Assembly: GCA_034440615.1 (NCBI GenBank)
Contig: JAOTOM010004951.1
Span: 325,501-389,500, forward strand
From: Ashinkailepas kermadecensis
Lineage: Eukaryota; Arthropoda; Thecostraca; Neolepadidae
DNA: 64,000 nt
Direction: 5' to 3'
Positions within the stretch are counted from its first letter, which is position 1. Each line of letters begins with the position of its first letter. The position numbers and the translations under genes were made by a program. The notes beneath the pieces were generated by a model. The model had not been told where the DNA came from. It saw only the letters and a program-made list of their open reading frames with translations, and searched no databases. This document shows, piece after piece, positions 1 to 64,000 of this stretch.

Positions 1-245
1 TGGTATCGCTCCGTCCCCGCAGCTGGGTGGTATCGCTCCGTCCCCGCAGCTGGGTGGTATCGCTCCGTCCCCGCAGCTGGGTGGTATCGCTCCGTCCCCG
101 CAGCTGGGTGGTATCGCTCCGTCCCCGCAGCTGGATGGTATCGCTCCGTCCCCGCAGCTGGGTGGTATCGCTCCGTCCCCGCAGCTGGGTGGTATCGCTC
201 CGTCCCCGCAGCTGGGTGATGCCGCTCCGTTCCTGTAGCTGGGTG
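1..245. repeat. 27-bp minisatellite
   Basis: About nine copies of a unit beginning TGGTATCGCTCCGTCCCCGC, nearly identical, with the last one or two diverged. The array continues past the left edge. The open frame across it (VVSLRPRSW repeats) is a by-product of a unit length divisible by three. Confidence 0.95.
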
Positions 246-700
246 GTATCGCGGTTGATTATTGTTCCGGGAGTCCGGGTTCGGTCTCTGGGGTGGGGGC
301 TGACTGTTGTTAATTTCCGCGTTGTATAATGCAACTTGATGCATATTTCGCATCCGGAATCACTTCGGCTCTGCATGCATGCTTGAAGGCACGCAGTCAT
401 TAATGCTATGCACCCATTACTGATACGCACGGATATTCGACAAGCTGTTCTTGACACCTGCCCCGTCCGTCCAGCGCCCATATAGGTGTCTTATACTGGC
501 AACGAATAGGCAAAGACCCATCCTGGTACCTTAACGAACCCAGTTTGATTTCGCAAAGCCTACGTGTTCCGTGGGATGGCTGAGACGATGATGGATACCG
601 TTGCAGGCTAAATCTCAGTGGATCCGTTGAATTACTCGTTCGTCAACGTACTCAGTTGAACGCACAAGAGCCCGATTGGTTTCGTTGCTGGTGGCGGTGG
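246..700. other. Unique sequence, nothing recognised
   Basis: No repeat, splice-flanked exon or RNA gene is visible between the first minisatellite and the first SINE piece. Confidence 0.5.
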
Positions 701-830
701 CTGTGACATTACGACGCATTCAGCAGCTGAGGCCATATGGCCCCGCCTGCCTCTCACCCTGGCAGGAAGGGCGGGCGCCGCGGGGAATCGAACCCCGTAC
801 CTCTGGCTTGCCATTGGCATTGTTGCTGAC
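700..830 (-). mobile_element. tRNA-headed SINE, 5'-truncated (copy 1)
   Basis: On the minus strand, GCCAGAGGTACGGGGTTCGA, CCCTTCCTGCCAGGGTGAGA and CATATGGCCTCAGCTGCTGA reproduce the 22.5-kb copy. The box A half is replaced by unrelated sequence. The tail ATGCGTCGTAATGTCACA ends near 700. Confidence 0.7.
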
Positions 831-1307
831 CGGCGATTTGGACGGATCCGCTTGCACCGGCCGGGACCTCAGTGGGACGCGCAGGAGAGCTGCGTGGACC
901 GTTCTCAGCCGCATGGCACCGCATCGTCGGTCCGCCGACACGGGCCGAACCGAGCACTCGGCTCCATAGCACACCTGGCCGCCAGACCGGCTCAGTGGGC
1001 CGCGACCGCCCCCAGCCACCGACGCACAATTGGTGACACTCGTCGGATAAACCACTCGCCTTCCAGCAGCAAGCGGATGTGCCGAGCGGAGCTCACAACA
1101 GCAACGAACGACACATAGGTGTAGCACGAAGCATGACCATCTTGGGAATAATTTAATGAGATGAAATACAAGTTAATACATTCAACACCATGAACACCAT
1201 GTCCGACATCACACTGAGAACAGACGTCACGTTTGCACCTGCCACTGGAAGCACTGGAAGCCACAGTGTGGCGCCACAATGCGCGGAATGCGGGCAGCGT
1301 GACAGGC

Positions 1308-1803
1308 GGCGACGGTACCGCTCCCGCGGCAGATGGGCGACGGTACCGCTCCCGCGGCAGATGGGCGACGGTACCCCTCCCGCAGCAGATCGGCGACGAG
1401 GTACCGCCTCCCGCGGCAGATCGGCGACGGTACCGCTCCCGCGGCAGATCGGCGACGGTACCGCCTCCCGCGGCAGATCAGCGACGGTACCCCTCCCGCA
1501 GCAGATCGGCGACGAGGTACCGCCTCCCGCAGCAGATCGGCGACGGTACCGCTCCCGCGGCAGATGGGCGACGGTACCGCTCCCGTGGCAGATGGGCGAC
1601 GGTACCGCTCCCGCAGCAGATCGGCGACGGTACCGCTCCCGCGGCAGATGGGCGACGGTACCGCCTCCCCGGCAGATCAGGTATTCCCGCGGCAGATCGG
1701 CGACGAGGTACCGCCTCCCGCGGCAGGTCGGTGACGAGGTACCGCCTCCCGCAGCAGATCGGCGACGAGGTACCGCCTCCCGCGGCAGGTCGGTGTCGAG
1801 GTA
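1308..1803. repeat. 28-31-bp GC-rich minisatellite
   Basis: About 17 copies of a unit around CGGTACCGCTCCCGCGGCAG plus ATGGGCGA or ATCGGCGA. Two length variants (GACGG and GACGAGG joints) are interspersed. The long frames on both strands are repeat artefacts. The following 1.8-2.65 kb is GC-rich and without a recognised gene. Confidence 0.93.
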
Positions 1804-2797
1804 TTGTCGTTGTGGAATCGTTCACATGATGTGCGTGCACAAGCTGTGCCCGTCCGCCCTGAACGTATTTACGTGCGGCACGTTTGTACGGAGGAATATC
1901 GTGAGCAGGTTGGCGCTCCCACGGCCCGAGCGCCGGCGGCGCGCCCTTGTACTCGCCCGCTCTCACGCCTCCGCTCGGACCGTGGGAGCGCACGGAATTC
2001 TGTACACATCCAGCGGCAAACTCAGGCCATCGGCCTGCTCGTGCACGTACACGTACCCAGACACTCACTCCGACCGCGACTGCACAGAGACCAGTTGGAG
2101 CTCCACGGCGCGGCACGTTCATTGGTCACCGTGTGTGCACGTGCCGGGCACGAGCAGCCGCACGCTGCCGCCCGCACACGCAGCGACAGCTCACCACTCA
2201 TTGGTCACCGTGGAGTGCAGTGCATGATCATGATCGGCGGCACGCAGACCGGGCTGCCGGCCGGGCACGGTGAAGGCGAGTCACACAACACCGCCCGAGG
2301 GCACGTCCGAAACCCCGGACGGCCGGACCTCAGCTGGACACAGCCTCACGAGCCCGTGCGGCGCAGAGATGTGTGCGTCGCGCCCACGTGCAGCCAGGGC
2401 GGGCGTGCACTGTACACTGCACTGCTCGTCAACAATGAGGTAAGATGTGACATATAAAATGCTTTATGGAATGAACTTGTATGACACCACGTCCTCCGGC
2501 TGTGTTGAAATACACCGAGATCGCTGCCGCCACAAAGCCGGGCAACTCACACGCTGGCCGCGCATCACAGCCCAGTGCTTGCAAGTCCGGCAGTCCGCTG
2601 GCACAAGTTTTTGCTTCAAATTTTGCTGCGCAGTTTTTTTTCGGCCGCGACGCCACACCGAGATGACGTGACGAGTTGCTGAGCTGGCCGACGCGGTGCC
2701 GAGGATGAGCGGGAGTGCTGTCGGACGCGCGCCGGTCTCCAATTGTGCTACACCGCCCGGACGCGGCTCACTGTCGGCGCAGCTTGAGGGAGCGGGC

Positions 2798-3122
2798 TAT
2801 AAGCGCTCCGGTCGCCTGCGTTGAGTCACCGTCGAACCTCCTCAACTGCAGCACCGCCTGCCGACAGAACATGCAGGTAACATTATCACACGGGTCTCTG
2901 AGGACTTCATACAAACAATGCAAGCTACTTAATCAATCTTCTAATGCAAAGTGCAAAAAGAAACTTGCCTAAGCTATACAATGTGTTTTTCAGACCAACC
3001 GAGATTACACCATGAAGATTATTCTGCTGAAGACAGTACGAAGGGACAAATTTGTGTTTCAACATATAAGAAAATCCAGCTGTCAATCAGGCAACTTTAC
3101 GGATGGCAAGACTGCTATATAA
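2798..3122 (+). promoter_or_regulatory. Candidate TATA promoter with short first exon and second exon
   Basis: A TATAAG at 2798-2803 in GC-rich DNA is followed by about 65 nt and then ATGCAG|GTAACA (2871-2876, donor at 2877). A good acceptor, TGTTTTTCAG, ends at 2993. The joined frame is MQTNRDYTMKIILLKTVRRD onward, to a TAA at 3120-3122. The MKIILL start resembles a secretory signal, and tiny first exons are common in arthropod secreted-protein genes. The protein is not recognised and the second exon is unusually short, so this is a candidate only. Confidence 0.25.
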
Positions 3123-3135
3123 ACATGAACATTTC

Positions 3136-3285
3136 AATCATTCATACAGGTACATGAACCATTCCAATAATACAACTTAAGTATTCCAATTATTCATACA
3201 GATACATGAACCATTCCAATCATACGTACAGGTGCATGAACCATTACACCATTCATACCGGTGCATGAGCCATTCCAAGCATTTC
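3136..3285. repeat. Short tandem repeat of about 45 bp
   Basis: Three to four diverged copies of CATTCATACAGGTACATGAA followed by CCATTCCAA. Each holds a CAG|GTACATG junction-like sequence. Confidence 0.75.
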
Positions 3286-3711
3286 ACGACCAACAAATGG
3301 AACGTCCTATTGATCACGGTAATTGTGTCTATCATCGGGTAAATAATTCAGTTGACTTTGCCGGATTAGGGAAACAGAATGAGAAATGCAAAAAGGTCAT
3401 ACTCCTGGGCACACAACATACACGGCGGTAGCCGTAACACATACAACACACGTAGCACAAGTATCAACGCCTTTAATGTTCACAATAGTTTGCGAGCGAG
3501 TGTCGCGACAACACTTCACCCTGCAGCCGCTCTATGGGCGCCGAGCGCCAGCGGGTGATGCCGCGGCGCACTTTTCATGTTCTGAGTGCAAATACCTGCC
3601 GAGCGCCGAGTTGAAGACAGCGCGCCAGAGTGGGTAAGCTGGCCACGACTTGTCACAAGGCGGACGGACGGGGGAGGAAGAGCGAGAGGAAGACGGAGAC
3701 GGAGAGGAGAG

Positions 3712-3777
3712 GCAGAGAGAGAGAGAGGGAGAGAGAGAGGGAGAGAGAGAGGAGAGAGAGAGAGGGGGGGAGAGAGG

Positions 3778-3811
<34 letters not shown>

Positions 3812-3838
3812 GGGAGAGAGAGAGAGATGGAGATCGAG
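3712..3838. repeat. GA microsatellite
   Basis: A purine tract of (GA)n interrupted by GGG runs, 127 bp. It could form triplex DNA in principle; nothing else is shown. Confidence 0.95.
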
Positions 3839-3845
3839 AGGGAGT

Positions 3846-3895
3846 TAGTTGGTTGGTTATTTGGGCTTTAGGGCGCACCGACCATAATGATGACA
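3846..3895 (-). mobile_element. SINE 3' end piece
   Basis: GGTTGGTTATTTGGGCTTTA followed by GGGCGCACCGACCAT on the plus strand is the complement of the SINE tail module. It is adjacent to the GA microsatellite. Confidence 0.5.
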
Positions 3896-4354
3896 GGGTG
3901 CTCGCACGTGAGCCCATATAATTCTAACTATATAACTGTAGCTCTAACTATGCGGCCCCACCAGTGGGGTTCACCGGCGGCTCTAACTATGCGGCTCTCA
4001 GCTGTGCCGTCCACAGTTGTGTGAATGATACGCTTGGTAGTCGCCTCAAGTCTAGGAGTGGGGTTGCGGTTTACTACTTCACATCCAGACGCAATGGAGC
4101 TAACGTTTTGCGTGTACTCTGGTGCTTATAATCACTAAACCTTTACATTTAGCTGCGGGTCTGACTATCACTGAAGATATTTGAGACAGCTGTTTTACGG
4201 AGTCTAACCCGGCGCGAGTGTGATTGAAACTCGCCTCGGGGTGATCTCTGTACGCGGCAGCCACCTGCTTCTTTATCTTTTGAAGAACAAGTTCCATGTT
4301 ATTGCAACTCGGTGGAGCCTGTGTACACTCTCCATCGGAAAAGCGTGCGTGCAG

Positions 4355-4681
4355 TCAGGTCGGGTGAACAACTACGTCCACGAGCTGCATCAACAAAACG
4401 AACTTCGGCAAAACTGGTCTGATAAACGTCGGCACAAAATCCTCTCCCATATTCACATGAAACATCCACACTTCTACCACAGCAGAAAAACACCGCTCTA
4501 TGTTGCCGATCGTCAAAGATTCCGATTCTTCCGTCGACGCAGATGCTGTTGAAGTTCGTACAGTTAATTCACTAGCCGCCGGCGCCGACGACACGTTCGA
4601 AGCAGGAGATGGAGACACGATTTGAAACAAGACGGCCATAGGACGTGAAGCATTAGCTGTTTGCATCAGTGCGCTTTGCAT
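4355..4681 (-). other. Unidentified 108-codon ATG open frame
   Basis: The frame begins MQSALMQTANASRPMAVLFQ and continues with Ser/Thr-rich residues. It ends after a hydrophobic stretch MQLVDVVVHPT. It has no recognised domain or convincing splice sites and may be chance. It is listed because its composition is not repetitive. Confidence 0.15.
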
Positions 4682-5207
4682 TATTTTCCGGCGTAAATTA
4701 TGATACTAAAAACTACATACTAATGGCGTAAACTTATCTGTGCTCGAGTTGGAAGTAGGCGAAGCCATGTTGTTTAACCCCCCCCCCCCCCCCAGGGACA
4801 GATGTCTGGGGGCTGAAGCACTGTACGAGGCCACAGGTCGCACACGGTCGGAACCGGCTAGTCGCTGCACGTCTTCCGGATGAGATGTTTTTGAGCGAGC
4901 CCGACGGATCTTCAACCACTCAGCCGGGCAGCCGGCCGCCGACCAATGACCGCTGGATAAGCTCAGCAGCTCACTCCGACTTCCACGTCCCATTGAGATC
5001 GTTTTACGACGCGTGTCGCAATGTGACGCGTACCGATGCGTGCAATGTTACAGGCACGACGGCGGCACGTGGCCCCCGCCAGCAGCTCATCCGTCAGGTG
5101 TATAACCACTCGTGCCGCGGCTGAATCCAGATGGCTGCCTGCGCCGGAACAAATAGTGCAGCAACAACAACAAAAACGCCCCTTTTGACCAAGGCAGGAA
5201 GATATCA

Positions 5208-5395
5208 CAACTACACGGGCAGGTATGGTCCAAACTACAAGAGCAGGTCTTGTCCAAACCACAAGGGCAGCTCTCGTCCAAACTACAAGGACAGGTCTGA
5301 CCCAAACCACAAGGGCAGTTATGGTCTAAACAAGATCAGATCTGGTCCAAACTACAAAGGCAGGTCTGGTCCGAACTACAATGTTCAGTCTGAAC
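5208..5395. repeat. 24-bp minisatellite with open frame
   Basis: About eight units of GGTCCAAACTACAAGGGCAG GTCT, in frame as an SGPNYKGR-type octapeptide within a 104-codon frame (5131-5445). The unit is a multiple of three, so the frame may be chance. Variation between units is partly nonsynonymous. No gene context was seen. Confidence 0.8.
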
Positions 5396-5999
5396 ATTTT
5401 CCACCAGTTTCCAGAGCACAGAGTCACTTTCCATTCAAACATTAACTATACGTACCGCTATATCCACACACAGGTAGTATTACTGGCGGACAAAGGTACA
5501 GAAGAGGCACAAAAAGCGATCGATAACAGAGAACACCAAGAACACGTCCGACACTGTTAAGCACGTCTGACTGACGTACAAACCAATTCATTAAAACGAA
5601 TAAGATTGTCCGACACTTTCCCATACTACACTATTGCTACACTTTTCGATACGACTAGCTCTATGCGGATCAACGAACCACACTGTCCGCTCGCGGAAAA
5701 AAAACATGTACGCCTGGCTTTACACCAATCTGTCTCCCGTCGCCGGTCACGTGCGTGTCACTTGCATGGAGCCACCACCGTTGTTCGGGAACAGGCTCCG
5801 TGTCCGCCGTGGCTGCCGGCGCAGCCAGCAAAAGCCGCGTCGCCAGTGTCGGACTGCTTGCCAGCGCTACTGTCTGCGCCAGTCGACGCGCTCACACACC
5901 AGTCGACACGCGTCGGCGGCGACGGGCGTCGTCGGCATGGCAACGCTGGCGGTGAGCTCATCGTCGCGACACCGCACACGTGTAGGACGTATAGTGGCC

Positions 6000-8300
6000 A
6001 CTGAACCCTTCCTTTCCTGTTCTGTCCTAACTTAACCTGCCTTTCCGGTCAGATCCTCACACTCCGTCTCGGGGGGTGGGGGGTCGTTACATGTCCCCTC
6101 TAATCTACAAAACTAAGCATCGCACGAAGACGAAAGAGGTGTCATCTGAAAGCGCTCGACAAGTAGGACCCGAAGCCACCCCCGAATTGTATCCCCTCAA
6201 AACGAGTAGTCACTAGAGGGCTGATAAGGTCACGACTGACGCCGTGTTCAAGCTCCGGGGGAGTTGATTTTGGGGAAGATTTAAAAACAGAACTGATGTT
6301 GGGATCAGAAAAGGAAGGCGAAATCGAATATGGGTCATAATGTTAACCACACACAAATATTGTTATTCTTGAAATGTAACAGAGTTGATTTTCGGGACAC
6401 TTAATTCCAGAAATGTAGCCTACCCATTCAATTAATGTCGCGACAGTTTCCGGCAGATACCCGGCGCCAACCTGTCTGGCTGCTTACGTAGGCAAGCCAC
6501 CGCTGCAGTCGAGGCCGAGCAACGGACCTTACCCTGTTCCCCTCCCCCTTTCCGGCCGGCGCCCTGCCACCGCGGCGTGACCTCGATACCCGGCCGCCGT
6601 CTTTGGATGATGAAATGTCTGGGGTGATGTGAATGAGTTTGAATGCCAGTGATGTGAATGTGGTTGTCTTGGGTGATGTGTGTCAGTGATTATATTATGG
6701 GAACCCTATGGGCAGGTGCGAGTGCAGTGAGTATAGCTGAGATGTAATGACAGTGAGATGACCGTAGTATGATTGTGATGTGACAGACCCTGTCAATATG
6801 GCAATGTGTTAGGCGTGTCTCGCGTGTACGTGTGTATGTATGGAGAAATGGCAGAGGTGTGACAGATGGCATACCCCATGGCCAATGTCTGTGTTGTCAG
6901 GTGTAGGACAGGTATGTATGATGCACGTGTATCTAGTCTATGTGTGTATGATTTATGAATGTAGTTGAATATTGGATGACTGCTGGATGAATGTTCATGT
7001 GTCTCTGACATGTTAAATGTCAATTGGGCTGCAGCGCCCCGATCTGCCAGCTATCTGTGTACAGTGCGGAGCCACCGAGTCGGTATTGTTGGAAGTATGC
7101 GCTGAGGCAGCTCTGGTGTCCAACGCCGGACCGACGCGAGGCTGCCACGACGCAGTCAGCAGTGATTCCCACAGAGGGACTGAGACTCAGAGCGACTCTG
7201 AGCTGACGTAGTCTGTCTCTGAGATAGAGACAGCGCGACCCGCCGAGCTGGTATGGTGTACATTGAGAACGGTATTGTTCCGAAGTCGCGTGACCGGAAC
7301 ACGTGCCCTGGCTTGGAGCCAAGGGCGTTGGCCTTGAGGTGAACTGACGCGCGAGATAGAGAGATGTACTCATTTACCACGGAGACGCGCGACCGAGCGG
7401 TCGCCGAAGGCGGGCGGCTGGCCGCCGCCGGCCCCACACTACGGTACTGGGATACGTCTGAGGACTCTGACTAGAGTCGCTGTGTGACCGTTGAAATGTA
7501 GTTCTTTGAGGTGAAAGTCGTAGAGCGAATGAAGACCGGTCCGTATATAAGTTGAAATATCTGTTGCCACTGCTGCTTCTTGGAATATCAGAACCTGGAA
7601 CTTGAGATGAGAGACTGAGATGTTGTATGAAGATGTGACTGTTGAGAGGTATGAAGATGTGGGATGGCCGTTTGAATCGTGTGTGAAGCAGTTGAAGCTG
7701 TCCGTGCCAAATGAGACTATGGTAATGAATCGTCTGTCACGCTGCACTATTGAAACTTGGATGACTATCGCCATTTAATCGCTAATCAAATGCACAATAT
7801 AAAAGTGCTGGATTTGAGGTGCCTGTCAAGATACTCGAATCAGAGATCTGAGATGGAGGCTTAGTTGGTTGGTTATTCGGGCTTACGGGCGCATCGACTG
7901 CGTTGGTCATACAGCGCCCATAAGAGAGATGGAGGCTTAGAGCTATTGAATGAATACTCCCGGGGTCTTTAATATCGCAAACGTCGAGGTCCATAGTACT
8001 ATTCACGTAGCCAAAAGAAGTTTGCCCGCGACATAAATCGAAATACCAAGTAGGGGCAGGGAAGAAAACTTCGTTACAGAAATTTCCAAACTTTGAAGCA
8101 ATTAAATTATTATATTTTTATAATCGGCATAGCGCACCGAGAAACGTTGTTTTAAGTAAACTCAGTCTCATAAAAGTCCTTACTTGAACCAGTTTTCGAT
8201 TTTAGCCCTAATAGGTCAATATGCCAATGTCATGATTTTTTATCATCTAATGTGTTTTGTTCCGTCCTTAAAGATAAACAAACATTGAAAGTTTCATTCA
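6000..8300. other. No gene recognised
   Basis: TG/GA-rich unique DNA (6600-7020 is biased to TGATGTG motifs), one SINE tail and an AT-rich part after 8000. Open frames here have no recognisable domain. Confidence 0.5.
7862..7925 (-). mobile_element. SINE 3' end piece
   Basis: The minus strand reads GGGCGCTGTATGACCAACGC, then GATGCGCCCGTAAGCCC and AATAACCAACCAAC. The same roughly 60-bp module recurs in the window at 3846-3895, 19833-19870, 23465-23505 and 42383-42440. It corresponds to the conserved tail of the tRNA-headed SINEs. Confidence 0.6.
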
Positions 8301-8859
8301 AATACCTTCACCCGTTAAAGCGTGACGACTGGTTGAACCTTTTCGGAGGTGACGCTGTAGTAACTCGTGCTCTGACAGCATAAGCGTGTCACGCGCCGAA
8401 CATTGTTATGCGCCTGCGCAGACGCCCGGCAACTGGCCGCTTGCCAGTATCGCCCGTGACCCCGCTCAGATCATTGCGCGTGCGTACTGGCCGCTGCTGC
8501 CGAACCGCACTCGGACACGTCGTCCGTTACTGTGTATAACGTGTCATGCAAACTGTACTCTCTCTCTCTCGCACTCTCGCACTCTGGTTCTCGCTATCGC
8601 CGCCAGATATACGTACCGACAAGTTACGGCTCTTTGGAGCTCGCCAACGGACACGTCATAAGAAACGTAGCCACTCAAGCCGCTACAACGCCACTTGACG
8701 GTGATCGTGGATGACCTGACCTTAAAATTTTCACACATGTCAAATCGATGTGGGAAAAGGCATGCCAAAACTCCGCGCTACCGCGGGCCGTTTTTCACCA
8801 ACCGCCGAAATCCTTAGGGGGCTGGGGGACGGGAGACGCCCCGAGAGGGCGTGGGTTAC

Positions 8860-9259
8860 CAGGCGGCTGCTGTGCTCGATGACGGCAAACAGCGGGCAGA
8901 TGACGCGGCGCCGGCCGGGGCGCACCTGACGCTGGTCCTGGCCCGTTGTCCAGCAGAACGGCGCCAGGTCCAGACGCGTGCTGAATTTCACGTGCTGATT
9001 CACGTTGCGCAGTGTTGCCGCCCACCTCGCACCGTGCCAGGTGTATTGTGAGTACGGGCGGCGGACTGTGAACCAGCAGCTGCTTGCTGGCGTTGCTACA
9101 GACAGTGCCGGACGAGGTCGACGCGGTCGGGTCGCCGGCAGCGTGCTGCTTGTCGCGTGCAGCTGCACAGTCATTGCAGCTGGACGTGTTGCTAGTCAGC
9201 AGCTCTGAGGCCGTGCACTGGCTCAGACACGTACACAGGCTGCACGCCGCCTGAGCCGC
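8860..9259 (-). pseudogene. USP16/USP45-like catalytic-domain fragment with frameshift
   Basis: Translation of this strand gives SLCTCLSQCTASELLTSNTS, then KQLLVHSPPPVLTIHLARCE. After a one-base shift near 9012-9020 it continues as LRNVNQHVKFSTRLDLAPFC and CPLFAVIEHSSRL. The order and spacing match the USP16/45 catalytic domain (PPVLTxHLKRF, LRKVNxHxxFPxxLDLAPFC, LYxVVEHSG). The invariant LKRF is LARC here, and an expected Phe in SQFT is Cys. Together with the frameshift this suggests decay. The GHYTAY exon was not found below 8860. A sequencing error could explain the shift but not the two substitutions. It lies just downstream of DDI1 on the same strand. Confidence 0.6.
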
Positions 9260-9805
9260 CTGGTACCGCGGCGCCAGCGTAATCACGGCGTTGGTTAATT
9301 GCATAATGTAGCATGTGGAAATGGCCGCACACAGGAAAATGCGAAATCTTAGTTAGAATGCTTGGAGCACACGGCCCCGTTCGACGTATTTTCTCAGGTT
9401 GACTGCCTTTCTCGGCAAATAGCAAAAAGAAAGAAAGAAAGAGATGAGTGAAAAGTGTAATCAACTCCGACGTCTGGATTCGACTCAAATTTCCATCTAC
9501 TACATTTTTGGCGCGGGCCCCCACATACCCTGTCAATATAGCTACTGTAGTCCGATTATTTCTGCTTGGAAGCGCTCCAACGTACGCGTCACCCAACACC
9601 CACACCAATTTATGCTTTTGCCTAAGGAACCATCTTATACCAAATGACATACCCAGAGTAACCCAGTGCACAACAAATTGGAGATCAGACGACCCACTCA
9701 CCTCCTAAATCACATTATTCCAGTTCTTTTCTTGTCACCCACTGTCATCACCTGACGCCACAGCCCCGCCGAACTGGCAGCGTGTTGATTGGCAGCGACA
9801 CCTAC

Positions 9806-9972
9806 CTGGTCTCGGGGGAAGCCGAGCTTCACGATGGCCGCCACGTCAGCCTCGGAGAACTTGTCGCCGGGCCCGAGCTGGTCGTGATCGGACTCTGCCG
9901 CCGAGCTGACAGTCGCAGAGTTGTACGCTGCTGAGTTCGATGCTGCCGAGCTGGATGCTGTCGAGCTGGCAG
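9806..9972 (-). CDS. DDI1: DDI1 exon 7 (linker and first UBA helix)
   Basis: The exon is 167 nt, phase 1 in and phase 0 out, acceptor TTGTTGCAG and donor CAG|GTAGGT. It encodes an Ala/Ser/Asn linker followed by [20 protein letters not shown]. This is the opening of a UBA domain (V-x-L-MGF-x-R-xxV). Without splicing, the frame runs only 31 further codons to a stop at 9710-9712. Confidence 0.88.
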
Positions 9973-12900
9973 CTGCAACAAGCAGATGGCCTAGCGTGCA
10001 GCGGTCGAAGAGCACGTCATAGCCGGCAGTGCGGACAACTGTGGCAGACTATAACAGGCGGACTATAACAGACAGCCTGGTAGAGGTGGGGACTGCAGAA
10101 GTCTGACGCTGAGGGTGTCGAAACAAGCGGGCTGTCGGACGAGCACACTGCAGCCGAAGCAGCCCGGAGGGAGAGAGCACCACAACAGGCATCCTGGCAG
10201 TGGAGCGGACTGCAGCCTGGCAGCGGAGCGGACTACAGCCGTCCATCTCAGCGGTAGGGAGGGAAGACCGCGGCCACAAACGTGCTGACCGACTGGGAGG
10301 AGACACTCGGGTACGGAGGAGACACTGGCCGACTGTGGGGGGGGGGGACACTGGCTGGCTGGGAGGAGACACTCGGGTACGGAGGAGACACTGGCCGACT
10401 GGGGGGGGGACACTGGCTGGCTGGGAGGAGACACTCGGGCACGGACGCTCTCCCTGCTGACCGCGCCCCGCCGGTCGGGCGTACCTGTGGCGAGCGTCGG
10501 CTCCGCGCCGTCCGTCTCCATGTCGTCCGCTTGGCTGAGGCGCGCGCAGGCAGGCAGCTCGGCCTCTGTCAGGAACGGTGTTCTTGTGCCCGTTGTGCCG
10601 ATGTACAGCACGTTCTGCCTCAGGTCGATCCGGCACTGACAACGCAACGGCCGCATACTGTTCACGTAATGGTTTCCGAACGGTGTGCAGAGTGGTTGTG
10701 CAACGAGAACACAAAGCTCCTGCAGCGGTCCAAGAACGGATTCAGAACTGGCCACACCACCACACGGCGCTCACGTACCAGTCCCTGAACGGCCTCAGCA
10801 GTGATCGTGCAATTGCCCGGTCGGAGTCACACAATGCTCACTCAATTGTCCCGGATCGGTGTCGAAGTAGCCATACGACGCACACGCAAGATGCATAGTG
10901 GTTTCATAACAGTCATATAACGCCCATATCACGGTGCAACTACTCGATATTGCTTCGTGATATCTGAGTATCCACACATTCGAGGTGCCACGTCTGGATG
11001 GCTCGAAAGCCACTTGGTGACGTTAGCAATATAACATTTGTACCGAATATCGCTTCGTATAATACAATCGGTTGTAATAATGCCTACCGATTCCAACCAG
11101 GGGAGAGCTCGACCTGGCTGCCGATTTGTCAGGTGTGAGATGCGAGCACGCACTCACCTGGTGCCGCTTCAGACTCCGGTGTGCGATGCGAACACTCACC
11201 TACATGGTGCCGTACCAGGCTTCGGTGTGCGATGCGAGCACGCACTCACCTGGTGCCGCTTCAGCATGTCGAGGCCGAGCAGCATGTCCATGGGCTGCTG
11301 CTCCAGGATCGAGAACGACGAGGTGAGGAACACCTCCTCGATCTGGATCTGGCCCATGTGCACGCGACCGATGATGCGCTGGGTGCCGACACCCTTGGCG
11401 ATGCCGCTCCAGCGCGTGTCCACCAGCCGCATGATGTGGCACCGCTCGGCACACGCCGCCGACATGATGGTCGTCTGGGCGCCTGCCGGCACGTGAAGGG
11501 TCACCATGGTCGTCTGGACACGGGTCAAGGGTCACCATGGTCATCTGGACACGGGTCAAGAGTCACCATGGTCATCTCGGCACACGCCGCAAACATAATG
11601 GTCTTCTGGGCGCCTGCCGGCGGGTCAAGGGGCATCATGGTCGTCTAGGCACGGGTATCGAGTCATGAGGGTCGTCTGGGCACGGGTCGCGGGTCATGAT
11701 GGTCGTCTTGGGCATGGCTGGAGATCCGGGGGGGGGGATGAGTTTATGAACGGGCAATCGAGAGATGGCCGGGAGAGGTCCACTTCAGCACTAGTGATTC
11801 ATGTGAGTGATAGGATCCATGAGCTATTTTTAATACTCCGTGATGCATGGGGTTGCTCACAGTGCTTATATATGTAAATGTATCACCATTGATGTGTGGT
11901 GTATACATTACACAAGTCAGAGCTATTAGTGTTGAAAGTGTATTTGATGTGTGTAAATTTGCTTTCTGTTTAAAAGAAGTTCAACGGCATTTCCTCACCT
12001 TGACAGCATTTGGCAGCTAAGAACCGGCAGAAAATCTGGAGATAAGGCGAAAAAATATCCATGAACAATGATAAAATACCCAATGTGGTGGTGGTGGTGA
12101 GGGGTGAAGAGATTTAATTTAAAGCGCAATGGAAGCTCCAATTTGGTCACACAATCTGACATGGGTGATAACCGGGTTCAAAGACTAGCCTCTACAGGTT
12201 ATTCCGTCTGCCGCACTGTGGCGTATCTCGTCCCTCACACACGCAGTTTCATCAAATCCCTCCCCCTTAAAAGCCCCGCCTCGGAAAATTATCCTGTCGG
12301 TAGCCCCAGTCCAATATAACTAATGACATTCCATTCGCTTGATCCCTTTCGATCACCTTTTAAATGTTGCCTCTCGCCTTGATTATCTGGTGATTCACAA
12401 CGCAATTGATGCACATTCGCGGATAATGGTGCTCACCTTGATTATCATTGAAAAACATTGGCGCATCAGCAAGACAAACAACACTGGCTGCGCACGCAAA
12501 CAGAGCATCTGGAAGAGGCGCCACCATGGACGTGTGAGGCCACAGTGTTTCCTCTCCATGCGGGCTGGGTAGCAGCCGACTGTGGTGTGTGGTGACCTTG
12601 GCACGGCGCCGAGTGGGCCGGCCGTGACACACGAGCTCCCCCCCCCCGTCACCCGCCACAGGACGACACAGCGACATCACGACCTTGACACGGCGCCGAC
12701 CGTGCCACACGAGCCCCCCCCCCCTCGTCACCCGCCACAGGAAGACACGACATCACGACCTTGACACGGCGCCGAGTGGGCCGGCCGTGCCACACCGAGT
12801 GTGCCGGCTCCCCCCTCCCCACCCGCCACAGGACGGCACAGTGACCGACCTCGTGAAGCTCGCGTGACGACAAGCACCTCCGGAGGGTGGTGTCGCCGGT

Positions 12901-15900
12901 AACGGCCCGCACGCCCGCATCGCACGCCTTGAAACGTTCTACCACGCCGGGCAAGGTGACAAATGGCGTCTGGAGCCACCTCGCTCACGGTCATGTTCTG
13001 ACTCGCACAACAGGCTCGGCACGGAGGCCAACAACACGTTGTCACTCGATCGATCGTCATCCACGCACCACCCCATCCCGACGTCGACCAGCTCTGCTGA
13101 GCGAGTCACGGTCGACGTCAACCGTTACCCGACTCGATGTCAATCGCTGAAACCTGACCCGACGTCAACCGCCACCTGACCCGACGTCAACCGTCACCTA
13201 ACTCGACGTCAACCGTCACCTAACTCGACGTCAACCGTCACCTAACCCCGATGTCAACAGTCACCTGACTCGACGTCAATCGCTGAAACCTGACGCGTCA
13301 ATCGTCACCTGACCCAACGTCAACCGTCACGTGACTCGACGTCAACCGTCACGTAACCTGACGTCAACTTGACCAGACGTTCTGTTCAGCATTTCGTCCA
13401 GACCTCTCTTAGTTCCCCCCCCCCCCCACACACACACCTCCCCAAGATGATGATTATTGGGGTTTTAGGGTGCGTCAACCCATGTGGGTTATATTGCACC
13501 CATAACAAACTTGCTTAGACACGCGTCAGATTGTCACGTTCCAATAAAAGATGTTATGACCATACATCAAAGCCACTATGAGCAACATCACTGCCACTAC
13601 CTATTCCGGTGCCGGACAACGTTGACCCGCTACAGCATTAATGTCACCGTGCTTGTGCCCGACATGCGGTGTGGTCGAGGCGGGTCCGAGTCCACAAGGC
13701 CGCACAAAGGTGGCCCACACAGCCGCCACAAATGCTGTACGACGGGCGCAGCAGACGCTTCCTAAAGCCCACATACGTCAGGTTTGAGCGAGGTGCAACG
13801 ATACCAGGTAGTGCACCCTTATACACACAACAGTCGGTTTGTCATGCGGAACGTGATCATTACCATCTTCACTACATTCAAAGGCAACGACCCGGAGGTG
13901 CAGTGCTGGCGAATTTCGAAGTGTTCAGCAATTCGGCCATCATACTCACCTCAACGCTGAGCACTGGTTCGTTTTTTCCACGGCATTACCCTGGTAAGCT
14001 GACGCAGTCAGAAGACATTACCAACCTGCCGTGTTCGCTAGCCACGGCCTAGATCTGGCACGAGACAACCCAGCACTGAGCCCGCATCCCTTCCGTCGCA
14101 GACGGTGACATCATCGGTGAGCAGCTGCGAGCCTGGCCTCCGACCGCTCTCACCCGAGTCGATGAAGGCCTTGACCGGGTAGCCGTTGACGGAGCAGTTG
14201 ATGTAGAGCATGACGACGGCGCCGAAGCTCTCCGGGTTGTGCTCCAGCGCCGCCTCCATGTTGGCGTCGATGTTCTTCTGCTTGATCTCCTCGGCTATGA
14301 GCCGCTGCGCTTCAGCGTCGAACGGGTCGGCGTTGAGGATGCGCGTGCGCTGCTGTTCGCGGTCGGCCCGCGCCCGCTGCTGTTCGGCCAGCACGCCGGC
14401 GAACCGCTCTGCAGAACGGAACGGCTTAGGATCACTACTGCAGTGGAGATCGAAGAGCCGCGGTGGGACAGAACGGAACGGCTCACGAACACTACTGCAG
14501 TAGATATCGAAGAGCCGCGGTGGGACAGAACAAAACGGCTCAGGAACACTAAGGCAGTGGATATCGAAGAGCCGCGGTGGGACAGAACCAGGGCGGTTCT
14601 ACTGCAGGCCAGCGTGCCACTCCCGGTCGTGCACAGGTCAGGTCAGGTCAGTCTGTTCACCGATCTGGCCTGGGCACTGTCACCGACCTAGAATTGCATA
14701 GTGCTTCATAAAACATTCTTGGTATCACGCGGCATACGAGAAGCAATAATATCCCCGTGCGGTTATTTTAGCCCGAACCCTGCGTGGAGAGGTTGGAGCG
14801 GATATGGCTACAATACATACAAGAATGTAACGTCTCATGTCGGCACGATAAGGCAAACGGATAGTGATGACAATAATTGTACCCCTTTATCTATTCAACA
14901 TTTCAGAACATTAAAAGGTGCGGATTCAGGTGCCTCACATCGTGGACACTTACGGTTATTATTCTGCTGTAGAATATCGTAGTGCTTTGCTACCATTTTC
15001 ATACATGATTGCTTAAATTGTTCCTGAAAGCCCATTCCACCACTTGTATAATCAAACTAAAAAAACAATCTTAGCGCACAGGGCTATTTGGAACGACAAA
15101 AGGGGCTTGCTTCTTCCATCTGTCAAACCCTTACCTTGGAAAAAGATGAGCTAAATTTATTAACCTAAAATTACTATTGCCCTAACCACTCATTGTTATC
15201 TAGGATAATACTTTTGGGCTTAGTGTTTAGTCTAAAATCATTGAAGGCGGATTCTGACAGCCAGAATAGGCGAATTTCGGAATATTGTGCTTCGCTAGAT
15301 TACACTTCAGTGTTATTCATAAGGCTTGCAGTTTGATATTGAGGCATATTTTACTCTTTACACATGATTCAGAAGGGACAGAGGTGGATAAAGAGGCCGG
15401 ACATGGGAAAAACATCGCGCATTTCGTCCGCGCTGGTACATTGAACTACTTATGGTCTCAGTGCCGGATACTCATATGAACATGCCTACAAAAGTTATAC
15501 ATTTTCAATGGCGGGCATGGAAACTGGGGAGAAAGAACGTTGAAAAGGCTTGTGAATGCTCCTTGAGGTTCCTTGCTTTTACGTACATTTAAGGTACGCA
15601 ACTTGACATGCACGCTCAAATTGGCGCTTTTTAACACAAACTGATCAAAATTTATCAAAATATCCTTATAAATGAGAAAATTTGATGTATTCAGACTTCG
15701 ACTTTAACGACAACGGCAAATCATCAGCTTCAACAGTTTATCCCATATTTCCAGACACTTGGACCTTGACCTGATCGGTGATCTTAACCGTCGCAAGTGT
15801 CAGCGTGTTAGAATAAGTGTTCAGTTTGCATATTATCGACATTGAAGCACGAAATCGAAGCACGTTTACGAACAGAATCCGGAGACTACAGCGAATACCG

Positions 15901-18900
15901 GGGGACCGACTGCAGCCCGACAACGACCTGCTTGACGTTACCTGGAAGGTTCACCGAAAGAGGTACATGCAAATATTCCAAGAACCTCCGAGAGGTCAAG
16001 TGTGAGGGTACATCACGTCGCTGACTGCACCTCCCCAGCTTAGAATACAAGTTGTGAGGGGCTAAATTGCCCCCACCCCTCGTCCCTCTCACTGCAAGGG
16101 GCAGGAAATTATGCGGAATTGCGAGTGCCAAACCGCTTCGCACAGCAGCACCGAACAGGCTACGGCGAACACAGCTAAATAGACGAACCACAGAAGAAGT
16201 CAGATCAAACATCCCTAATAGACGCAACCTCGAGAGGGGGGGGCAGTCTCAGGGCTTGGAAGCACTGACGGGAGACACGCTGTTCTATATGAGCTACACT
16301 TTACGAATTTGGGTGGGACAGTTCTTGACAAGGGCACTTTTTCGGCTTTTTCGGCCATGCCTGCTGACGGAGGCACAACCCGGACCAATGGTAGACGCCG
16401 AGCAACTACGTTGAAAACTAACACAGGGCGATGGCATGGTCAAGGTGGCGCGAGGCTGCCACTGGCTCTCACGTCCTGAACAGAGTTCTGACCCAACGGT
16501 CTCACCAGCGACAGGCAGGGTCCGCCACTGCCTGCTTCCAGGCGCGGCCCAACCCCGTGGCGCAGGAACGATTCTCAAGTTAGATGGGCGAGTTCGTGGG
16601 GCCTCCCAACCTCTAGCAAATGCTGGAAGCACTCGCGATTTTCCTTGTGCATCTTGCATGCGTGTAAAAAGCATTGCGAGCGCCTTGGCGACCATATGTC
16701 AATATAGTTATTCGTTCTCACCAACCCAATCACGAGAACCCTAAATGGTCCGAGTCACTAGAGTACAACTTATGGCTGACTTGTGCATGAACTTCTCGAT
16801 ATCAGACTTGGGGTTGGAGTATCTCCTTGAAGTATCTCAGTTTTCCAAGTTTGGCCCCCACATAAAAATATCAGGTGATGTCTCAGGGACACCATCCATC
16901 GTGATACCATCGTGCCAACCCCACAGGTGCACGGAGCCCCAGCACAGTGCAGTCTGACTGGCCGTGGGAGCCGGCGGGTGCCACCGACTGACCTAGGTCA
17001 CCGCTGAGCAGGGCGTCGGCCAGCCGCGGGTTGTTCTGCTTCAGCAGCGCCAGCTGATCGCGATTGGCGAGGAACATGTCGCGTATAAAGCGGGGGTCCT
17101 CCTGGTTCACGGCTGGCGTCGCCTCCGATGCACCAGCACCATCTGTGGGCAGCGCTGATGACTTCAGGTTCCAGCGGCGTCCACGAACGAACCAGAGTGA
17201 AAACTGCAGATCGAGGCTGCTGTAGGATTGCAAGTCCCTGCAGGTTGATGACAACTACGATGGGTATATCGCACAACTGCTGGACGAATGAAAGTTTCTT
17301 TGTTAATATTTTGCAGCCTTGAAGTTTAAAAAATAAACTTGCGTATAGCGCAACTTTCTAATACAACACACATCGGCAGCTTTCCCCAACATGTTTCCAA
17401 CAACTACCCTGAAATCAAAGTATCATGGCTCAGTCGGGGCAGTAGTGTTGGTCAGCGAAATGCCGGTGCTGAACAATCCAACGCCATCCAACAACTAAAC
17501 TTTCCCAGTCCAAAAGTTTACCGCGGCACTAATGATACACGATTGGTGCCATTGGAATGTCACCATGAGCGCCACCATATCCATTCACTTCACGACGCCA
17601 CAAATTTCGGACAAATTTAATCAGGTGTTGCACCAGTCCACCAAGCAGGTGGTGGTGGTTTCATGTTCGGGAACGCGCTAACCCTATGCCTCCTGCCTTA
17701 GGCACGTCTACCTACATAATTACACCCGTGCGCGACGCGCGAACCGACTGCGCTGAACTGCGCGACGCCGACCGACAGCTGCAAATGCTGCAGCCGCCGC
17801 ACTACTTAGTCATCTCGCTGGTGCGCTTCCTGTTCGAGCGTGGCACGGGCGCGCGCCGCAAGGTGCTGACACCCGTGGCGCTGACGGAGCAGCTATGGGT
17901 GCCGGTGCGCGGCCGGCCGGCCGTCCAGTTCCGGCTGTATGCGCTGGTGGTGCACCGCGGCGGCTCGCTGGACGCCGGCCACTACTACTGCGTGGCGAGG
18001 TCATCCGACGCCACCGGCCCGGACGCCGCGCCGTCCGTCTGGTGCCGCCTCGACGACAACTACGTGACACCGCTGTCGGTCGGTCACCTGGACGCCTGGG
18101 GTGGCCGCGGCGGCGCCGGCGCGCCAACCGACGCGCCCTACATGCTCTTCTACCGGCGGTGCGACGGCGACGCGGCGAGTCCGCCACAGTCGCGACACGA
18201 GCAGCTGCCGGCGTCGCTGTGGCTCGAGGTACAGAGCGACAACGGCGCGTACCGGCGCGGTAGCCGACCGGCGACCGGTGCCGGCTGGACGGTCGGTGGG
18301 CCCCGTGACGGCGACGACCGGCCGCCCCAGTCGACTGGCTGCGGCGGCGGTCAGAACGCTCCTGCGCCGAACTTCGCGTGCTGACGCGGCAGGATCGCTG
18401 CTGGGCGCGACCGCTCGCCGATTGTAATACATGGGCTGTTGTTCATATTGTTATACATCCGCATTGCAGTCATTAGACCTCATTAACATTAAGCATGCTC
18501 GATAATTAGTGTGTGTATGTACATATGTGTGTGTGTCTGTGTCGTGTACCCAACGAATACACTTATTCTTGTACTGTACATTACACCCGGTTCATCAAGC
18601 CCTGAATGGGCAAATTCCGACCGGTTGTATGGTTGGAGATTAATATGTCACCTATTTCCATAAATATAAATATATCTGGGAAAATTACATTTATTTGAAA
18701 TATGCATAAGTGTGAGATACAAGTGTGAGATACAACTAACCACAGCACATATGCTTGGTGGTTGAAATACTTTTGAAGTTTTCACTGAAAATAATTGTTA
18801 TATATGATTTCGAATTTCATATCTCCATGATTAAACACCTATGATCTAAATATACTAAGATAAAAAAACCTTCAAACTAATGGTCAGCAATGTATCACGA

Positions 18901-21307
18901 CACTGGGGAAGAAGACAACTAAAGGCTTGGAAGACGGCTTCGCTACGTCAGCCAACTGTGTGCAGGCTACATGTGAACAACGACACCCAGCCACTGTGTG
19001 CAGGCTACATGTGAACAACGACACCCAGCCACTGTGTGCAGGCTACATGTGAACAACGACACCCAGCCACTGTGTGCAGGCTACATGTGAACAACGACAC
19101 CCAGCTACTGTCCACCCAGAAGCTCGTTCTCTGTTCGTTGTTGGCGTTTTCTGCTAGCAGTACGCTCACCAGGGGCGTGTATTGCGGCACAGCTGACCAG
19201 CATCAGCACATAACCAATCTGTTCAAAATACAATTGCAATTACCGGAGGGTGTGGGCTGTCACGTTTGAAAAAAAAACAGCTCCGTCTAAAAGCATGTCA
19301 GTCAGATACAACCATCAGAGGGAGGTGTCAATTCTGGGGAGAATTGGAGAAAAATGCGCTCCATGCTTTACATGCCGGCGATATCGAAAAGGCTTCAGAG
19401 CATGCAACATTGACATATGCATGCATATTTCCCAATATGGTTTATTCGCATTAGAAACTTGGGTCATAATTTTCATTGCTAGTGTGGTTACATATACATC
19501 GCTGAACTGGTTTCAGATGTGCAGAATGTGCAGAAAACGAGATTTTGGGATGATTTTGAAAATGTGTGAAGTCGCAAGGTCTGAATGGCACACATCATAA
19601 TAAATATATCATTGATGAAAATTTTGCTTGGTTGGGCTGATGGATAAAAATACAATAAACTTACTTGCATTAACACCTCAACAATGTACTGGTGTGCAAT
19701 ATCGTAGGGAAGGGGAGATAAATTTGGGACACCTTTATTGGAGGTAGCCACGGTATTTTTGAAGGCAAAACATTTTGTTGTGCGATATGGACAAAAATGA
19801 ACTTGATTTGCGCATCTGTTATTTGACTGAGTTGGTTGGTTAGTTGGGCTTAGGAGCGCACCTGTCAGGCGTATTGATAGATACCGAGCCGGGCAATGCA
19901 GAAGGTCAGATGGTCAGCCGGCTATTGAGTGCGTCACGTGAACATCGATTACTGGTGGATGGCATGTTGAAATGTTAGTGCACGGTGCTCGCGTCAATTA
20001 CAGGAAAATCAACACGCTCGCCATGAATGTCCAAGGCACGGGATAAGGCGTCCGACAGCCAGGTGCAGCAGTTGTCCTCTGCTGTTAGAGAGCTTCAGTG
20101 CTGCCGGCAAAACCTACTGGCAAGCAGAGAATGGGCCCCTTCTTGCACTAGCCGGTCACCTGATTAAAGGTCAGCGACACCGCGAGACCTGATATGAGCT
20201 AAACTAATCCCACTGTGACTGAATTGGCTGTGAATCACTGATCTAGCTGTGGATCACTAATCTGGCTGTGGATCACTGATCTGGCTATGGGCTCTGATCT
20301 GGCTGTGGGTGACCGACGTGGCGGCCGGCCAATGACTCAGCTGGTGGCTGCTGACTATACCGTGTGCCACCGACAGCTTGTCTGGTCGACACACGTCGCC
20401 GGCCCATGTGTGGGTGGCCGACCTGGCTGCGGCCGGCCAATGACTCAGCTGGTGGCTGCTGACTATACCGTGTGCCACCGACAGCTTGTCTGGTCGACAG
20501 ACGTCACCGGCCCATGTGCGGCCATGACCGACCTGACTGCGGCCGGCCGTCCCCGGTCGTCTGCACCAGCAGCACGTCGCCGTCCGCGATGCCCAGGTCC
20601 CGCAGCAGACTCTTGTCGTCCGTCAGCCGGCGGCCGTCGTGCAGCAGCGACATGCGCTCCGACGCGATGCCAGTCTCCACCTGCAGGCGCCGGTCGGTAA
20701 CTCAGTGGTTCAGCTCAGCGTCTGGCACGCCAGAGGTACGGGGTTCGATTCACCGCGATGCCCGCCCTTACTGCCAGGGTGAGGCACCGTTAAGCTACAA
20801 TCCAATCCAGTCCTACCTGCAAGTGGGCAGGGAGATGGGTCAGCTGGGTCAGCCGGCGGTTAGCGAGGTCAGCGACGCTTTACCAGCGCCAGTCAGGATA
20901 CTTCTGCCTACCTAGTGTTGGGCACCGGCAAGAAGTCTTGGGATAGCAATCTCGTTCGCCAGCTTCCATCCACGCAACAACGAATTAATGTGGAAAAAGC
21001 CAGACATGATCCTGATGCACTTTCATGTGTGCTATCTCATTTGCATTGCTCTTAACTCATGAGTTAGAGTTAAGGATCCGTCCAGAATGTGAGGAATACT
21101 GCTCCCAACACAAAACCTTGTTGCTATGCCATACGAATTGAATCATCATCAGATCATGCTATTAAGATCAAGAAGCTTAAGAAGAAACCCGACCTTGCAC
21201 AGAGGCACACTGACCTGTACAAATGCCCGGAGATTCTCCAGTTCCAGGTCGTCGCTGACATCGAGCTGGTACAGCTCGCCAGCCACCGTGGTCACGGTCA
21301 GTCGCAT
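9806..21307 (-). CDS. DDI1: Ddi1/DDI2/rngo ubiquitin-shuttle aspartic protease, seven exons found
   Basis: This is a DNA-damage-inducible 1 family protein, a proteasome shuttle and ubiquitin-directed aspartic protease; in animals its known role includes processing of the NRF1 transcription factor. Seven exons join in phase to 399 codons. The order is a ubiquitin-like domain (residues 1-80), a helical DDI domain (about 95-190), a retropepsin-like domain (about 190-325) with catalytic Asp214 in FIDSGAQTT split between exons 4 and 5, then an Ala/Ser linker and UBA helix 1 ([18 protein letters not shown]). The rest of the UBA is missing after exon 7. Either a further exon was not recognised, or the message reads through to the stop at 9710-9712. 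The retropepsin domain is the normal host domain, not a viral insertion. Confidence 0.95.
10300..10440. repeat. Tandem repeat of about 64 bp next to DDI1 exon 6 donor
   Basis: Units of GGGAGGAGACACTCGGGTAC, GGAGGAGACACTGGCCGACT and a G-run recur at about 66 and 62 bp. The array ends about 45 nt from the exon 6 donor. It is strongly strand-asymmetric (C-rich in the transcript). Confidence 0.85.
10485..10635 (-). CDS. DDI1: DDI1 exon 6
   Basis: The exon is 151 nt, phase 0 in and phase 1 out, acceptor GTTGTCAG and donor GTACGC. It encodes [20 protein letters not shown] then [20 protein letters not shown]. This closes the retropepsin domain (IDLxxNVLxIGTTGxxTxFLxExELPxCARL in the family). A roughly 64-bp G-rich repeat starts about 45 nt downstream of the donor. 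Confidence 0.95.
11136..11275. repeat. Tandem duplication of DDI1 exon 5 donor region
   Basis: Three units. The first carries CACGCACTCACCTGGTGCCG CTTCAG exactly as the real exon end and donor. The second is diverged (CACTCACCTACATGGTGCCG). The third is the real junction. Period about 44-46 bp. Confidence 0.85.
11250..11482 (-). CDS. DDI1: DDI1 exon 5 (retropepsin core)
   Basis: The exon is 233 nt, phase 1 in and phase 0 out, acceptor GCCGGCAG and donor GTGAGT. It encodes [40 protein letters not shown] and [20 protein letters not shown]. These are the flap and the second structural LLGLD motif of the protease fold. Both edges of the exon are duplicated nearby: an almost exact copy of the donor at about 11139-11177, and a diverged copy of the acceptor plus about 12 codons at 11576-11621. 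Confidence 0.97.
11440..11720. repeat. Tandem repeats with a second copy of DDI1 exon 5 acceptor
   Basis: GGTCACCATGGTCATCTGGA CACGGGTCAAG units follow the acceptor. At 11576-11621 the exon edge itself reappears: CTCGGCACACGCCGC, then ATAATGGTCTTCTGGGCGCC, then TGCCGGC. The copy would encode [12 protein letters not shown] instead of [12 protein letters not shown]. Confidence 0.85.
12585..12840. repeat. Tandem repeat of about 90-100 bp
   Basis: Three copies of GTGACCTTGGCACGGCGCCG-like sequence, with GGCCGGCCGTG, C-runs and CACCCGCCACAGGACGACAC. It lies in DDI1 intron 4. Confidence 0.8.
13085..13385. repeat. 22-bp minisatellite
   Basis: About a dozen copies of TCGACGTCAACCGTCACCTA AC with variants, in DDI1 intron 4. 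The TGACGTCA-like cores are part of the unit. Confidence 0.9.
13440..13505 (-). mobile_element. Diverged SINE 3' end piece
   Basis: GGGGTTTTAGGGTGCGTCAA and GGTTATATTGCACCCAT keep the layout of the tail module with many changes, next to a C-run and a CA run. Confidence 0.3.
14154..14408 (-). CDS. DDI1: DDI1 exon 4 (helical domain and start of protease)
   Basis: The exon is 255 nt, phase 1 at both ends, acceptor TTCTGCAG and donor GTGAGA. It encodes [40 protein letters not shown] and [20 protein letters not shown], ending in KAFIDSG. The last three residues begin the DSGA active-site motif. A 57-bp repeat abuts the acceptor. Confidence 0.97.
14409..14592. repeat. 57-bp tandem repeat abutting DDI1 exon 4 acceptor
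   Basis: Three units at exact 57-bp spacing (AGAGCCGCGGTGGGACAGAA at 14454, 14511 and 14568). Each includes CAGAACGGAACGGCTC, the same bases that precede the exon 4 acceptor (GCAGAACGGAACGGCTTAGG). Additional CTGCAG acceptor-like sites occur in each unit. Confidence 0.88.
14600..16990. other. DDI1 intron 3, no separate gene recognised
   Basis: Mostly AT-balanced unique sequence. No exon with a recognisable domain was seen on either strand, including no Cys-box exon for the USP35/38-like piece. Confidence 0.5.
16993..17142 (-). CDS. DDI1: DDI1 exon 3
   Basis: The exon is 150 nt, phase 1 at both ends, acceptor GCCCACAG and donor GTCAGT. It encodes [20 protein letters not shown] and [20 protein letters not shown] then [10 protein letters not shown]. 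This matches the family's DPxxIRDMLLANPxxLxLLKxxNPxLAxALLSGD block, the start of the helical domain. Confidence 0.95.
17702..18384 (+). CDS. USP35/USP38-like deubiquitinase, 3' terminal exon
   Basis: This is the C-terminal part of a ubiquitin-specific protease, a cysteine protease that removes ubiquitin. The open frame shows [12 protein letters not shown] followed by ARRKVL, as in USP35/38. It then has the catalytic His box [10 protein letters not shown] (His at 17980-17982), the partner DDNYVTPLS (18049-18075) and a terminal APYMLFYRR (18130-18159), then a low-complexity tail and stop TGA at 18382-18384. An acceptor GCCTTAG precedes 17702. The Cys box and middle domain are not in the window's readable frames. 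The exon lies inside DDI1 intron 2 on the opposite strand. It is very GC-rich and free of stops, which argues it is still coding, but a single preserved exon fragment cannot be excluded. Confidence 0.8.
18953..19105. repeat. 38-bp minisatellite
   Basis: Four perfect or near-perfect units of CCACTGTGTGCAGGCTACAT plus GTGAACAACGACACCCAG in DDI1 intron 2. Confidence 0.93.
19833..19872 (-). mobile_element. SINE 3' end piece, short
   Basis: GTTGGTTGGTTAGTTGGGCT followed by TAGGAGCGCACC. Only the terminal part of the module is recognisable. Confidence 0.4.
20300..20549. repeat. 109-bp tandem repeat including DDI1 exon 2 donor
   Basis: GCGGCCGGCC recurs at 20321, 20429 and 20540 (spacing 108 and 111). 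The last is the real end of exon 2. The other units copy the junction as GACCTGGCTGCGGCCGGCC and GACGTGGCGGCCGGCC. On the transcript strand the first of these keeps a CAG|GTCGG donor. Confidence 0.88.
20533..20680 (-). CDS. DDI1: DDI1 exon 2 (rest of UBL)
   Basis: The exon is 148 nt, phase 0 in and phase 1 out, acceptor GCCTGCAG and donor GTCGGT. It encodes [20 protein letters not shown] then [20 protein letters not shown]. This is the canonical end of a ubiquitin-like fold (LxDYGIxDGDVVxL). A tRNA-headed SINE lies about 10 nt upstream of the exon. A 109-bp repeat containing copies of the donor lies downstream. Confidence 0.93.
20690..20810 (+). mobile_element. tRNA-headed SINE (copy 2)
   Basis: Box A-like GGTAACTCAGTGGTTCAGC and box B GGTTCGATTCACC flank GCGTCTGGCACGCCAGAGGT. 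The downstream GCCCGCCCTTACTGCCAGGG is shared with copies at 720-830 and 22512-22660. It does not fold as a functional tRNA. It sits about 10 nt from DDI1 exon 2, in the intron where the branch region should be. Confidence 0.7.
21215..21307 (-). CDS. DDI1: DDI1 exon 1 (start of UBL)
   Basis: The exon is 93 nt from ATG 21307 to donor GTCAGT, phase 0. It encodes [20 protein letters not shown] and [11 protein letters not shown], the first two strands and helix of the UBL (compare SPDFELENFxAL in the family). The first 17-18 nt are copied in the upstream 84/75-bp array, so several in-frame ATG copies lie 5' of this one. The frame stays open to another ATG at 22054. Confidence 0.9.
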
Positions 21308-21905
21308 GGCTGTCAGCTGGGGGCACACACCGGACCGGTCACTGTGGTCTCCAACTGATAAAACCAACAGCAGCCTCACGGTCAGTCCTGTCAGCTGAGG
21401 GCAAGCACCGGACCTGTCACTGTGGTCTCCAACTGATAAAACCAACAGCAGCCTCACGGTCAGTCGCATGGCTGTCAGCTGGGGGCACACACCGGACCGG
21501 TCACTGTGGTCTCCAACTGATAAAACCAACAGCAGCCTCACGGTCAGTCCTGCCAACTGAGGGCACGCACCGGACCGGTCACTGTGGTCTCCAACTGATA
21601 AAACCAACAGCAGCCTCACGGTCAGTCGCATGACTGTCAGCTGAGGGCACGCACCGGACCGGTCACTGTGGTCTCCAACTGATAAAACCAACAGCAGCCT
21701 CACGGTCAGTCGCATGACTGTCAGCTGAGGGCACGCACCGGACCGGTCACTGTGGTCTCCAACTGATAAAACCAACAGCAGCCTCACGGTCAGTCCTGTC
21801 AGCTGAGGGCAAGCACCGGACCTGTCACTGTGGTCTCCAACTGATAAAACCAACAACAGCAGCCTCACGGTTAGTCCTGTCAACTGAGGGGACGCAACGG
21901 ACTGT
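21290..21905. repeat. 84/75-bp minisatellite including the DDI1 start codon
   Basis: About seven units of CACGGTCAGTCGCATGACTG-type sequence followed by TCAGCTGAGGGCACGCACCG and GTGGTCTCCAACTGATAAAA. Some lack 9 bp. The units with CGCAT copy the DDI1 start (ATGCGACTGACCGTGA on the transcript strand). Both unit lengths are multiples of three and no stop occurs on the minus frame from 22054 to 21149. Confidence 0.93.
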
Positions 21906-22511
21906 CTGCCGCTGCAGTCCCTGAGTAACAACACACACAGCAGTGGCAATTGGCGCATATAATCGTCAGCACGACCGGCGCTCTCCTGCTTAAGCTTTGT
22001 GTGAACTACGTTGGCGCAGTTTGTCACCTTTGCGCTCTTGGCATTCGTCGACATGATTCAGTCCACTTCCAGATAGAATGTTGTGCTGCTGCTCGTTATC
22101 CTGCATCTGCTTTGCACGCTGTTTGGCACACTTATCACACTCTTCATGTGTCAGCTTTGTGAAGTCTATTTTCAGGTTTTCTATCCCTTGTCAGTAATTT
22201 TCACAGCTGACATGCTCGTGTCTAAAAAAGCTATTCATACACCTGGCTGGCAGTGGCATCTGATGGGAAATACAACCGCTTCAGAGCATGTAAATATCGG
22301 TAATGTGGCGCATATGGCACGTGGGTTTTTCGGTTTTCCTCATTAAAACATTAGATCAATCTTATTCGGAGGGTCAGAACAGCCCTGCACGTTCTTTTCC
22401 ACAGCACGCTGGGCGTTGAAGACGTCGCGAACACATTGGCCATTGCGTGTGCTCAGACTCAGGGTCGTGCAGAAGACGCGTGCTCACGTTCGCAGCACGT
22501 CGCGTCGCAGG

Positions 22512-22660
22512 GCGTCGGTAGCTCAGTGGTTAAGCTGAGCGTCTGGCACGCCAGAGGTAAGGGATTCGATTCACCGCGATGCCCGCCCTTCCTGCCAGGG
22601 GGAGAGGCAGGTGACGCCATATGGTCTCAGCTGCTGAGTGCGTCGTAAAGCCACAATTAA
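22512..22660 (+). mobile_element. tRNA-headed SINE (copy 3)
   Basis: The most complete copy: box A GGTAGCTCAGTGGTTAAGC, box B-like GATTCGATTCACC, then CCCTTCCTGCCAGGGGGAG. The body CATATGGTCTCAGCTGCTGA is followed by tail GTGCGTCGTAAAGCCACA. Tail and body match the copy at 720-830. Confidence 0.75.
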
Positions 22661-22859
22661 TCCATCCACGTCGCGTCGCCATGACGAGTCCATACCGGAG
22701 CTTTGTGTTTCGCGGGCCGTTCTCCCATATACATTCGTCGACTGCCAATGGCATTAACCTCAGCGAAGCACCCGAACCATTGCTGAAGAGCAGCATGAAT
22801 GAGGCCGTTGATGGACTTGTTCATGGTTTCCTTTCTAGAAGGTTATATCCTCGGTCGCG

Positions 22860-23311
22860 TCTCTGACGGCACTTCTTGAGGAGCACCGCTCTGGCACAAG
22901 ACGAACACTGCGCTTGTTACCAGCAACAAGCACTCGTCTGCGTTGATGACCAACTCCAGCGGATCCAGTAGGAGCCGGACGATTGGAATTGTACGTCCAG
23001 CAACGTGGACGGGCACACTGTTCTCAGCAACGAAGCCCAGCAACGGCAGCGGCGTCCGTGACGACGACGGCTTCGGCGGCGGCGGCGGCGGTATCGATGG
23101 AAGTGTCGATGGTAGAACAGCTCGGCTGGTTCCATGAACAGCGAGATTGGTTTGCGCCGAATCGTAGCCTCTGGCCATGGCCACTTTTTCCTCCTGCATG
23201 TCATCAGTACCAAACACTCCTAGCTCATCCAGAAGTGAAATACAGTCTGATGTCAACAGGCCGGCGAAACTGCAGTCAGGATCAACAAGTGGTACATTAT
23301 GTCCTCACACC
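22860..23311 (-). CDS. Unidentified 150-codon open frame
   Basis: An open minus frame runs from after a TGA at 23312-23314 to TAA near 22857. It reads CSFAGLLTSDCISLLDELGV, then an acidic/basic stretch, a run of six prolines, FVAENSVPVHVAGRTIPIVR, and a hydrophobic LLLDPLELVINADECLLLV. Composition is protein-like (Leu/Val blocks, mixed charge) and not a tandem repeat. I do not recognise the family. It could be a retroelement polyprotein remnant or a real exon. No splice sites were fixed. Confidence 0.25.
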
Positions 23312-23429
23312 TTCAGTTCAGCTTGATCTGGCTCATTGCACGAGATTGAATAGAGCCTGGTATATGTCACACTTGAATCAGAGGCACCGAGACCCGAAGG
23401 CGGCGAGACGACGGCGGCAGGAGAGTGAC

Positions 23430-23510
23430 TCCGGTTATTGGCTCTGGTTAGACGCTTGGGATTCAAGGGTGCATCGACTGCACTGGTCATATAGCGCCCA
23501 TATCTATGGC
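23430..23510 (-). mobile_element. SINE 3' end piece
   Basis: GGTGCATCGACTGCACTGGT then CATATAGCGCCCAT on the plus strand matches the module at 7862-7925. The CCAAATAACC part is altered. Confidence 0.55.
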
Positions 23511-24119
23511 TAGTGGTTCTACAATGCATCAACTGCTCTGGGCCATAGATCGTCATCGATTTCTCAAGCCGATTCGTCACAGAAGAAAAGCATCGACAGG
23601 CCAGACTCGATTTCTCCTGTCCGGAGACGGCCAGATGCATTAAATATAAGAAAATGGAAGTAATTAATTTGTATATATTTCATAGGTGATAGGGTTGAGT
23701 TAGGGTGACTGAAATGGTGTGACTGAATAGAATGGTTGATGGCAAGTATTTGAGTGTAGCTTTTTGTTGGGCCAAAATTAAGCTACCTACATGGGCTAAC
23801 AATCCTGGTAGCACCCATATTTCAATAACATATTGCCATACAAGCTAAACAGATATGGATTCAATGAGATTACTTGCACAATGTTTCAGTGTAATTTGCT
23901 CAATACATGCTAGCACAGAAAGGTTGGCAAAGCTTCCTCTAAATCTAACCAATCACAATCTACTCCTCAAGACTCAATTCTGGGGACACTCTCATTCTTA
24001 ATTTGAATGAACAAGCCCTCAGCTGAACATGATGGTCATTCAAGTTTTGTCCATAGTATTGCACTTTTAAGGTGCCTACAAGAAAAGTTTACACACATTT
24101 TACCTCCATGAATCAAACA

Positions 24120-26310
24120 AGGTTTGGTAAAGTTAGGTTTGGTTAAGTCAGGTTAGGTTAGGTTTCTGTTGTAACTTGTAAGTAGGAAAAATATCAAGAA
24201 AAAAGTCTTGGGAATTTTTTTTTTTAAACAGGTCAAGGTAGGTTCGGTTAGGTTAGGTTTTCTAATTACATTTCTTATAAATTATATTTTTTGAAAAGTT
24301 CCCAATTCATTTTGTTTTCTTGAATGGAAGGCTAGAATAGGTTCAGTTAGGTTATGTTGCATTTATTTTCTTTAGTTTTAACATTACTTTGCATGCTTTA
24401 TTACCCAACTCCAAGCCCTTTCTGGTGTTATTTTGCCTCCCAACTATAGACTATGCATTTGCTGAGGAAATGAGTGACATTATTGTAGCTGAAAGTAACC
24501 AGAAGACAAGTTTTACAAAAAAATTTACCTCTATGAAGCATACAAAGGGGTGAGGCTTGGTTGAGTTAGGTTAGGTTAGATTATTATCAGTCAGGAAAAA
24601 AAATTGGAAATAAAAATATTCAAAAACAGGGTATTATATTCTTCAAATGTGTTTTTTTTTGGGGGGGGGTATTTTTTTCTCAGAATACCATGTTTATGAA
24701 GGTGACTAAGGTGATGGGGCCACTTATTTTTGGTGCAAATGGGTTCTTTGCTGATTTTTTGTAAGGAAAAATTTGAAAACCTAAACTAACCTAACCTAAC
24801 CAAACCAAACCTGGTAAATTTGTCTTAAAATGTGTTTTTTTTTTTACTTTTTGGAATTTTTCTTTGGAATACCATGTTTATGAAGGTGACTAAGGTGATG
24901 GGACCACTTATTTTCTGTGCAAATGCTTACTTTTCAGGTTGTGAGCAAAATAATGCCAAAAAGGGCTTTGAGTTAGGTAACATAGCATCAAAAGAAATGT
25001 AAAAAAATCAAATCAAAATGCAACATAACCTAACCTAACCTAGCCTAACTTAACTTTGGAGAACAAAAATCCCAAAAATAAAATTAGAAGAATGTCAAGC
25101 AACTTATTGTCTGAAAATTCTCAAAATAAAAAAGAAGCCTAACCCAGCCTAACCTAAGCTGCTTTTGAAGAAAAAAATCAAATAAAAATATAGTGCATTT
25201 TTTCCAAACTTTTCGGTATTATCATGCTTCAAGGTGGAGCTGTTGTGGTCTGCAGGTGCACTGGATTCCTTCTGGTCCTGAGCCATCTGTGTCACCATCT
25301 GCCAGCCAGTACCCTCTTCACTATAGTCAATAGCCTAGTTATATCCAATATCCACTACGCATATCTGTTTATGGGAACAGGTCGGCAACAAACATCCACA
25401 GACTAGACAAGATCATTAACTTCACCACTAGTTGTGTCAGGTCTACGGAAATTTGATCATATTTCTGATGCCCGTAACAAGTTGGGTCTCCTCACCACAG
25501 CTGATCTGCATCTATTTCACAACCTTACTTTGCTCCACAAGATCATTCTGACGGGTGAGCCAACGCACATTGTCAGTCAATCACTGCAAACTCTACCTTG
25601 TGAAACCGTCATGTGTGCAGACGACTACCTGCACCTGCCAGCCATACACAGAGAGGCGGGTCACAGGAGATTCCTCTACTCGTCTGTCTTCCACTATAAC
25701 AAACTCCCTACTTAAACAAAAACAATGAGTCTGTCTAACTTCAAGAAATATGCACTAGCTTATCTCTACGAGCAACACTAGTCACACAAAAACGTGTGTG
25801 TAGCGCAGATAGTGATATGGGTATTGTATTATGTTGGTGTATGAATGCTTGTTGCATTGCAATCTGCTCCCACTATTGACCACAAATCTATCATTTCTTT
25901 GTAAATATCTGTGAGTTATACCCAGACTGTCCATGACAGCCACTATACGTGGAGGGCATATATAGTGAAATAAATTAATAAATAGATACACAAGAAAGGT
26001 TTTTACATGCATATGCCTTCATAAAGCAAACAAATGGGTTAGGTTTATCGTTTAGTTTATGTTAGGTTTTTCTTAATTTGACAATTTTGAGAATAAAATG
26101 TTTGGAAATTTCAATTTAAAAAGGATTTGCTTTCTTGCATGGTAGGTTAGGCTAGATCAGGTTAGGTTATGTTACATCTTTTTCTCTATTTTGAACATTA
26201 CTTTTCATGTTATATTATCCAATTCCCAGCCATTTTTGCTCAAGTGTAATTTTTGCCTCTGAGCTGAAAAGTATACATTTGCAGAGGAAATGAGTGGTCA
26301 CATAATGCTC
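24120..26310. repeat. AT-rich repeat family carrying TTAGG/CCTAA pentamers
   Basis: Blocks of GGTTAGGTTAGG occur near 24127-24170, 24240-24262, 24330-24360, 24560-24590, 26035-26070 and 26140-26175. The complement CCTAACCTAACC occurs near 24785-24805, 25024-25055 and 25140-25160. Each is followed by a related 150-bp stretch ending in a CATTTGCTGAGGAAATGAGT-like block (24455-24475, 26276-26296, inverted at 24895-24935). The unit is therefore present at least three times in both orientations, interrupted by the retrotransposon piece. The pentamer equals the arthropod telomere repeat, but here it is internal. Confidence 0.6.
25205..25990 (+). mobile_element. Dead non-LTR retrotransposon, reverse transcriptase C-terminus and 3' end
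   Basis: The translated sequence reads LFTIVNSLVISNIHYAYLFM, then in another frame RLDKIINFTTSCV, then GLRKFDHISDARNKLGLLTT, LLHKIILTGEPTH and HRRFLYSSVFHYNKLPT. It ends LYEQH before a TAG at 25779-25781. This order is the thumb and tail of CR1/Jockey-type reverse transcriptases. Two frameshifts (near 25395 and 25430) and an in-frame TAA after NKLPT make it inactive. About 200 bp of 3' UTR ends in an A/T-rich tail (ATAAATTAATAAATAGATA). It is truncated at the 5' end. Confidence 0.75.
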
Positions 26311-26529
26311 AGCACATTCATAAGCATTGCATTCAAAAAAAATTCTAACAAATCAGGAATTACCTTAAACTACAAATTTACTGAAAGTTCAAGAACAGAA
26401 TTAAAAATTGAGAATGACAAAATTACCTAAAACTGCAAATTTTCCCTGCAATGATGCTGTAAACTTATAAAGATTACCAGACAGATTAGACATCAACATG
26501 CACCAATTACCTACATAACCTTATTTCAA

Positions 26530-26700
26530 CTGCATAGGTAGATAGGTACCTACCTGGATTCTGAGTAATCTACCTACCTACATGGGTGCCTAGATACCTA
26601 CCTACCTAGGTGCCTAGATACCTACCTACCTAGATGCCTAGATACCTACCTGCCTACCTAGGTAGGTACATACCTACGTGCCTACCTACCTATATACATA
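26530..26700. repeat. CCTAGGTA-type low-complexity repeat
   Basis: Irregular repeats of TACCTACCTAGGTGCCTAGA on both orientations, so the stretch is partly self-complementary. Confidence 0.85.
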
Positions 26701-27199
26701 TATGCAACAGGTTCCGAGCACAGCACAGCATTTGGCACTTGTATTGGTAGTCCTATGAATGGATAAGAATGTTCTGATCATTTTATGTAGGTGCGTGAGA
26801 GAGAATGGTGAGCGACTAAGCACACCGTTGACCAAAATATCCATAACTTACCCTGATCTTCACTGAACCTGGGAGCTAAGTTTCGTAAACAAAGCAAAAC
26901 GATCAAAACGGCCTTGAACTTTCGCAGTCATTATTTGGAAGTAAGCAAACGATTTGATGACGTCAAGAGGATCAGATGTTCATAGGTAGTATTGCTAGTA
27001 CTTATTTTCAATATCCATGAATTGATCGAAATAGACATTGCAACAACGGTATTCGGGCTTCTCAACTGTTAGGCCATACGGCAATTCAATGCGCCTCCAT
27101 TGTTTGTGGGAAACCCCTTTGTGTACCAAAGGTCAGCAGTGCGCGATTTGATGACGTAATGGGAGACATCGCGGAGTTTCTGCCACCAGATGACCAGGG

Positions 27200-27600
27200 T
27201 TGGAGAGCGGGCCCCCTCGCAAGCGGGCCCCCCTCATGTTTTTAAAAAGTCTGCGGAAAACATGCACTTACTTTTGAGCGGGCCCCTATGTTTGTAAAAC
27301 TTCGCAGAAATAAAAGCACTTTTCCTTTTTCAGGGGCCCCGGTTCGAGGCGGGCCCTGGTTAAAACGGGCCCCCAGATTTTCAGTTGGTTCAAAGGGCCC
27401 CTGATTCGAGCCACAGATCCGCTTCGCGGGCCCCTAGCCAGGGCTCTGAGTAGGGTGGCCCACTCCGAGCCAGGGGCCCGCGAAGCGGGCCCCTGGCTCG
27501 GAGCCGGCCCCAAAAAAATTTCGGGGGGGGCCATGGCCCCTTGGCCATGCGGCCAACCCCCTGGTTGGCTACCCCCTGGTAGCGCAACCTCCTGGTTGCG
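27200..27600. repeat. GGGCCC-rich stretch with a perfect hairpin
   Basis: Repeated GCGGGCCCC and GGGGCCC motifs. At 27463-27503 there is a perfect inverted repeat: 19-nt arms beginning CTCCGAGCCAGGGGCCCGC, with a 3-nt GAA loop. Confidence 0.9.
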
Positions 27601-27671
27601 CTACTGGTCAGGAACCATTTTATGGGATGGGTATTTGCTGTGTCACTACATCCAGCGGAGCAGGTGGGGAT

Positions 27672-30049
27672 AAGTTCCCGATAGAGAAATCCAAGAAAAG
27701 GCATGGATTATGAAAAATTCAAGATAAGCCTCCCTCCAACGAACTAAGCACTCCCGTGTAAATATCCATGTGTGCACATTTATACAAGTCTGATTGTGTT
27801 GCTGAGATGTTGCATGATTAATATTTATAAACAAACATGAAATATGCTAATGTTTGCTAACCGAATGCCGACGATCTTCCTCATCCTGATGTACTGTGTT
27901 TTGCCTTACGGTCGGAGCAGTGCCTGGGAAGACACTTGCTCCCCCTCCCTGTGTTGGATGTGCCCTTAATATATTACTTCAACTTCTAATATTGGACCTT
28001 AATGTGGGGCCTCCCCCCCCCCAATCCATTCGGACCTGGCCATTGCCTTCATGTATTGTGCCCTCCTGATAATTTTCAGAAACCTACACCTATGCTAGGC
28101 AGCTACCAGGGGCATTGTTGTGTATACCTTAAGAGTGCAACTACCCAGGGGCGAATACATGAAAGCACTGGGGTATGCCCCTCCCCCATTGAAGGATGGC
28201 GCCCATCTGACCAGAGTACCTGCCTGGGAATACCAGAGTGCAACGACCCCCCTCGCTCAAGTTCCAGCCGAAGACGCTGCTCTGAGGGGAAATGCGCCCT
28301 CTTGAATGTAAACGGTGCCCTTTTCAGTACGGTCGAGTGCACACATCCCTCCTCTCAACAGACATTAAGGAAAATACGAACTTCCAGGGACTTTCGCAGC
28401 GGCGGTCCTCCGAGGAAGTGTTACCCCCCCAGACGAGTGTCGCCATGGAAATTTCTTGATCCGCCTCTGACCTGTCCGTGTGCGCAATGTTGAGATCCCT
28501 GGCCGAAGCTAAGTCTGGAAAGCTCACACTACATGCACAGTGATGGCAGTTTCAAATATAAAATTTGATATTTTGGTTGGGAAATTACGCCCAGTCGGGA
28601 ATACATTTTAGCTTGTTATGCGTTGCTTCCGGACACTTAATATTCCATTTTCACATTTGCATTAGCCCCCCAGTAGACATGCCGATGTCGACCCGCTGTC
28701 GGCATGTGTCGGGGCGAGCTCGGCATCTCGCAATCGGCATACCGACATCAAGCCGCTCTCGGCCCGACATCGGCAAATTGACCTGGAATATATCATATGT
28801 CTGGTTGAGTTTGGCATATTAATAACGGCCAGCCGACGTCGGGCGGCTGTCCAACATTTCACTCCCCAGCCGACAACGAGCCGCTGGCGTCCGGACAGCA
28901 ACACGACATCTTTCCGACATCGGCCCCACGTCGTCTGCATGTCGGCTGAGTGTCGGCTTAATGTCGGCATGGGCGGACATTCCACTCCCCAGCCGACAGC
29001 GGGCCGCTAGCGTCTGACATCGGACCGACGTAGGGCCGAGTATCGGGCCGACGTTGGGCCTCTGTCGGCATGTCCACTGGGCCATGACAAAAAAAGGCAG
29101 GTGGTAAGCCAAAAATATATTCTGCATGCATGATGGAATGGAATAAGAGATAAACCGTAAACGATATCGTGCATTATGTACGAAATATCACACCAACAGC
29201 TGAGGACATCAGGTACACAATTCAGATCACATCACACAATATACAGGTCACATTAGCGGTGGATCCAGGAGCCAAAAGTGCCACGCCCACCCATCATGCA
29301 AAGAGCGGGGGCATGGCACCTGGATATGCCCCGACCTTTAAGCCCCTAGCGTGATTTTCAGGGGCCCGGTCCGTCTTTTTTGGTCCACGATCGTGATTTT
29401 CAAGGGCCACCGCATGACTTTTTGGGGAGCCCCAGCGTGATTTTCAGGGTCCGCGGCTCGAACTTTGACCCCCTAGCGTGATTTTTAGACGCCCGGCCAG
29501 TCTTTTTGGGTCCCAGCGTCATTCTCGATGACCACCACAGGACTTCTTGGCCCCAAAGTAATTTTAATGGGGCCCAGCGCGACTTTTGGCGCCCCAAGGG
29601 TATTTTCAGGGCCCCGGTCCCACTTTTTCGCAACTCCAGGCAGGGTCATTTTTGTGAGCCATGAGGAGATTTTTGGGGCCTCAATATAATTTTCAGGGGC
29701 CTCGTTGCAATTTTTGGGGCCCAGTCATTTTCAGCGGTCTCTGCGCGACTTCTTGGGGCCCCAATGCGATTTTTTTTCATGGGCTCCGGTGCGATCCTTG
29801 GAGGCCCAGTGGGATTTTTAAGCGGTCCGGTGCAATTTTTATGTACCCCGGCGACATTCTTGGCTCCAGCTCCGAACTCCCCAACACAAGGTAATTAATC
29901 TTAAGAAACTTCTTCCACTCCAACCTCCCGCTCTTCACAAGCAAAAGGCAGGGACACGGCTAATGCGGCCGGCAATTCACGTCCTACTCGCATGTGTCGC
30001 CGCTCTGGCTGCTGCGTCTGGAAGCTTTCGCGCGTTGTCTCCCATTGGG
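27672..30049 (+). mobile_element. Left arm of a large inverted duplication
   Basis: From about 27672 to 30049 the sequence is matched, in reverse complement and in the same order, by 61954-63976. Matching blocks include AAGTTCCCGATAGAGAAATC, the CCTTACGGTCGGAGCAG block, ACGATATCGTGCATTATGTA, the run of degenerate GGGGCCC-AAAATTTT motifs (29340-29830) and the signal-peptide exon. The middle (28530-29090) carries a long CGACATCGGC-rich stretch that is short in the other copy. It looks like a dispersed element of unknown class; no transposase or RT was seen. Confidence 0.6.
29963..30047 (+). CDS. Candidate signal-peptide exon inside left inverted arm
   Basis: ATG at 29963 opens a frame MRPAIHVLLACVAALAAASG then SFRALSPI, a textbook signal peptide (basic start, hydrophobic core, small residues at the cleavage site). 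It is followed at once by GGGTAATTTT, which offers a donor. The same frame is preserved in the inverted copy on the other arm (ATG at 62040, minus). The two copies diverge right at this point. The product is unknown. Confidence 0.3.
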
Positions 30050-31680
30050 TAATTTTTAGCAGTGTCGCAGCCAGGATTTTACTAAACGGAGCCTGACGAA
30101 AACAAATGTGATTAGAGAGGGCTTCTGGCACGCCGGAAATTTTAGGTTTTGCGAGGTGAATATTTCAAAATGACTCATTTGATCTAGTACTTTTTTAATG
30201 CTCGGGGGTGGGGGGTGGGCCCACGCTTGGTTGCGCCCCTGCTCTTTATCATCGCAAGCGGAACGGCCGAATGATTATGAATACTAGCCAAAAACACAGG
30301 CGAGGAATTCTAACCATTTTGCGTCGAAGGGCAGGCAGTTAGGCCGATAAAAATGGAGGGCTGTGGACACCTCATTCGAGGTCCCAATATTCCCACCCCC
30401 ATGGCCACGGGCAAAGGGGCAGTCGCCGCCGGCGTCCCTGGAGCGTGGGCGTAGTCACCGGGGATGAGGGTCGGCGAGCCCCTCCTCACCGTGAACCAGC
30501 TTAACATTGACCCTATCGGTGCTGAATCGATTTAAAAATGGCTCTCCCTTCTCGAATTTGGGACAGTTTATACGCCTAGTCTAAATCCCACATAGGATAG
30601 GAGACAGCCATTGCTTCACTCGACTGTCACAGCAATCGTGCCTGTGCCCCTGGAGTTGAACCCCACATGGAGAGACTGAATGGAGTGATGCCCCTGGCCG
30701 CGGAAACAACCCACCCTGTGTCAGAGGCGGATCCATGTAGCTGGCGCTAAGTCGGCTTGATGGGAGAGGGGGGGGGGATGAACATACCGCCAATAAAAAA
30801 TGCATCTAATTTGAATAGGTTACGACCAAAGCTTGAAGTTGGAACACTATTGCCGACATGAAATGTTTCTAGATTTTCAGCACCTTGTGAACAAAGGATA
30901 ATTTTATTCAAATGAGGCGACCTAGGGGGGGGCTGCCCCTTGACCACCAGTCACCACTGCCACGGGCATTGGGTCATGCCACGTTTCCCGAATGCCTCTG
31001 AAAACGAGCTCATGGGGAACCAATTGCCCCCTCATCTCCACGACCCGGCCATAATTATTCATTTGGCATTATTTCAGCCTTCTATTGTTTGGGCCATGTC
31101 TCATCTGACTAGCGTATCCGAAGGGGAAAGACCTTCTACAGGCATCTGCGATTCAGGGGGCCAATGTGGCCATGTTCCCCTCAGATGGTCTGATTTTGAG
31201 AAAAGTTATATTTGCTCACGACCACAAACCGGAAATATTTTGTTGTTTCAAAATCGAGCATTGCTCCTATTTTATCCAAATCTGACGAGTTCTTACCAAC
31301 GCTTCAACCATCCCCCACCCCAAGAAAATCCTGAGCACTCATCTCTTTCAAATTCAACAAAGTAATGCTGATACAAAATAAACGCATCCCTGCACTGTAG
31401 CATCTCACTTACCCACAATTAAAGCGAAGAATCCGCATATAATATATATTATATGCAGATTATTCTTGTCCTGTTAACTTATCCGATTATATCGTGGCAA
31501 CCACAGCCAGTATTGCATATATGCAATACTCTGCACGTCTAAATGACATAGGAATAATATAACCTGAACATATACAAATAATCCAATAATTCACTGTATT
31601 CGGAAGGCCAACAACGTCGCGGATCACAAGAGGTTATGCCGAGCCCCAAGGACATTAAACACGAAAATTAGTCAAACTAA
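30050..31680. other. No gene recognised
   Basis: This unique-looking sequence contains a CAGCCAGGATTTTACTAAAC block of the kind also seen at 51955-51990 in inverse orientation, and an AT palindrome at 31429-31470. No exon was identified. Confidence 0.4.
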
Positions 31681-31859
31681 TATTTGGTTCCTTCCACGGC
31701 AGTGCAACATCGCGACACACAGGGTATTGGTACACAGACGCACACATCACTAACACACACACGTCACCGCATGGGCGTCGCCAAGGATTTGGATGGAGCG
31801 GACAGAGGGTCTTACGTCTATTTCTCCACGCAACGACATCGGCGTCAAGCTAAAGTACA

Positions 31860-32010
31860 TCAAGTTAGGGGCACGCGTCCCCTACCCCGCCAGTACACCA
31901 ACTTGGGGCACACGTTCCTCTACCCCGCCAGCACACCAAGTTGGAGGCACGCGTCGCCCAACCCCACCAGTACACCAAGTTGGGGGCACGCAACACCTAC
32001 CCCGCCGTGG
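31860..32010. repeat. 36-bp minisatellite
   Basis: About four units of CACCAAGTTGGGGGCACGCG plus TCCCCTACCCCGCCAGTA-like sequence, downstream of PRIM2 on its transcript strand. Confidence 0.85.
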
Positions 32011-32476
32011 CACGACGTCCATACGCCGCCAGCACGTACAACCTCACAAGACTATGCTCAGATACAATGACACGGTTCAGACGTGACCCGGGCGAACCGC
32101 TGGACTGTCGGCCAACAATATGCAGCGCATCCACAGGTGCCAAGATGCTGCTATAACCTACATGACCAGATTGGACTTCAAGCTACATCAGCGCTGGCTA
32201 TAAAGAAACGATTTCACATGCGGCTTGCGCGCCAGGATTCCTCCGTATATCTGATGTTCCTCCTCCGTTGCGATCGCCTGACAGGTCAAGGTGTGCTTTG
32301 CAATGAGTCTTGTGGAATGCGACGCCACATGGAGCATGTGACTTCGGTGGGGGAGGGGGTGGGGTTGCCGCAGATGGTGCCAGGGTGGGCTCCAGCGCCT
32401 CCATCAGGACGAGGCAGACTGCAGCACCTCTCATCAGGATGGGGGCTGGCTGTGGCGGCAGCTCCGGCACCTCGTC

Positions 32477-32607
32477 TCAGGATGCAGCCTGCTCGACGGG
32501 AAGCTCCAGCACTTCTGTCATGTCGATGTCGTCGTCCCACTCGGGCTGGGCGGCGGCGGCGGGCCGCACGGGCAACGAGACCCTGGTAATGCGGCTCTTG
32601 TCGAGCC
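32477..32607 (-). CDS. PRIM2: PRIM2 exon 10 (terminal coding exon)
   Basis: The exon is 131 nt including stop TGA (32477-32479), entering in phase 1 after GTGCTGCAG. It encodes [20 protein letters not shown], then an acidic end [20 protein letters not shown]. The tail is not conserved in the family. The assignment rests on perfect phase match with exon 9, position, and the acidic C-terminus typical of p58 proteins. No polyadenylation signal was confidently placed. Confidence 0.75.
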
Positions 32608-35600
32608 CTGCAGCACAATGCAATGGTCAATTACGAGGACGATTATAATCAGTGTTGGATTTGCACTTTGTAATCCTGGAAGTGGAGAGGAAAATTTAAA
32701 GCTATATAATACGAAGAGGAAATTTGACTTAAAACATTGACATCAGAATTGCATATTGCACTTTCCAGTGAATCTTCCATCACCGAGCAGTCAATTGTCA
32801 AACAGCACCATTCAACTTCCAAATGACAAAAATGAGAGGATAATTATCTACAGAGGATAATGTCCTGGATGTTAAAAATCCGGGACCAGCCTATTTTCCA
32901 ACTCTGGGCACAATAACCATCGGCTTGACCACAGTAAAGCCACGCACGAGCAGACATATCATATGCAACTGAGTGACAATTTGGCATGATCGGCAGCACA
33001 CAGAAATCGTTTACAAATTCCCTCACCAGCAGTCAAGCTTCATATTATCAGCAGTAGAGAAACGCAAACAACGTGATGTGGCAAGCTAAAGAGATGATAG
33101 CATCACAATGCAAAATCTTCTCGCACCCTTCTTCCTACCGAAGTCCGTGTGGCACTCATCACACGTGCTCCGGTCTCGCACACTCTCTCCTTCACCAACA
33201 CCCGTCCCCAAAGACTAGGTACACGAGCTGAAGGCCGACTAGTCCCCAGACTGCAGTCGAGCTGCTCCGTCTACAAAATGTAACTCAGCTACCCAAGGGT
33301 GGAGCCAGAAACTCGCTTCAACCAGCATCGGGTCAAATTTAAAAACCTCTTTTGTAAAAAAAAACCTGGATTTGCATAGTTCTTGTAAAATTGGTCAGTC
33401 GGGGAAGGCTCACGTCCCTGCCCCACACAGACCGACCAGCACAGCTGCCCACCCATTACGTAATCTCATCATACAGTCGACCTACCACGACACACACACG
33501 CACACCAGACCATTAGTGATTGTGTCACAGCGTTAATGGGGGCAGGTGCGGCAGCGATTGTGGGAGCTTTGGGCTCCACCAGTCTCCGTTCGCGGCTACA
33601 GGACGGACGGACGCCGGCAGCTGCCCGAACGTGTTAGGCAACAGTAAAAATTGATCGGGATCCAACTAGCGTTAATGGCTCTGGCACACGCGACCGCCGT
33701 GCTCGTGTCAGGTCCAGCTATTCCCGGCCCGGTGCTGATCGCCACCTACCCCTGTCGGTCTTGGCGCGTTCGCAGTACTCCTGTTATGTCCAGCTATTCC
33801 CGGTCCGGTGTCGGTCGTCACCTACCCCTGTCGGTCTTGGCGCGTTCGCAGTACTTCTGTTATGTCTAGCTATTCCCGGTCCAGTGTCGGTCGTCACCTA
33901 CCCCTGTCGGTCTTGGCGCGTTCGCAGTACTCCTGTTATGTCCAGCTATTCCCGGCCCGGTGCTGATCGCCACCTACCCCTGTCGGTCTTGGCGCGTTCG
34001 CAGTACTCCTGTTATGTCCAGCTATTCCCGGTCCGGTGTCGGTCGCCACCTACCCCTGTCGGTCTTGGCGCGTTCGCAGTACTCCTGTTATGTCCAGCTA
34101 TTCCCGGCCCGGTGCTGATCGCCACCTACCCCTGTCGGTCTTGGCGCGTTCGCAGTACTCCTGTTATGTCCAGCTATTCCCGGCCCGGTGCTGATCGCCA
34201 CCTACCCCTGTCGGTCTTGGCGCGCTCGCAGTACTCCTGTTATGTCCAGCTATTCCCGGTCCGGTGTCGGTCGTCACCTACCCCTGTCGGTCTTGGCGCG
34301 TTCGCAGTACTCCTGTTATGTCCAGCTATTCCCGGTCCGGTGTCGGTCGTCACCTACCCCTGTCGGTCTTGGTGCGAGCGCCGGTGAACGTTTTTCGGCT
34401 CTCCTCGTAGAACTGGTTTGGGTGCTGCACCATTCCGTCGAAGGGTGTGTGATGTGCGAGCTCCCAGTACTTCTGGCAGGCCAGCTGGGGCTGCGAGCGA
34501 GCTGCTAGCTCCAACACCTCCGTACATCCTGTCGCAGGGGGAAGGGCGTCAGCTCATACAATATAACAATGTACAAGGGTCCCATCCAGTTTGTCCATCT
34601 CACGATAGTTATCCTACTTCGTAACGAAAAGCTTGATTTATCTTAACCCGAGAGAATGGCCATAAATTGTTTTGGTCTGGAATGATCATAGAATCCGCTG
34701 GCCTGAGGAAAACAAATGGGGTTCAAAACCCTATTTATTAGGTATAAATGTTGTAAATATTCATACATAATATAAATATTTATAAATATCATTAAACAAT
34801 TTTTCATCAAGTGATTGAAAACCCACCATGAGAAACACATGTCACCAACAATTCATCGCTTCTCCTGACTAAGTTAATTTTTGATCGATAGGCTTTCTTC
34901 GACACACTAAGCGTTTGATAAGATAGAAACATGAGCGGTGTGAGCAAGAGTTGGAAGCCAGTCTTGGGCTCTTCTACAACGCATTCATCTGCTAGGTCGC
35001 ATAGCGCCGCCCACCTCTCACACCGATTAGTTGTGGGTGATTGTGGGTGACTCGGAAATTCCGCCGGTTGTGCAATTTGAAACCCCCAATCTGACCGTTG
35101 AGAATCCAACGACCTACCGACTGAGGTAGCCCGATTTCCTCCGAAACTAGTCGTGCCACGCGTGATCAGAGGGCTAATTTAGGCAAACACAGCATGCAAG
35201 CTCACGAATTCAAAAGATAGAGACAAAGAAACGCGGTAGGCACACGTGGCGACAGTGATAACATCACTACCCGCGCCACCGCCCGGGCTCGTACAACTAC
35301 GTCAATTTGTACCCATAGTGATATCGCCTATCTCAGTAGTGGTCACGAGCGAGGACGCAGCCTGAGTGAATCTACTTCCGTGTGTACGGCGCACAATCTC
35401 ACCTGAGCGACCCGGGCCGATAATCACGTTTTTTAAAGTGAATATTTTTTCTTGGTTACACCAACTCAACACTAATTACCTTACTCGGAGCTGGATCTGT
35501 TTCTTAATGTTGATGAAAAAAACGACCTGCAATATTTTCTTTTACGTGCTAGCGTTTGTTCGTGCGAAGCAAAGTTTCTGTGGTGAAGTTCGGTGGGCGG

Positions 35601-38600
35601 CGGCTCGGCGTCGGCGGCTCAGGGCCGGCCAGCCACCGCCAGTCACGTGGTTATGACGTCATGAATCACGTGACCTTCTCGCCCCGAAGTCCGGCAGTGT
35701 CAGTTCCCGATCGTCCGTCGCGTTCAAAAGTTGCATGGGCATACGCTGGATATGACTGCGAGACAAAAAGAACAGTGACACAGCGTAGCATCTCTGGCAA
35801 TCAGATAATTTGGCATAGTGCACTAAGCTTGAAGTATTGGATCGATGTTTAATGCCGAAATTGGAGGCACTGTCTATGCAATCGAATTTCCCTGCCGATC
35901 AAGGAGCAAGTATTCTAAATTTCAATGCACTACGCTGAATTGTCTGTCTGAATATATTTTAAGCTTCCTTGATTTCCTGCACTTTGCGAGAATTGAACGC
36001 ACTGAGATCCATGCATGCGCGGACTGTCCACGGAGCGTATCTGTGGTCGGCCCATAAGCTTCCTGTCGCAGTTTGATACCCAATTCTATGGCTGCAGCAA
36101 ATGAGCCTCAAACCCCGCCTCTCGCCCTCGCTCGTTCAACACCACGAATAGCACCTTATAGCGCCTGCTACTGGTACCGTTGTGCACGCCACCAGTTCAG
36201 TTGGGGGTTGATGGCGGTGGCCTCACAGCGCGGAAGAGAGGCATACGTGGGTCCCGTTGGTGACACCCACCGTCCTTGTCGATGCCGTAGCTGCCGAGCA
36301 TGGTGGCCAGGCTGTCGCGGTCGAAGTGCTTGAAGGGGCAGCCGGAGTCGTTGGCGCCGCCGCTGGCCAACACCTTGCCGCAGTGGTGAGCGCTGTACGA
36401 GGTGCGCTTGCCCTCCTGGCCGTAGTTGTGCCGGATGTTGTACAGGTACTGCTTGTGGAACTGGCCGGCACGGGACAGGCGGTGCGTCAGACTGGCGGAC
36501 GGTGCACGGAGCGGTCTGCACCACGGCCTGTCTGTTTGTTTGTATACTTATTTAGGCTAAAGAGCGCCGAAACTGCTTGGTTATTGGTTTTACGACACGT
36601 CGACCGTTGAGTCATGTAGCGTCGCCAATCTCTCACGCCGATTGGTCGCGGGCGAAGAGTAGCGACAGGTGAGACTCGAACCCACAAGCTTTCGATTGTG
36701 AGACGAGCATCTTACCCCTAGACCACTCGTCCCCATCCGAAACTGCTTCGGACGGGACACGGGCAGGCGGTGCGTCAGACTGGCGGACGGTGCACGGAGC
36801 GGTGTGCACTTCAGCCCCGGAATCCATCACACCGAAACAAAAATCGTCAAATTCGTCGACATAATTGTTTGCTGTTCAAGAGGCAAGCCAAATATTGCCT
36901 GAAACCGGAGCCGAATACAACTGCAAACACCTGGAGTTAGCCACCAACAAGAATCACTGATACAACACAAGGACACAGCAAGATTAATTGTGTGTGTGCA
37001 TCATACGGCCGCAACATTAACAGGGATTACGTGCTATAGCGGCTTCATCCAAAGCAATGAGATTGCCGGCTCTTTGACAGCATTACCGCATCCAAAGATA
37101 GTCGGGAATCACGCGTACCCGAGCAGATGAACGTCGGCATCACAGCCGTCCGGGAGCAAGCCTGGTTACTCTACCTAAACGCCACACATACTCAGAGCTT
37201 CTTCAATGAAGGGTGCCAAGCTTTCAGAGGGTGAAGATGGGCTGAAAGAATGGCTCCAAGAATGTTCTACCTAACAGGAGCCACCCAAACGGCTGGGGAG
37301 CGGAGGTTCAATGTGGTCGTGTCAGCAACCCCCGACACGGCGCAGTGAGACATTGGTGCGCTACGGGTTACCCAGAGCCGGAAAACACTTACGATCGCGA
37401 ATCCATGGTTTGCAATCAAACCTGACATTTGCATCCACGACTCTTCAGTTCATTATGATTCCTTTTTAGGCACATACCACTGCGGTCTGTCTGATCGAGG
37501 AGGCGATGTCTTTCGATTCAGTGCATGTACCTTCCTGGCTGGCCGTCATGTGACGCACGTGCCAAGACAAAGTGGGAATAACTTTAATGAAAACAGGATG
37601 TCCATAGGTTTTTAGTCTGCAGAGAGGATCCCTGAATCCATTTCATCAAATCATACAAGTACATAATGCGATACTTCGATTCTGGGAAGTGTGGAGATAG
37701 CTCGAAATCACAACACCTGCATGGCGTTGCTCATCGTCTCAATGATTTTGGTGGCCTTCGTCTTTGCCTTGCCATCTAAACTGGGTCAACGAGTCATATA
37801 CCGCTGAGCTACATTATCACTCGAGTCTTGCATCAATGGCCGGCATCGGCCACGGCGCGCCGATCTGCGTCCCCGCGGCCCGCAGCCTCCGACCCACCTT
37901 GTCGGCTTCCATGACCTTGGTGAACTCCTCGCGCCAGAAGGCGACGGCGTCGTCCAGCGAGAGGCCGATCGCCTTCAGGAACAGGCCGTATTGCATGCGG
38001 CCGGCGTGCAGCAGCTTGTGATTGGTGCGCAGCCGCTGGTGCAACTGCCGCATGCACGGCGGAAACGACTGCTTGCACAGCTGCCGCACACAAAACACGG
38101 AGCGTCAATGCACGCCGCAGGGCCGCTGCTGCGTCCTCCGGTGCAGCACGTCACTAATTTCTGGACTGTGCATTGCTTCAGGACGGCTCGGAGCTGTTGG
38201 AGACAAGAGGGTAACTGCCGTGCCTCGCGGCTCATCCTGCCGATCGACTTCGCCGACGCGGGGAGGAAACTGGCCGAATCGGCGCACTTTGTCAGAAATG
38301 AGACACATTTTGCGGATTTGAGTTTTGGAAACCCCACAGCGGGAGGTGATGAATCCTGGCCGTAGTGAGGACAATGCGTGCATAACTGAATATGGAGATA
38401 TTTGTATTCAAACCTGTGATGTTGGAATCTCAGTTTGCACTTTCCAGTGAATCGTGAGCACTTATCACGCAGCAGCTCATTGTCAAACAACGCCATTCAA
38501 CCTCAAAATGATACAAATGAGAGGATAATTTTCTGGAGAGGATAACGTTCTGGATGCAAAAAAAAGTATCGGACGGGTCGGTACAACAGCCGCGGCTCCC

Positions 38601-41600
38601 ACCTCGTCCACCGGTGGGTACCGGACGGGTCGGTACAACAGTCGCGGCTCCCACCTCGTCCACCGGCGGGTACCGGACGGGTCGGTACAACAGTCGCGGC
38701 TCCCACCTCGTCCACCATGTCGGGAGTGACGGCGTTCGCGTCTTTGTTGGCCGAGTACTGCTGGCCGGTGTAGCGCTTGTCGAAGTCGTTCAGCAGCGTC
38801 TTCAGGCGCGAGTCCTCCTCCACCACGGGCAGCAGGCGGCGGGCCATCTGACCGATCAGCACCACCGTCAAATCGCTCACCAGCAGCGGCATCTGTTACG
38901 TGTGGTGAACTGCGACAATACACCAGCAGCGGCATCTACTGCGTGTGATGGACTGCAATAATACATCAGCAGCGGCATCTGCTGCGTGTGATGGACTGCA
39001 ATAATACATCAGCAGCGGCATCTGCTGCGTGTGATGGACTGCAACAATACATCAACAGCAGCGTACAATGGCGGACCACAGAACAACAGCCACAAATGTA
39101 GCAGGCTGACAACACAGCCAGAACGGAACAAAACCTCACCCACCGCCGTAGCCATTGGCTCGTGAAGGACACCGAACACGTCTCGCACTGAACACTGACC
39201 GCTAGCGCGTGCTGCATGTGATTGCGAAACTTGGCCGCCACGATGGAGCCGAGGTCGCGGGCCGGGATGTAGGCGCGGCCGCGCTCCAGCAGTACGCGCC
39301 GGCCGCGCACCAGGTCGAGCGCCTCCACGAACGGCACCGAGTACCACTGCGTCATCTCCAGCGTGGTAGCCGTCAGCCAAGCCGTGCCGGCCAGCAGCCC
39401 CTCCCTGAGCCGCGCCCGCTCCTCGTCAGACACCTGGCGACACCCCGGCGTCACCCAATGTCACGTGGCGGTGAAGGAGACACTGGCGGGCGGACAATGC
39501 CTGGCAGCGGTCGGAATGCTCTCAACCTGAACTGAACATTAAATAATCCCTCTCGGATTGCTTGCCCATACCTAGCCTGACACCGTTCTCACACGATCCT
39601 ACGTCACGAGTGAAATCGCCCCTGAAACACTGCCACAGCCGATAGTGTTGGCGAACTTTGTCCAGGGACAGCGTATGCATGGAGGTGTCAGCCGGCCAGA
39701 GTGAGCAGTGCAAGCGCTGGCCGGAGATTTACGCCAAGTCGTCACGCTTGCCCGCGTACACTCCCGAGACACGCCGCAGGAGAAGCGTATTCTGTTGTGG
39801 ACCTTTGAGCACAGCACACCTGGAATTTACGTCAGACGACACGAACATACGCCACTGATGACTTCGAGTGTTCCCGCGACCCGACACCAAGGCGTCGATC
39901 GTCGCTTTCGCGACGCGCTCTTAATAGCGGCATTCTCACCAGTTCCAAATGGATGCCGTTGTCGACTAGGAATTTGCCGATGTTACTATCCATCGTTTTC
40001 TGCATTTGAAATCTGAAAACATATGCACGGTAAGAGGCAAGGAGGTGGGATGTAAAGAGTTGCCAGACAACCATGGTACCACAGCGGTGTGGAAGGTTTG
40101 TTTGTGCACACCGAGTAATAACTGATAAAGTAGATTTAATTATGTGGCAATTTGCAGCATCGAACACTTGACACAATCACAATAATACATAGGCGATACT
40201 GAGACAATTGGGAAAGGACGGACATAGTGCACACATGTGACTGATACCGTGGAACAAGTCAAAATTCACAGCTCCACTGTTTCGGTGTCCAGTGGAACAG
40301 TGTAAAACTCCGAAGACTCTGCTCTAAATATTCGCGGCTACACAACTGTCAAATGCTGTGCGTTCGCAGTCGGCCAGATGCAAATAGAATATACGCAGTC
40401 TGCTAGAATCATCCAGTCTGCGTAGTCTGTGTCTCAGCCATCCCGTCAAAACATGAATTGATGTGCTCCGACAAAAGCTGAGCGTGCCATGCAGCAGCTT
40501 TGGTGCTGATTCACAACCACGAGGCAAACAGTTATATACACCAGCCACTCCAGCTCACTAGTCCATACCGAATACACTGCCCACATACATACCAGCCACC
40601 CCATCCAACTAGTCCATACCGAATACACCGCCCACATACATACCAGGCATGCCTGTCCACCAGTCCATACCGAATACAATGCCACATACATACCAGCCAC
40701 GCCAGCCCATCAGTCCATACAGAATACTTCGCCCACAGCACAGCTTGACGCTGCCCTGGGAGTCGACCTGACCGGACGGGGGTCTGACCGATCAGACCCG
40801 TCTGCTCACCTCAGCCGGAACAAGTCCACCTCGTGCTGCACGAACCACGAGCGCAGCTCCTCGGTGCGGCAGTAGGCCAGTCGCAGGATGAAATGTGACA
40901 CCAGATCCCTACGCTGCGCCTCCGTCGAAGTCGTCTGGTCCTCCCGGCCAGATAGCTGCAGTGGTGCGGTCATGTGAGATGATGAGGTCAAATCACAGTG
41001 AGGTCATATGAGATGATGTCAGGTCAGGTCAGTGTGGTCATATGAGATGATGTCAGGCCACAGCATGGTCACAGCGCAGATGATGAGGTCAGGTCACAGT
41101 GAGGTCACATGAGATGACGTCAGGTCACAGTGTGGTTATATGAGAAGCCAGGTCAGGTCACAGTGTGGTCATATGAGATGAGGTCAGGTCACAGTGCGGT
41201 CACATGAGATGATGTCAGGTCACAATGCGGTCACATTAGATAATGAGGTCAGGTCACAGTGCGGTCACATGATATGATGAGGTCAGGTCACAGTGCTGTC
41301 ACATTAGATAATGAGGTCAGGTCACAGTGCAGTCACATGATATGATGAGGTCAGGTCACAGTGCTGTCACATGAAATGATGAGGTCAGGTCACAGTGCGG
41401 TCACACGAGATGACGAGGTCAGGTCACAGTGTGGTTGCATTAGATAATGAAGTCAGGTCACAGTATGGTCACATGAGATGATGAGGTCAGGTCACAGTGC
41501 TGTCACATGAGATGATGAGATAAGGTCACAGTGTGGTCATATGAGATGAGGTCAGGTCACAGTGCAGTCACATGAGATGATGAGGTCAGGTCACAGTGTG

Positions 41601-44600
41601 GTTGCATTAGATAATGAAGTCAGGTCACAGCGTGGTCACATGAGATGATGTGATGTCACAGTGTGGTCGCATTAGATAATGAGGTCAGGTCACAGTGCGG
41701 TCACATGAGATGATGTGATGTCACAGTATGGTCGCATTAGATAATGAGGTCAGGTCACAGTGCGGTCACATGAGATGATGAGGTCAGGTCAGAGTGTGGT
41801 TGCATTAGATAATGAGGTCAGGTCACAGTGCGGTCACATGAGATGATGTGATGTCACAGTGTCGTCGCATTAGATAATGAAGTCAGGTCACAGTGCGGTC
41901 ACATGCGATGATGAGGTCAGGTCGCAGTGTGGCAACAGTGCAGTTGTAACTCAAATGTCTGATGGTACATCATGCATCTTGAATGCAAGTGCATAACATG
42001 GTTCTAGGTCTGTGCACAGCCCAGCATTAATTAAAAGCCTATAAGCAGCAATTGAAGGCCATTCAGGCCAGCTGTATTTTATTATCAGGTACCCATTACT
42101 TGGTTGTACTGATATAGATATATGGAAGATGTCAACACAAATCTAAACGCCTGATCTAAGACGTAAATAATTGTCCTGTTATCCATTGTTTTCCGCCCAA
42201 ATTTCCGAATTTGGACACACTGCATGAGGTCAGGTCCCAGTGCAGCTACTGCAGACGCGGCGCTGGTCTGCGGTACTGCAGACTGCAGTTGGACCACTGC
42301 CGCGCTGGTTCAACAGTACGGTCAGCCAGCAGGGTCAACCGGTCAGCTCGGGTCGTGACCAGCGAAGCGGACAGTTGCGGGTCGGCTGGTTATTTGGGCT
42401 TAGGAGCGTGTCGACTGCGTCGGTCATCTAGCGCCCATGGCAGTTGCAAGTGAGGCCACGGCGCCATGCCAGGTCAAGTACGTTCCACCAGTTCACACCA
42501 CCACCAGTTCTAACCCCGCCGGGTCAGACTGGTCCGTAAGGTCAAACAGGCTCTGTAGGGCAGGAGTGCCAGGTCAGGTCGGGTCGGGTCGGTCGTGTTT
42601 GACTGTATAGGCTCCGTCAGCCAGATGGGATTGTTTCCATCAGGTCACGTGAGTAAGGTGAGAAAGGTCCCATCAGATGATGCCCTGACGCGTCACACAT
42701 GGCAGGCCACAGCTGATTGGTTGCGTCATGTACGGTAGGTCACGTCATGTGGGTGGGGATGGGGCGGCTCGGTTCTGTAAGACCAGGCGGACGGTGCCGG
42801 TGGGTGGCATGGTTCCCGAGCCCGCAAAGAGCCGATCACACCACATGACCACACGACACCGAGCCTCATGACGGTCCGTCAAGTGGATGCTTTGGCTGGC
42901 AATGTGTTCAAATTATCTCAGTTAGACTTCAGGATGAAACTAAAACAAATTCTTCCCGGAAGAATGTGTGATCGCGAATGGAAATGAAGCTGCATTCAAC
43001 TGATCCTGACCTCGAAACAGGCCCACACTCCGATTTCGGTGACCGTATTCCTCAGGATTTGGAAATTACACCTCAACTTGAAATTGAGGTAACTTCCTCA
43101 ACAGGAAGTCAGTGCTGATCGGCGGCCAGACCGAGTTGAGCCGGGCTGACACAGCACGGCGGTTCACACAACAGCCCCGTAACACGCCGACACTCCAACA
43201 CACGTCACACCACGCCTCGGGCCAGGCGACGCGAGGCGAGTTCCAGCCGGCTGCAAGACATGGTGACCTCAGTCGGCAGACAGCTGACCTCGGCTCAGAC
43301 CGCACCAGCGCTCACCAGATGCTCGTACGTGGACAGCTTCTGTCGCTTCAGGTCGGCCAGCACGAAGTCGGCCCACTCGCTGGAGAACTTCGGCTTGCCC
43401 AGGTGGCCGGCGCGCTCCAGCGTACGCAGCACTGTCGGCAGGTGGTGTCGGACGGCGTGAGGCCTGGTCAGGTGGCATGAGGCCTGGTCAGGTGGCATGA
43501 GGCCGGGTCAGGTGGCGTGAGGCCTGGTCAGGTGGCGTGAGGCCGGGTCAGGTGGCATGAGGCCGGGTCAGGTGGCATGAGGCCTGGTCAGGTGGCATGA
43601 GGCCGGGTCAGGTGGCATGAGGCCCGGTCAGGTGGCATGAGGCCTGGTCAGGTGGCATGAGGCCGGGTCAGGTGGCATGAGGCCGGGTCAGGTGGCATGA
43701 GGCCTGGTCAGGTGGCATGAGGCCGGGTCAGGTGGCGTGAGGCCTGGTCAGGTGGCGTGAGGCCGGGTCAGGTGGCATGAGGCCTGGTCAGGTGGCATGA
43801 GGCCTGGTCAGGTGGCATGAGGCCGGGTCAGGTGGCATGAGGCCGGGTCAGGTGGCATGAGGCCTGGTCAGGTGGCATGAGGCCGGGTCAGGTGGCATGA
43901 GGCCTGGTCAGGTGGCATGAGGCCTGGTCAGGTGGCATGAGATCTGGTCAGGTGGCGTGAGGTGGCTTCAGAGAGCGCCAGGCGGTGTCAGGCAGCAGCA
44001 CCACCGTCGCACGCCCCCGGCTGTACCCGACAAATCGGGCAGGAGCATGGCTGGAAACTAGTACCCACCGACCCCGGTCTTTTCTCGGGAAAAAATTATG
44101 CCAGTAGAAAAACACAGCTATTTACATCCCAGGTCGTTGAAGATTGATCAAACAATGTTGTTTTAAGGAAATATACTATGGGCACATGCTCAAGGCTTTC
44201 CGAGATGGAGTCTGTGCCAAACAGAAGTTGCTGGGCCACCATCAAACCCATTCACTGGCATGCATTTGAAGGGAGATGTCATGCATGTACTCATCAGGCC
44301 TCTACAATGCCCATGATCTAAGCAGACCAGCTGCCAGCTGATCCTTCCAGCAAGAGCTAAAGGTAAGTGGGTACAGCAACTCAGGCCATGCTTGCCAGCA
44401 CTGTGGGGACCAATATACATGCTGATGCCCTATGCAATGCAATGTGTTGCAACATGTGCAACACTTTATGAAACTGTTCAAGGGCAATGCAGGTATAAGC
44501 AATTTGGTTCCCCAGGAGGCTAGGACAATTTCGTTGGCTCATGTTAAATTCAGAAGATGTGAAGACAATCACCTACTGAGGAGCAATGTTTGCCAAATTT

Positions 44601-45134
44601 GATATCAAAGGAGTTCTTAACATGTCAAGATGAACTTGAAATCAGAAATGAATAAAATGCAAAATAATTGCCCAAACTGAAATTTGAACAGTTTATATTT
44701 CTGTTGAATAGCATTAATAGTTATACTAAAATTGAGTTTGATTAAACAATTATTTGTCTGGTTAGTTCATTTCTCATTCCACGTTCATCATAATAATAAT
44801 TTAACCCATTTGTTTTGCTGACAATTGAACACCCCACCCCTCAATGCAATGTCATTAAATGACTTAAAGCAACATCAATGATCAAGTTGCAGCCATGCTA
44901 TCCCACATGCAATTGTCCAGGACAAATGGGTGCATCATCTTGTCCTTGTCACCAACCTTGCAAACGCTCCACCGCCAAGCCATCAAACTCTTCCAATGAC
45001 ACATCACCAGTGGGTGGAACGAGGTACATCTGAAGAGGTTGGGTACAGTGCTCATTTGAGCCCTTCTGAGCACGAGACCGGAGGCTCTGCTGAGCAGCTG
45101 TCCATGGTGATGTCACTCCTGACTTGAAGTCCAT
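32477..45134 (-). CDS. PRIM2: PRIM2, DNA primase large subunit, complete gene of ten coding exons
   Basis: This gene encodes the large (p58) subunit of eukaryotic DNA primase, which works with PRIM1 and polymerase alpha in the nucleus to make RNA primers. Ten coding exons join in phase to 1608 nt, or 535 aa (human is about 509 aa). The order is an N-terminal domain in exons 1-5, then the 4Fe-4S C-terminal domain in exons 6-9, then an acidic tail in exon 10. All four cluster cysteines are present: C320 (in SFPPCMRQL), C399 (SAHHCGK), C413 (SGCPFKH) and C453 (QLACQKYWE). The C413-C453 spacing of 40 matches human. Other landmarks are [26 protein letters not shown] and [11 protein letters not shown]. 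Coordinates include introns. Several introns carry minisatellites that touch splice sites. No internal stop or frameshift was found, so the gene looks functional. Confidence 0.95.
33719..34375. repeat. 76-bp minisatellite including PRIM2 exon 9 donor
   Basis: Nine units at exact 76-bp spacing (CACCTACCCCTGTCGGTCTT at 33743, 33819, 33895 and onward to 34351). The last unit is the real exon 9 end. On the transcript strand every unit reads AAGACCGACAGGGGTAGGTG, so each carries a copy of the last exon codons and the GTAGGT donor. Two sub-variants (GGCCCGGTGCTGATCGC and GGTCCGGTGTCGGTCGT) alternate irregularly. Confidence 0.97.
34358..34528 (-). CDS. PRIM2: PRIM2 exon 9 (fourth Fe-S cysteine)
   Basis: The exon is 171 nt, phase 1 at both ends, acceptor TGCGACAG. 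It encodes [40 protein letters not shown] and [18 protein letters not shown]453 is the last cluster ligand. The donor GACAGGG|GTAGGT is the first of nine near-identical copies, because the downstream 76-bp minisatellite includes the exon end. Confidence 0.95.
34970..35130 (-). mobile_element. SINE with a different tRNA-like head
   Basis: The minus strand has a box A-like GCTACCTCAGTCGGTAGGTC and box B-like GGGGGTTTCAAATTGC. Its body, with ATCGGTGTGAGAGGTGGGCG and GCGCTATGCGACC, is shared with 36590-36740. The tail ATGCGTTGTAGAAGAGCCC is the same type as in the other SINEs of the window. Confidence 0.6.
35642..35674. promoter_or_regulatory. Palindromic E-box / CRE / E-box cluster
   Basis: GTCACGTG (35642-35649), TGACGTCA (35654-35661) and CACGTGAC (35667-35674) lie in one nearly symmetrical 33-bp block inside PRIM2 intron 8. 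CACGTG is the bHLH-Zip (USF/MYC type) site and TGACGTCA the CREB/ATF site. The surrounding 150 bp is GC-rich. Function is inferred only from motifs. Confidence 0.4.
36271..36460 (-). CDS. PRIM2: PRIM2 exon 8 (second and third Fe-S cysteines)
   Basis: The exon is 190 nt, phase 0 in and phase 1 out, acceptor CCGGCCAG and donor GTGGGT. It encodes [20 protein letters not shown], then [13 protein letters not shown], then [20 protein letters not shown]399 and C413 are 14 residues apart, compared with 17 in human. The loop between them is three residues shorter. Confidence 0.97.
36590..36735 (-). mobile_element. SINE with tRNA-Val-like head
   Basis: The minus strand carries GAGTGGTCTAGGGGTAAGAT, CTCACAATCGAAAGC and GTGGGTTCGAGTCTCACC, resembling tRNA-Val. 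The acceptor and anticodon stems do not pair properly. It continues into CGGCGTGAGAGATTGGCGAC and a CGTGTCGTAAAACCAATAAC tail, as in a SINE. It lies in PRIM2 intron 7, about 130 nt from exon 8. Confidence 0.6.
37898..38080 (-). CDS. PRIM2: PRIM2 exon 7 (first Fe-S cysteine)
   Basis: The exon is 183 nt, phase 0 at both ends, acceptor TGCGGCAG and donor GTGGGT. It encodes [37 protein letters not shown] and [16 protein letters not shown]320 in FPPC corresponds to the first cluster cysteine of the family. Confidence 0.97.
38566..38712. repeat. 52-bp tandem repeat including PRIM2 exon 6 donor
   Basis: GGCTCCCACCTCGTCCACC recurs at exact 52-bp spacing (CCCACC at 38598, 38650, 38702). The last is the real junction. 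Each unit on the transcript strand keeps GTGGACGAG|GTGGGA. Confidence 0.95.
38707..38892 (-). CDS. PRIM2: PRIM2 exon 6
   Basis: The exon is 186 nt, phase 0 at both ends. It encodes [37 protein letters not shown] and the conserved YTGQQYS block. The donor used here is GACGAG|GTGGGA and the acceptor is GTAACAG|ATGCCG. Both edges are duplicated in flanking tandem arrays (43-bp units upstream, 52-bp units downstream), so other copies of the same splice sites could be used. Confidence 0.9.
38881..39053. repeat. 43-bp tandem repeat including PRIM2 exon 6 acceptor
   Basis: CAGCAGCGGCATCT recurs at 38881, 38924, 38967 and 39010, exactly 43 bp apart. On the transcript strand each unit ends in CAG or TAG followed by ATGCCGCTGCTG, the first codons of exon 6. 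There are thus four candidate acceptors. Confidence 0.95.
39200..39433 (-). CDS. PRIM2: PRIM2 exon 5
   Basis: The exon is 234 nt, phase 0 at both ends, acceptor GTCGCCAG and donor GTCAGT (C at +3). It encodes [16 protein letters not shown], then [20 protein letters not shown], then [20 protein letters not shown]. This matches the family's PF-ALDLxRGRKVxLxxGxAYVP region in order. Confidence 0.95.
39940..40012 (-). CDS. PRIM2: PRIM2 exon 4
   Basis: A short 73-nt exon, phase 2 in and phase 0 out, with acceptor GTTTTCAG and donor GTGAGA. It completes the Arg codon split with exon 3 and encodes [20 protein letters not shown] then HLEL. This is the less conserved linker preceding the SDEE segment in the family. 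It is identified by phase, position and flanking exons more than by sequence. Confidence 0.85.
40530..40745. repeat. 51-bp tandem repeat
   Basis: Four units of CAGTCCATACCGAATACACC plus GCCCACATACATACCAGCC in PRIM2 intron 3, starting about 65 nt from the exon 3 donor. Confidence 0.9.
40810..40955 (-). CDS. PRIM2: PRIM2 exon 3
   Basis: The exon is 146 nt, phase 0 in and phase 2 out, acceptor CACTGCAG and donor GTGAGC. It contains the highly conserved [20 protein letters not shown] and [13 protein letters not shown] blocks of the primase large subunit. The 34-bp AGGTCA-rich array begins almost at the acceptor on the upstream side. Confidence 0.95.
40965..41945. repeat. 34-bp AGGTCA-rich minisatellite abutting PRIM2 exon 3 acceptor
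   Basis: Nearly 1 kb of units GGTCAGGTCACAGTGCGGTC plus ACATGAGATGATGA, with a second type carrying GCATTAGATAATGA. The array reaches to within about 10 nt of the exon 3 acceptor, whose flanking bases (GTGCGGTCATGTGAGATGAT) are themselves a unit. Confidence 0.95.
42383..42442 (-). mobile_element. SINE 3' end piece
   Basis: GGCTGGTTATTTGGGCTTAG, GAGCGTGTCGACTGCG and CATCTAGCGCCCATGG on the plus strand match the same tail module. It lies inside PRIM2 intron 2. Confidence 0.55.
43316..43431 (-). CDS. PRIM2: PRIM2 exon 2
   Basis: The exon is 116 nt, enters in phase 1 after CCGACAG and leaves in phase 0 before GTGAGC. It encodes [20 protein letters not shown] followed by [19 protein letters not shown]. 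This occupies the place of the human segment between LAIDRVKLL and the LRKLKF helix. A 20-bp minisatellite starts only about 25 nt upstream of the acceptor, leaving little room for a normal polypyrimidine tract. Confidence 0.88.
43455..43965. repeat. 20-bp minisatellite next to PRIM2 exon 2 acceptor
   Basis: About 25 units of GGCCTGGTCAGGTGGCATGA with single-base variants (CTGG/CGGG, CATGA/CGTGA). The array starts about 25 nt from the exon 2 acceptor. Confidence 0.97.
44957..45134 (-). CDS. PRIM2: PRIM2 exon 1 (first coding exon)
   Basis: The exon is 178 nt, begins at ATG 45134 and ends in phase 1 before donor GTTGGT. It encodes [11 protein letters not shown] at the start and [20 protein letters not shown] near the end. 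This matches the primase large-subunit N-terminus (the LQFYLxPP, SLxEFxxLAIDR region). A TTTCAG lies 6 nt upstream of the ATG, so the exon probably begins at 45140 after a 5' UTR intron. The donor is weak (T at +3). Confidence 0.88.
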
Positions 45135-45879
45135 TGTGCCCTGAAATCATGCAGGAGAATGCTGCTGTAAAGTGCAAGCAAATCATAAAATGTATTACAT
45201 AACATGCCATCATGGCTCTTATTGTCATTACAAATTCATACCTGATGTTGGTTGTTTCCCTTGTCTATCCTTTCCACATCAGTGTCATTTCCTCTTTTGC
45301 ACCCATTCCACTTGTGGACTAAGTTTTTCAGATTCAATTAATGAACACCTCACATATATTTTGAGGCCAAACCCAGGCTTCAGGGTAAAGTGCATCAATA
45401 CAGCTATGGGTAAGGTATCAGGATGTTGGATGGGCCCGCAATTACTGGCAGTGCACCAGTCATGGTTAGAATAACAGCCACATCTTTATTTTGTCATCCA
45501 CAATACAACTATCTGGTTAAAATTACTTTGACCCATTTCCCACTGAAGGGTGGATGATGATGTTTATCCATGCAGGAACCAAAATTGCTCTTGGTTCATA
45601 CACCCAAAATGGTAAATGGGCTTGTAGTTTCTGGCCCTTGTTCTAGTTAGAGCTAGTAGCAAGGGCACAAGTTGCCGGTCACAATTGGCAGTGCATTGCT
45701 GTATATTTGTGGAGGAAAACTAAGACTGCATTTGAAATGTTTCCATTTTACATCCATGGGTCAGGGGTGCAGGCACCAGGCAGCTTTGCCAAACTATGTG
45801 GGTACATCGAACTCAAGGCCAAAGTTGTGCTAGAACTGGACTTTCCTGATCAGATGAGTTCAGAGTCAATGCAACAAGG

Positions 45880-48800
45880 TTGCACTTAGCACTGATTCTG
45901 ATACTGTAAATCCTCCCCACCAACAATTCAAGCTCTTTTTAATGAGTACATCAATGATGGTATAGTATATATGGTGCATATGATGGTGCATATATAAATA
46001 GTACTATGGCATTGTGGGAAATTTTAGAAAGGTGGAATGTGTCACTGTATGAAAACCAAAATTGTGATATCCACCTGCAATTACAACAAATTCGTACTGT
46101 CCATATACAACAAATTCAATTGCAAATAAAACCCTGACCTAAGCAGTCTTCAAACTTGGCCTGCTCTTTGGGAGATGAGAATGAGTGCATTTTCAGATTT
46201 TATTTCTGGGGTTGGATATTAAAACTGTAATAACATAATTAAAACCTTATCAGGAATACTTAGTATTAACAGTAACTTAATATGCACAGGAAAAACAGGG
46301 TCGACACATTTTTAGACTGGAAAACCTTTTTTTTTATTTGGTGGTGGGGTGAGATTTGTGCTAGTAGGTGTGACTGTCGGCTGTAGCTGCATGGTGGGGG
46401 AGTGGGCACTCAAGCCATGTGTGTTAAGCAGGACCAAGTGAACAGGGCTGGATAGGTAAGGTAGATAGGCATTGATGGGTGTATGTGATGTTGGTGGATG
46501 GTTCCTTAGGAATTATGGATGTGGTGTTGGTTGGGTTGGTGAGTATCTTTGCCACGGTTATGGTAACTTCCCTTTACAAACTTAACCTGGATGGGCCCTT
46601 GTGGCTCTTATTAAGTCTGAACACTTTATGACTTTTTGACACATCATGTTAAACACATTCATAAGCATTGCACTGGAAAAATAGATTCCAAGAACTCAAA
46701 CATTGCCTTAAACTGCAAACTTAAATGCTTTTTGTTGGCCAGTTATGGTTGTCCAGGGCAGTTTGACCTACTGAGATGAAGAGAAATTGACAATATTCCA
46801 AATGTTTACATGCTTCTCAAGGTCCACTTTCTTACGTACCAGCGTAGATCCGCCCGCAAGCCACACAAACGATATAGGTACCTAGTTATATATCAATAAT
46901 GCCTTCGCTTGGTTGTTTACCATTTAACCACTATCGTAGCATCAGCGTCATTTTACGTTTTGGCGCCAGATAGGTTGGCAGCAGACAGATACTTTTCTTC
47001 CCTTTACAGTCACCTTAGGATCAGGGTTTTACGAGTACGAGCGAGGGCGCAGCTCGAGCGAGTCACTGAGTAATCTCACTGCACTGAGTAGACTTAAGTA
47101 GAGCGAAACCAGAGCGAGTCAACTGAGTAGACTGGTTGTGATCTGGGCCGACCTTTTGAAACTTTCACCAGTTGCTTTTCTCTGCGTTTCAAATTCAGAC
47201 CTTGTCTTAATTATCCCTACCGAGGAGTGTTGCCGAGTATGAAAACAACACAATCTCATAATGCATAATACCTAATTGGTCCTAGGATTTCCACTTTCGG
47301 CGCGCTTCGTGCGCTGAAAGCGGTCTCTCCTGACACCTTTTTTTGGTCGGACCGCCTTAAGATAGTCCTGGCGCTGCGCCATTGGATGTAACTATTGCAA
47401 GACCACTATTGCATTTGCATACAGCTATTACAGGACCGCATTTATGTGCACGGAAACATAAGTGGTCAAGAGTTTCGTATGGATGCATTCATGTTCAAGA
47501 TTATGCATCTGCATGCATAACTCCAGGGATCAGGTCAGGTCAACATGGCGATCCCATGTTCGACTTCAAGCAAATGAGGCCCAAAAAGATGAACTTCCTA
47601 CCTGGGATAAATCGAACTCGGTATTGGACGTCAACATCTTGTTTACCATATAATAACCATGTATGAGTGCCATAAAATGGTCACCCAGGGTTGCTAGGTT
47701 CAATGGCCTTAGATGACCTTGCAAATTGTTGAACATATTTGGTTAGGCGACGCCCATCATGACATACGAAAACGCAACGAACCTAGTGCAATTTGTGCAG
47801 ACAAGTCGTGAGAAACCACCATTTTGTCAAAAATTGGTAAAAAAAGTCGTCCCACCTTACTCCATGGGCCGGTGACCTGAAGAGACATAGCCCAAAAATT
47901 ATCAAAAGTGTTCAAAGGAAACGTTTAAAAGCTCAATTTCAGCGCGGCGCGCGCGCGTTTTTCCTTATTCGAAAGCTGTTCAGGGTGGCATAAACCCGGT
48001 CCCGTCCCCCGATACGGGCCGTGGTTAGGCAATGGGAAATGCGACATGGCTGTGGAGGATGGCGGCCATGACTGTAGAGGGGAACATGCTCCCCAGTTAG
48101 CAGGGCTGGGGATCTCTCACGAAGCCAGGGGTCCAAATCCTAATTTTCAAGACATATTTTCAGATTGAATAGGGAAGATGACATTAACATTAGCAGGTTT
48201 CCAAACCAGGGGGATCCCAACCCACTCGGGATCTTCAGCCATGCCAGTCAGTATGTCAGAGGAGGCCCTGGCGGTCGCCCCAGCCGCCTCCGCCTCTCCA
48301 CTCTCCCATGGCCACGTCACTGCCCACAATAGATAACCAAGACATTACGATACATCTGAAAGTTTGCCTCGCATTGTTTTGACCCGTGGTGCCGTCTCTG
48401 CCCAATCTTCACATAATGTGCCTCTTCAGCCGCCCTCAGAATGAAGCAGCAGTTCCGAACGTCTGGACATCTCGGATATGTTTTCCAAAAGGCCGTCTCA
48501 AAACCTGTAAGTGCCCTACCACACATATGCTCAGTCTAACAATTGCTATGATTTTAGTTTAAATTTTACCTTCGTTGACCTTTTGAGTAGTGTTTTCATG
48601 CTTTTAATGCGTTGTGTTATTTCCTGGTCTCTAGATGCTAATCCATTTGTCAAAGTGTGTTTTTAATTGCTCCATCAGCATAAGAGTAATATCGTTAATG
48701 TGAATTTACTGTGTGTTTGTGCGTGTTACATGACACGTATCACAGGTTATCTTGTTTGAACTTAATGCGCACTACGATGTCACCTTCTACATTGCGTGAG

Positions 48801-51800
48801 CTCGAAAAGTAAACATTCACCAGGCAGGGATGGCAGCTGCCACGCCAAAGCAAATGTTGGTGCATGACGTGACACATCACTCCAACATTTGCAAGTGCAC
48901 TTACCAATAGTTTTTTTTAAACCTCATCTTTGTCTTGAAAAACCACCGTACGGCGCTTGCCATATCAAAGGTTTTTATATGTCTCCAGCTCTGTTTAAAA
49001 TGTTAATTTGATGACAACATGTACCACTTCAGTCCTGTTTCTACCGAGATCACTCTTCTACGTGGCCTTTCCCGTCGACAAGCGTGCGAGAACAAGAGAA
49101 ACCGTTCGAAGCTGTTGGCAAAACAGGTGAAGTGCGATCACGGATCTCAGATTCATGCACTGTAATACAATCTAGTTAGTTCAGGTAACTCCTAAGGAGC
49201 ATAAAAACTCACCTGTATCGCACATGTATCGCCACCACATCACACCTGTATCGCACTCACCATAACTGCCACAATGCTGTTGTTATCGATCACCCTGAAC
49301 AGTATGTTTTCGAAGTAAAAAATATTGTGGGTGCCCAAGCAGATTTCTTGTATATTTCATCCAGTGTACGCCCATAGGCCCAATGGTTAATTGGAAATTC
49401 GTGAATGCTGAAGCATTATTATGGGTGCCCGACATGAACGTACCTCTGTGTTAAATGACCCATTTGTTTTCAAATTTACAGATCCTGGGGTAAGACAGCA
49501 CCTGATTACAACGGTGTTTGCGCTAGGGTCAGTCTCACTTATATAGGCGTATTTTTTAAGGTAACAGTGAATCAGGCTTGAAATCTACAAGTCTTCGTAA
49601 AACATGCGGACCAGAAACTATTCACGTACGTAATATTTACGAGTGTGCAAATCAGCTCATTCTGCCACTGACAAAAATATCTAGCATGTCTGAGAGAACG
49701 GATAGATATCCTTCCAAAGAGACTGATGCTATGGATGCTGGGTATTCGAGGTCGTACCCATTTTTGTTGGGTTTTTAAAGGGACAATTTCATGCATTTTA
49801 AAAAGGAATTAAAAGCTCCAAATACTTGCCGGCATGGCTTCCGCCACGGATTCCGAAGTGGTTTGAAGGAACTTTCATGTTGCCACCCCCCCCCCCATCC
49901 TGGGTTCGGAATCCCCATTATCATCGGTGGCTCCTCCATAATTTGTATTCCCATTTCTGGAATTTGCAAGTCATTTGTTTATGTCCTCCGGCCTCCGCTG
50001 GATATTTGGAGCCCATTGGTAAATTTGGTAAAGATGAGGGAGCTTCAGCGGAAGTCATCAGTCGCTCACCTCGGTGACCGGGACTGGATTCCCCGGGCTA
50101 TCTCTTATAGGTCAGGGATTTCCCTGCAGTTCATGCCCCTCCAGGTTTTCAGAAACGTTGGCCTGCAATCAGGAATGTCTCAAGGCTTCCGTGCCTTCGG
50201 CTCGAAGACCTGAAGTGCTAATGCTGCACAAACTTCTTGTCTTGTCTGCGTATCAATATCCATCCACGTAAAGCGGCTTTTGAGGACATAGTCAATTATG
50301 CAAGCGATATCCATATATGCTAAAACCGACGACGAGTAAGTCAATTAAAATACAATGCGGCGTCATGCTGTTAGAAGTAGAACAAAGAGCAAGACACCTG
50401 CATAAAAAGGTCAATTATAAGAGGATGAAAGACACCCACAGTAAGTGTAATGGCTAAAAGTAGACAAAGATTTACCAGAGGCTGTGTCCCAAGGCAGACG
50501 ACTCCATTCCACAACTATGTGATATGAAACAACTTTTTTTGGGCAACTTCGTCGTTGGTGTTTGCATTTTGCATGGACTTGAAGGTGTCGCATTTCGGAT
50601 GGACGTTAGGTGGACAGCACACGCAAATTATTTCGCTGAACTTCAAAGTGTTAATCACTCTCATTCGTAAATGAATCAGTTCTATCACCTGGAGGACTGT
50701 CCTCTCAAATGGTTCGTATCGTGTCTGCTCGAGGGTTTCGAGGGTCTCGTGACACAGAGAGTTATCGTAAATGGAAAGAAAGACATCCGCAGGGAAACCG
50801 GCTAATTCCAGCGTATCGGAGGGATTTTTCTGCTCCGACTCATATCTCCGTTCTTTATTAACGAATTACGACATTCAATTGAATCTGCCTTGTCTATGTA
50901 GACCTCAAAATCTTTCCTAAAATCCTGTCTCCGGTTAACGGATCATTGTTCCAGGAGGATCAGGGCCGCCTGGCAGCCTGGTCTGTCCGATGGGAGCTGA
51001 TGCTTAACTACAGTCAGTGCAGGGAGTTGCGATGACCCTCAAACGCGCTCCCGTCCAATTCAAATAGGTCATATCAATGTATAATACAGAAACGAAATCT
51101 GTGATTTGGGTCTAGCTCAGTACAAAATTAACATTTTCTTCTCACGTCACAGACATAGTAAGACAAGCAAACAGGGCGTTTGGTTTCCTCATCATGGGCG
51201 TTGGCCACCAAATTATTTCACTTTTAACATGGACCTTTATGTGGTTGCCCCCCCCCATCCATTTAGACCCGCCTGTTTTGCCTTCGTATAGCCTGTCCTC
51301 ACAATATCTTTTTTTTCTCGGAATCCTACACCAATGCAGCAGAAAGCGGACAGCATTAGCCCACTGCCTTGCGCGTCACTGGTGGTACACACCACTTTGG
51401 CGGATATTTGGGCTCAGACAGAATGCCCAAGTCGTGTCGCGTCACGGAGATATGGTGCGATGTCTCGAGGCATGCATTGAGGTTGTTTTCTGAAAGCGTG
51501 GCTGTTCCCGGACTGCTGATGATATGCGTAGGTGATTAACATTTCGTACTGTTGGATGTTCCACCGCTCCACCAGTCCGCTTCTCAATGTCAGGCGAGGT
51601 CTTTGACCTCGACTGACGTCTGGTGACGATTTTCGATAAACCTTGCACCATAAAACATTTGCATGATTTTAGCGTCATTTGTCGAGCGAGCAATAGCGAT
51701 AGCGATAGCGAGCAACCATCTGTGTTTTTCATAGCTCCAAGGAAGTCATTTTGGAGCTCTTATAAGTTATTGCAGATGATCATGGTCATAGACGCAGCCA

Positions 51801-52000
51801 AGGGGAGCCGGAGAACCGCCCCTGCCCTCACTTAGCAACCTAAAATGCACCAGATGAAACAAGAAAATGTTAGATTTTCACCACTTACAACCGAAACTTT
51901 TCGGCGCGCGTCCAGAGCATTTTCTGTTCCAAAATATTTTGTTTTGGTCGGGCTCCCCCTCCCTTAAGAAAATCCTGGCTGCATCATTGATCATGGTCAA
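45880..52000. other. Intergenic DNA, no gene recognised
   Basis: AT-rich to balanced unique sequence upstream of PRIM2. Apart from the weak exon at 48.3-48.5 kb I saw no recognisable coding sequence. A 10-bp perfect inverted repeat (CAAATGTTGG...CCAACATTTG) lies at 48852-48892. Confidence 0.45.
48317..48508 (-). other. Unidentified possible exon
   Basis: A minus-strand acceptor GCACTTACAG is followed by an open frame to a stop at about 48317. It encodes GFETAFWKTYPRCPDVRNCC, FILRAAEEAHYVKIGQRRHH and then CEANFQMYRNVLVIY. It is cysteine-, aromatic- and charge-rich, unlike random AT-rich translation. No family was recognised; a transposase or zinc-binding remnant is possible. Confidence 0.2.
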
Positions 52001-52017
52001 ACGTGGGCACGGCGCAC

Positions 52018-52084
52018 GCAAATTGCGCCGCTGCGCCGCTGCGCCGCTGCGCCGGCGGCGCACCTTAAAAACCGGCGGAGCAGC

Positions 52085-52130
<46 letters not shown>
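52018..52130. repeat. CGCCGCTG repeat and GT microsatellite
   Basis: GCGCCGCTGCGCCGCTGCGC runs to about 52060, then (GT)22 at 52086-52130. Confidence 0.95.
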
Positions 52131-52131
<1 letters not shown>

Positions 52132-52531
52132 ACTTGTACTTCGTGCATACCGAGGCCATTTTCTGTTTGCACACCTGGGAACCGAGGACGTGAAGTGAAT
52201 ACCGAGAACATTTTTGACGTCCTCGGTTTTCAATCTCCGTCTGGAGCATTGTCAGATGCTTACCAGTCTCCTGACGAATTTTCTCGACATCCTCAGTTTT
52301 CACCATATATGTGACCGTGTGTGTCCAGCAGGAGTGTATGTGTGTACTGTGCAGATAAAGTGTGAGCAAGCCGAAAGTTGCAGTGCAGATGTGACGCGCT
52401 CATGTTTGCAACTTGACACCACCCAGGTTTGCAACTTGGTGCAAGGTCGGCAGGGTGCCGGAGTGAGGCGTCCGCGCCACTTGGCCCCGGACGACTCGGC
52501 TTGCGGCTTACCGGAATGGCGGGAACGGTAT

Positions 52532-52583
52532 GGCGGTATTACCTCTAAATTAAATGTTCTAACGTTTAATACCTGGGGAATAC
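52532..52583 (+). CDS. Possible neutral-sphingomyelinase-like (EEP fold) N-terminal exon
   Basis: The frame reads RYGGITSKLNVLTFNTWGI and meets a donor-like ATAC|GTAGCG. If it splices there in phase 1, the next residue could be Pro, giving the LNVLTxNxWGIP motif that opens neutral sphingomyelinases and related endonuclease/exonuclease/phosphatase proteins. No start codon or acceptor was fixed, and no later exon with the rest of the fold was recognised. A repeat copy begins 12 nt downstream. Only a short motif supports this. Confidence 0.25.
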
Positions 52584-52594
52584 GTAGCGCTGCC

Positions 52595-53018
52595 AACGAA
52601 GGACTTTGTTCAGATCCCTGAATAAGAATTATAATCATCATACTAGGTTGTTGCAGGAAACCTACTCCAATATTGAACACAATAAAGTTTGGGAATATTT
52701 CTTGCTTGCTGAAACTTATCAGCTGAGCTAATGTGCATACATAGGTTTGCTTTCCAAAGTGATTAAAGGTGGATTAAAGGATTCGGGGCCTAGCTGAACC
52801 TCAGATGATCTTTTACATTTTCCGAGTTTTTCGGATTTTAGGCCGAGATAGATAGACTGATGGTTTCAGGGCTTCGGAGTTCCGCACTGCATGAGTTCAA
52901 TACTGACCTCCATCATAACCCTATGGCAACACGTGACGGTCACCACATTAACTGTCTTTAATTTTAATGAAGTGGGAGGCGCAGCCACATCTGTTCATCC
53001 AGCTCCATCAACTTTAAC
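52595..53018. repeat. Dispersed repeat, left direct copy
   Basis: The block starts AACGAAGGACTTTGTTCAGA and ends CATCAACTTTAAC. It matches 55222-55718 in the same orientation and order. Compared with the right copy it lacks about 75 bp after AGTTTGGGA. A stretch after it (53140-53260, GAGCGAAATCCGCCCGGCCG, then CACAGACACACAGACA runs) resembles RTE-type retrotransposon 3' ends. Confidence 0.8.
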
Positions 53019-54167
53019 CACATAATTGATATTGACTGATGTGGCAGGGAGCACCATGAGGTGTGGGGCTGCAGTAGGTGACAAGGCGCTTCCGATTTCT
53101 TGCAGCGTTATCACTACCACCGCCATAATCTGTCCCCCGTACCGGCGATCACGTGTGAAATTTGAGCGAAATCCGCCCGGCCGTTTTCGCACAGCATGAG
53201 TCGAAGCGGCACATACACACAGACACACAGACACACAGCCACACAGACAGACAGATAAACATTTCTCGACAACTTTAGAGAACCGACCGCCATGTATTAA
53301 ATCTCCGATAGAGATTTATCGTGACATAGTCACTCTAAATCCCATCTACGATTTTGAATAATTCCGATATCGAGCATGCTCCTGATCTCATTCAAAATCT
53401 CCTATTTGGTGTCAGATCAGTTGTGACATTTGATCTCTAAACTCTTTATAGAGTCCGAACTGCGAATTTAATGCTTTCGGCGCTAGTTTGGTATTTGATT
53501 GGGTAGGTGTCAGTAAGAATAAACTATGCATTATAATTGGACACTCTGAGGGGCCAGAACATCAATGAAAGGTCATGAGATCGTGCATTGATCTGATCAT
53601 GGCAAATTAATTTGCATTAAGCTGCTTGTGCATAGGCATCGCCACAGTGGAGGACGTGGAGAGGGCATGGGTGTCCCCACAGTTGGGAACGTGGGGAGGG
53701 CATGGGTTTCGCCACAGTGGGGGACGTGAGAAGGGCATAGGCATCACGACAGTGGGGGGACGTGGGGGGGGCATGTGTGTCGCCACAGTGGGGGACGTGG
53801 AGAGGGCGTACCGCTCCCAAAATTCGTTAACCTTAGCAGTACGCCCATGACGTTGAATGAAAAAAAACGACCTAAAACGCCCTCCCCCCCCCCCACCCAC
53901 CTATCCCAAACATGTGATAATGCGAAGTGCATGGAGCTTTATATGCTGCATCATACATTACACTTCATTTAATCCTGGGAATTATAGGGTGACATTGATG
54001 TTCCATTACCAGATCACATTTGTGGCCTGTTCGCCCATCCGATCTATATGACCTATCACCCTATGAATTCCAAAGTACAAATCAGAGCCCAGGAAGTATA
54101 CTCAATTTTATTGACATTGGAGGAGGTATTGAAAGCTGGAATACAGTTACTCTACTGATGCCTCATA

Positions 54168-54234
54168 TTCACACACACACACATGCACGCACGCTTGCAC
54201 GCACGCACGCACGCACGCACACGCATACACACAC

Positions 54235-54265
<31 letters not shown>

Positions 54266-54290
54266 TGCATATACATATATATATATATAT
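54168..54290. repeat. CA / GCAC / TACACA / TA microsatellite
   Basis: Consecutive tracts of CA, CGCA, CATACA and TA repeats. Open frames through it are artefacts. Confidence 0.95.
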
Positions 54291-55221
54291 TGGTCATCGT
54301 CAGAAAAATTGCTTGAAGTGTCGGATCAGTCTGGAAATTCCAATCGCATAACAAAAAAAGAACATTCACTAATCACATATGACAGTTGCAGTGCGCGGAA
54401 CTCATCATATAACAGTCGTACAATGCTTTATATTGCGCTGTGTCTCAATCAATGCCGTCACGTTTGTCGGGCAAATATAATGCGACGGACAGGCAAGCTA
54501 CTGTACAATCAGCTCCAATATAGCACACTATTTCATCTGTTTGTTCATTTCCGGGGCGTGTTTCTGAGTAGACAGCGCAATCTGAAGCCGTCGGATGTCA
54601 GTACATGTCGCAGGTGTTGTCAGGCAATTATTGTATAGTCACTTTTTGTCGTGTTGTTGGAGAATGTGCTGGTGTGGTGTTCCGTCGCGCAAGTGTACAG
54701 TCAAGGGTCCACTGAGTCGCCTGTGTTACACCAATGTAGTGTGCCGGGCAAAGTGTACATTGTACAACCTTTGCGGTGGCATGTGATCTGGTACACTACA
54801 TTGGTGGATTTTAGGTTGTCAAGTGAACCGTGCGGGCTGTTTCTTTCGTGAGAAGACTTGATGTTTTCCTATGTTGATAGCATGGGATGAGTTGTATGTC
54901 ACTCTTGTTATCTGTAGGGGTTACTTGTCTTCTAATGATGTCTCTTTTTTCTAGTCAGTTTTGTATGCATATATCATTTGATCTGTGTAGTAGTTGCCAG
55001 TTTCCGTGCCGGGTTTTGCTCTGTCTGCTGCTTATTGAAGTGCTTGTCCATGTGTCGTTTGGTTTCTTGGTCAAGGTATGTGTTGGAATAGCCCTTACTT
55101 GCCAGAATTTGTTTTTGTCCCACGAGTTCTGTGTCCAGGGACGTCCAATCAGAACAATGATTGTCTGCTCATCTCAGTCCTCACGAGCCTTCAACATAAA
55201 TAAGCAAGCACCGCTAAAATA

Positions 55222-55718
55222 AACGAAGGACTTTGTTCAGATTCCTGAACAAAAGTTATCATCATCATACTAGGTTGTTGCAGGACACCCACTCCAATTT
55301 GAAGACGATAAAGTTTGGGACTATTGATGGGATGAGACATCCTTCATTCATGGTGGAAGCAAACCAGATTTTAGTGTAGTGACAATACTTCCTCGCTTGC
55401 TGAAACTAATCAGCTGAGCTAATGTGCATATATAGGTTTGCTTTCCAAAGTGATTAAAGGTGGATTAAAGGATACGGGGCCGAGCTGTACCTCGGGTGGT
55501 CTTTTTCAGCTTCTGAGGTCTTCGGGTTTTAGGCCGAGATAGATAGACTGATGGTTTCGTGGCTTTCGGACTTTTGGAGTTTCGCACTGCATGAGTTCAA
55601 TACTGAACTCCATCATAACCCTATTGCAACACGTGACGGTCACCACATTATCTGTCTTTAACCTTGATGAAGTGGGAGGCGCAGCTGCATCTGTTCATCC
55701 AGTTTCATCAACTTTAAC
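55222..55718. repeat. Dispersed repeat, right direct copy
   Basis: This is a second copy of 52595-53018 with the same ends. It includes an extra segment TGATGGGATGAGACATCCTT to GTGTAGTGACAATAC absent from the left copy. Copies are about 90% alike over shared parts by eye. Confidence 0.8.
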
Positions 55719-55871
55719 GATGAAGATACGCTCCTGAGCGTGCGAGGGTTACAATTAAGCGAACCAAAAGTTTGGTAAATCTTGAACGATTTTGAATGAT
55801 GCTTCCCCATCACCCCCCTCCCCAGGAGGAATTAATCCTAAGCCTAGCCCAACCCTGGGCAATAGCAATCA

Positions 55872-56278
55872 GCTGCTGGGGTGTCGTTTAGCCACATATA
55901 TGACGTATGTGGCGATTGTGATCGATATCAGCTTTTATGTGTTCGCGCGCGAAGTTCACCAATTACAGTGGAGAATTGTGGTGACAGTGGAAAGAATAGC
56001 TTTCGTGAAACGCAACTCTATGCAACACAGATGAATTGATATTCACAAATCAAATCCTTCCCACAGGAGCTTCGCTGGCGTGGCAGCACGTGCGCCCTAT
56101 ATTGTTTTCAACCGGTGAATTTGCCTTACGCAAGCTCGCCGATTGATCGATGGTTTTCGAGGGCGCTTTGGCAAAAGCTATTTGGCTATTGTCACAAAAA
56201 TGCTGCAGTGTAACTGGTTCAATGGGGTCTGAAAGTTGATAAAGATGTAGATGGCGCTGAGAGTCAATGGTCACCCAG
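55872..56278 (+). repeat. Inverted dispersed repeat, left copy split by an insertion
   Basis: Part A (55872-55955, CAGCTGCTGGGGTGTCGTTT onward) and part B (56218-56278, CAATGGGGTCTGAAAGTTGA onward) match the reverse complement of 57970-58122, where A and B are contiguous. About 260 bp at 55957-56217 is inserted here. Confidence 0.7.
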
Positions 56279-56480
56279 CCTTCTTTGGCGAACCTAAAGC
56301 GCTATGTTTTGTGGGTTAGGGAGGGCAGAATCTTTATATTTAAAAAGCCTATTGTACATTTTGTAAGCAGCGTATGTTGTTTGCGCGTATTTAATTATGT
56401 TGAATGTACTTCAGACACGTCTAGTTTGCTGGAATATTTACCATTAGTGCGCTAGAAATTAGGAGAAGCAAGCCAGAAGT

Positions 56481-56549
56481 ATGGGTGTATGTGCGGTTCC
56501 CGGCTGCCATAAACGTGATCCATCTATCAGGTTTCCAGCAGACTGCAAG
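56481..56549 (+). CDS. THAP-domain zinc-finger protein, first coding exon
   Basis: A 69-nt open exon from ATG 56481 ends exactly at a strong donor CAAG|GTAAGA, phase 0. It encodes MGVCAVPGCHKRDPSIRFPA then DCK. THAP domains begin with a Met, a short lead and C-x(2-4)-C, then a basic stretch before FHxFP; here CAVPGC and IRFPADCK fit. THAP proteins bind DNA through a C2CH zinc finger. The second half (the C-x2-H pair) must lie on another exon that I did not find. An older transposase-derived THAP sequence is also possible. Confidence 0.6.
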
Positions 56550-57099
56550 GTAAGAAGGCAGAAAATTGATTTGAAAAACAACTATTGTTTGACTGCCTTT
56601 CTGTAAAAGACGTAGTGGGAACCATTTAGGAAAGCACTGATAAGGTACCTAGGCACATTAGGTACCAAGGTAAGTACCTATCTATTGTCCAGACTGTAAA
56701 GTATGGCACAAGGTTCACTGGGGCACATCAGTCCACAGTGAAAATATGCACCAATCCACACCAAGGGTGAGAAATTGACTCCAATCTGCCCCCCCCCCCT
56801 CCCCACCCCCAATCCATAGCCAGGAATGTGTGATGGCTAATACCTAACATGCTAAGATTGGATTGTTAGCCTACTTAATTTGAAACTAATAATTTGAGTT
56901 CCACCCATAAGTTATGTTCAGTCAAATTAATTTCACCAAAATTGCATTGCAGGTTAGGTTGGGCAGTGGGTATCTGGTCACCTAGAGCTAGGTACCTTAC
57001 CAAGGTAGTTGTTCATATGGGCCCCATTAGGGGCCCACACCCACCTCTCAGGGAGCCTGCACTGCTTGGGGCACTGACTCCCAGGGGCCCACATCTCTT

Positions 57100-60000
57100 G
57101 TGGGTCCTGTACACAGGAGTGGATCCAGAAAGCTGTCAAGGGGGGTGACCTCATAGAGAGGGGGCCCATGCTGTGCCAAGATACCAGCCAAGAATGTCCT
57201 TCCTGGAGTAGGCAGGGTGGAAAGTGATGTTTGATGAGGCCTGCTAGTATTCCATGTTCCGGTCTTGGGGGGGGGGGGGAGCAATGTTTGGTGTGACCCG
57301 CAGGTATTCCATGTGCCAATCTTGAGTGGGGGGTCTGACACTTGTGAAATTGTGCCCCATCTTGGGAAAATTATCGTATAGATTAAGGGGTTTAGGGTAG
57401 GCTTTAGGTCAGGTTTGGTCAGGCCGGGTTAGGTTTCAGCCCCACCCAATGTGTGATGCCTGCTAAATGAATACCGGAACTTCTCAGGGAACCTGCACAT
57501 CCACTAGAGCGGTGGTTCCCAACCTTTTTCAAATCTCACCAAAAGCCAGCACATGCATTTTTAACAGTAGGTGGGTAGAGATCTCTTACCTCTGGACCAG
57601 CTCTTCCTTCCTGCCCTTTGTGGATGCATGCCTTTCCCTTAATAAGCTTGAAAGTTGAGGTGTTGTGAAACTCCCATAAAAATCCCTATCACTATTCAAG
57701 TCCATAATTGCGCCTAGTAGCTACCACCGTAACGTGCAGTCAATAGCAAAGCACTTGCCAGCTCAGACGCGTATGTTCTACCCAAGCTAGTGGCCAGTGT
57801 CCGATAATTGGCGAGTTCCTGGCACACTGTAACCCATGAACAACCTTTCTTCAACACAATATTTCCGAAATCCTTGGCCTAAATGACTTGCAACCCTAAT
57901 AAAAGCCACATGCCAACACCGACTCCCGGCAACCCCACGCAAAATGCACAGCAAAGATGGCCGACGCCTCCTCGTCGGGTGACCATTGCGTACAGCGCCG
58001 CCCTGGTGGCCAAATCGTAGCTTTCAGACCCCATTGGTGCGCGCACAGATGAAAAACTGATATCGATCACAATCGTCACACGCGTCATATATGTAGGTAA
58101 ACGACACCCCAGCAGCTGACGTTATTGTCCAACCTGACTCGATAGGCCTTGGCCTGGCCTGGAGTGACGAGTTAATTGCACGATAGAAAATATTCGCTTA
58201 AGTAGGTCGGCCTAATACCACGCGCTTCAATAATGTCAGCTTGAAGAAGAAAAACGAATATGTATTTAGGTTGGTGTCATATGGAGTGAATAAGCGATCA
58301 CATCCGATAAAAAATACACGGATAAGGTTGATTACACAGTGGTGCCGGCATCCGATCATGAATCTTGTAATTAGTCGTGTCAGTCTACGCATGACTTCGG
58401 CTAGCATGCTCTGATGATCGGTATAATCTCATATCTAAACTTTTCCCATCATAATACACTACGTTTAATTTTGGCTGGCCATTTAGTCAGCCTAACCTAA
58501 AAATAATTGAATAATTGAACTTCAGATTAGATTGAACAAATGTCCGTCTAAGCAGGAAAGCGGACACAAATACTTGGCTTTCAATATGCTGTAATGCATG
58601 ATGCAACAAGTAACTATGGCTGAACACGTACGCAATTCTTGATTGTTGAATTAATTGAAAAGAGCTACGTCACCGCCAGGTATACCTAGCAGTTCTGGGA
58701 TGTTTTTCACGCCAAACGTCCACGAATATCAGTTCACTTAAAACGTGATGCACCTTTTTGATAGTCGAATTTGGTCGGTAATCAGATTCTTCATCGTCTA
58801 AATGCAATAGTCGTGAGAGTAAATCTCCACACAAGTCATAGTGTAGCAATCACAGCCAAGTCAATTTTGGAATTATACTGCTGTATACATATACGAAGGG
58901 ACCTGGTTATGGTGACTTAACAATACCTTTCTCAATGATGACTTTTCATTTGCAGTGTGCGTGCAGAGATTAAAAGTGAATAATACTAACGACAGCGTAT
59001 ACGGGACAATGTTTACGGTTTCGATTTGAAGCTAGAAGTGATCACGCGTGCCATTCGAGCGAGTGGCATCAGAAGCAGCAAATAACAGGTGAGGGAGAGG
59101 AGAAAAGGAAAATTTATATTAAATGACTAAAACAATATGGGACTGACTGCTTTTATCTCCAGTTCTATATGAGTCTACATGTCATACAGGTAATAGCTAT
59201 CGGCGAATCGAGGACAATCTGACTTCTATAGATTTCCGTAAATTAACAAAAATGGAAAGAATTCCTGCAACGGTCGTACTACAAGGGAAGACTCTACATG
59301 TGCTTAAGGGTAAGATGAATAGCAAAGCTATTTCGGCTTCTGGATTTTCCAAGTAATTTTCCCCTTTACTTCTGGTCGGGCCTTGGGAACATGATCGTAG
59401 ATTTCATAAATGAAGCAAAAGGAAGAGGAGTGTTTTCATGGCGCATCGTCGTGGAGTGGTAACATTGATAGCAAACAGGGTGATGGAAAGTGTATTAAGA
59501 ATATATCGATTTACCTACTATATAGTTTCTAAAATAGTGGCTAAGGTCTTGTCATATATAATGAGGAGTGTCGTGGAAAGCACGTGTATAATGGCCTTTG
59601 AAATTAAACGGTTCAGTTAGAGGAAGACTTGTTGGTTCTAGCTTGCGAACTCTACCGGATGTTTTTAATTACTGCGAACGTAATGACTTGGAGAAATAGA
59701 AGTACATATCGAGAATGCAAAATATCAACGTTACGCCCAGACCATGCTCTTCTTTCAACAAAGCGTACAACTGTGTGTAATTAGGGGCGTTTGGAATCGT
59801 TTAGAGGGGCGCCATCTCCTCGGATAGGAACAACTCTCAAAGTCCATAGAGGGGGGGCACCTTAGACTGACAATTTGTTGAGCTGGGCGAGGTTGAATGG
59901 GTGCACCGGTATCAATACATAAAAGGGCATCTATTCCTCTCAGGAGGCTCTTTTCTTCTAAAGACGGTACCTATTCCTCTGATAGACATCTTCTGCTTTA

Positions 60001-60780
60001 AAAAATATGGTAAGCGGGTGGGGGACATGGTGCATTGCAGATTATTGTGGGTGCTTTTTCCTGGTCAGAGAGTTGCCACACTTCCATGGATGGGGGTACA
60101 TGCCCAAGTGTCCTTCCCTCTATTTCGCGCCTCTGGTGCGGAGTAACCCCGTGAAGGCAGGCAGCGTCATCCCGATCTATCCAATAAACTTTGAGAATAT
60201 GACGACTTTGCAGTGGGCATATTGGCATCAAAATTTTACTTGGTTTTAATTCTAGACCCCATAATGTTGCTGATCAACACGTTGGGCTTCGTAAGCTGAT
60301 ATTCTTGAGACTCACAGACATTGATAAGCATGGTGTGTTCTTATATCCATACCAAACTATGGATAATGCAATATTATCCATATAAATCCAGTTCAAACTA
60401 GAAGTTGACATTTTCTGTGCGTTTCGCGTGCGACTTTGAACAAACAAAAAAACAGTGAGCTGAGCTTCTTCCTTTGTTTAAACGCGAAATTCCTGCATGC
60501 AGTCAGGTGCTGCGCTTTTTTAAAGACTTCTCGTGGCAATGGTACATCTGCTATAAATCCTATAAAAACATCGGGAGATTCCTCTGGTTCCATTTGAAAT
60601 GATACGAAGAAATCACATGAAATGCGCCGAAACCGGCGTGTCTACGGAAAATCCCAATGTGCACGTGTACAATTAGGTGTACTATTGGAAGGCCTGAAAA
60701 TAAACGAGAATAGAAGAAAAAACAACAACAACCGAAACAAACAAACAACCGAAAATTAAATCGCTCTGGTTACATTTTGT
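57100..60780. other. No gene recognised outside repeats
   Basis: Unique DNA apart from the 57.97-58.12 kb repeat. Short frames such as that at 59251-59356 (MERIPATVVLQGKTLHVLKG) have no support. Confidence 0.4.
57970..58122 (-). repeat. Inverted dispersed repeat, right copy
   Basis: The minus strand reads GTCAGCTGCTGGGGTGTCGT, then GATTGTGATCGATATCAG, then CAATGGGGTCTGAAAGCTAC and CAATGGTCACCC. It is the uninterrupted form of the left copy. Confidence 0.7.
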
Positions 60781-60789
60781 TTCGATCAT

Positions 60790-61515
60790 CATTAGCGGAA
60801 TACATTTTCGCACACAATTACAGGTCGATCCGACAAAATTTAGAGGTCGTTACAAATGTCGCTTTTTGTCACCCCAACTTACGAGGTGTATATCTAAGGA
60901 TCGTGGCCCACTGCAACGTTCTAAATAAGATAGCTAGATAAATGACCTCAACACATTATGTACATTGAAGTGTTGTCTTTTTGTGTATGCCTACACAAGT
61001 TGTACGAGTTACGATTGCTAAGTTATCCGCTTGTACTTGCACCCCGGCGCGATGTCGTGAGCACGTTCACAAAACATGCCCCCAAAGTCGACACACGTGA
61101 AGTGAGGTTTCCCCGGGGCTAAACCGGCTGCCGATATCCATTGTGCCCAACAAGAAGCATGCCATGGGGAAAGCTGACCGACTTTATCCATGAGCGTTAT
61201 GAACACTTTTTGCCATGCGCAGTGTACGTTGTCACTACCTAGAACGAGGGTCTAAACCCAGCGGATAACTTAGCAATTGAAGTCATACAACATTCACAGG
61301 TTCACCAAAAACCGACGAAACTTCGATGCACATAATGTGCTAATGTCGTTTGCTCAGTTCTCTTGTAAAAAAAAGCTGGTACGGGACCATGAACCTTTTG
61401 TTTAAAACCCGTAAGCTACGATAGCAAAAAGACTGCTTTTGTCGCCACCTCTAAATTTTGTCGGATCGACGTGCAATTGTTCATGCATTCTTGCGTTGCC
61501 AAGGCTAATTGAAGT
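60790..61515. repeat. Fold-back element with arms of about 215 bp
   Basis: 60817-61030 is matched in reverse complement by 61258-61492 throughout: GTCGATCCGACAAAATTTAG AGG at the outer end, CACATTATGTACATTGAAGT in the middle, and ATTGCTAAGTTATCCGC at the inner end. The arms are diverged. The 228-bp centre is unique, with no recognised protein. Confidence 0.75.
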
Positions 61516-61899
61516 AAGATGCATCCCGAAGGATTTGTTTTGCTTGATTGTTAGGGGCACACCCTAGTGCACAAAGGACGGGGTCTAAAGTTGTTCATGT
61601 TCAATTATTGCTACTGTCGTCAAGTATTCATCCTTTTCAATTATTTCTGTAGTTTTTCATGTCTTCCATTTCGAAGTTCAAAGTGAAGTGCTATAAATGC
61701 GAGGAGAAATGTGATCATATGCATGTGTTGAGATTCCTACATTTTTGGTGTAGTCTCAGTCCGATCACCTTTACCTCCGCCCCACCAACACTTTGTTCTC
61801 TCGACATGGGACCATGTGAGGAGGGACCTATCAACCAAATTGGCAACACACATTGCCTCCATGCATTGAGCCCCACCAATAATTTTTTCTTCTAACTTC

Positions 61900-62040
61900 T
61901 CCATCCATGATTTTGGGTGTAGGTTGCAGTGAAAATGGGGCTGTGTGGCCCCTGTCAATGGGAGACAACGCGCGAAAGCTTCCAGACGCAGCCGCCAGAG
62001 CGGCGACACATGCGAGTAGGACGTGAATTGCCGGCCGCAT
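61900..62040 (-). CDS. Candidate signal-peptide exon, copy in right inverted arm
   Basis: This is the minus-strand counterpart of the 29963 exon: ATG at 62040, with MRPAIHVLLACVAALAAASG preserved residue for residue. After SFRALSPI this copy runs on without the GT seen in the left copy, as DRGHTAPFSLQPTPKIMDGE, to at least 61900. The continuation is not recognised. Confidence 0.25.
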
Positions 62041-63976
62041 TAGCCGTGTCCCTGCCTTTTGCTTGTGAAGAGCGGGAGATTGGAGTGGAAGAAGTTCCTT
62101 AAGATTAATTACTTGGTGTTGGGGAGTTCGGAGCTGAGTTCCTGGTTTCGCATATAGGTAATGTATGTGTCTGGGTAGAGCCAGTGGCCTACCGAAGGAG
62201 GAGGCAAAGGGGCAAAGTGCCCTTTTGTCCCACAATCCCTGAGAGGCTGTTAGGGCCCCCAAGAATGTCGCCGGGGTACAGAAAAATTGCACCGGACCGC
62301 TTAAAAATCCCACTTGGCCTCCAAGGATCGCACCGGAGCCCATGAAAAGATCACATTGGGGCACCAAGAAGTCCGGCAGAGACCGCTGAAAATGACTGGA
62401 CCCCAAACAAATTGAAACGAGGCCCCCTGAAAATTACATTGAGGTCCCAAAAATCTCCTCATGGCTCCCCAAAAAATGACCCCGCCTGGGGTTGCCAAAA
62501 AGTGGGACCGGGGCCCTGAAAATACCATTGGGGCCCCAAAAAGTCGCGCTGGGCCACATTAAATCACGCTTGGGGCCAAGAAGTTGTGCGGTTGTCATCG
62601 ATAATGACACTGGGGACCCAAACAGACTGGCCGGACCCATAAAATCACGCTAGGGGGTCAAACGTTCGAGCCGAGGACCCTGAAAATCACGCTGGGGCTC
62701 CCAAAAAAGTCATGCGGTGGCCCTTGAAAATCACAATGGTGGACCCAAAGGGACGAACCGGGGCCCTGAAAATCACGCTAGTGGCTTAAAGGTCGGGGCA
62801 TGCCCATGTGCCATGCCCCCGCTCTTTGCATGTTGGGTGGGCGTGGACCCTATGGCTCCTGGATCCGCCGGTAATGTGACCTGTATATTGTGTGATGTGA
62901 TCTGAATTGTGTACCTGATGTCCTCAGCTGTTCGTGTCATGTTTCGTACATAATGCACGATATCGTTTACGGTTTATCTCTTATTCCATTCCATCATGTA
63001 TGCAGCATATATTGTTGGCTCAACATCTGCCTTTTTGTGTCGTAGCCCAGTGAACATGCCGACAGCGGCCCGACTCGGCCCTACGCCGGGCCCATGTCGG
63101 ACGCCAGCGGCTGGGAGCTTTCCAGACTTAGCTTCGGCCAGGGATCTCAACATTGCGCACACGGATAGGTCAGAGGCGGATCCACAAATTTCCATGGCGA
63201 CACTCGTCTGGGGGGGGGCGACATTTCCTCGGAGGACCGCCGCTGCGAAAGTCCCTGGAAGTGCGTATTTTCCTGTATGTCTGTTGAGAGGAGGGATGTA
63301 TGCACTCGACCGTACTGAAAAGGGCACCGTTTACCCTCAAGAGGGCGCATTTCCCCCTCTTTCAGTCTTCGGCTGAAAATTGAGCGATGGGGTCGTTGCA
63401 CTCTAGTATTACCAGACAGGTACTCTGGTCAGATGGGCGCCATCTTTCCATGGGGGAGGGGCATACCCAAGTGCTCGCATGTATCCGCCCCAGGGGTAGT
63501 TGCACTCTTAAGGTATACACAGCAATACCCCTGGAAGCTGCCTAGCAGAGGTGTAGCTTTCTGAAAATTAACAGGAGGGCACAGTACATGCAGGCAATGG
63601 CCAGGTCCAAATGGGATTGGGTGGGGGGGGGGAGGTACCACATTAAGGTCCAATATTAGAAGTTGAAAATATTGGAAGGGCACATCCAACACAGGGAGGG
63701 GGATACCCCAGCAAGATCGTCTTCCCAGGTACTGCTCCGTCCGTAAGGCAAAACACAGTACATGAGGAAGATCGTCGGCATTCGGTAAGCAAACATTAGC
63801 ATATTTCATGTTTGTTTAGAAATATTAATCATGCCACATCTCAGCAACACAAACAGACTTTTCTAAATGTGCCGCACATGGATACCTACACGGGAGTGCT
63901 TAGTTCGTTTGAAGGAGGCTTCTCTTAAATTTTTCATAATCGATGCCTTTTCTCGGATTTCTCGACCGGGAACTTA
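61954..63976 (-). mobile_element. Right arm of the large inverted duplication
   Basis: This is the reverse-complement copy of 27672-30049, about 2.0 kb, ending close to the window edge, so its outer boundary is unknown. Similarity is high in several blocks (for example TGATGTGATCTGAATTGTGT at 62895 onward, and the block at 63720-63830) but the copies differ by many substitutions and indels. They are old relatives, not a recent duplication. Confidence 0.6.
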
Positions 63977-64000
63977 GCACGCGCACTGGAGGGGGGGGGG

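Follow-up and report, generated by a model that had tools for sequence, protein, structure and literature searches.

Minisatellites crossing predicted exon-intron boundaries in four genes of Ashinkailepas kermadecensis

Introduction

Minisatellites whose units straddle exon-intron boundaries have been described as "mirages" in amphioxus, in the globin genes BflGb6 and BflGb9 and in PGBD5, with Adh3 and TnC cited in the same reports (PMC3087553, PMC3902484). In these accounts the units cross the boundary at donors and acceptors, AG or GT is found in many copies, and unit length varies by gene between 10 and 160 bp. Regular splicing is reported together with length instability (PMC3087553, PMC3902484), and the mirages seem not to disturb splicing (PMC3087553). 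Minisatellites likewise lie at boundaries in human segmental duplications, as internal tandem repeats (PMC2812944), and the tandem repeats of human UBC present a row of equivalent, dual-specific AGGT splice sites (PMC10809524). Intron gain as reported for potato also shares tandem duplication involving splice signals, with the duplicated stretch giving both ends of the new intron (PMC4974935).

Here, we describe arrays in Ashinkailepas kermadecensis that share several properties of amphioxus mirages: minisatellite-sized units that differ in length between genes, cross predicted boundaries at donors and acceptors, and carry AG or GT in their copies. A reading of the sequence alone had drawn this likeness, correctly as judged from the amphioxus reports (PMC3087553, PMC3902484). 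Junction-copying tandem repeats, of which a few cases are known from amphioxus, look common here; whereas the amphioxus accounts proceed gene by gene, the present data cover four genes, in which 15 of 75 boundaries are spanned, and include what chance would give, a bias to GC-rich DNA and a junction with as many as 32 copies. The human segmental-duplication repeats are described in recent primate duplicates with altered exon-intron structure (PMC2812944), whereas the genes studied here are conserved housekeeping genes in which the protein frame is kept. In UBC, the unit is coding and whole units are spliced out (PMC10809524), whereas the extra copies here are intronic.

Experimental Procedures

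The window analyzed is a 64,000-nucleotide stretch of contig JAOTOM010004951.1, part of a 908-Mb assembly (GCA_034440615.1). Exon models in the window were built from translation, reading-frame continuity, GT/AG, Pfam and PDB relatives, and for PRIM2 additionally from spliced alignment with the human protein. The last exon of PRIM2 was placed by frame and GT/AG only, and that of DDI1 was read by eye on the basis of frame and a sub-threshold UBA match. Boundaries in all four genes are predictions from homology, frame and GT/AG, not RNA-derived. Pfam scans of most of the remaining window (except the plus strand at 22000-31900) gave nothing useful besides one SAP-domain match, and a viral-contig search using two DDI1 exons gave nothing useful.

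Tandem repeats in the window were called with TRF, and the main tests drop rows with a score below 100 or a period below 10; further cut-offs were applied in one additional placement test. Arrays outside counted introns were left uncounted, including that at the DDI1 start codon and two upstream of VARS2 exon 1. A coding-segment search of the sampled stretches yielded VARS2 and a piece of CEP192 (L022) and no further usable gene; CEP192 was left uncounted, lacking a reference protein, and locus L041 gave no reliable exon. VARS1 was covered as two pieces, the first 5,929 of 7,430 bp and a further 3,141 bp. Predicted exons were dropped in VARS2 (13821-13934, within an array, and 26788-26796, of 9 nt) and in VARS1 (6807-6964, 7243-7286 and, in L042, 2992-3042). 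The VARS2 exon edges 13953 and 12503 were taken from a single-stretch run, replacing 13967 and 12477, and two VARS1 exon starts were shifted to fit AG (219 to 220 and 1498 to 1501).

Results

The window contains two multi-exon genes, PRIM2 and a DDI1/DDI2-type protease gene, here called DDI1 (Table 1). Five of their splice junctions lie inside tandem arrays, namely two donors in PRIM2 and two donors and one acceptor in DDI1. The junction itself is present in nine copies at the PRIM2 exon 9 donor, in three each at the PRIM2 exon 6 and DDI1 exon 5 donors, and in two each at the DDI1 exon 5 acceptor and exon 2 donor. An array likewise covers DDI1 exon 1 on its start-codon side, an edge not counted as a splice junction, with the ATG kept in four of seven copies and one upstream copy identical to the real one across 56 nt. 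Among the multiplied junctions, the PRIM2 exon 6 donor is backed by the human-guided alignment, and both edges of DDI1 exon 5 fall within the protease domain, for which relatives of known structure are available. The PRIM2 exon 9 and DDI1 exon 2 donors lie in unconserved stretches and were placed only by GT/AG and an uninterrupted frame; the human PRIM2 alignment ends 16 nt short of the former.

Table 1. Predicted exons and tandem arrays in the window (positions are those of the window)
Feature	Position	Strand	Unit (bp)	Copies	Relation to gene	Basis
PRIM2 (DNA primase large subunit) coding region	32477..45134	minus			10 coding exons	
PRIM2 exons 1-5	45134-44957, 43431-43316, 40955-40810 (alternative start 40934), 40012-39940, 39433-39200	minus				
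PRIM2 exons 6-10	38847-38707, 38080-37898, 36460-36271, 34528-34358, 32607-32477	minus				
DDI1/DDI2-type retroviral-like aspartic protease gene	2768..21307	minus			8 coding exons	
DDI1 exons 1-4	21307-21215, 20680-20533, 17142-16993, 14408-14154	minus				
DDI1 exons 5-8	11482-11250, 10635-10485, 9972-9806, 2857-2768	minus				
Array	33712..34376	minus	76	8.8	spans PRIM2 exon 9 donor (34358)	TRF + exon model
Array	38566..38716	minus	52	2.9	spans PRIM2 exon 6 donor (38707)	TRF + exon model
Array	11132..11264	minus	46	2.9	spans DDI1 exon 5 donor (11250)	TRF + exon model
Array	11445..11708	minus	131 (31-bp sub-repeats)	1.9	spans DDI1 exon 5 acceptor (11482)	
Array	20321..20548	minus	108	2.1	spans DDI1 exon 2 donor (20533)	TRF + exon model
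Array	21292..21943	minus	84/78	7	takes in DDI1 start codon and first coding nt	
Array	38881..39059	minus	43	4.2	lies 33 bp short of the PRIM2 exon 6 acceptor favored by homology (38847)	
Array	40964..41929	minus	34	29	stops 8 bp short of PRIM2 exon 3 (29 bp if the aligner's acceptor is used)	
Array	43454..43962	minus	20	25.5	22 bp short of PRIM2 exon 2 acceptor (43431)	
Array	40540..40727	minus	51	3.7	82 bp into PRIM2 intron 3	
Array	14412..14588	minus	57	3.1	stops 3 bp short of DDI1 exon 4 (14408)	
Array	10293..10445	minus	62	2.4	39 bp past DDI1 exon 6 donor (10485)	
Two arrays	12617..13368	minus	76 (12617-12775); 22 (13112-13368)		mid-intron, DDI1 intron 4, distant from splice sites	
Array	18949..19111	minus	38	4.3	mid-intron, DDI1 intron 2	

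The sequence-only reading had named the same five junctions and the start-codon side, and here it stands; it had also listed the PRIM2 exon 6 acceptor as array-borne, which would put that site within the 43-bp array, and this was rejected. The units of that array contain an acceptor-like CAG/ATGCCGCTGCTG, and its use would add 15 amino acids absent from the human protein. Leaving these out raises the PRIM2 Pfam score from 254.7 to 266.3 bits, and the human-guided aligner likewise selects 38847, so the array stops short of the acceptor. Arrays close to, not across, a boundary were found where described, beside DDI1 exons 4 and 6 and PRIM2 exons 2 and 3 (Table 1). The description of arrays lying "systematically" on junctions is too strong, as no array spans 27 of the 32 PRIM2 and DDI1 boundaries.

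VARS2 and part of VARS1, examined after the window, show the same excess, a look further afield having been proposed in the earlier reading: 10 of their 19 arrays span a junction, with six junctions in VARS2 and four in VARS1 adding to the five in the window. The VARS1 junctions have 3, 3, 32 and 4 copies, the 32 being copies of an acceptor. Across the window, VARS2 and VARS1, junction-spanning units measure ~19-173 bp by TRF, where the value of 173 bp (VARS2 13362-14093) is a higher-order period above units of 80/93 bp. The arrays extend ~6-141 nt into the exon (38 nt at the DDI1 exon 5 acceptor), and their host introns are ~0.5-3.4 kb long where both ends are seen.

In recognizable copies the splice dinucleotides are kept: AG or GT is retained in 56 of 59 fuzzy-matched copies at 11 junctions, a figure that counts in the real sites and overstates preservation, since badly broken copies escape the match. 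At least two were missed in this way, the middle copy at VARS2 25658 and the third copy at the DDI1 exon 2 donor, where two copies precede the broken one. The PRIM2 exon 9 donor is represented by nine identical donor 9-mers at 76-bp steps, and at PRIM2 exons 6 and 9 the donor score of the copies equals that of the real donor. As to a possible homogenization of copies that leaves out the one at the boundary, one base is common to the eight intronic copies at exon 9 and different in the exon copy. Special conservation of the splice site in the exon 9 copies was considered and rejected, the invariant run of 26 columns not being significant (permutation P = 0.11); columns 9-39 reach a nominal P of 0.04 as one of three windows tried.

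In 20 sampled stretches totaling 195 kb, minisatellites make up 15.3% of the sequence, at 3.95 arrays per 10 kb, and the arrays are therefore not particular to PRIM2 and DDI1. They are strongly biased to GC-rich DNA, their frequency relative to background rising from 0.18 below 40% GC to 4.2 above 70% GC, and exon edges are GC-rich. Donor-like motifs are not enriched in 73 sampled arrays (19 versus 19.2 expected). Among 17 units, three of 136 pairs exceed the shuffled 99th percentile against ~1.4 expected, and the best pair barely exceeds the shuffled maximum. The units are mostly unrelated, and a single mobile or spreading repeat with related units elsewhere was not found among them, in agreement with the claim made from the sequence alone. 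The accompanying claim of one process acting on junctions as such was not supported, given this abundance, the GC bias, the sampled motifs and the 60 of 75 boundaries that are not spanned; one of the junctions it named, the PRIM2 exon 6 acceptor, also lies outside its array.

Whether arrays lie closer to splice sites than chance depends on the measure. By placement in the window, 10 of 15 arrays lie within 50 bp of a boundary versus 2.2-3.0 expected (10 of 17 versus 1.9 with a 16th intron and merging), which bears out the closeness originally suggested; by coverage, spanning shows no excess, since on rotation of the repeat mask 5 of 32 boundaries fall inside repeats versus 5.7 expected (P = 0.74). 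The same rotation places a repeat within 50 bp of 12 of 32 boundaries versus 6.9 expected (P = 0.009). Because the rotation lets arrays cover exons, which the real arrays do not, its expectation is inflated. Under a founder-unit null, devised once the window and VARS2 arrays were already known, 15 of 36 arrays in the four genes span a boundary, versus 3.1 expected for uniform founding units and 5.4 with GC weighting (P ~4e-5). For VARS2 and VARS1 alone the 10 spanning arrays compare with 2.2 and 3.6, respectively (P = 5e-4). Gene by gene, the GC-weighted excess is weak to moderate (P = 0.18 for PRIM2, 0.06 for DDI1, 0.007 for VARS2 and 0.03 for VARS1). In three genes, non-straddling arrays within 50 bp number 6 versus 6.0 expected (null means of 7.8 minus 1.8), and the excess thus sits in the straddlers.

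It is unlikely that there is no special excess at all, with GC-rich edges hit by chance in sequence that is ~15% minisatellite and the hits then noticed by the reader. The coverage result, the donor-motif count and the rise in expectation from 3.1 to 5.4 on GC weighting, after which neither PRIM2 nor DDI1 falls below P = 0.05, all agree with such a reading, but the four-gene excess and its recurrence in the two later-examined genes do not, and the rotation result leans on the inflated null.

Discussion

We consider it probable, at roughly 60%, that the arrays are mirage-type minisatellites arising from intense, genome-wide, GC-biased tandem duplication of short units (~20-170 bp), and that those straddling a junction survive. 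If the first unit to be duplicated lies across an exon edge, subsequent copies would accumulate on the intron side and give a row of near-identical splice sites, with the exon-side copy presumably still joined to the exon. Growth may proceed by unequal exchange or replication slippage. Duplications wholly within exons would alter the protein and be lost, so that the straddlers may be the visible remnant of exon-derived duplications; on this reading they survive because the exon-side site alone is needed. GC-rich exon edges and selection could together explain most of the excess. Part of it (15 versus 5.4 with GC weighting) is left over by this explanation.

The leftover, ~2.8-fold among straddlers, is what would be expected if duplication started preferentially at exon edges beyond base composition, for example through transcription- or splicing-coupled breaks or stalled forks, and the absence of an excess among non-straddling arrays beside exons fits this as well. 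We nevertheless regard such junction- or exon-linked mutation as doubtful: the process itself has left no direct sign, the sampled arrays are without donor-motif bias, and selection against wholly exonic arrays, or features other than GC, could mimic the pattern. The broadest form of the idea, in which exon edges are favored birth sites of tandem duplications beyond base composition, about one-fifth of junctions genome-wide are multiplied into up to 32 sites, and a transcription- or splicing-linked process helps to start them, can be put forward only tentatively, with the odds against it.

For the amphioxus globins it has been suggested that new introns could arise by way of mirages (PMC3087553), and tandem duplication is the reported origin in the potato case (PMC4974935). 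That the arrays here record intron gain of this kind is nevertheless highly improbable: among the fully seen introns of the four genes, none is flanked at its two ends by one and the same array or has both ends derived from one unit, as intron gain by tandem duplication (Rogers) entails, and the reach of the arrays into the exon (~6-141 nt) compares with intron lengths of ~0.5-3.4 kb. Misassembly over short repeats could also add copies, and the two amphioxus sequence versions in the PGBD5 paper do differ in copy number (PMC3902484). We judge this very unlikely here, as the copies differ by substitutions and form sub-types, the same picture recurs on three contigs, and the PRIM2 exon 5-6 stretch has a single match in the assembly. 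With that single match, one allele only is available for length comparison.

If about one-fifth of junctions have tandem copies of their own site, the genome would form a natural experiment on splice-site choice among identical sites differing by position. It would also bear on how introns grow and are gained, and on errors of gene prediction, the spliced aligner having itself chosen decoy copies in VARS2, and a curiosity of a few amphioxus genes would become a measurable genome-wide process. Should exon edges in addition be favored, the genes would be natural tests of how one among many identical splice sites is chosen.

A preponderance of donors in the window (four, versus one acceptor) was considered as an asymmetry and rejected, as all genes together have nine acceptors and six donors.

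Gene models and features of the window

Two genes were found in the window, both on the minus strand: PRIM2, encoding the DNA primase large subunit, and a DDI1/DDI2-type aspartic protease gene (DDI1), the product of which has ubiquitin-like, HDD, and protease domains. The first PRIM2 model had its best PDB chain match at E 5e-111 and the final model a Pfam match at E 3.6e-79. Splice positions were set from frame continuity and GT/AG, and in PRIM2 additionally from spliced alignment to the human protein, which reaches over exons 1–9, ends 16 nt short of the exon 9 donor and agrees on the internal boundaries except the start of exon 3 (40934, compared with 40955 in the model). The last exon of DDI1 (2857–2768) was picked out by eye, with a UBA match that falls below threshold. 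Some of the reference sequences used in the analysis were entered by hand. GC3 is 0.84–0.86 in both genes, and this and the G+C content of stretches sampled elsewhere in the assembly (0.40–0.59) seem high compared with amphioxus.

Features of the window and junctions spanned by arrays in four genes. Coordinates are those of the window, except for VARS2 (in C4659:890001–920000, on the contig labeled C4659) and VARS1 (in its pieces).
Feature	Location	Strand	Detail
PRIM2	45134–32477	−	Ten coding exons
DDI1	21307–2768	−	Eight coding exons
PRIM2 exon 9 donor			8 extra junction-spanning copies
PRIM2 exon 6 donor			2 extra junction-spanning copies
DDI1 exon 5 donor			2 extra junction-spanning copies
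DDI1 exon 2 donor			1 extra junction-spanning copy
DDI1 exon 5 acceptor			1 extra junction-spanning copy
DDI1 start-codon array	21292–21943	−	6 extra copies; units 84 and 78 bp
VARS2 spanned acceptors	10126, 13953, 17843, 24264, 29472
VARS2 spanned donor	25658
VARS1 acceptor	220		3 copies across junction
VARS1 acceptor	2490		3 copies across junction
VARS1 acceptor	5810		32 copies across junction, 1.86 kb
VARS1 donor	L042, one of its pieces		4 copies across junction
UCH (ubiquitin-specific protease) segment	17569–18384	+	Pfam E 1.3e-15; opposite strand within DDI1 intron 2
USP-like stretch, weak	~8950–9250	−	UCH E 0.007; DDI1 intron 7; apparent frame change; possibly a gene fragment
tRNA-like match (Rfam RF00005)	36667–36727	−	PRIM2 intron 7; resembles a SINE head
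31-nt copy of sequence immediately 5′ of PRIM2 exon 8 acceptor	36788–36758		Beyond the tRNA-like match
SAP-domain match	~57590–57680	−	E 1.5e-5; possible further gene or mobile element

Arrays at splice junctions of PRIM2 and DDI1

The window holds 63 TRF rows. When 70 nt of each junction's own sequence was searched in the adjoining intron, extra junction-spanning copies were recovered at five splice sites, two of which (PRIM2 exon 9 donor and DDI1 exon 2 donor) lie in unconserved stretches and are set by frame continuity and GT/AG. All five had been named in the sequence-only reading, as had the array at the start-codon side of DDI1 exon 1, which was likewise recovered. The array also claimed for the PRIM2 exon 6 acceptor falls short of that acceptor, placed at 38847 by the human-protein alignment. 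The further arrays said to begin within about 2–65 nt of a boundary do lie close to one, at measured distances of 3–39 bp. The two unit lengths of the start-codon array are multiples of three and the array stays in one 302-codon open frame (21149–22057) together with the ATG, so that it is conceivable that it encodes an N-terminal repeat extension of DDI1.

Whether the association exceeds chance depends on the question asked. Against random placement in introns, 10 of 15 window arrays lie within 50 bp of a boundary, where 2–3 are expected, and this excess holds across score cut-offs and for each gene alone (P ~0.001 each). When the repeat mask was rotated relative to the exons, 12 boundaries had a repeat within 50 bp (expected 6.9), but 5 of 32 boundaries lay inside repeats (expected 5.7), which is no excess. 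The rotation null permits arrays over exons, which observed arrays do not cover.

VARS2 and VARS1

The look beyond the window called for by the sequence-only reading showed that such arrays recur. Part of VARS2 lies in one sampled stretch, where it was spotted through codon-biased segments and identified by protein sequence; in the human-guided alignment with flanks, 365 of 708 aligned residues are identical, decoy exons counted in. Fifteen exons were used, after removal of two predicted exons and resetting of two edges to 13953 and 12503; of the 12 arrays lying between these exons, 6 cross a junction. A search with VARS2 located VARS1 on another contig, and 4 of the 7 arrays in its pieces span a junction. 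CEP192-like exons (C4687:300001–310000; Pfam Cep192_D8 E 1.5e-7, slightly below cut-off), before whose apparent acceptor a 111-bp array of 8 copies ends by ~4 bp, were left out of the counts as there was no reference protein.

Founder-unit test

A more apt null for the question places a founder unit of observed length anywhere in the gene except wholly within an exon, with copies extending into the intron. Over the four genes (75 boundaries, VARS1 in part), 15 of 36 arrays span a junction, compared with 3.1 expected under uniform founding and 5.4 under GC-weighted founding (P 4e-5). Base composition therefore accounts for only part of the excess, and the residual after GC weighting is a factor of ~2.8. 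Single-gene GC-weighted values are weak to moderate: PRIM2 2/6 (P 0.18), DDI1 3/11 (P 0.06), VARS2 6/12 (P 0.007), and VARS1 4/7 (P 0.03). VARS2 and VARS1 together have 10 of 19 spanning (2.2 expected uniform; 3.6 GC-weighted, P 5e-4). Because the null was designed after the window and VARS2 had been inspected, VARS1 alone is unaffected by that choice, and there 0.95 is expected under uniform (P 0.006) and 1.6 under GC-weighted founding. Non-spanning arrays within 50 bp of a boundary number 6 in PRIM2, DDI1, and VARS2, against 6.0 from the difference of null means.

Copied splice sites and comparison with amphioxus

The splice-site copies stand in rows on the intron side of the junctions and fall into sub-types, showing repeated copying. 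AG or GT is kept in 56 of 59 recognizable copies at 11 junctions, a match that misses badly broken copies. By a textbook weight matrix, copied donors of PRIM2 exons 6 and 9 score equal to the real ones, those of DDI1 exon 5 score 11.0 and 12.5 (real, 12.5) and that of DDI1 exon 2 scores 4.5 (real, 6.0); strength alone consequently cannot distinguish most of them. The exon-side site would be the one actually spliced, selection would purge duplications lying inside exons, and frequent founding at exon edges may account for the remaining junction excess.

The link drawn earlier to amphioxus was borne out, in that the window and VARS arrays match, in the testable features, the amphioxus minisatellites called mirages, as described in excerpts of PMC3087553 and PMC3902484. 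The same excerpts suggest regular splicing across such arrays, report haplotype-dependent copy number and cite older Adh work. In the excerpts of open-licence literature searched, mirages are named for amphioxus only. Excerpts of a paper on earthworm metallothionein (PMC12783039) and of one on a barnacle genome (PMC8270832) contribute nothing decisive.

Arrays in the rest of the genome

The assembly (907.7 Mb, 4689 contigs) was sampled in twenty 10-kb stretches at round coordinates, non-randomly, on contigs chosen because the 20-bp array of the window has a match on each. Within the 195 kb sampled, 77 arrays occupy 15.3% of the bases; within the window, repeats make up 13.4% of the gene part and 0.9% of the 45.5–64 kb part. 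Donor-like motifs are not enriched in 73 independent sampled arrays of period at least 20 (score at least 6: 19, against 19.2 GC-matched; at 7/8/9: 9/4/4, against 12.7/6.2/3.4). With the VARS2 stretch left out, array-unit frequency relative to background rises from 0.18 below 40% GC to 4.2 above 70% GC. Minisatellites are almost absent from positions 45500–64000 of the window, where array density is 0.54 per 10 kb, compared with 4.7 per 10 kb over the gene part. Tandem array sequence fills 62% of one sampled 10-kb stretch (C4590:300001–310000).
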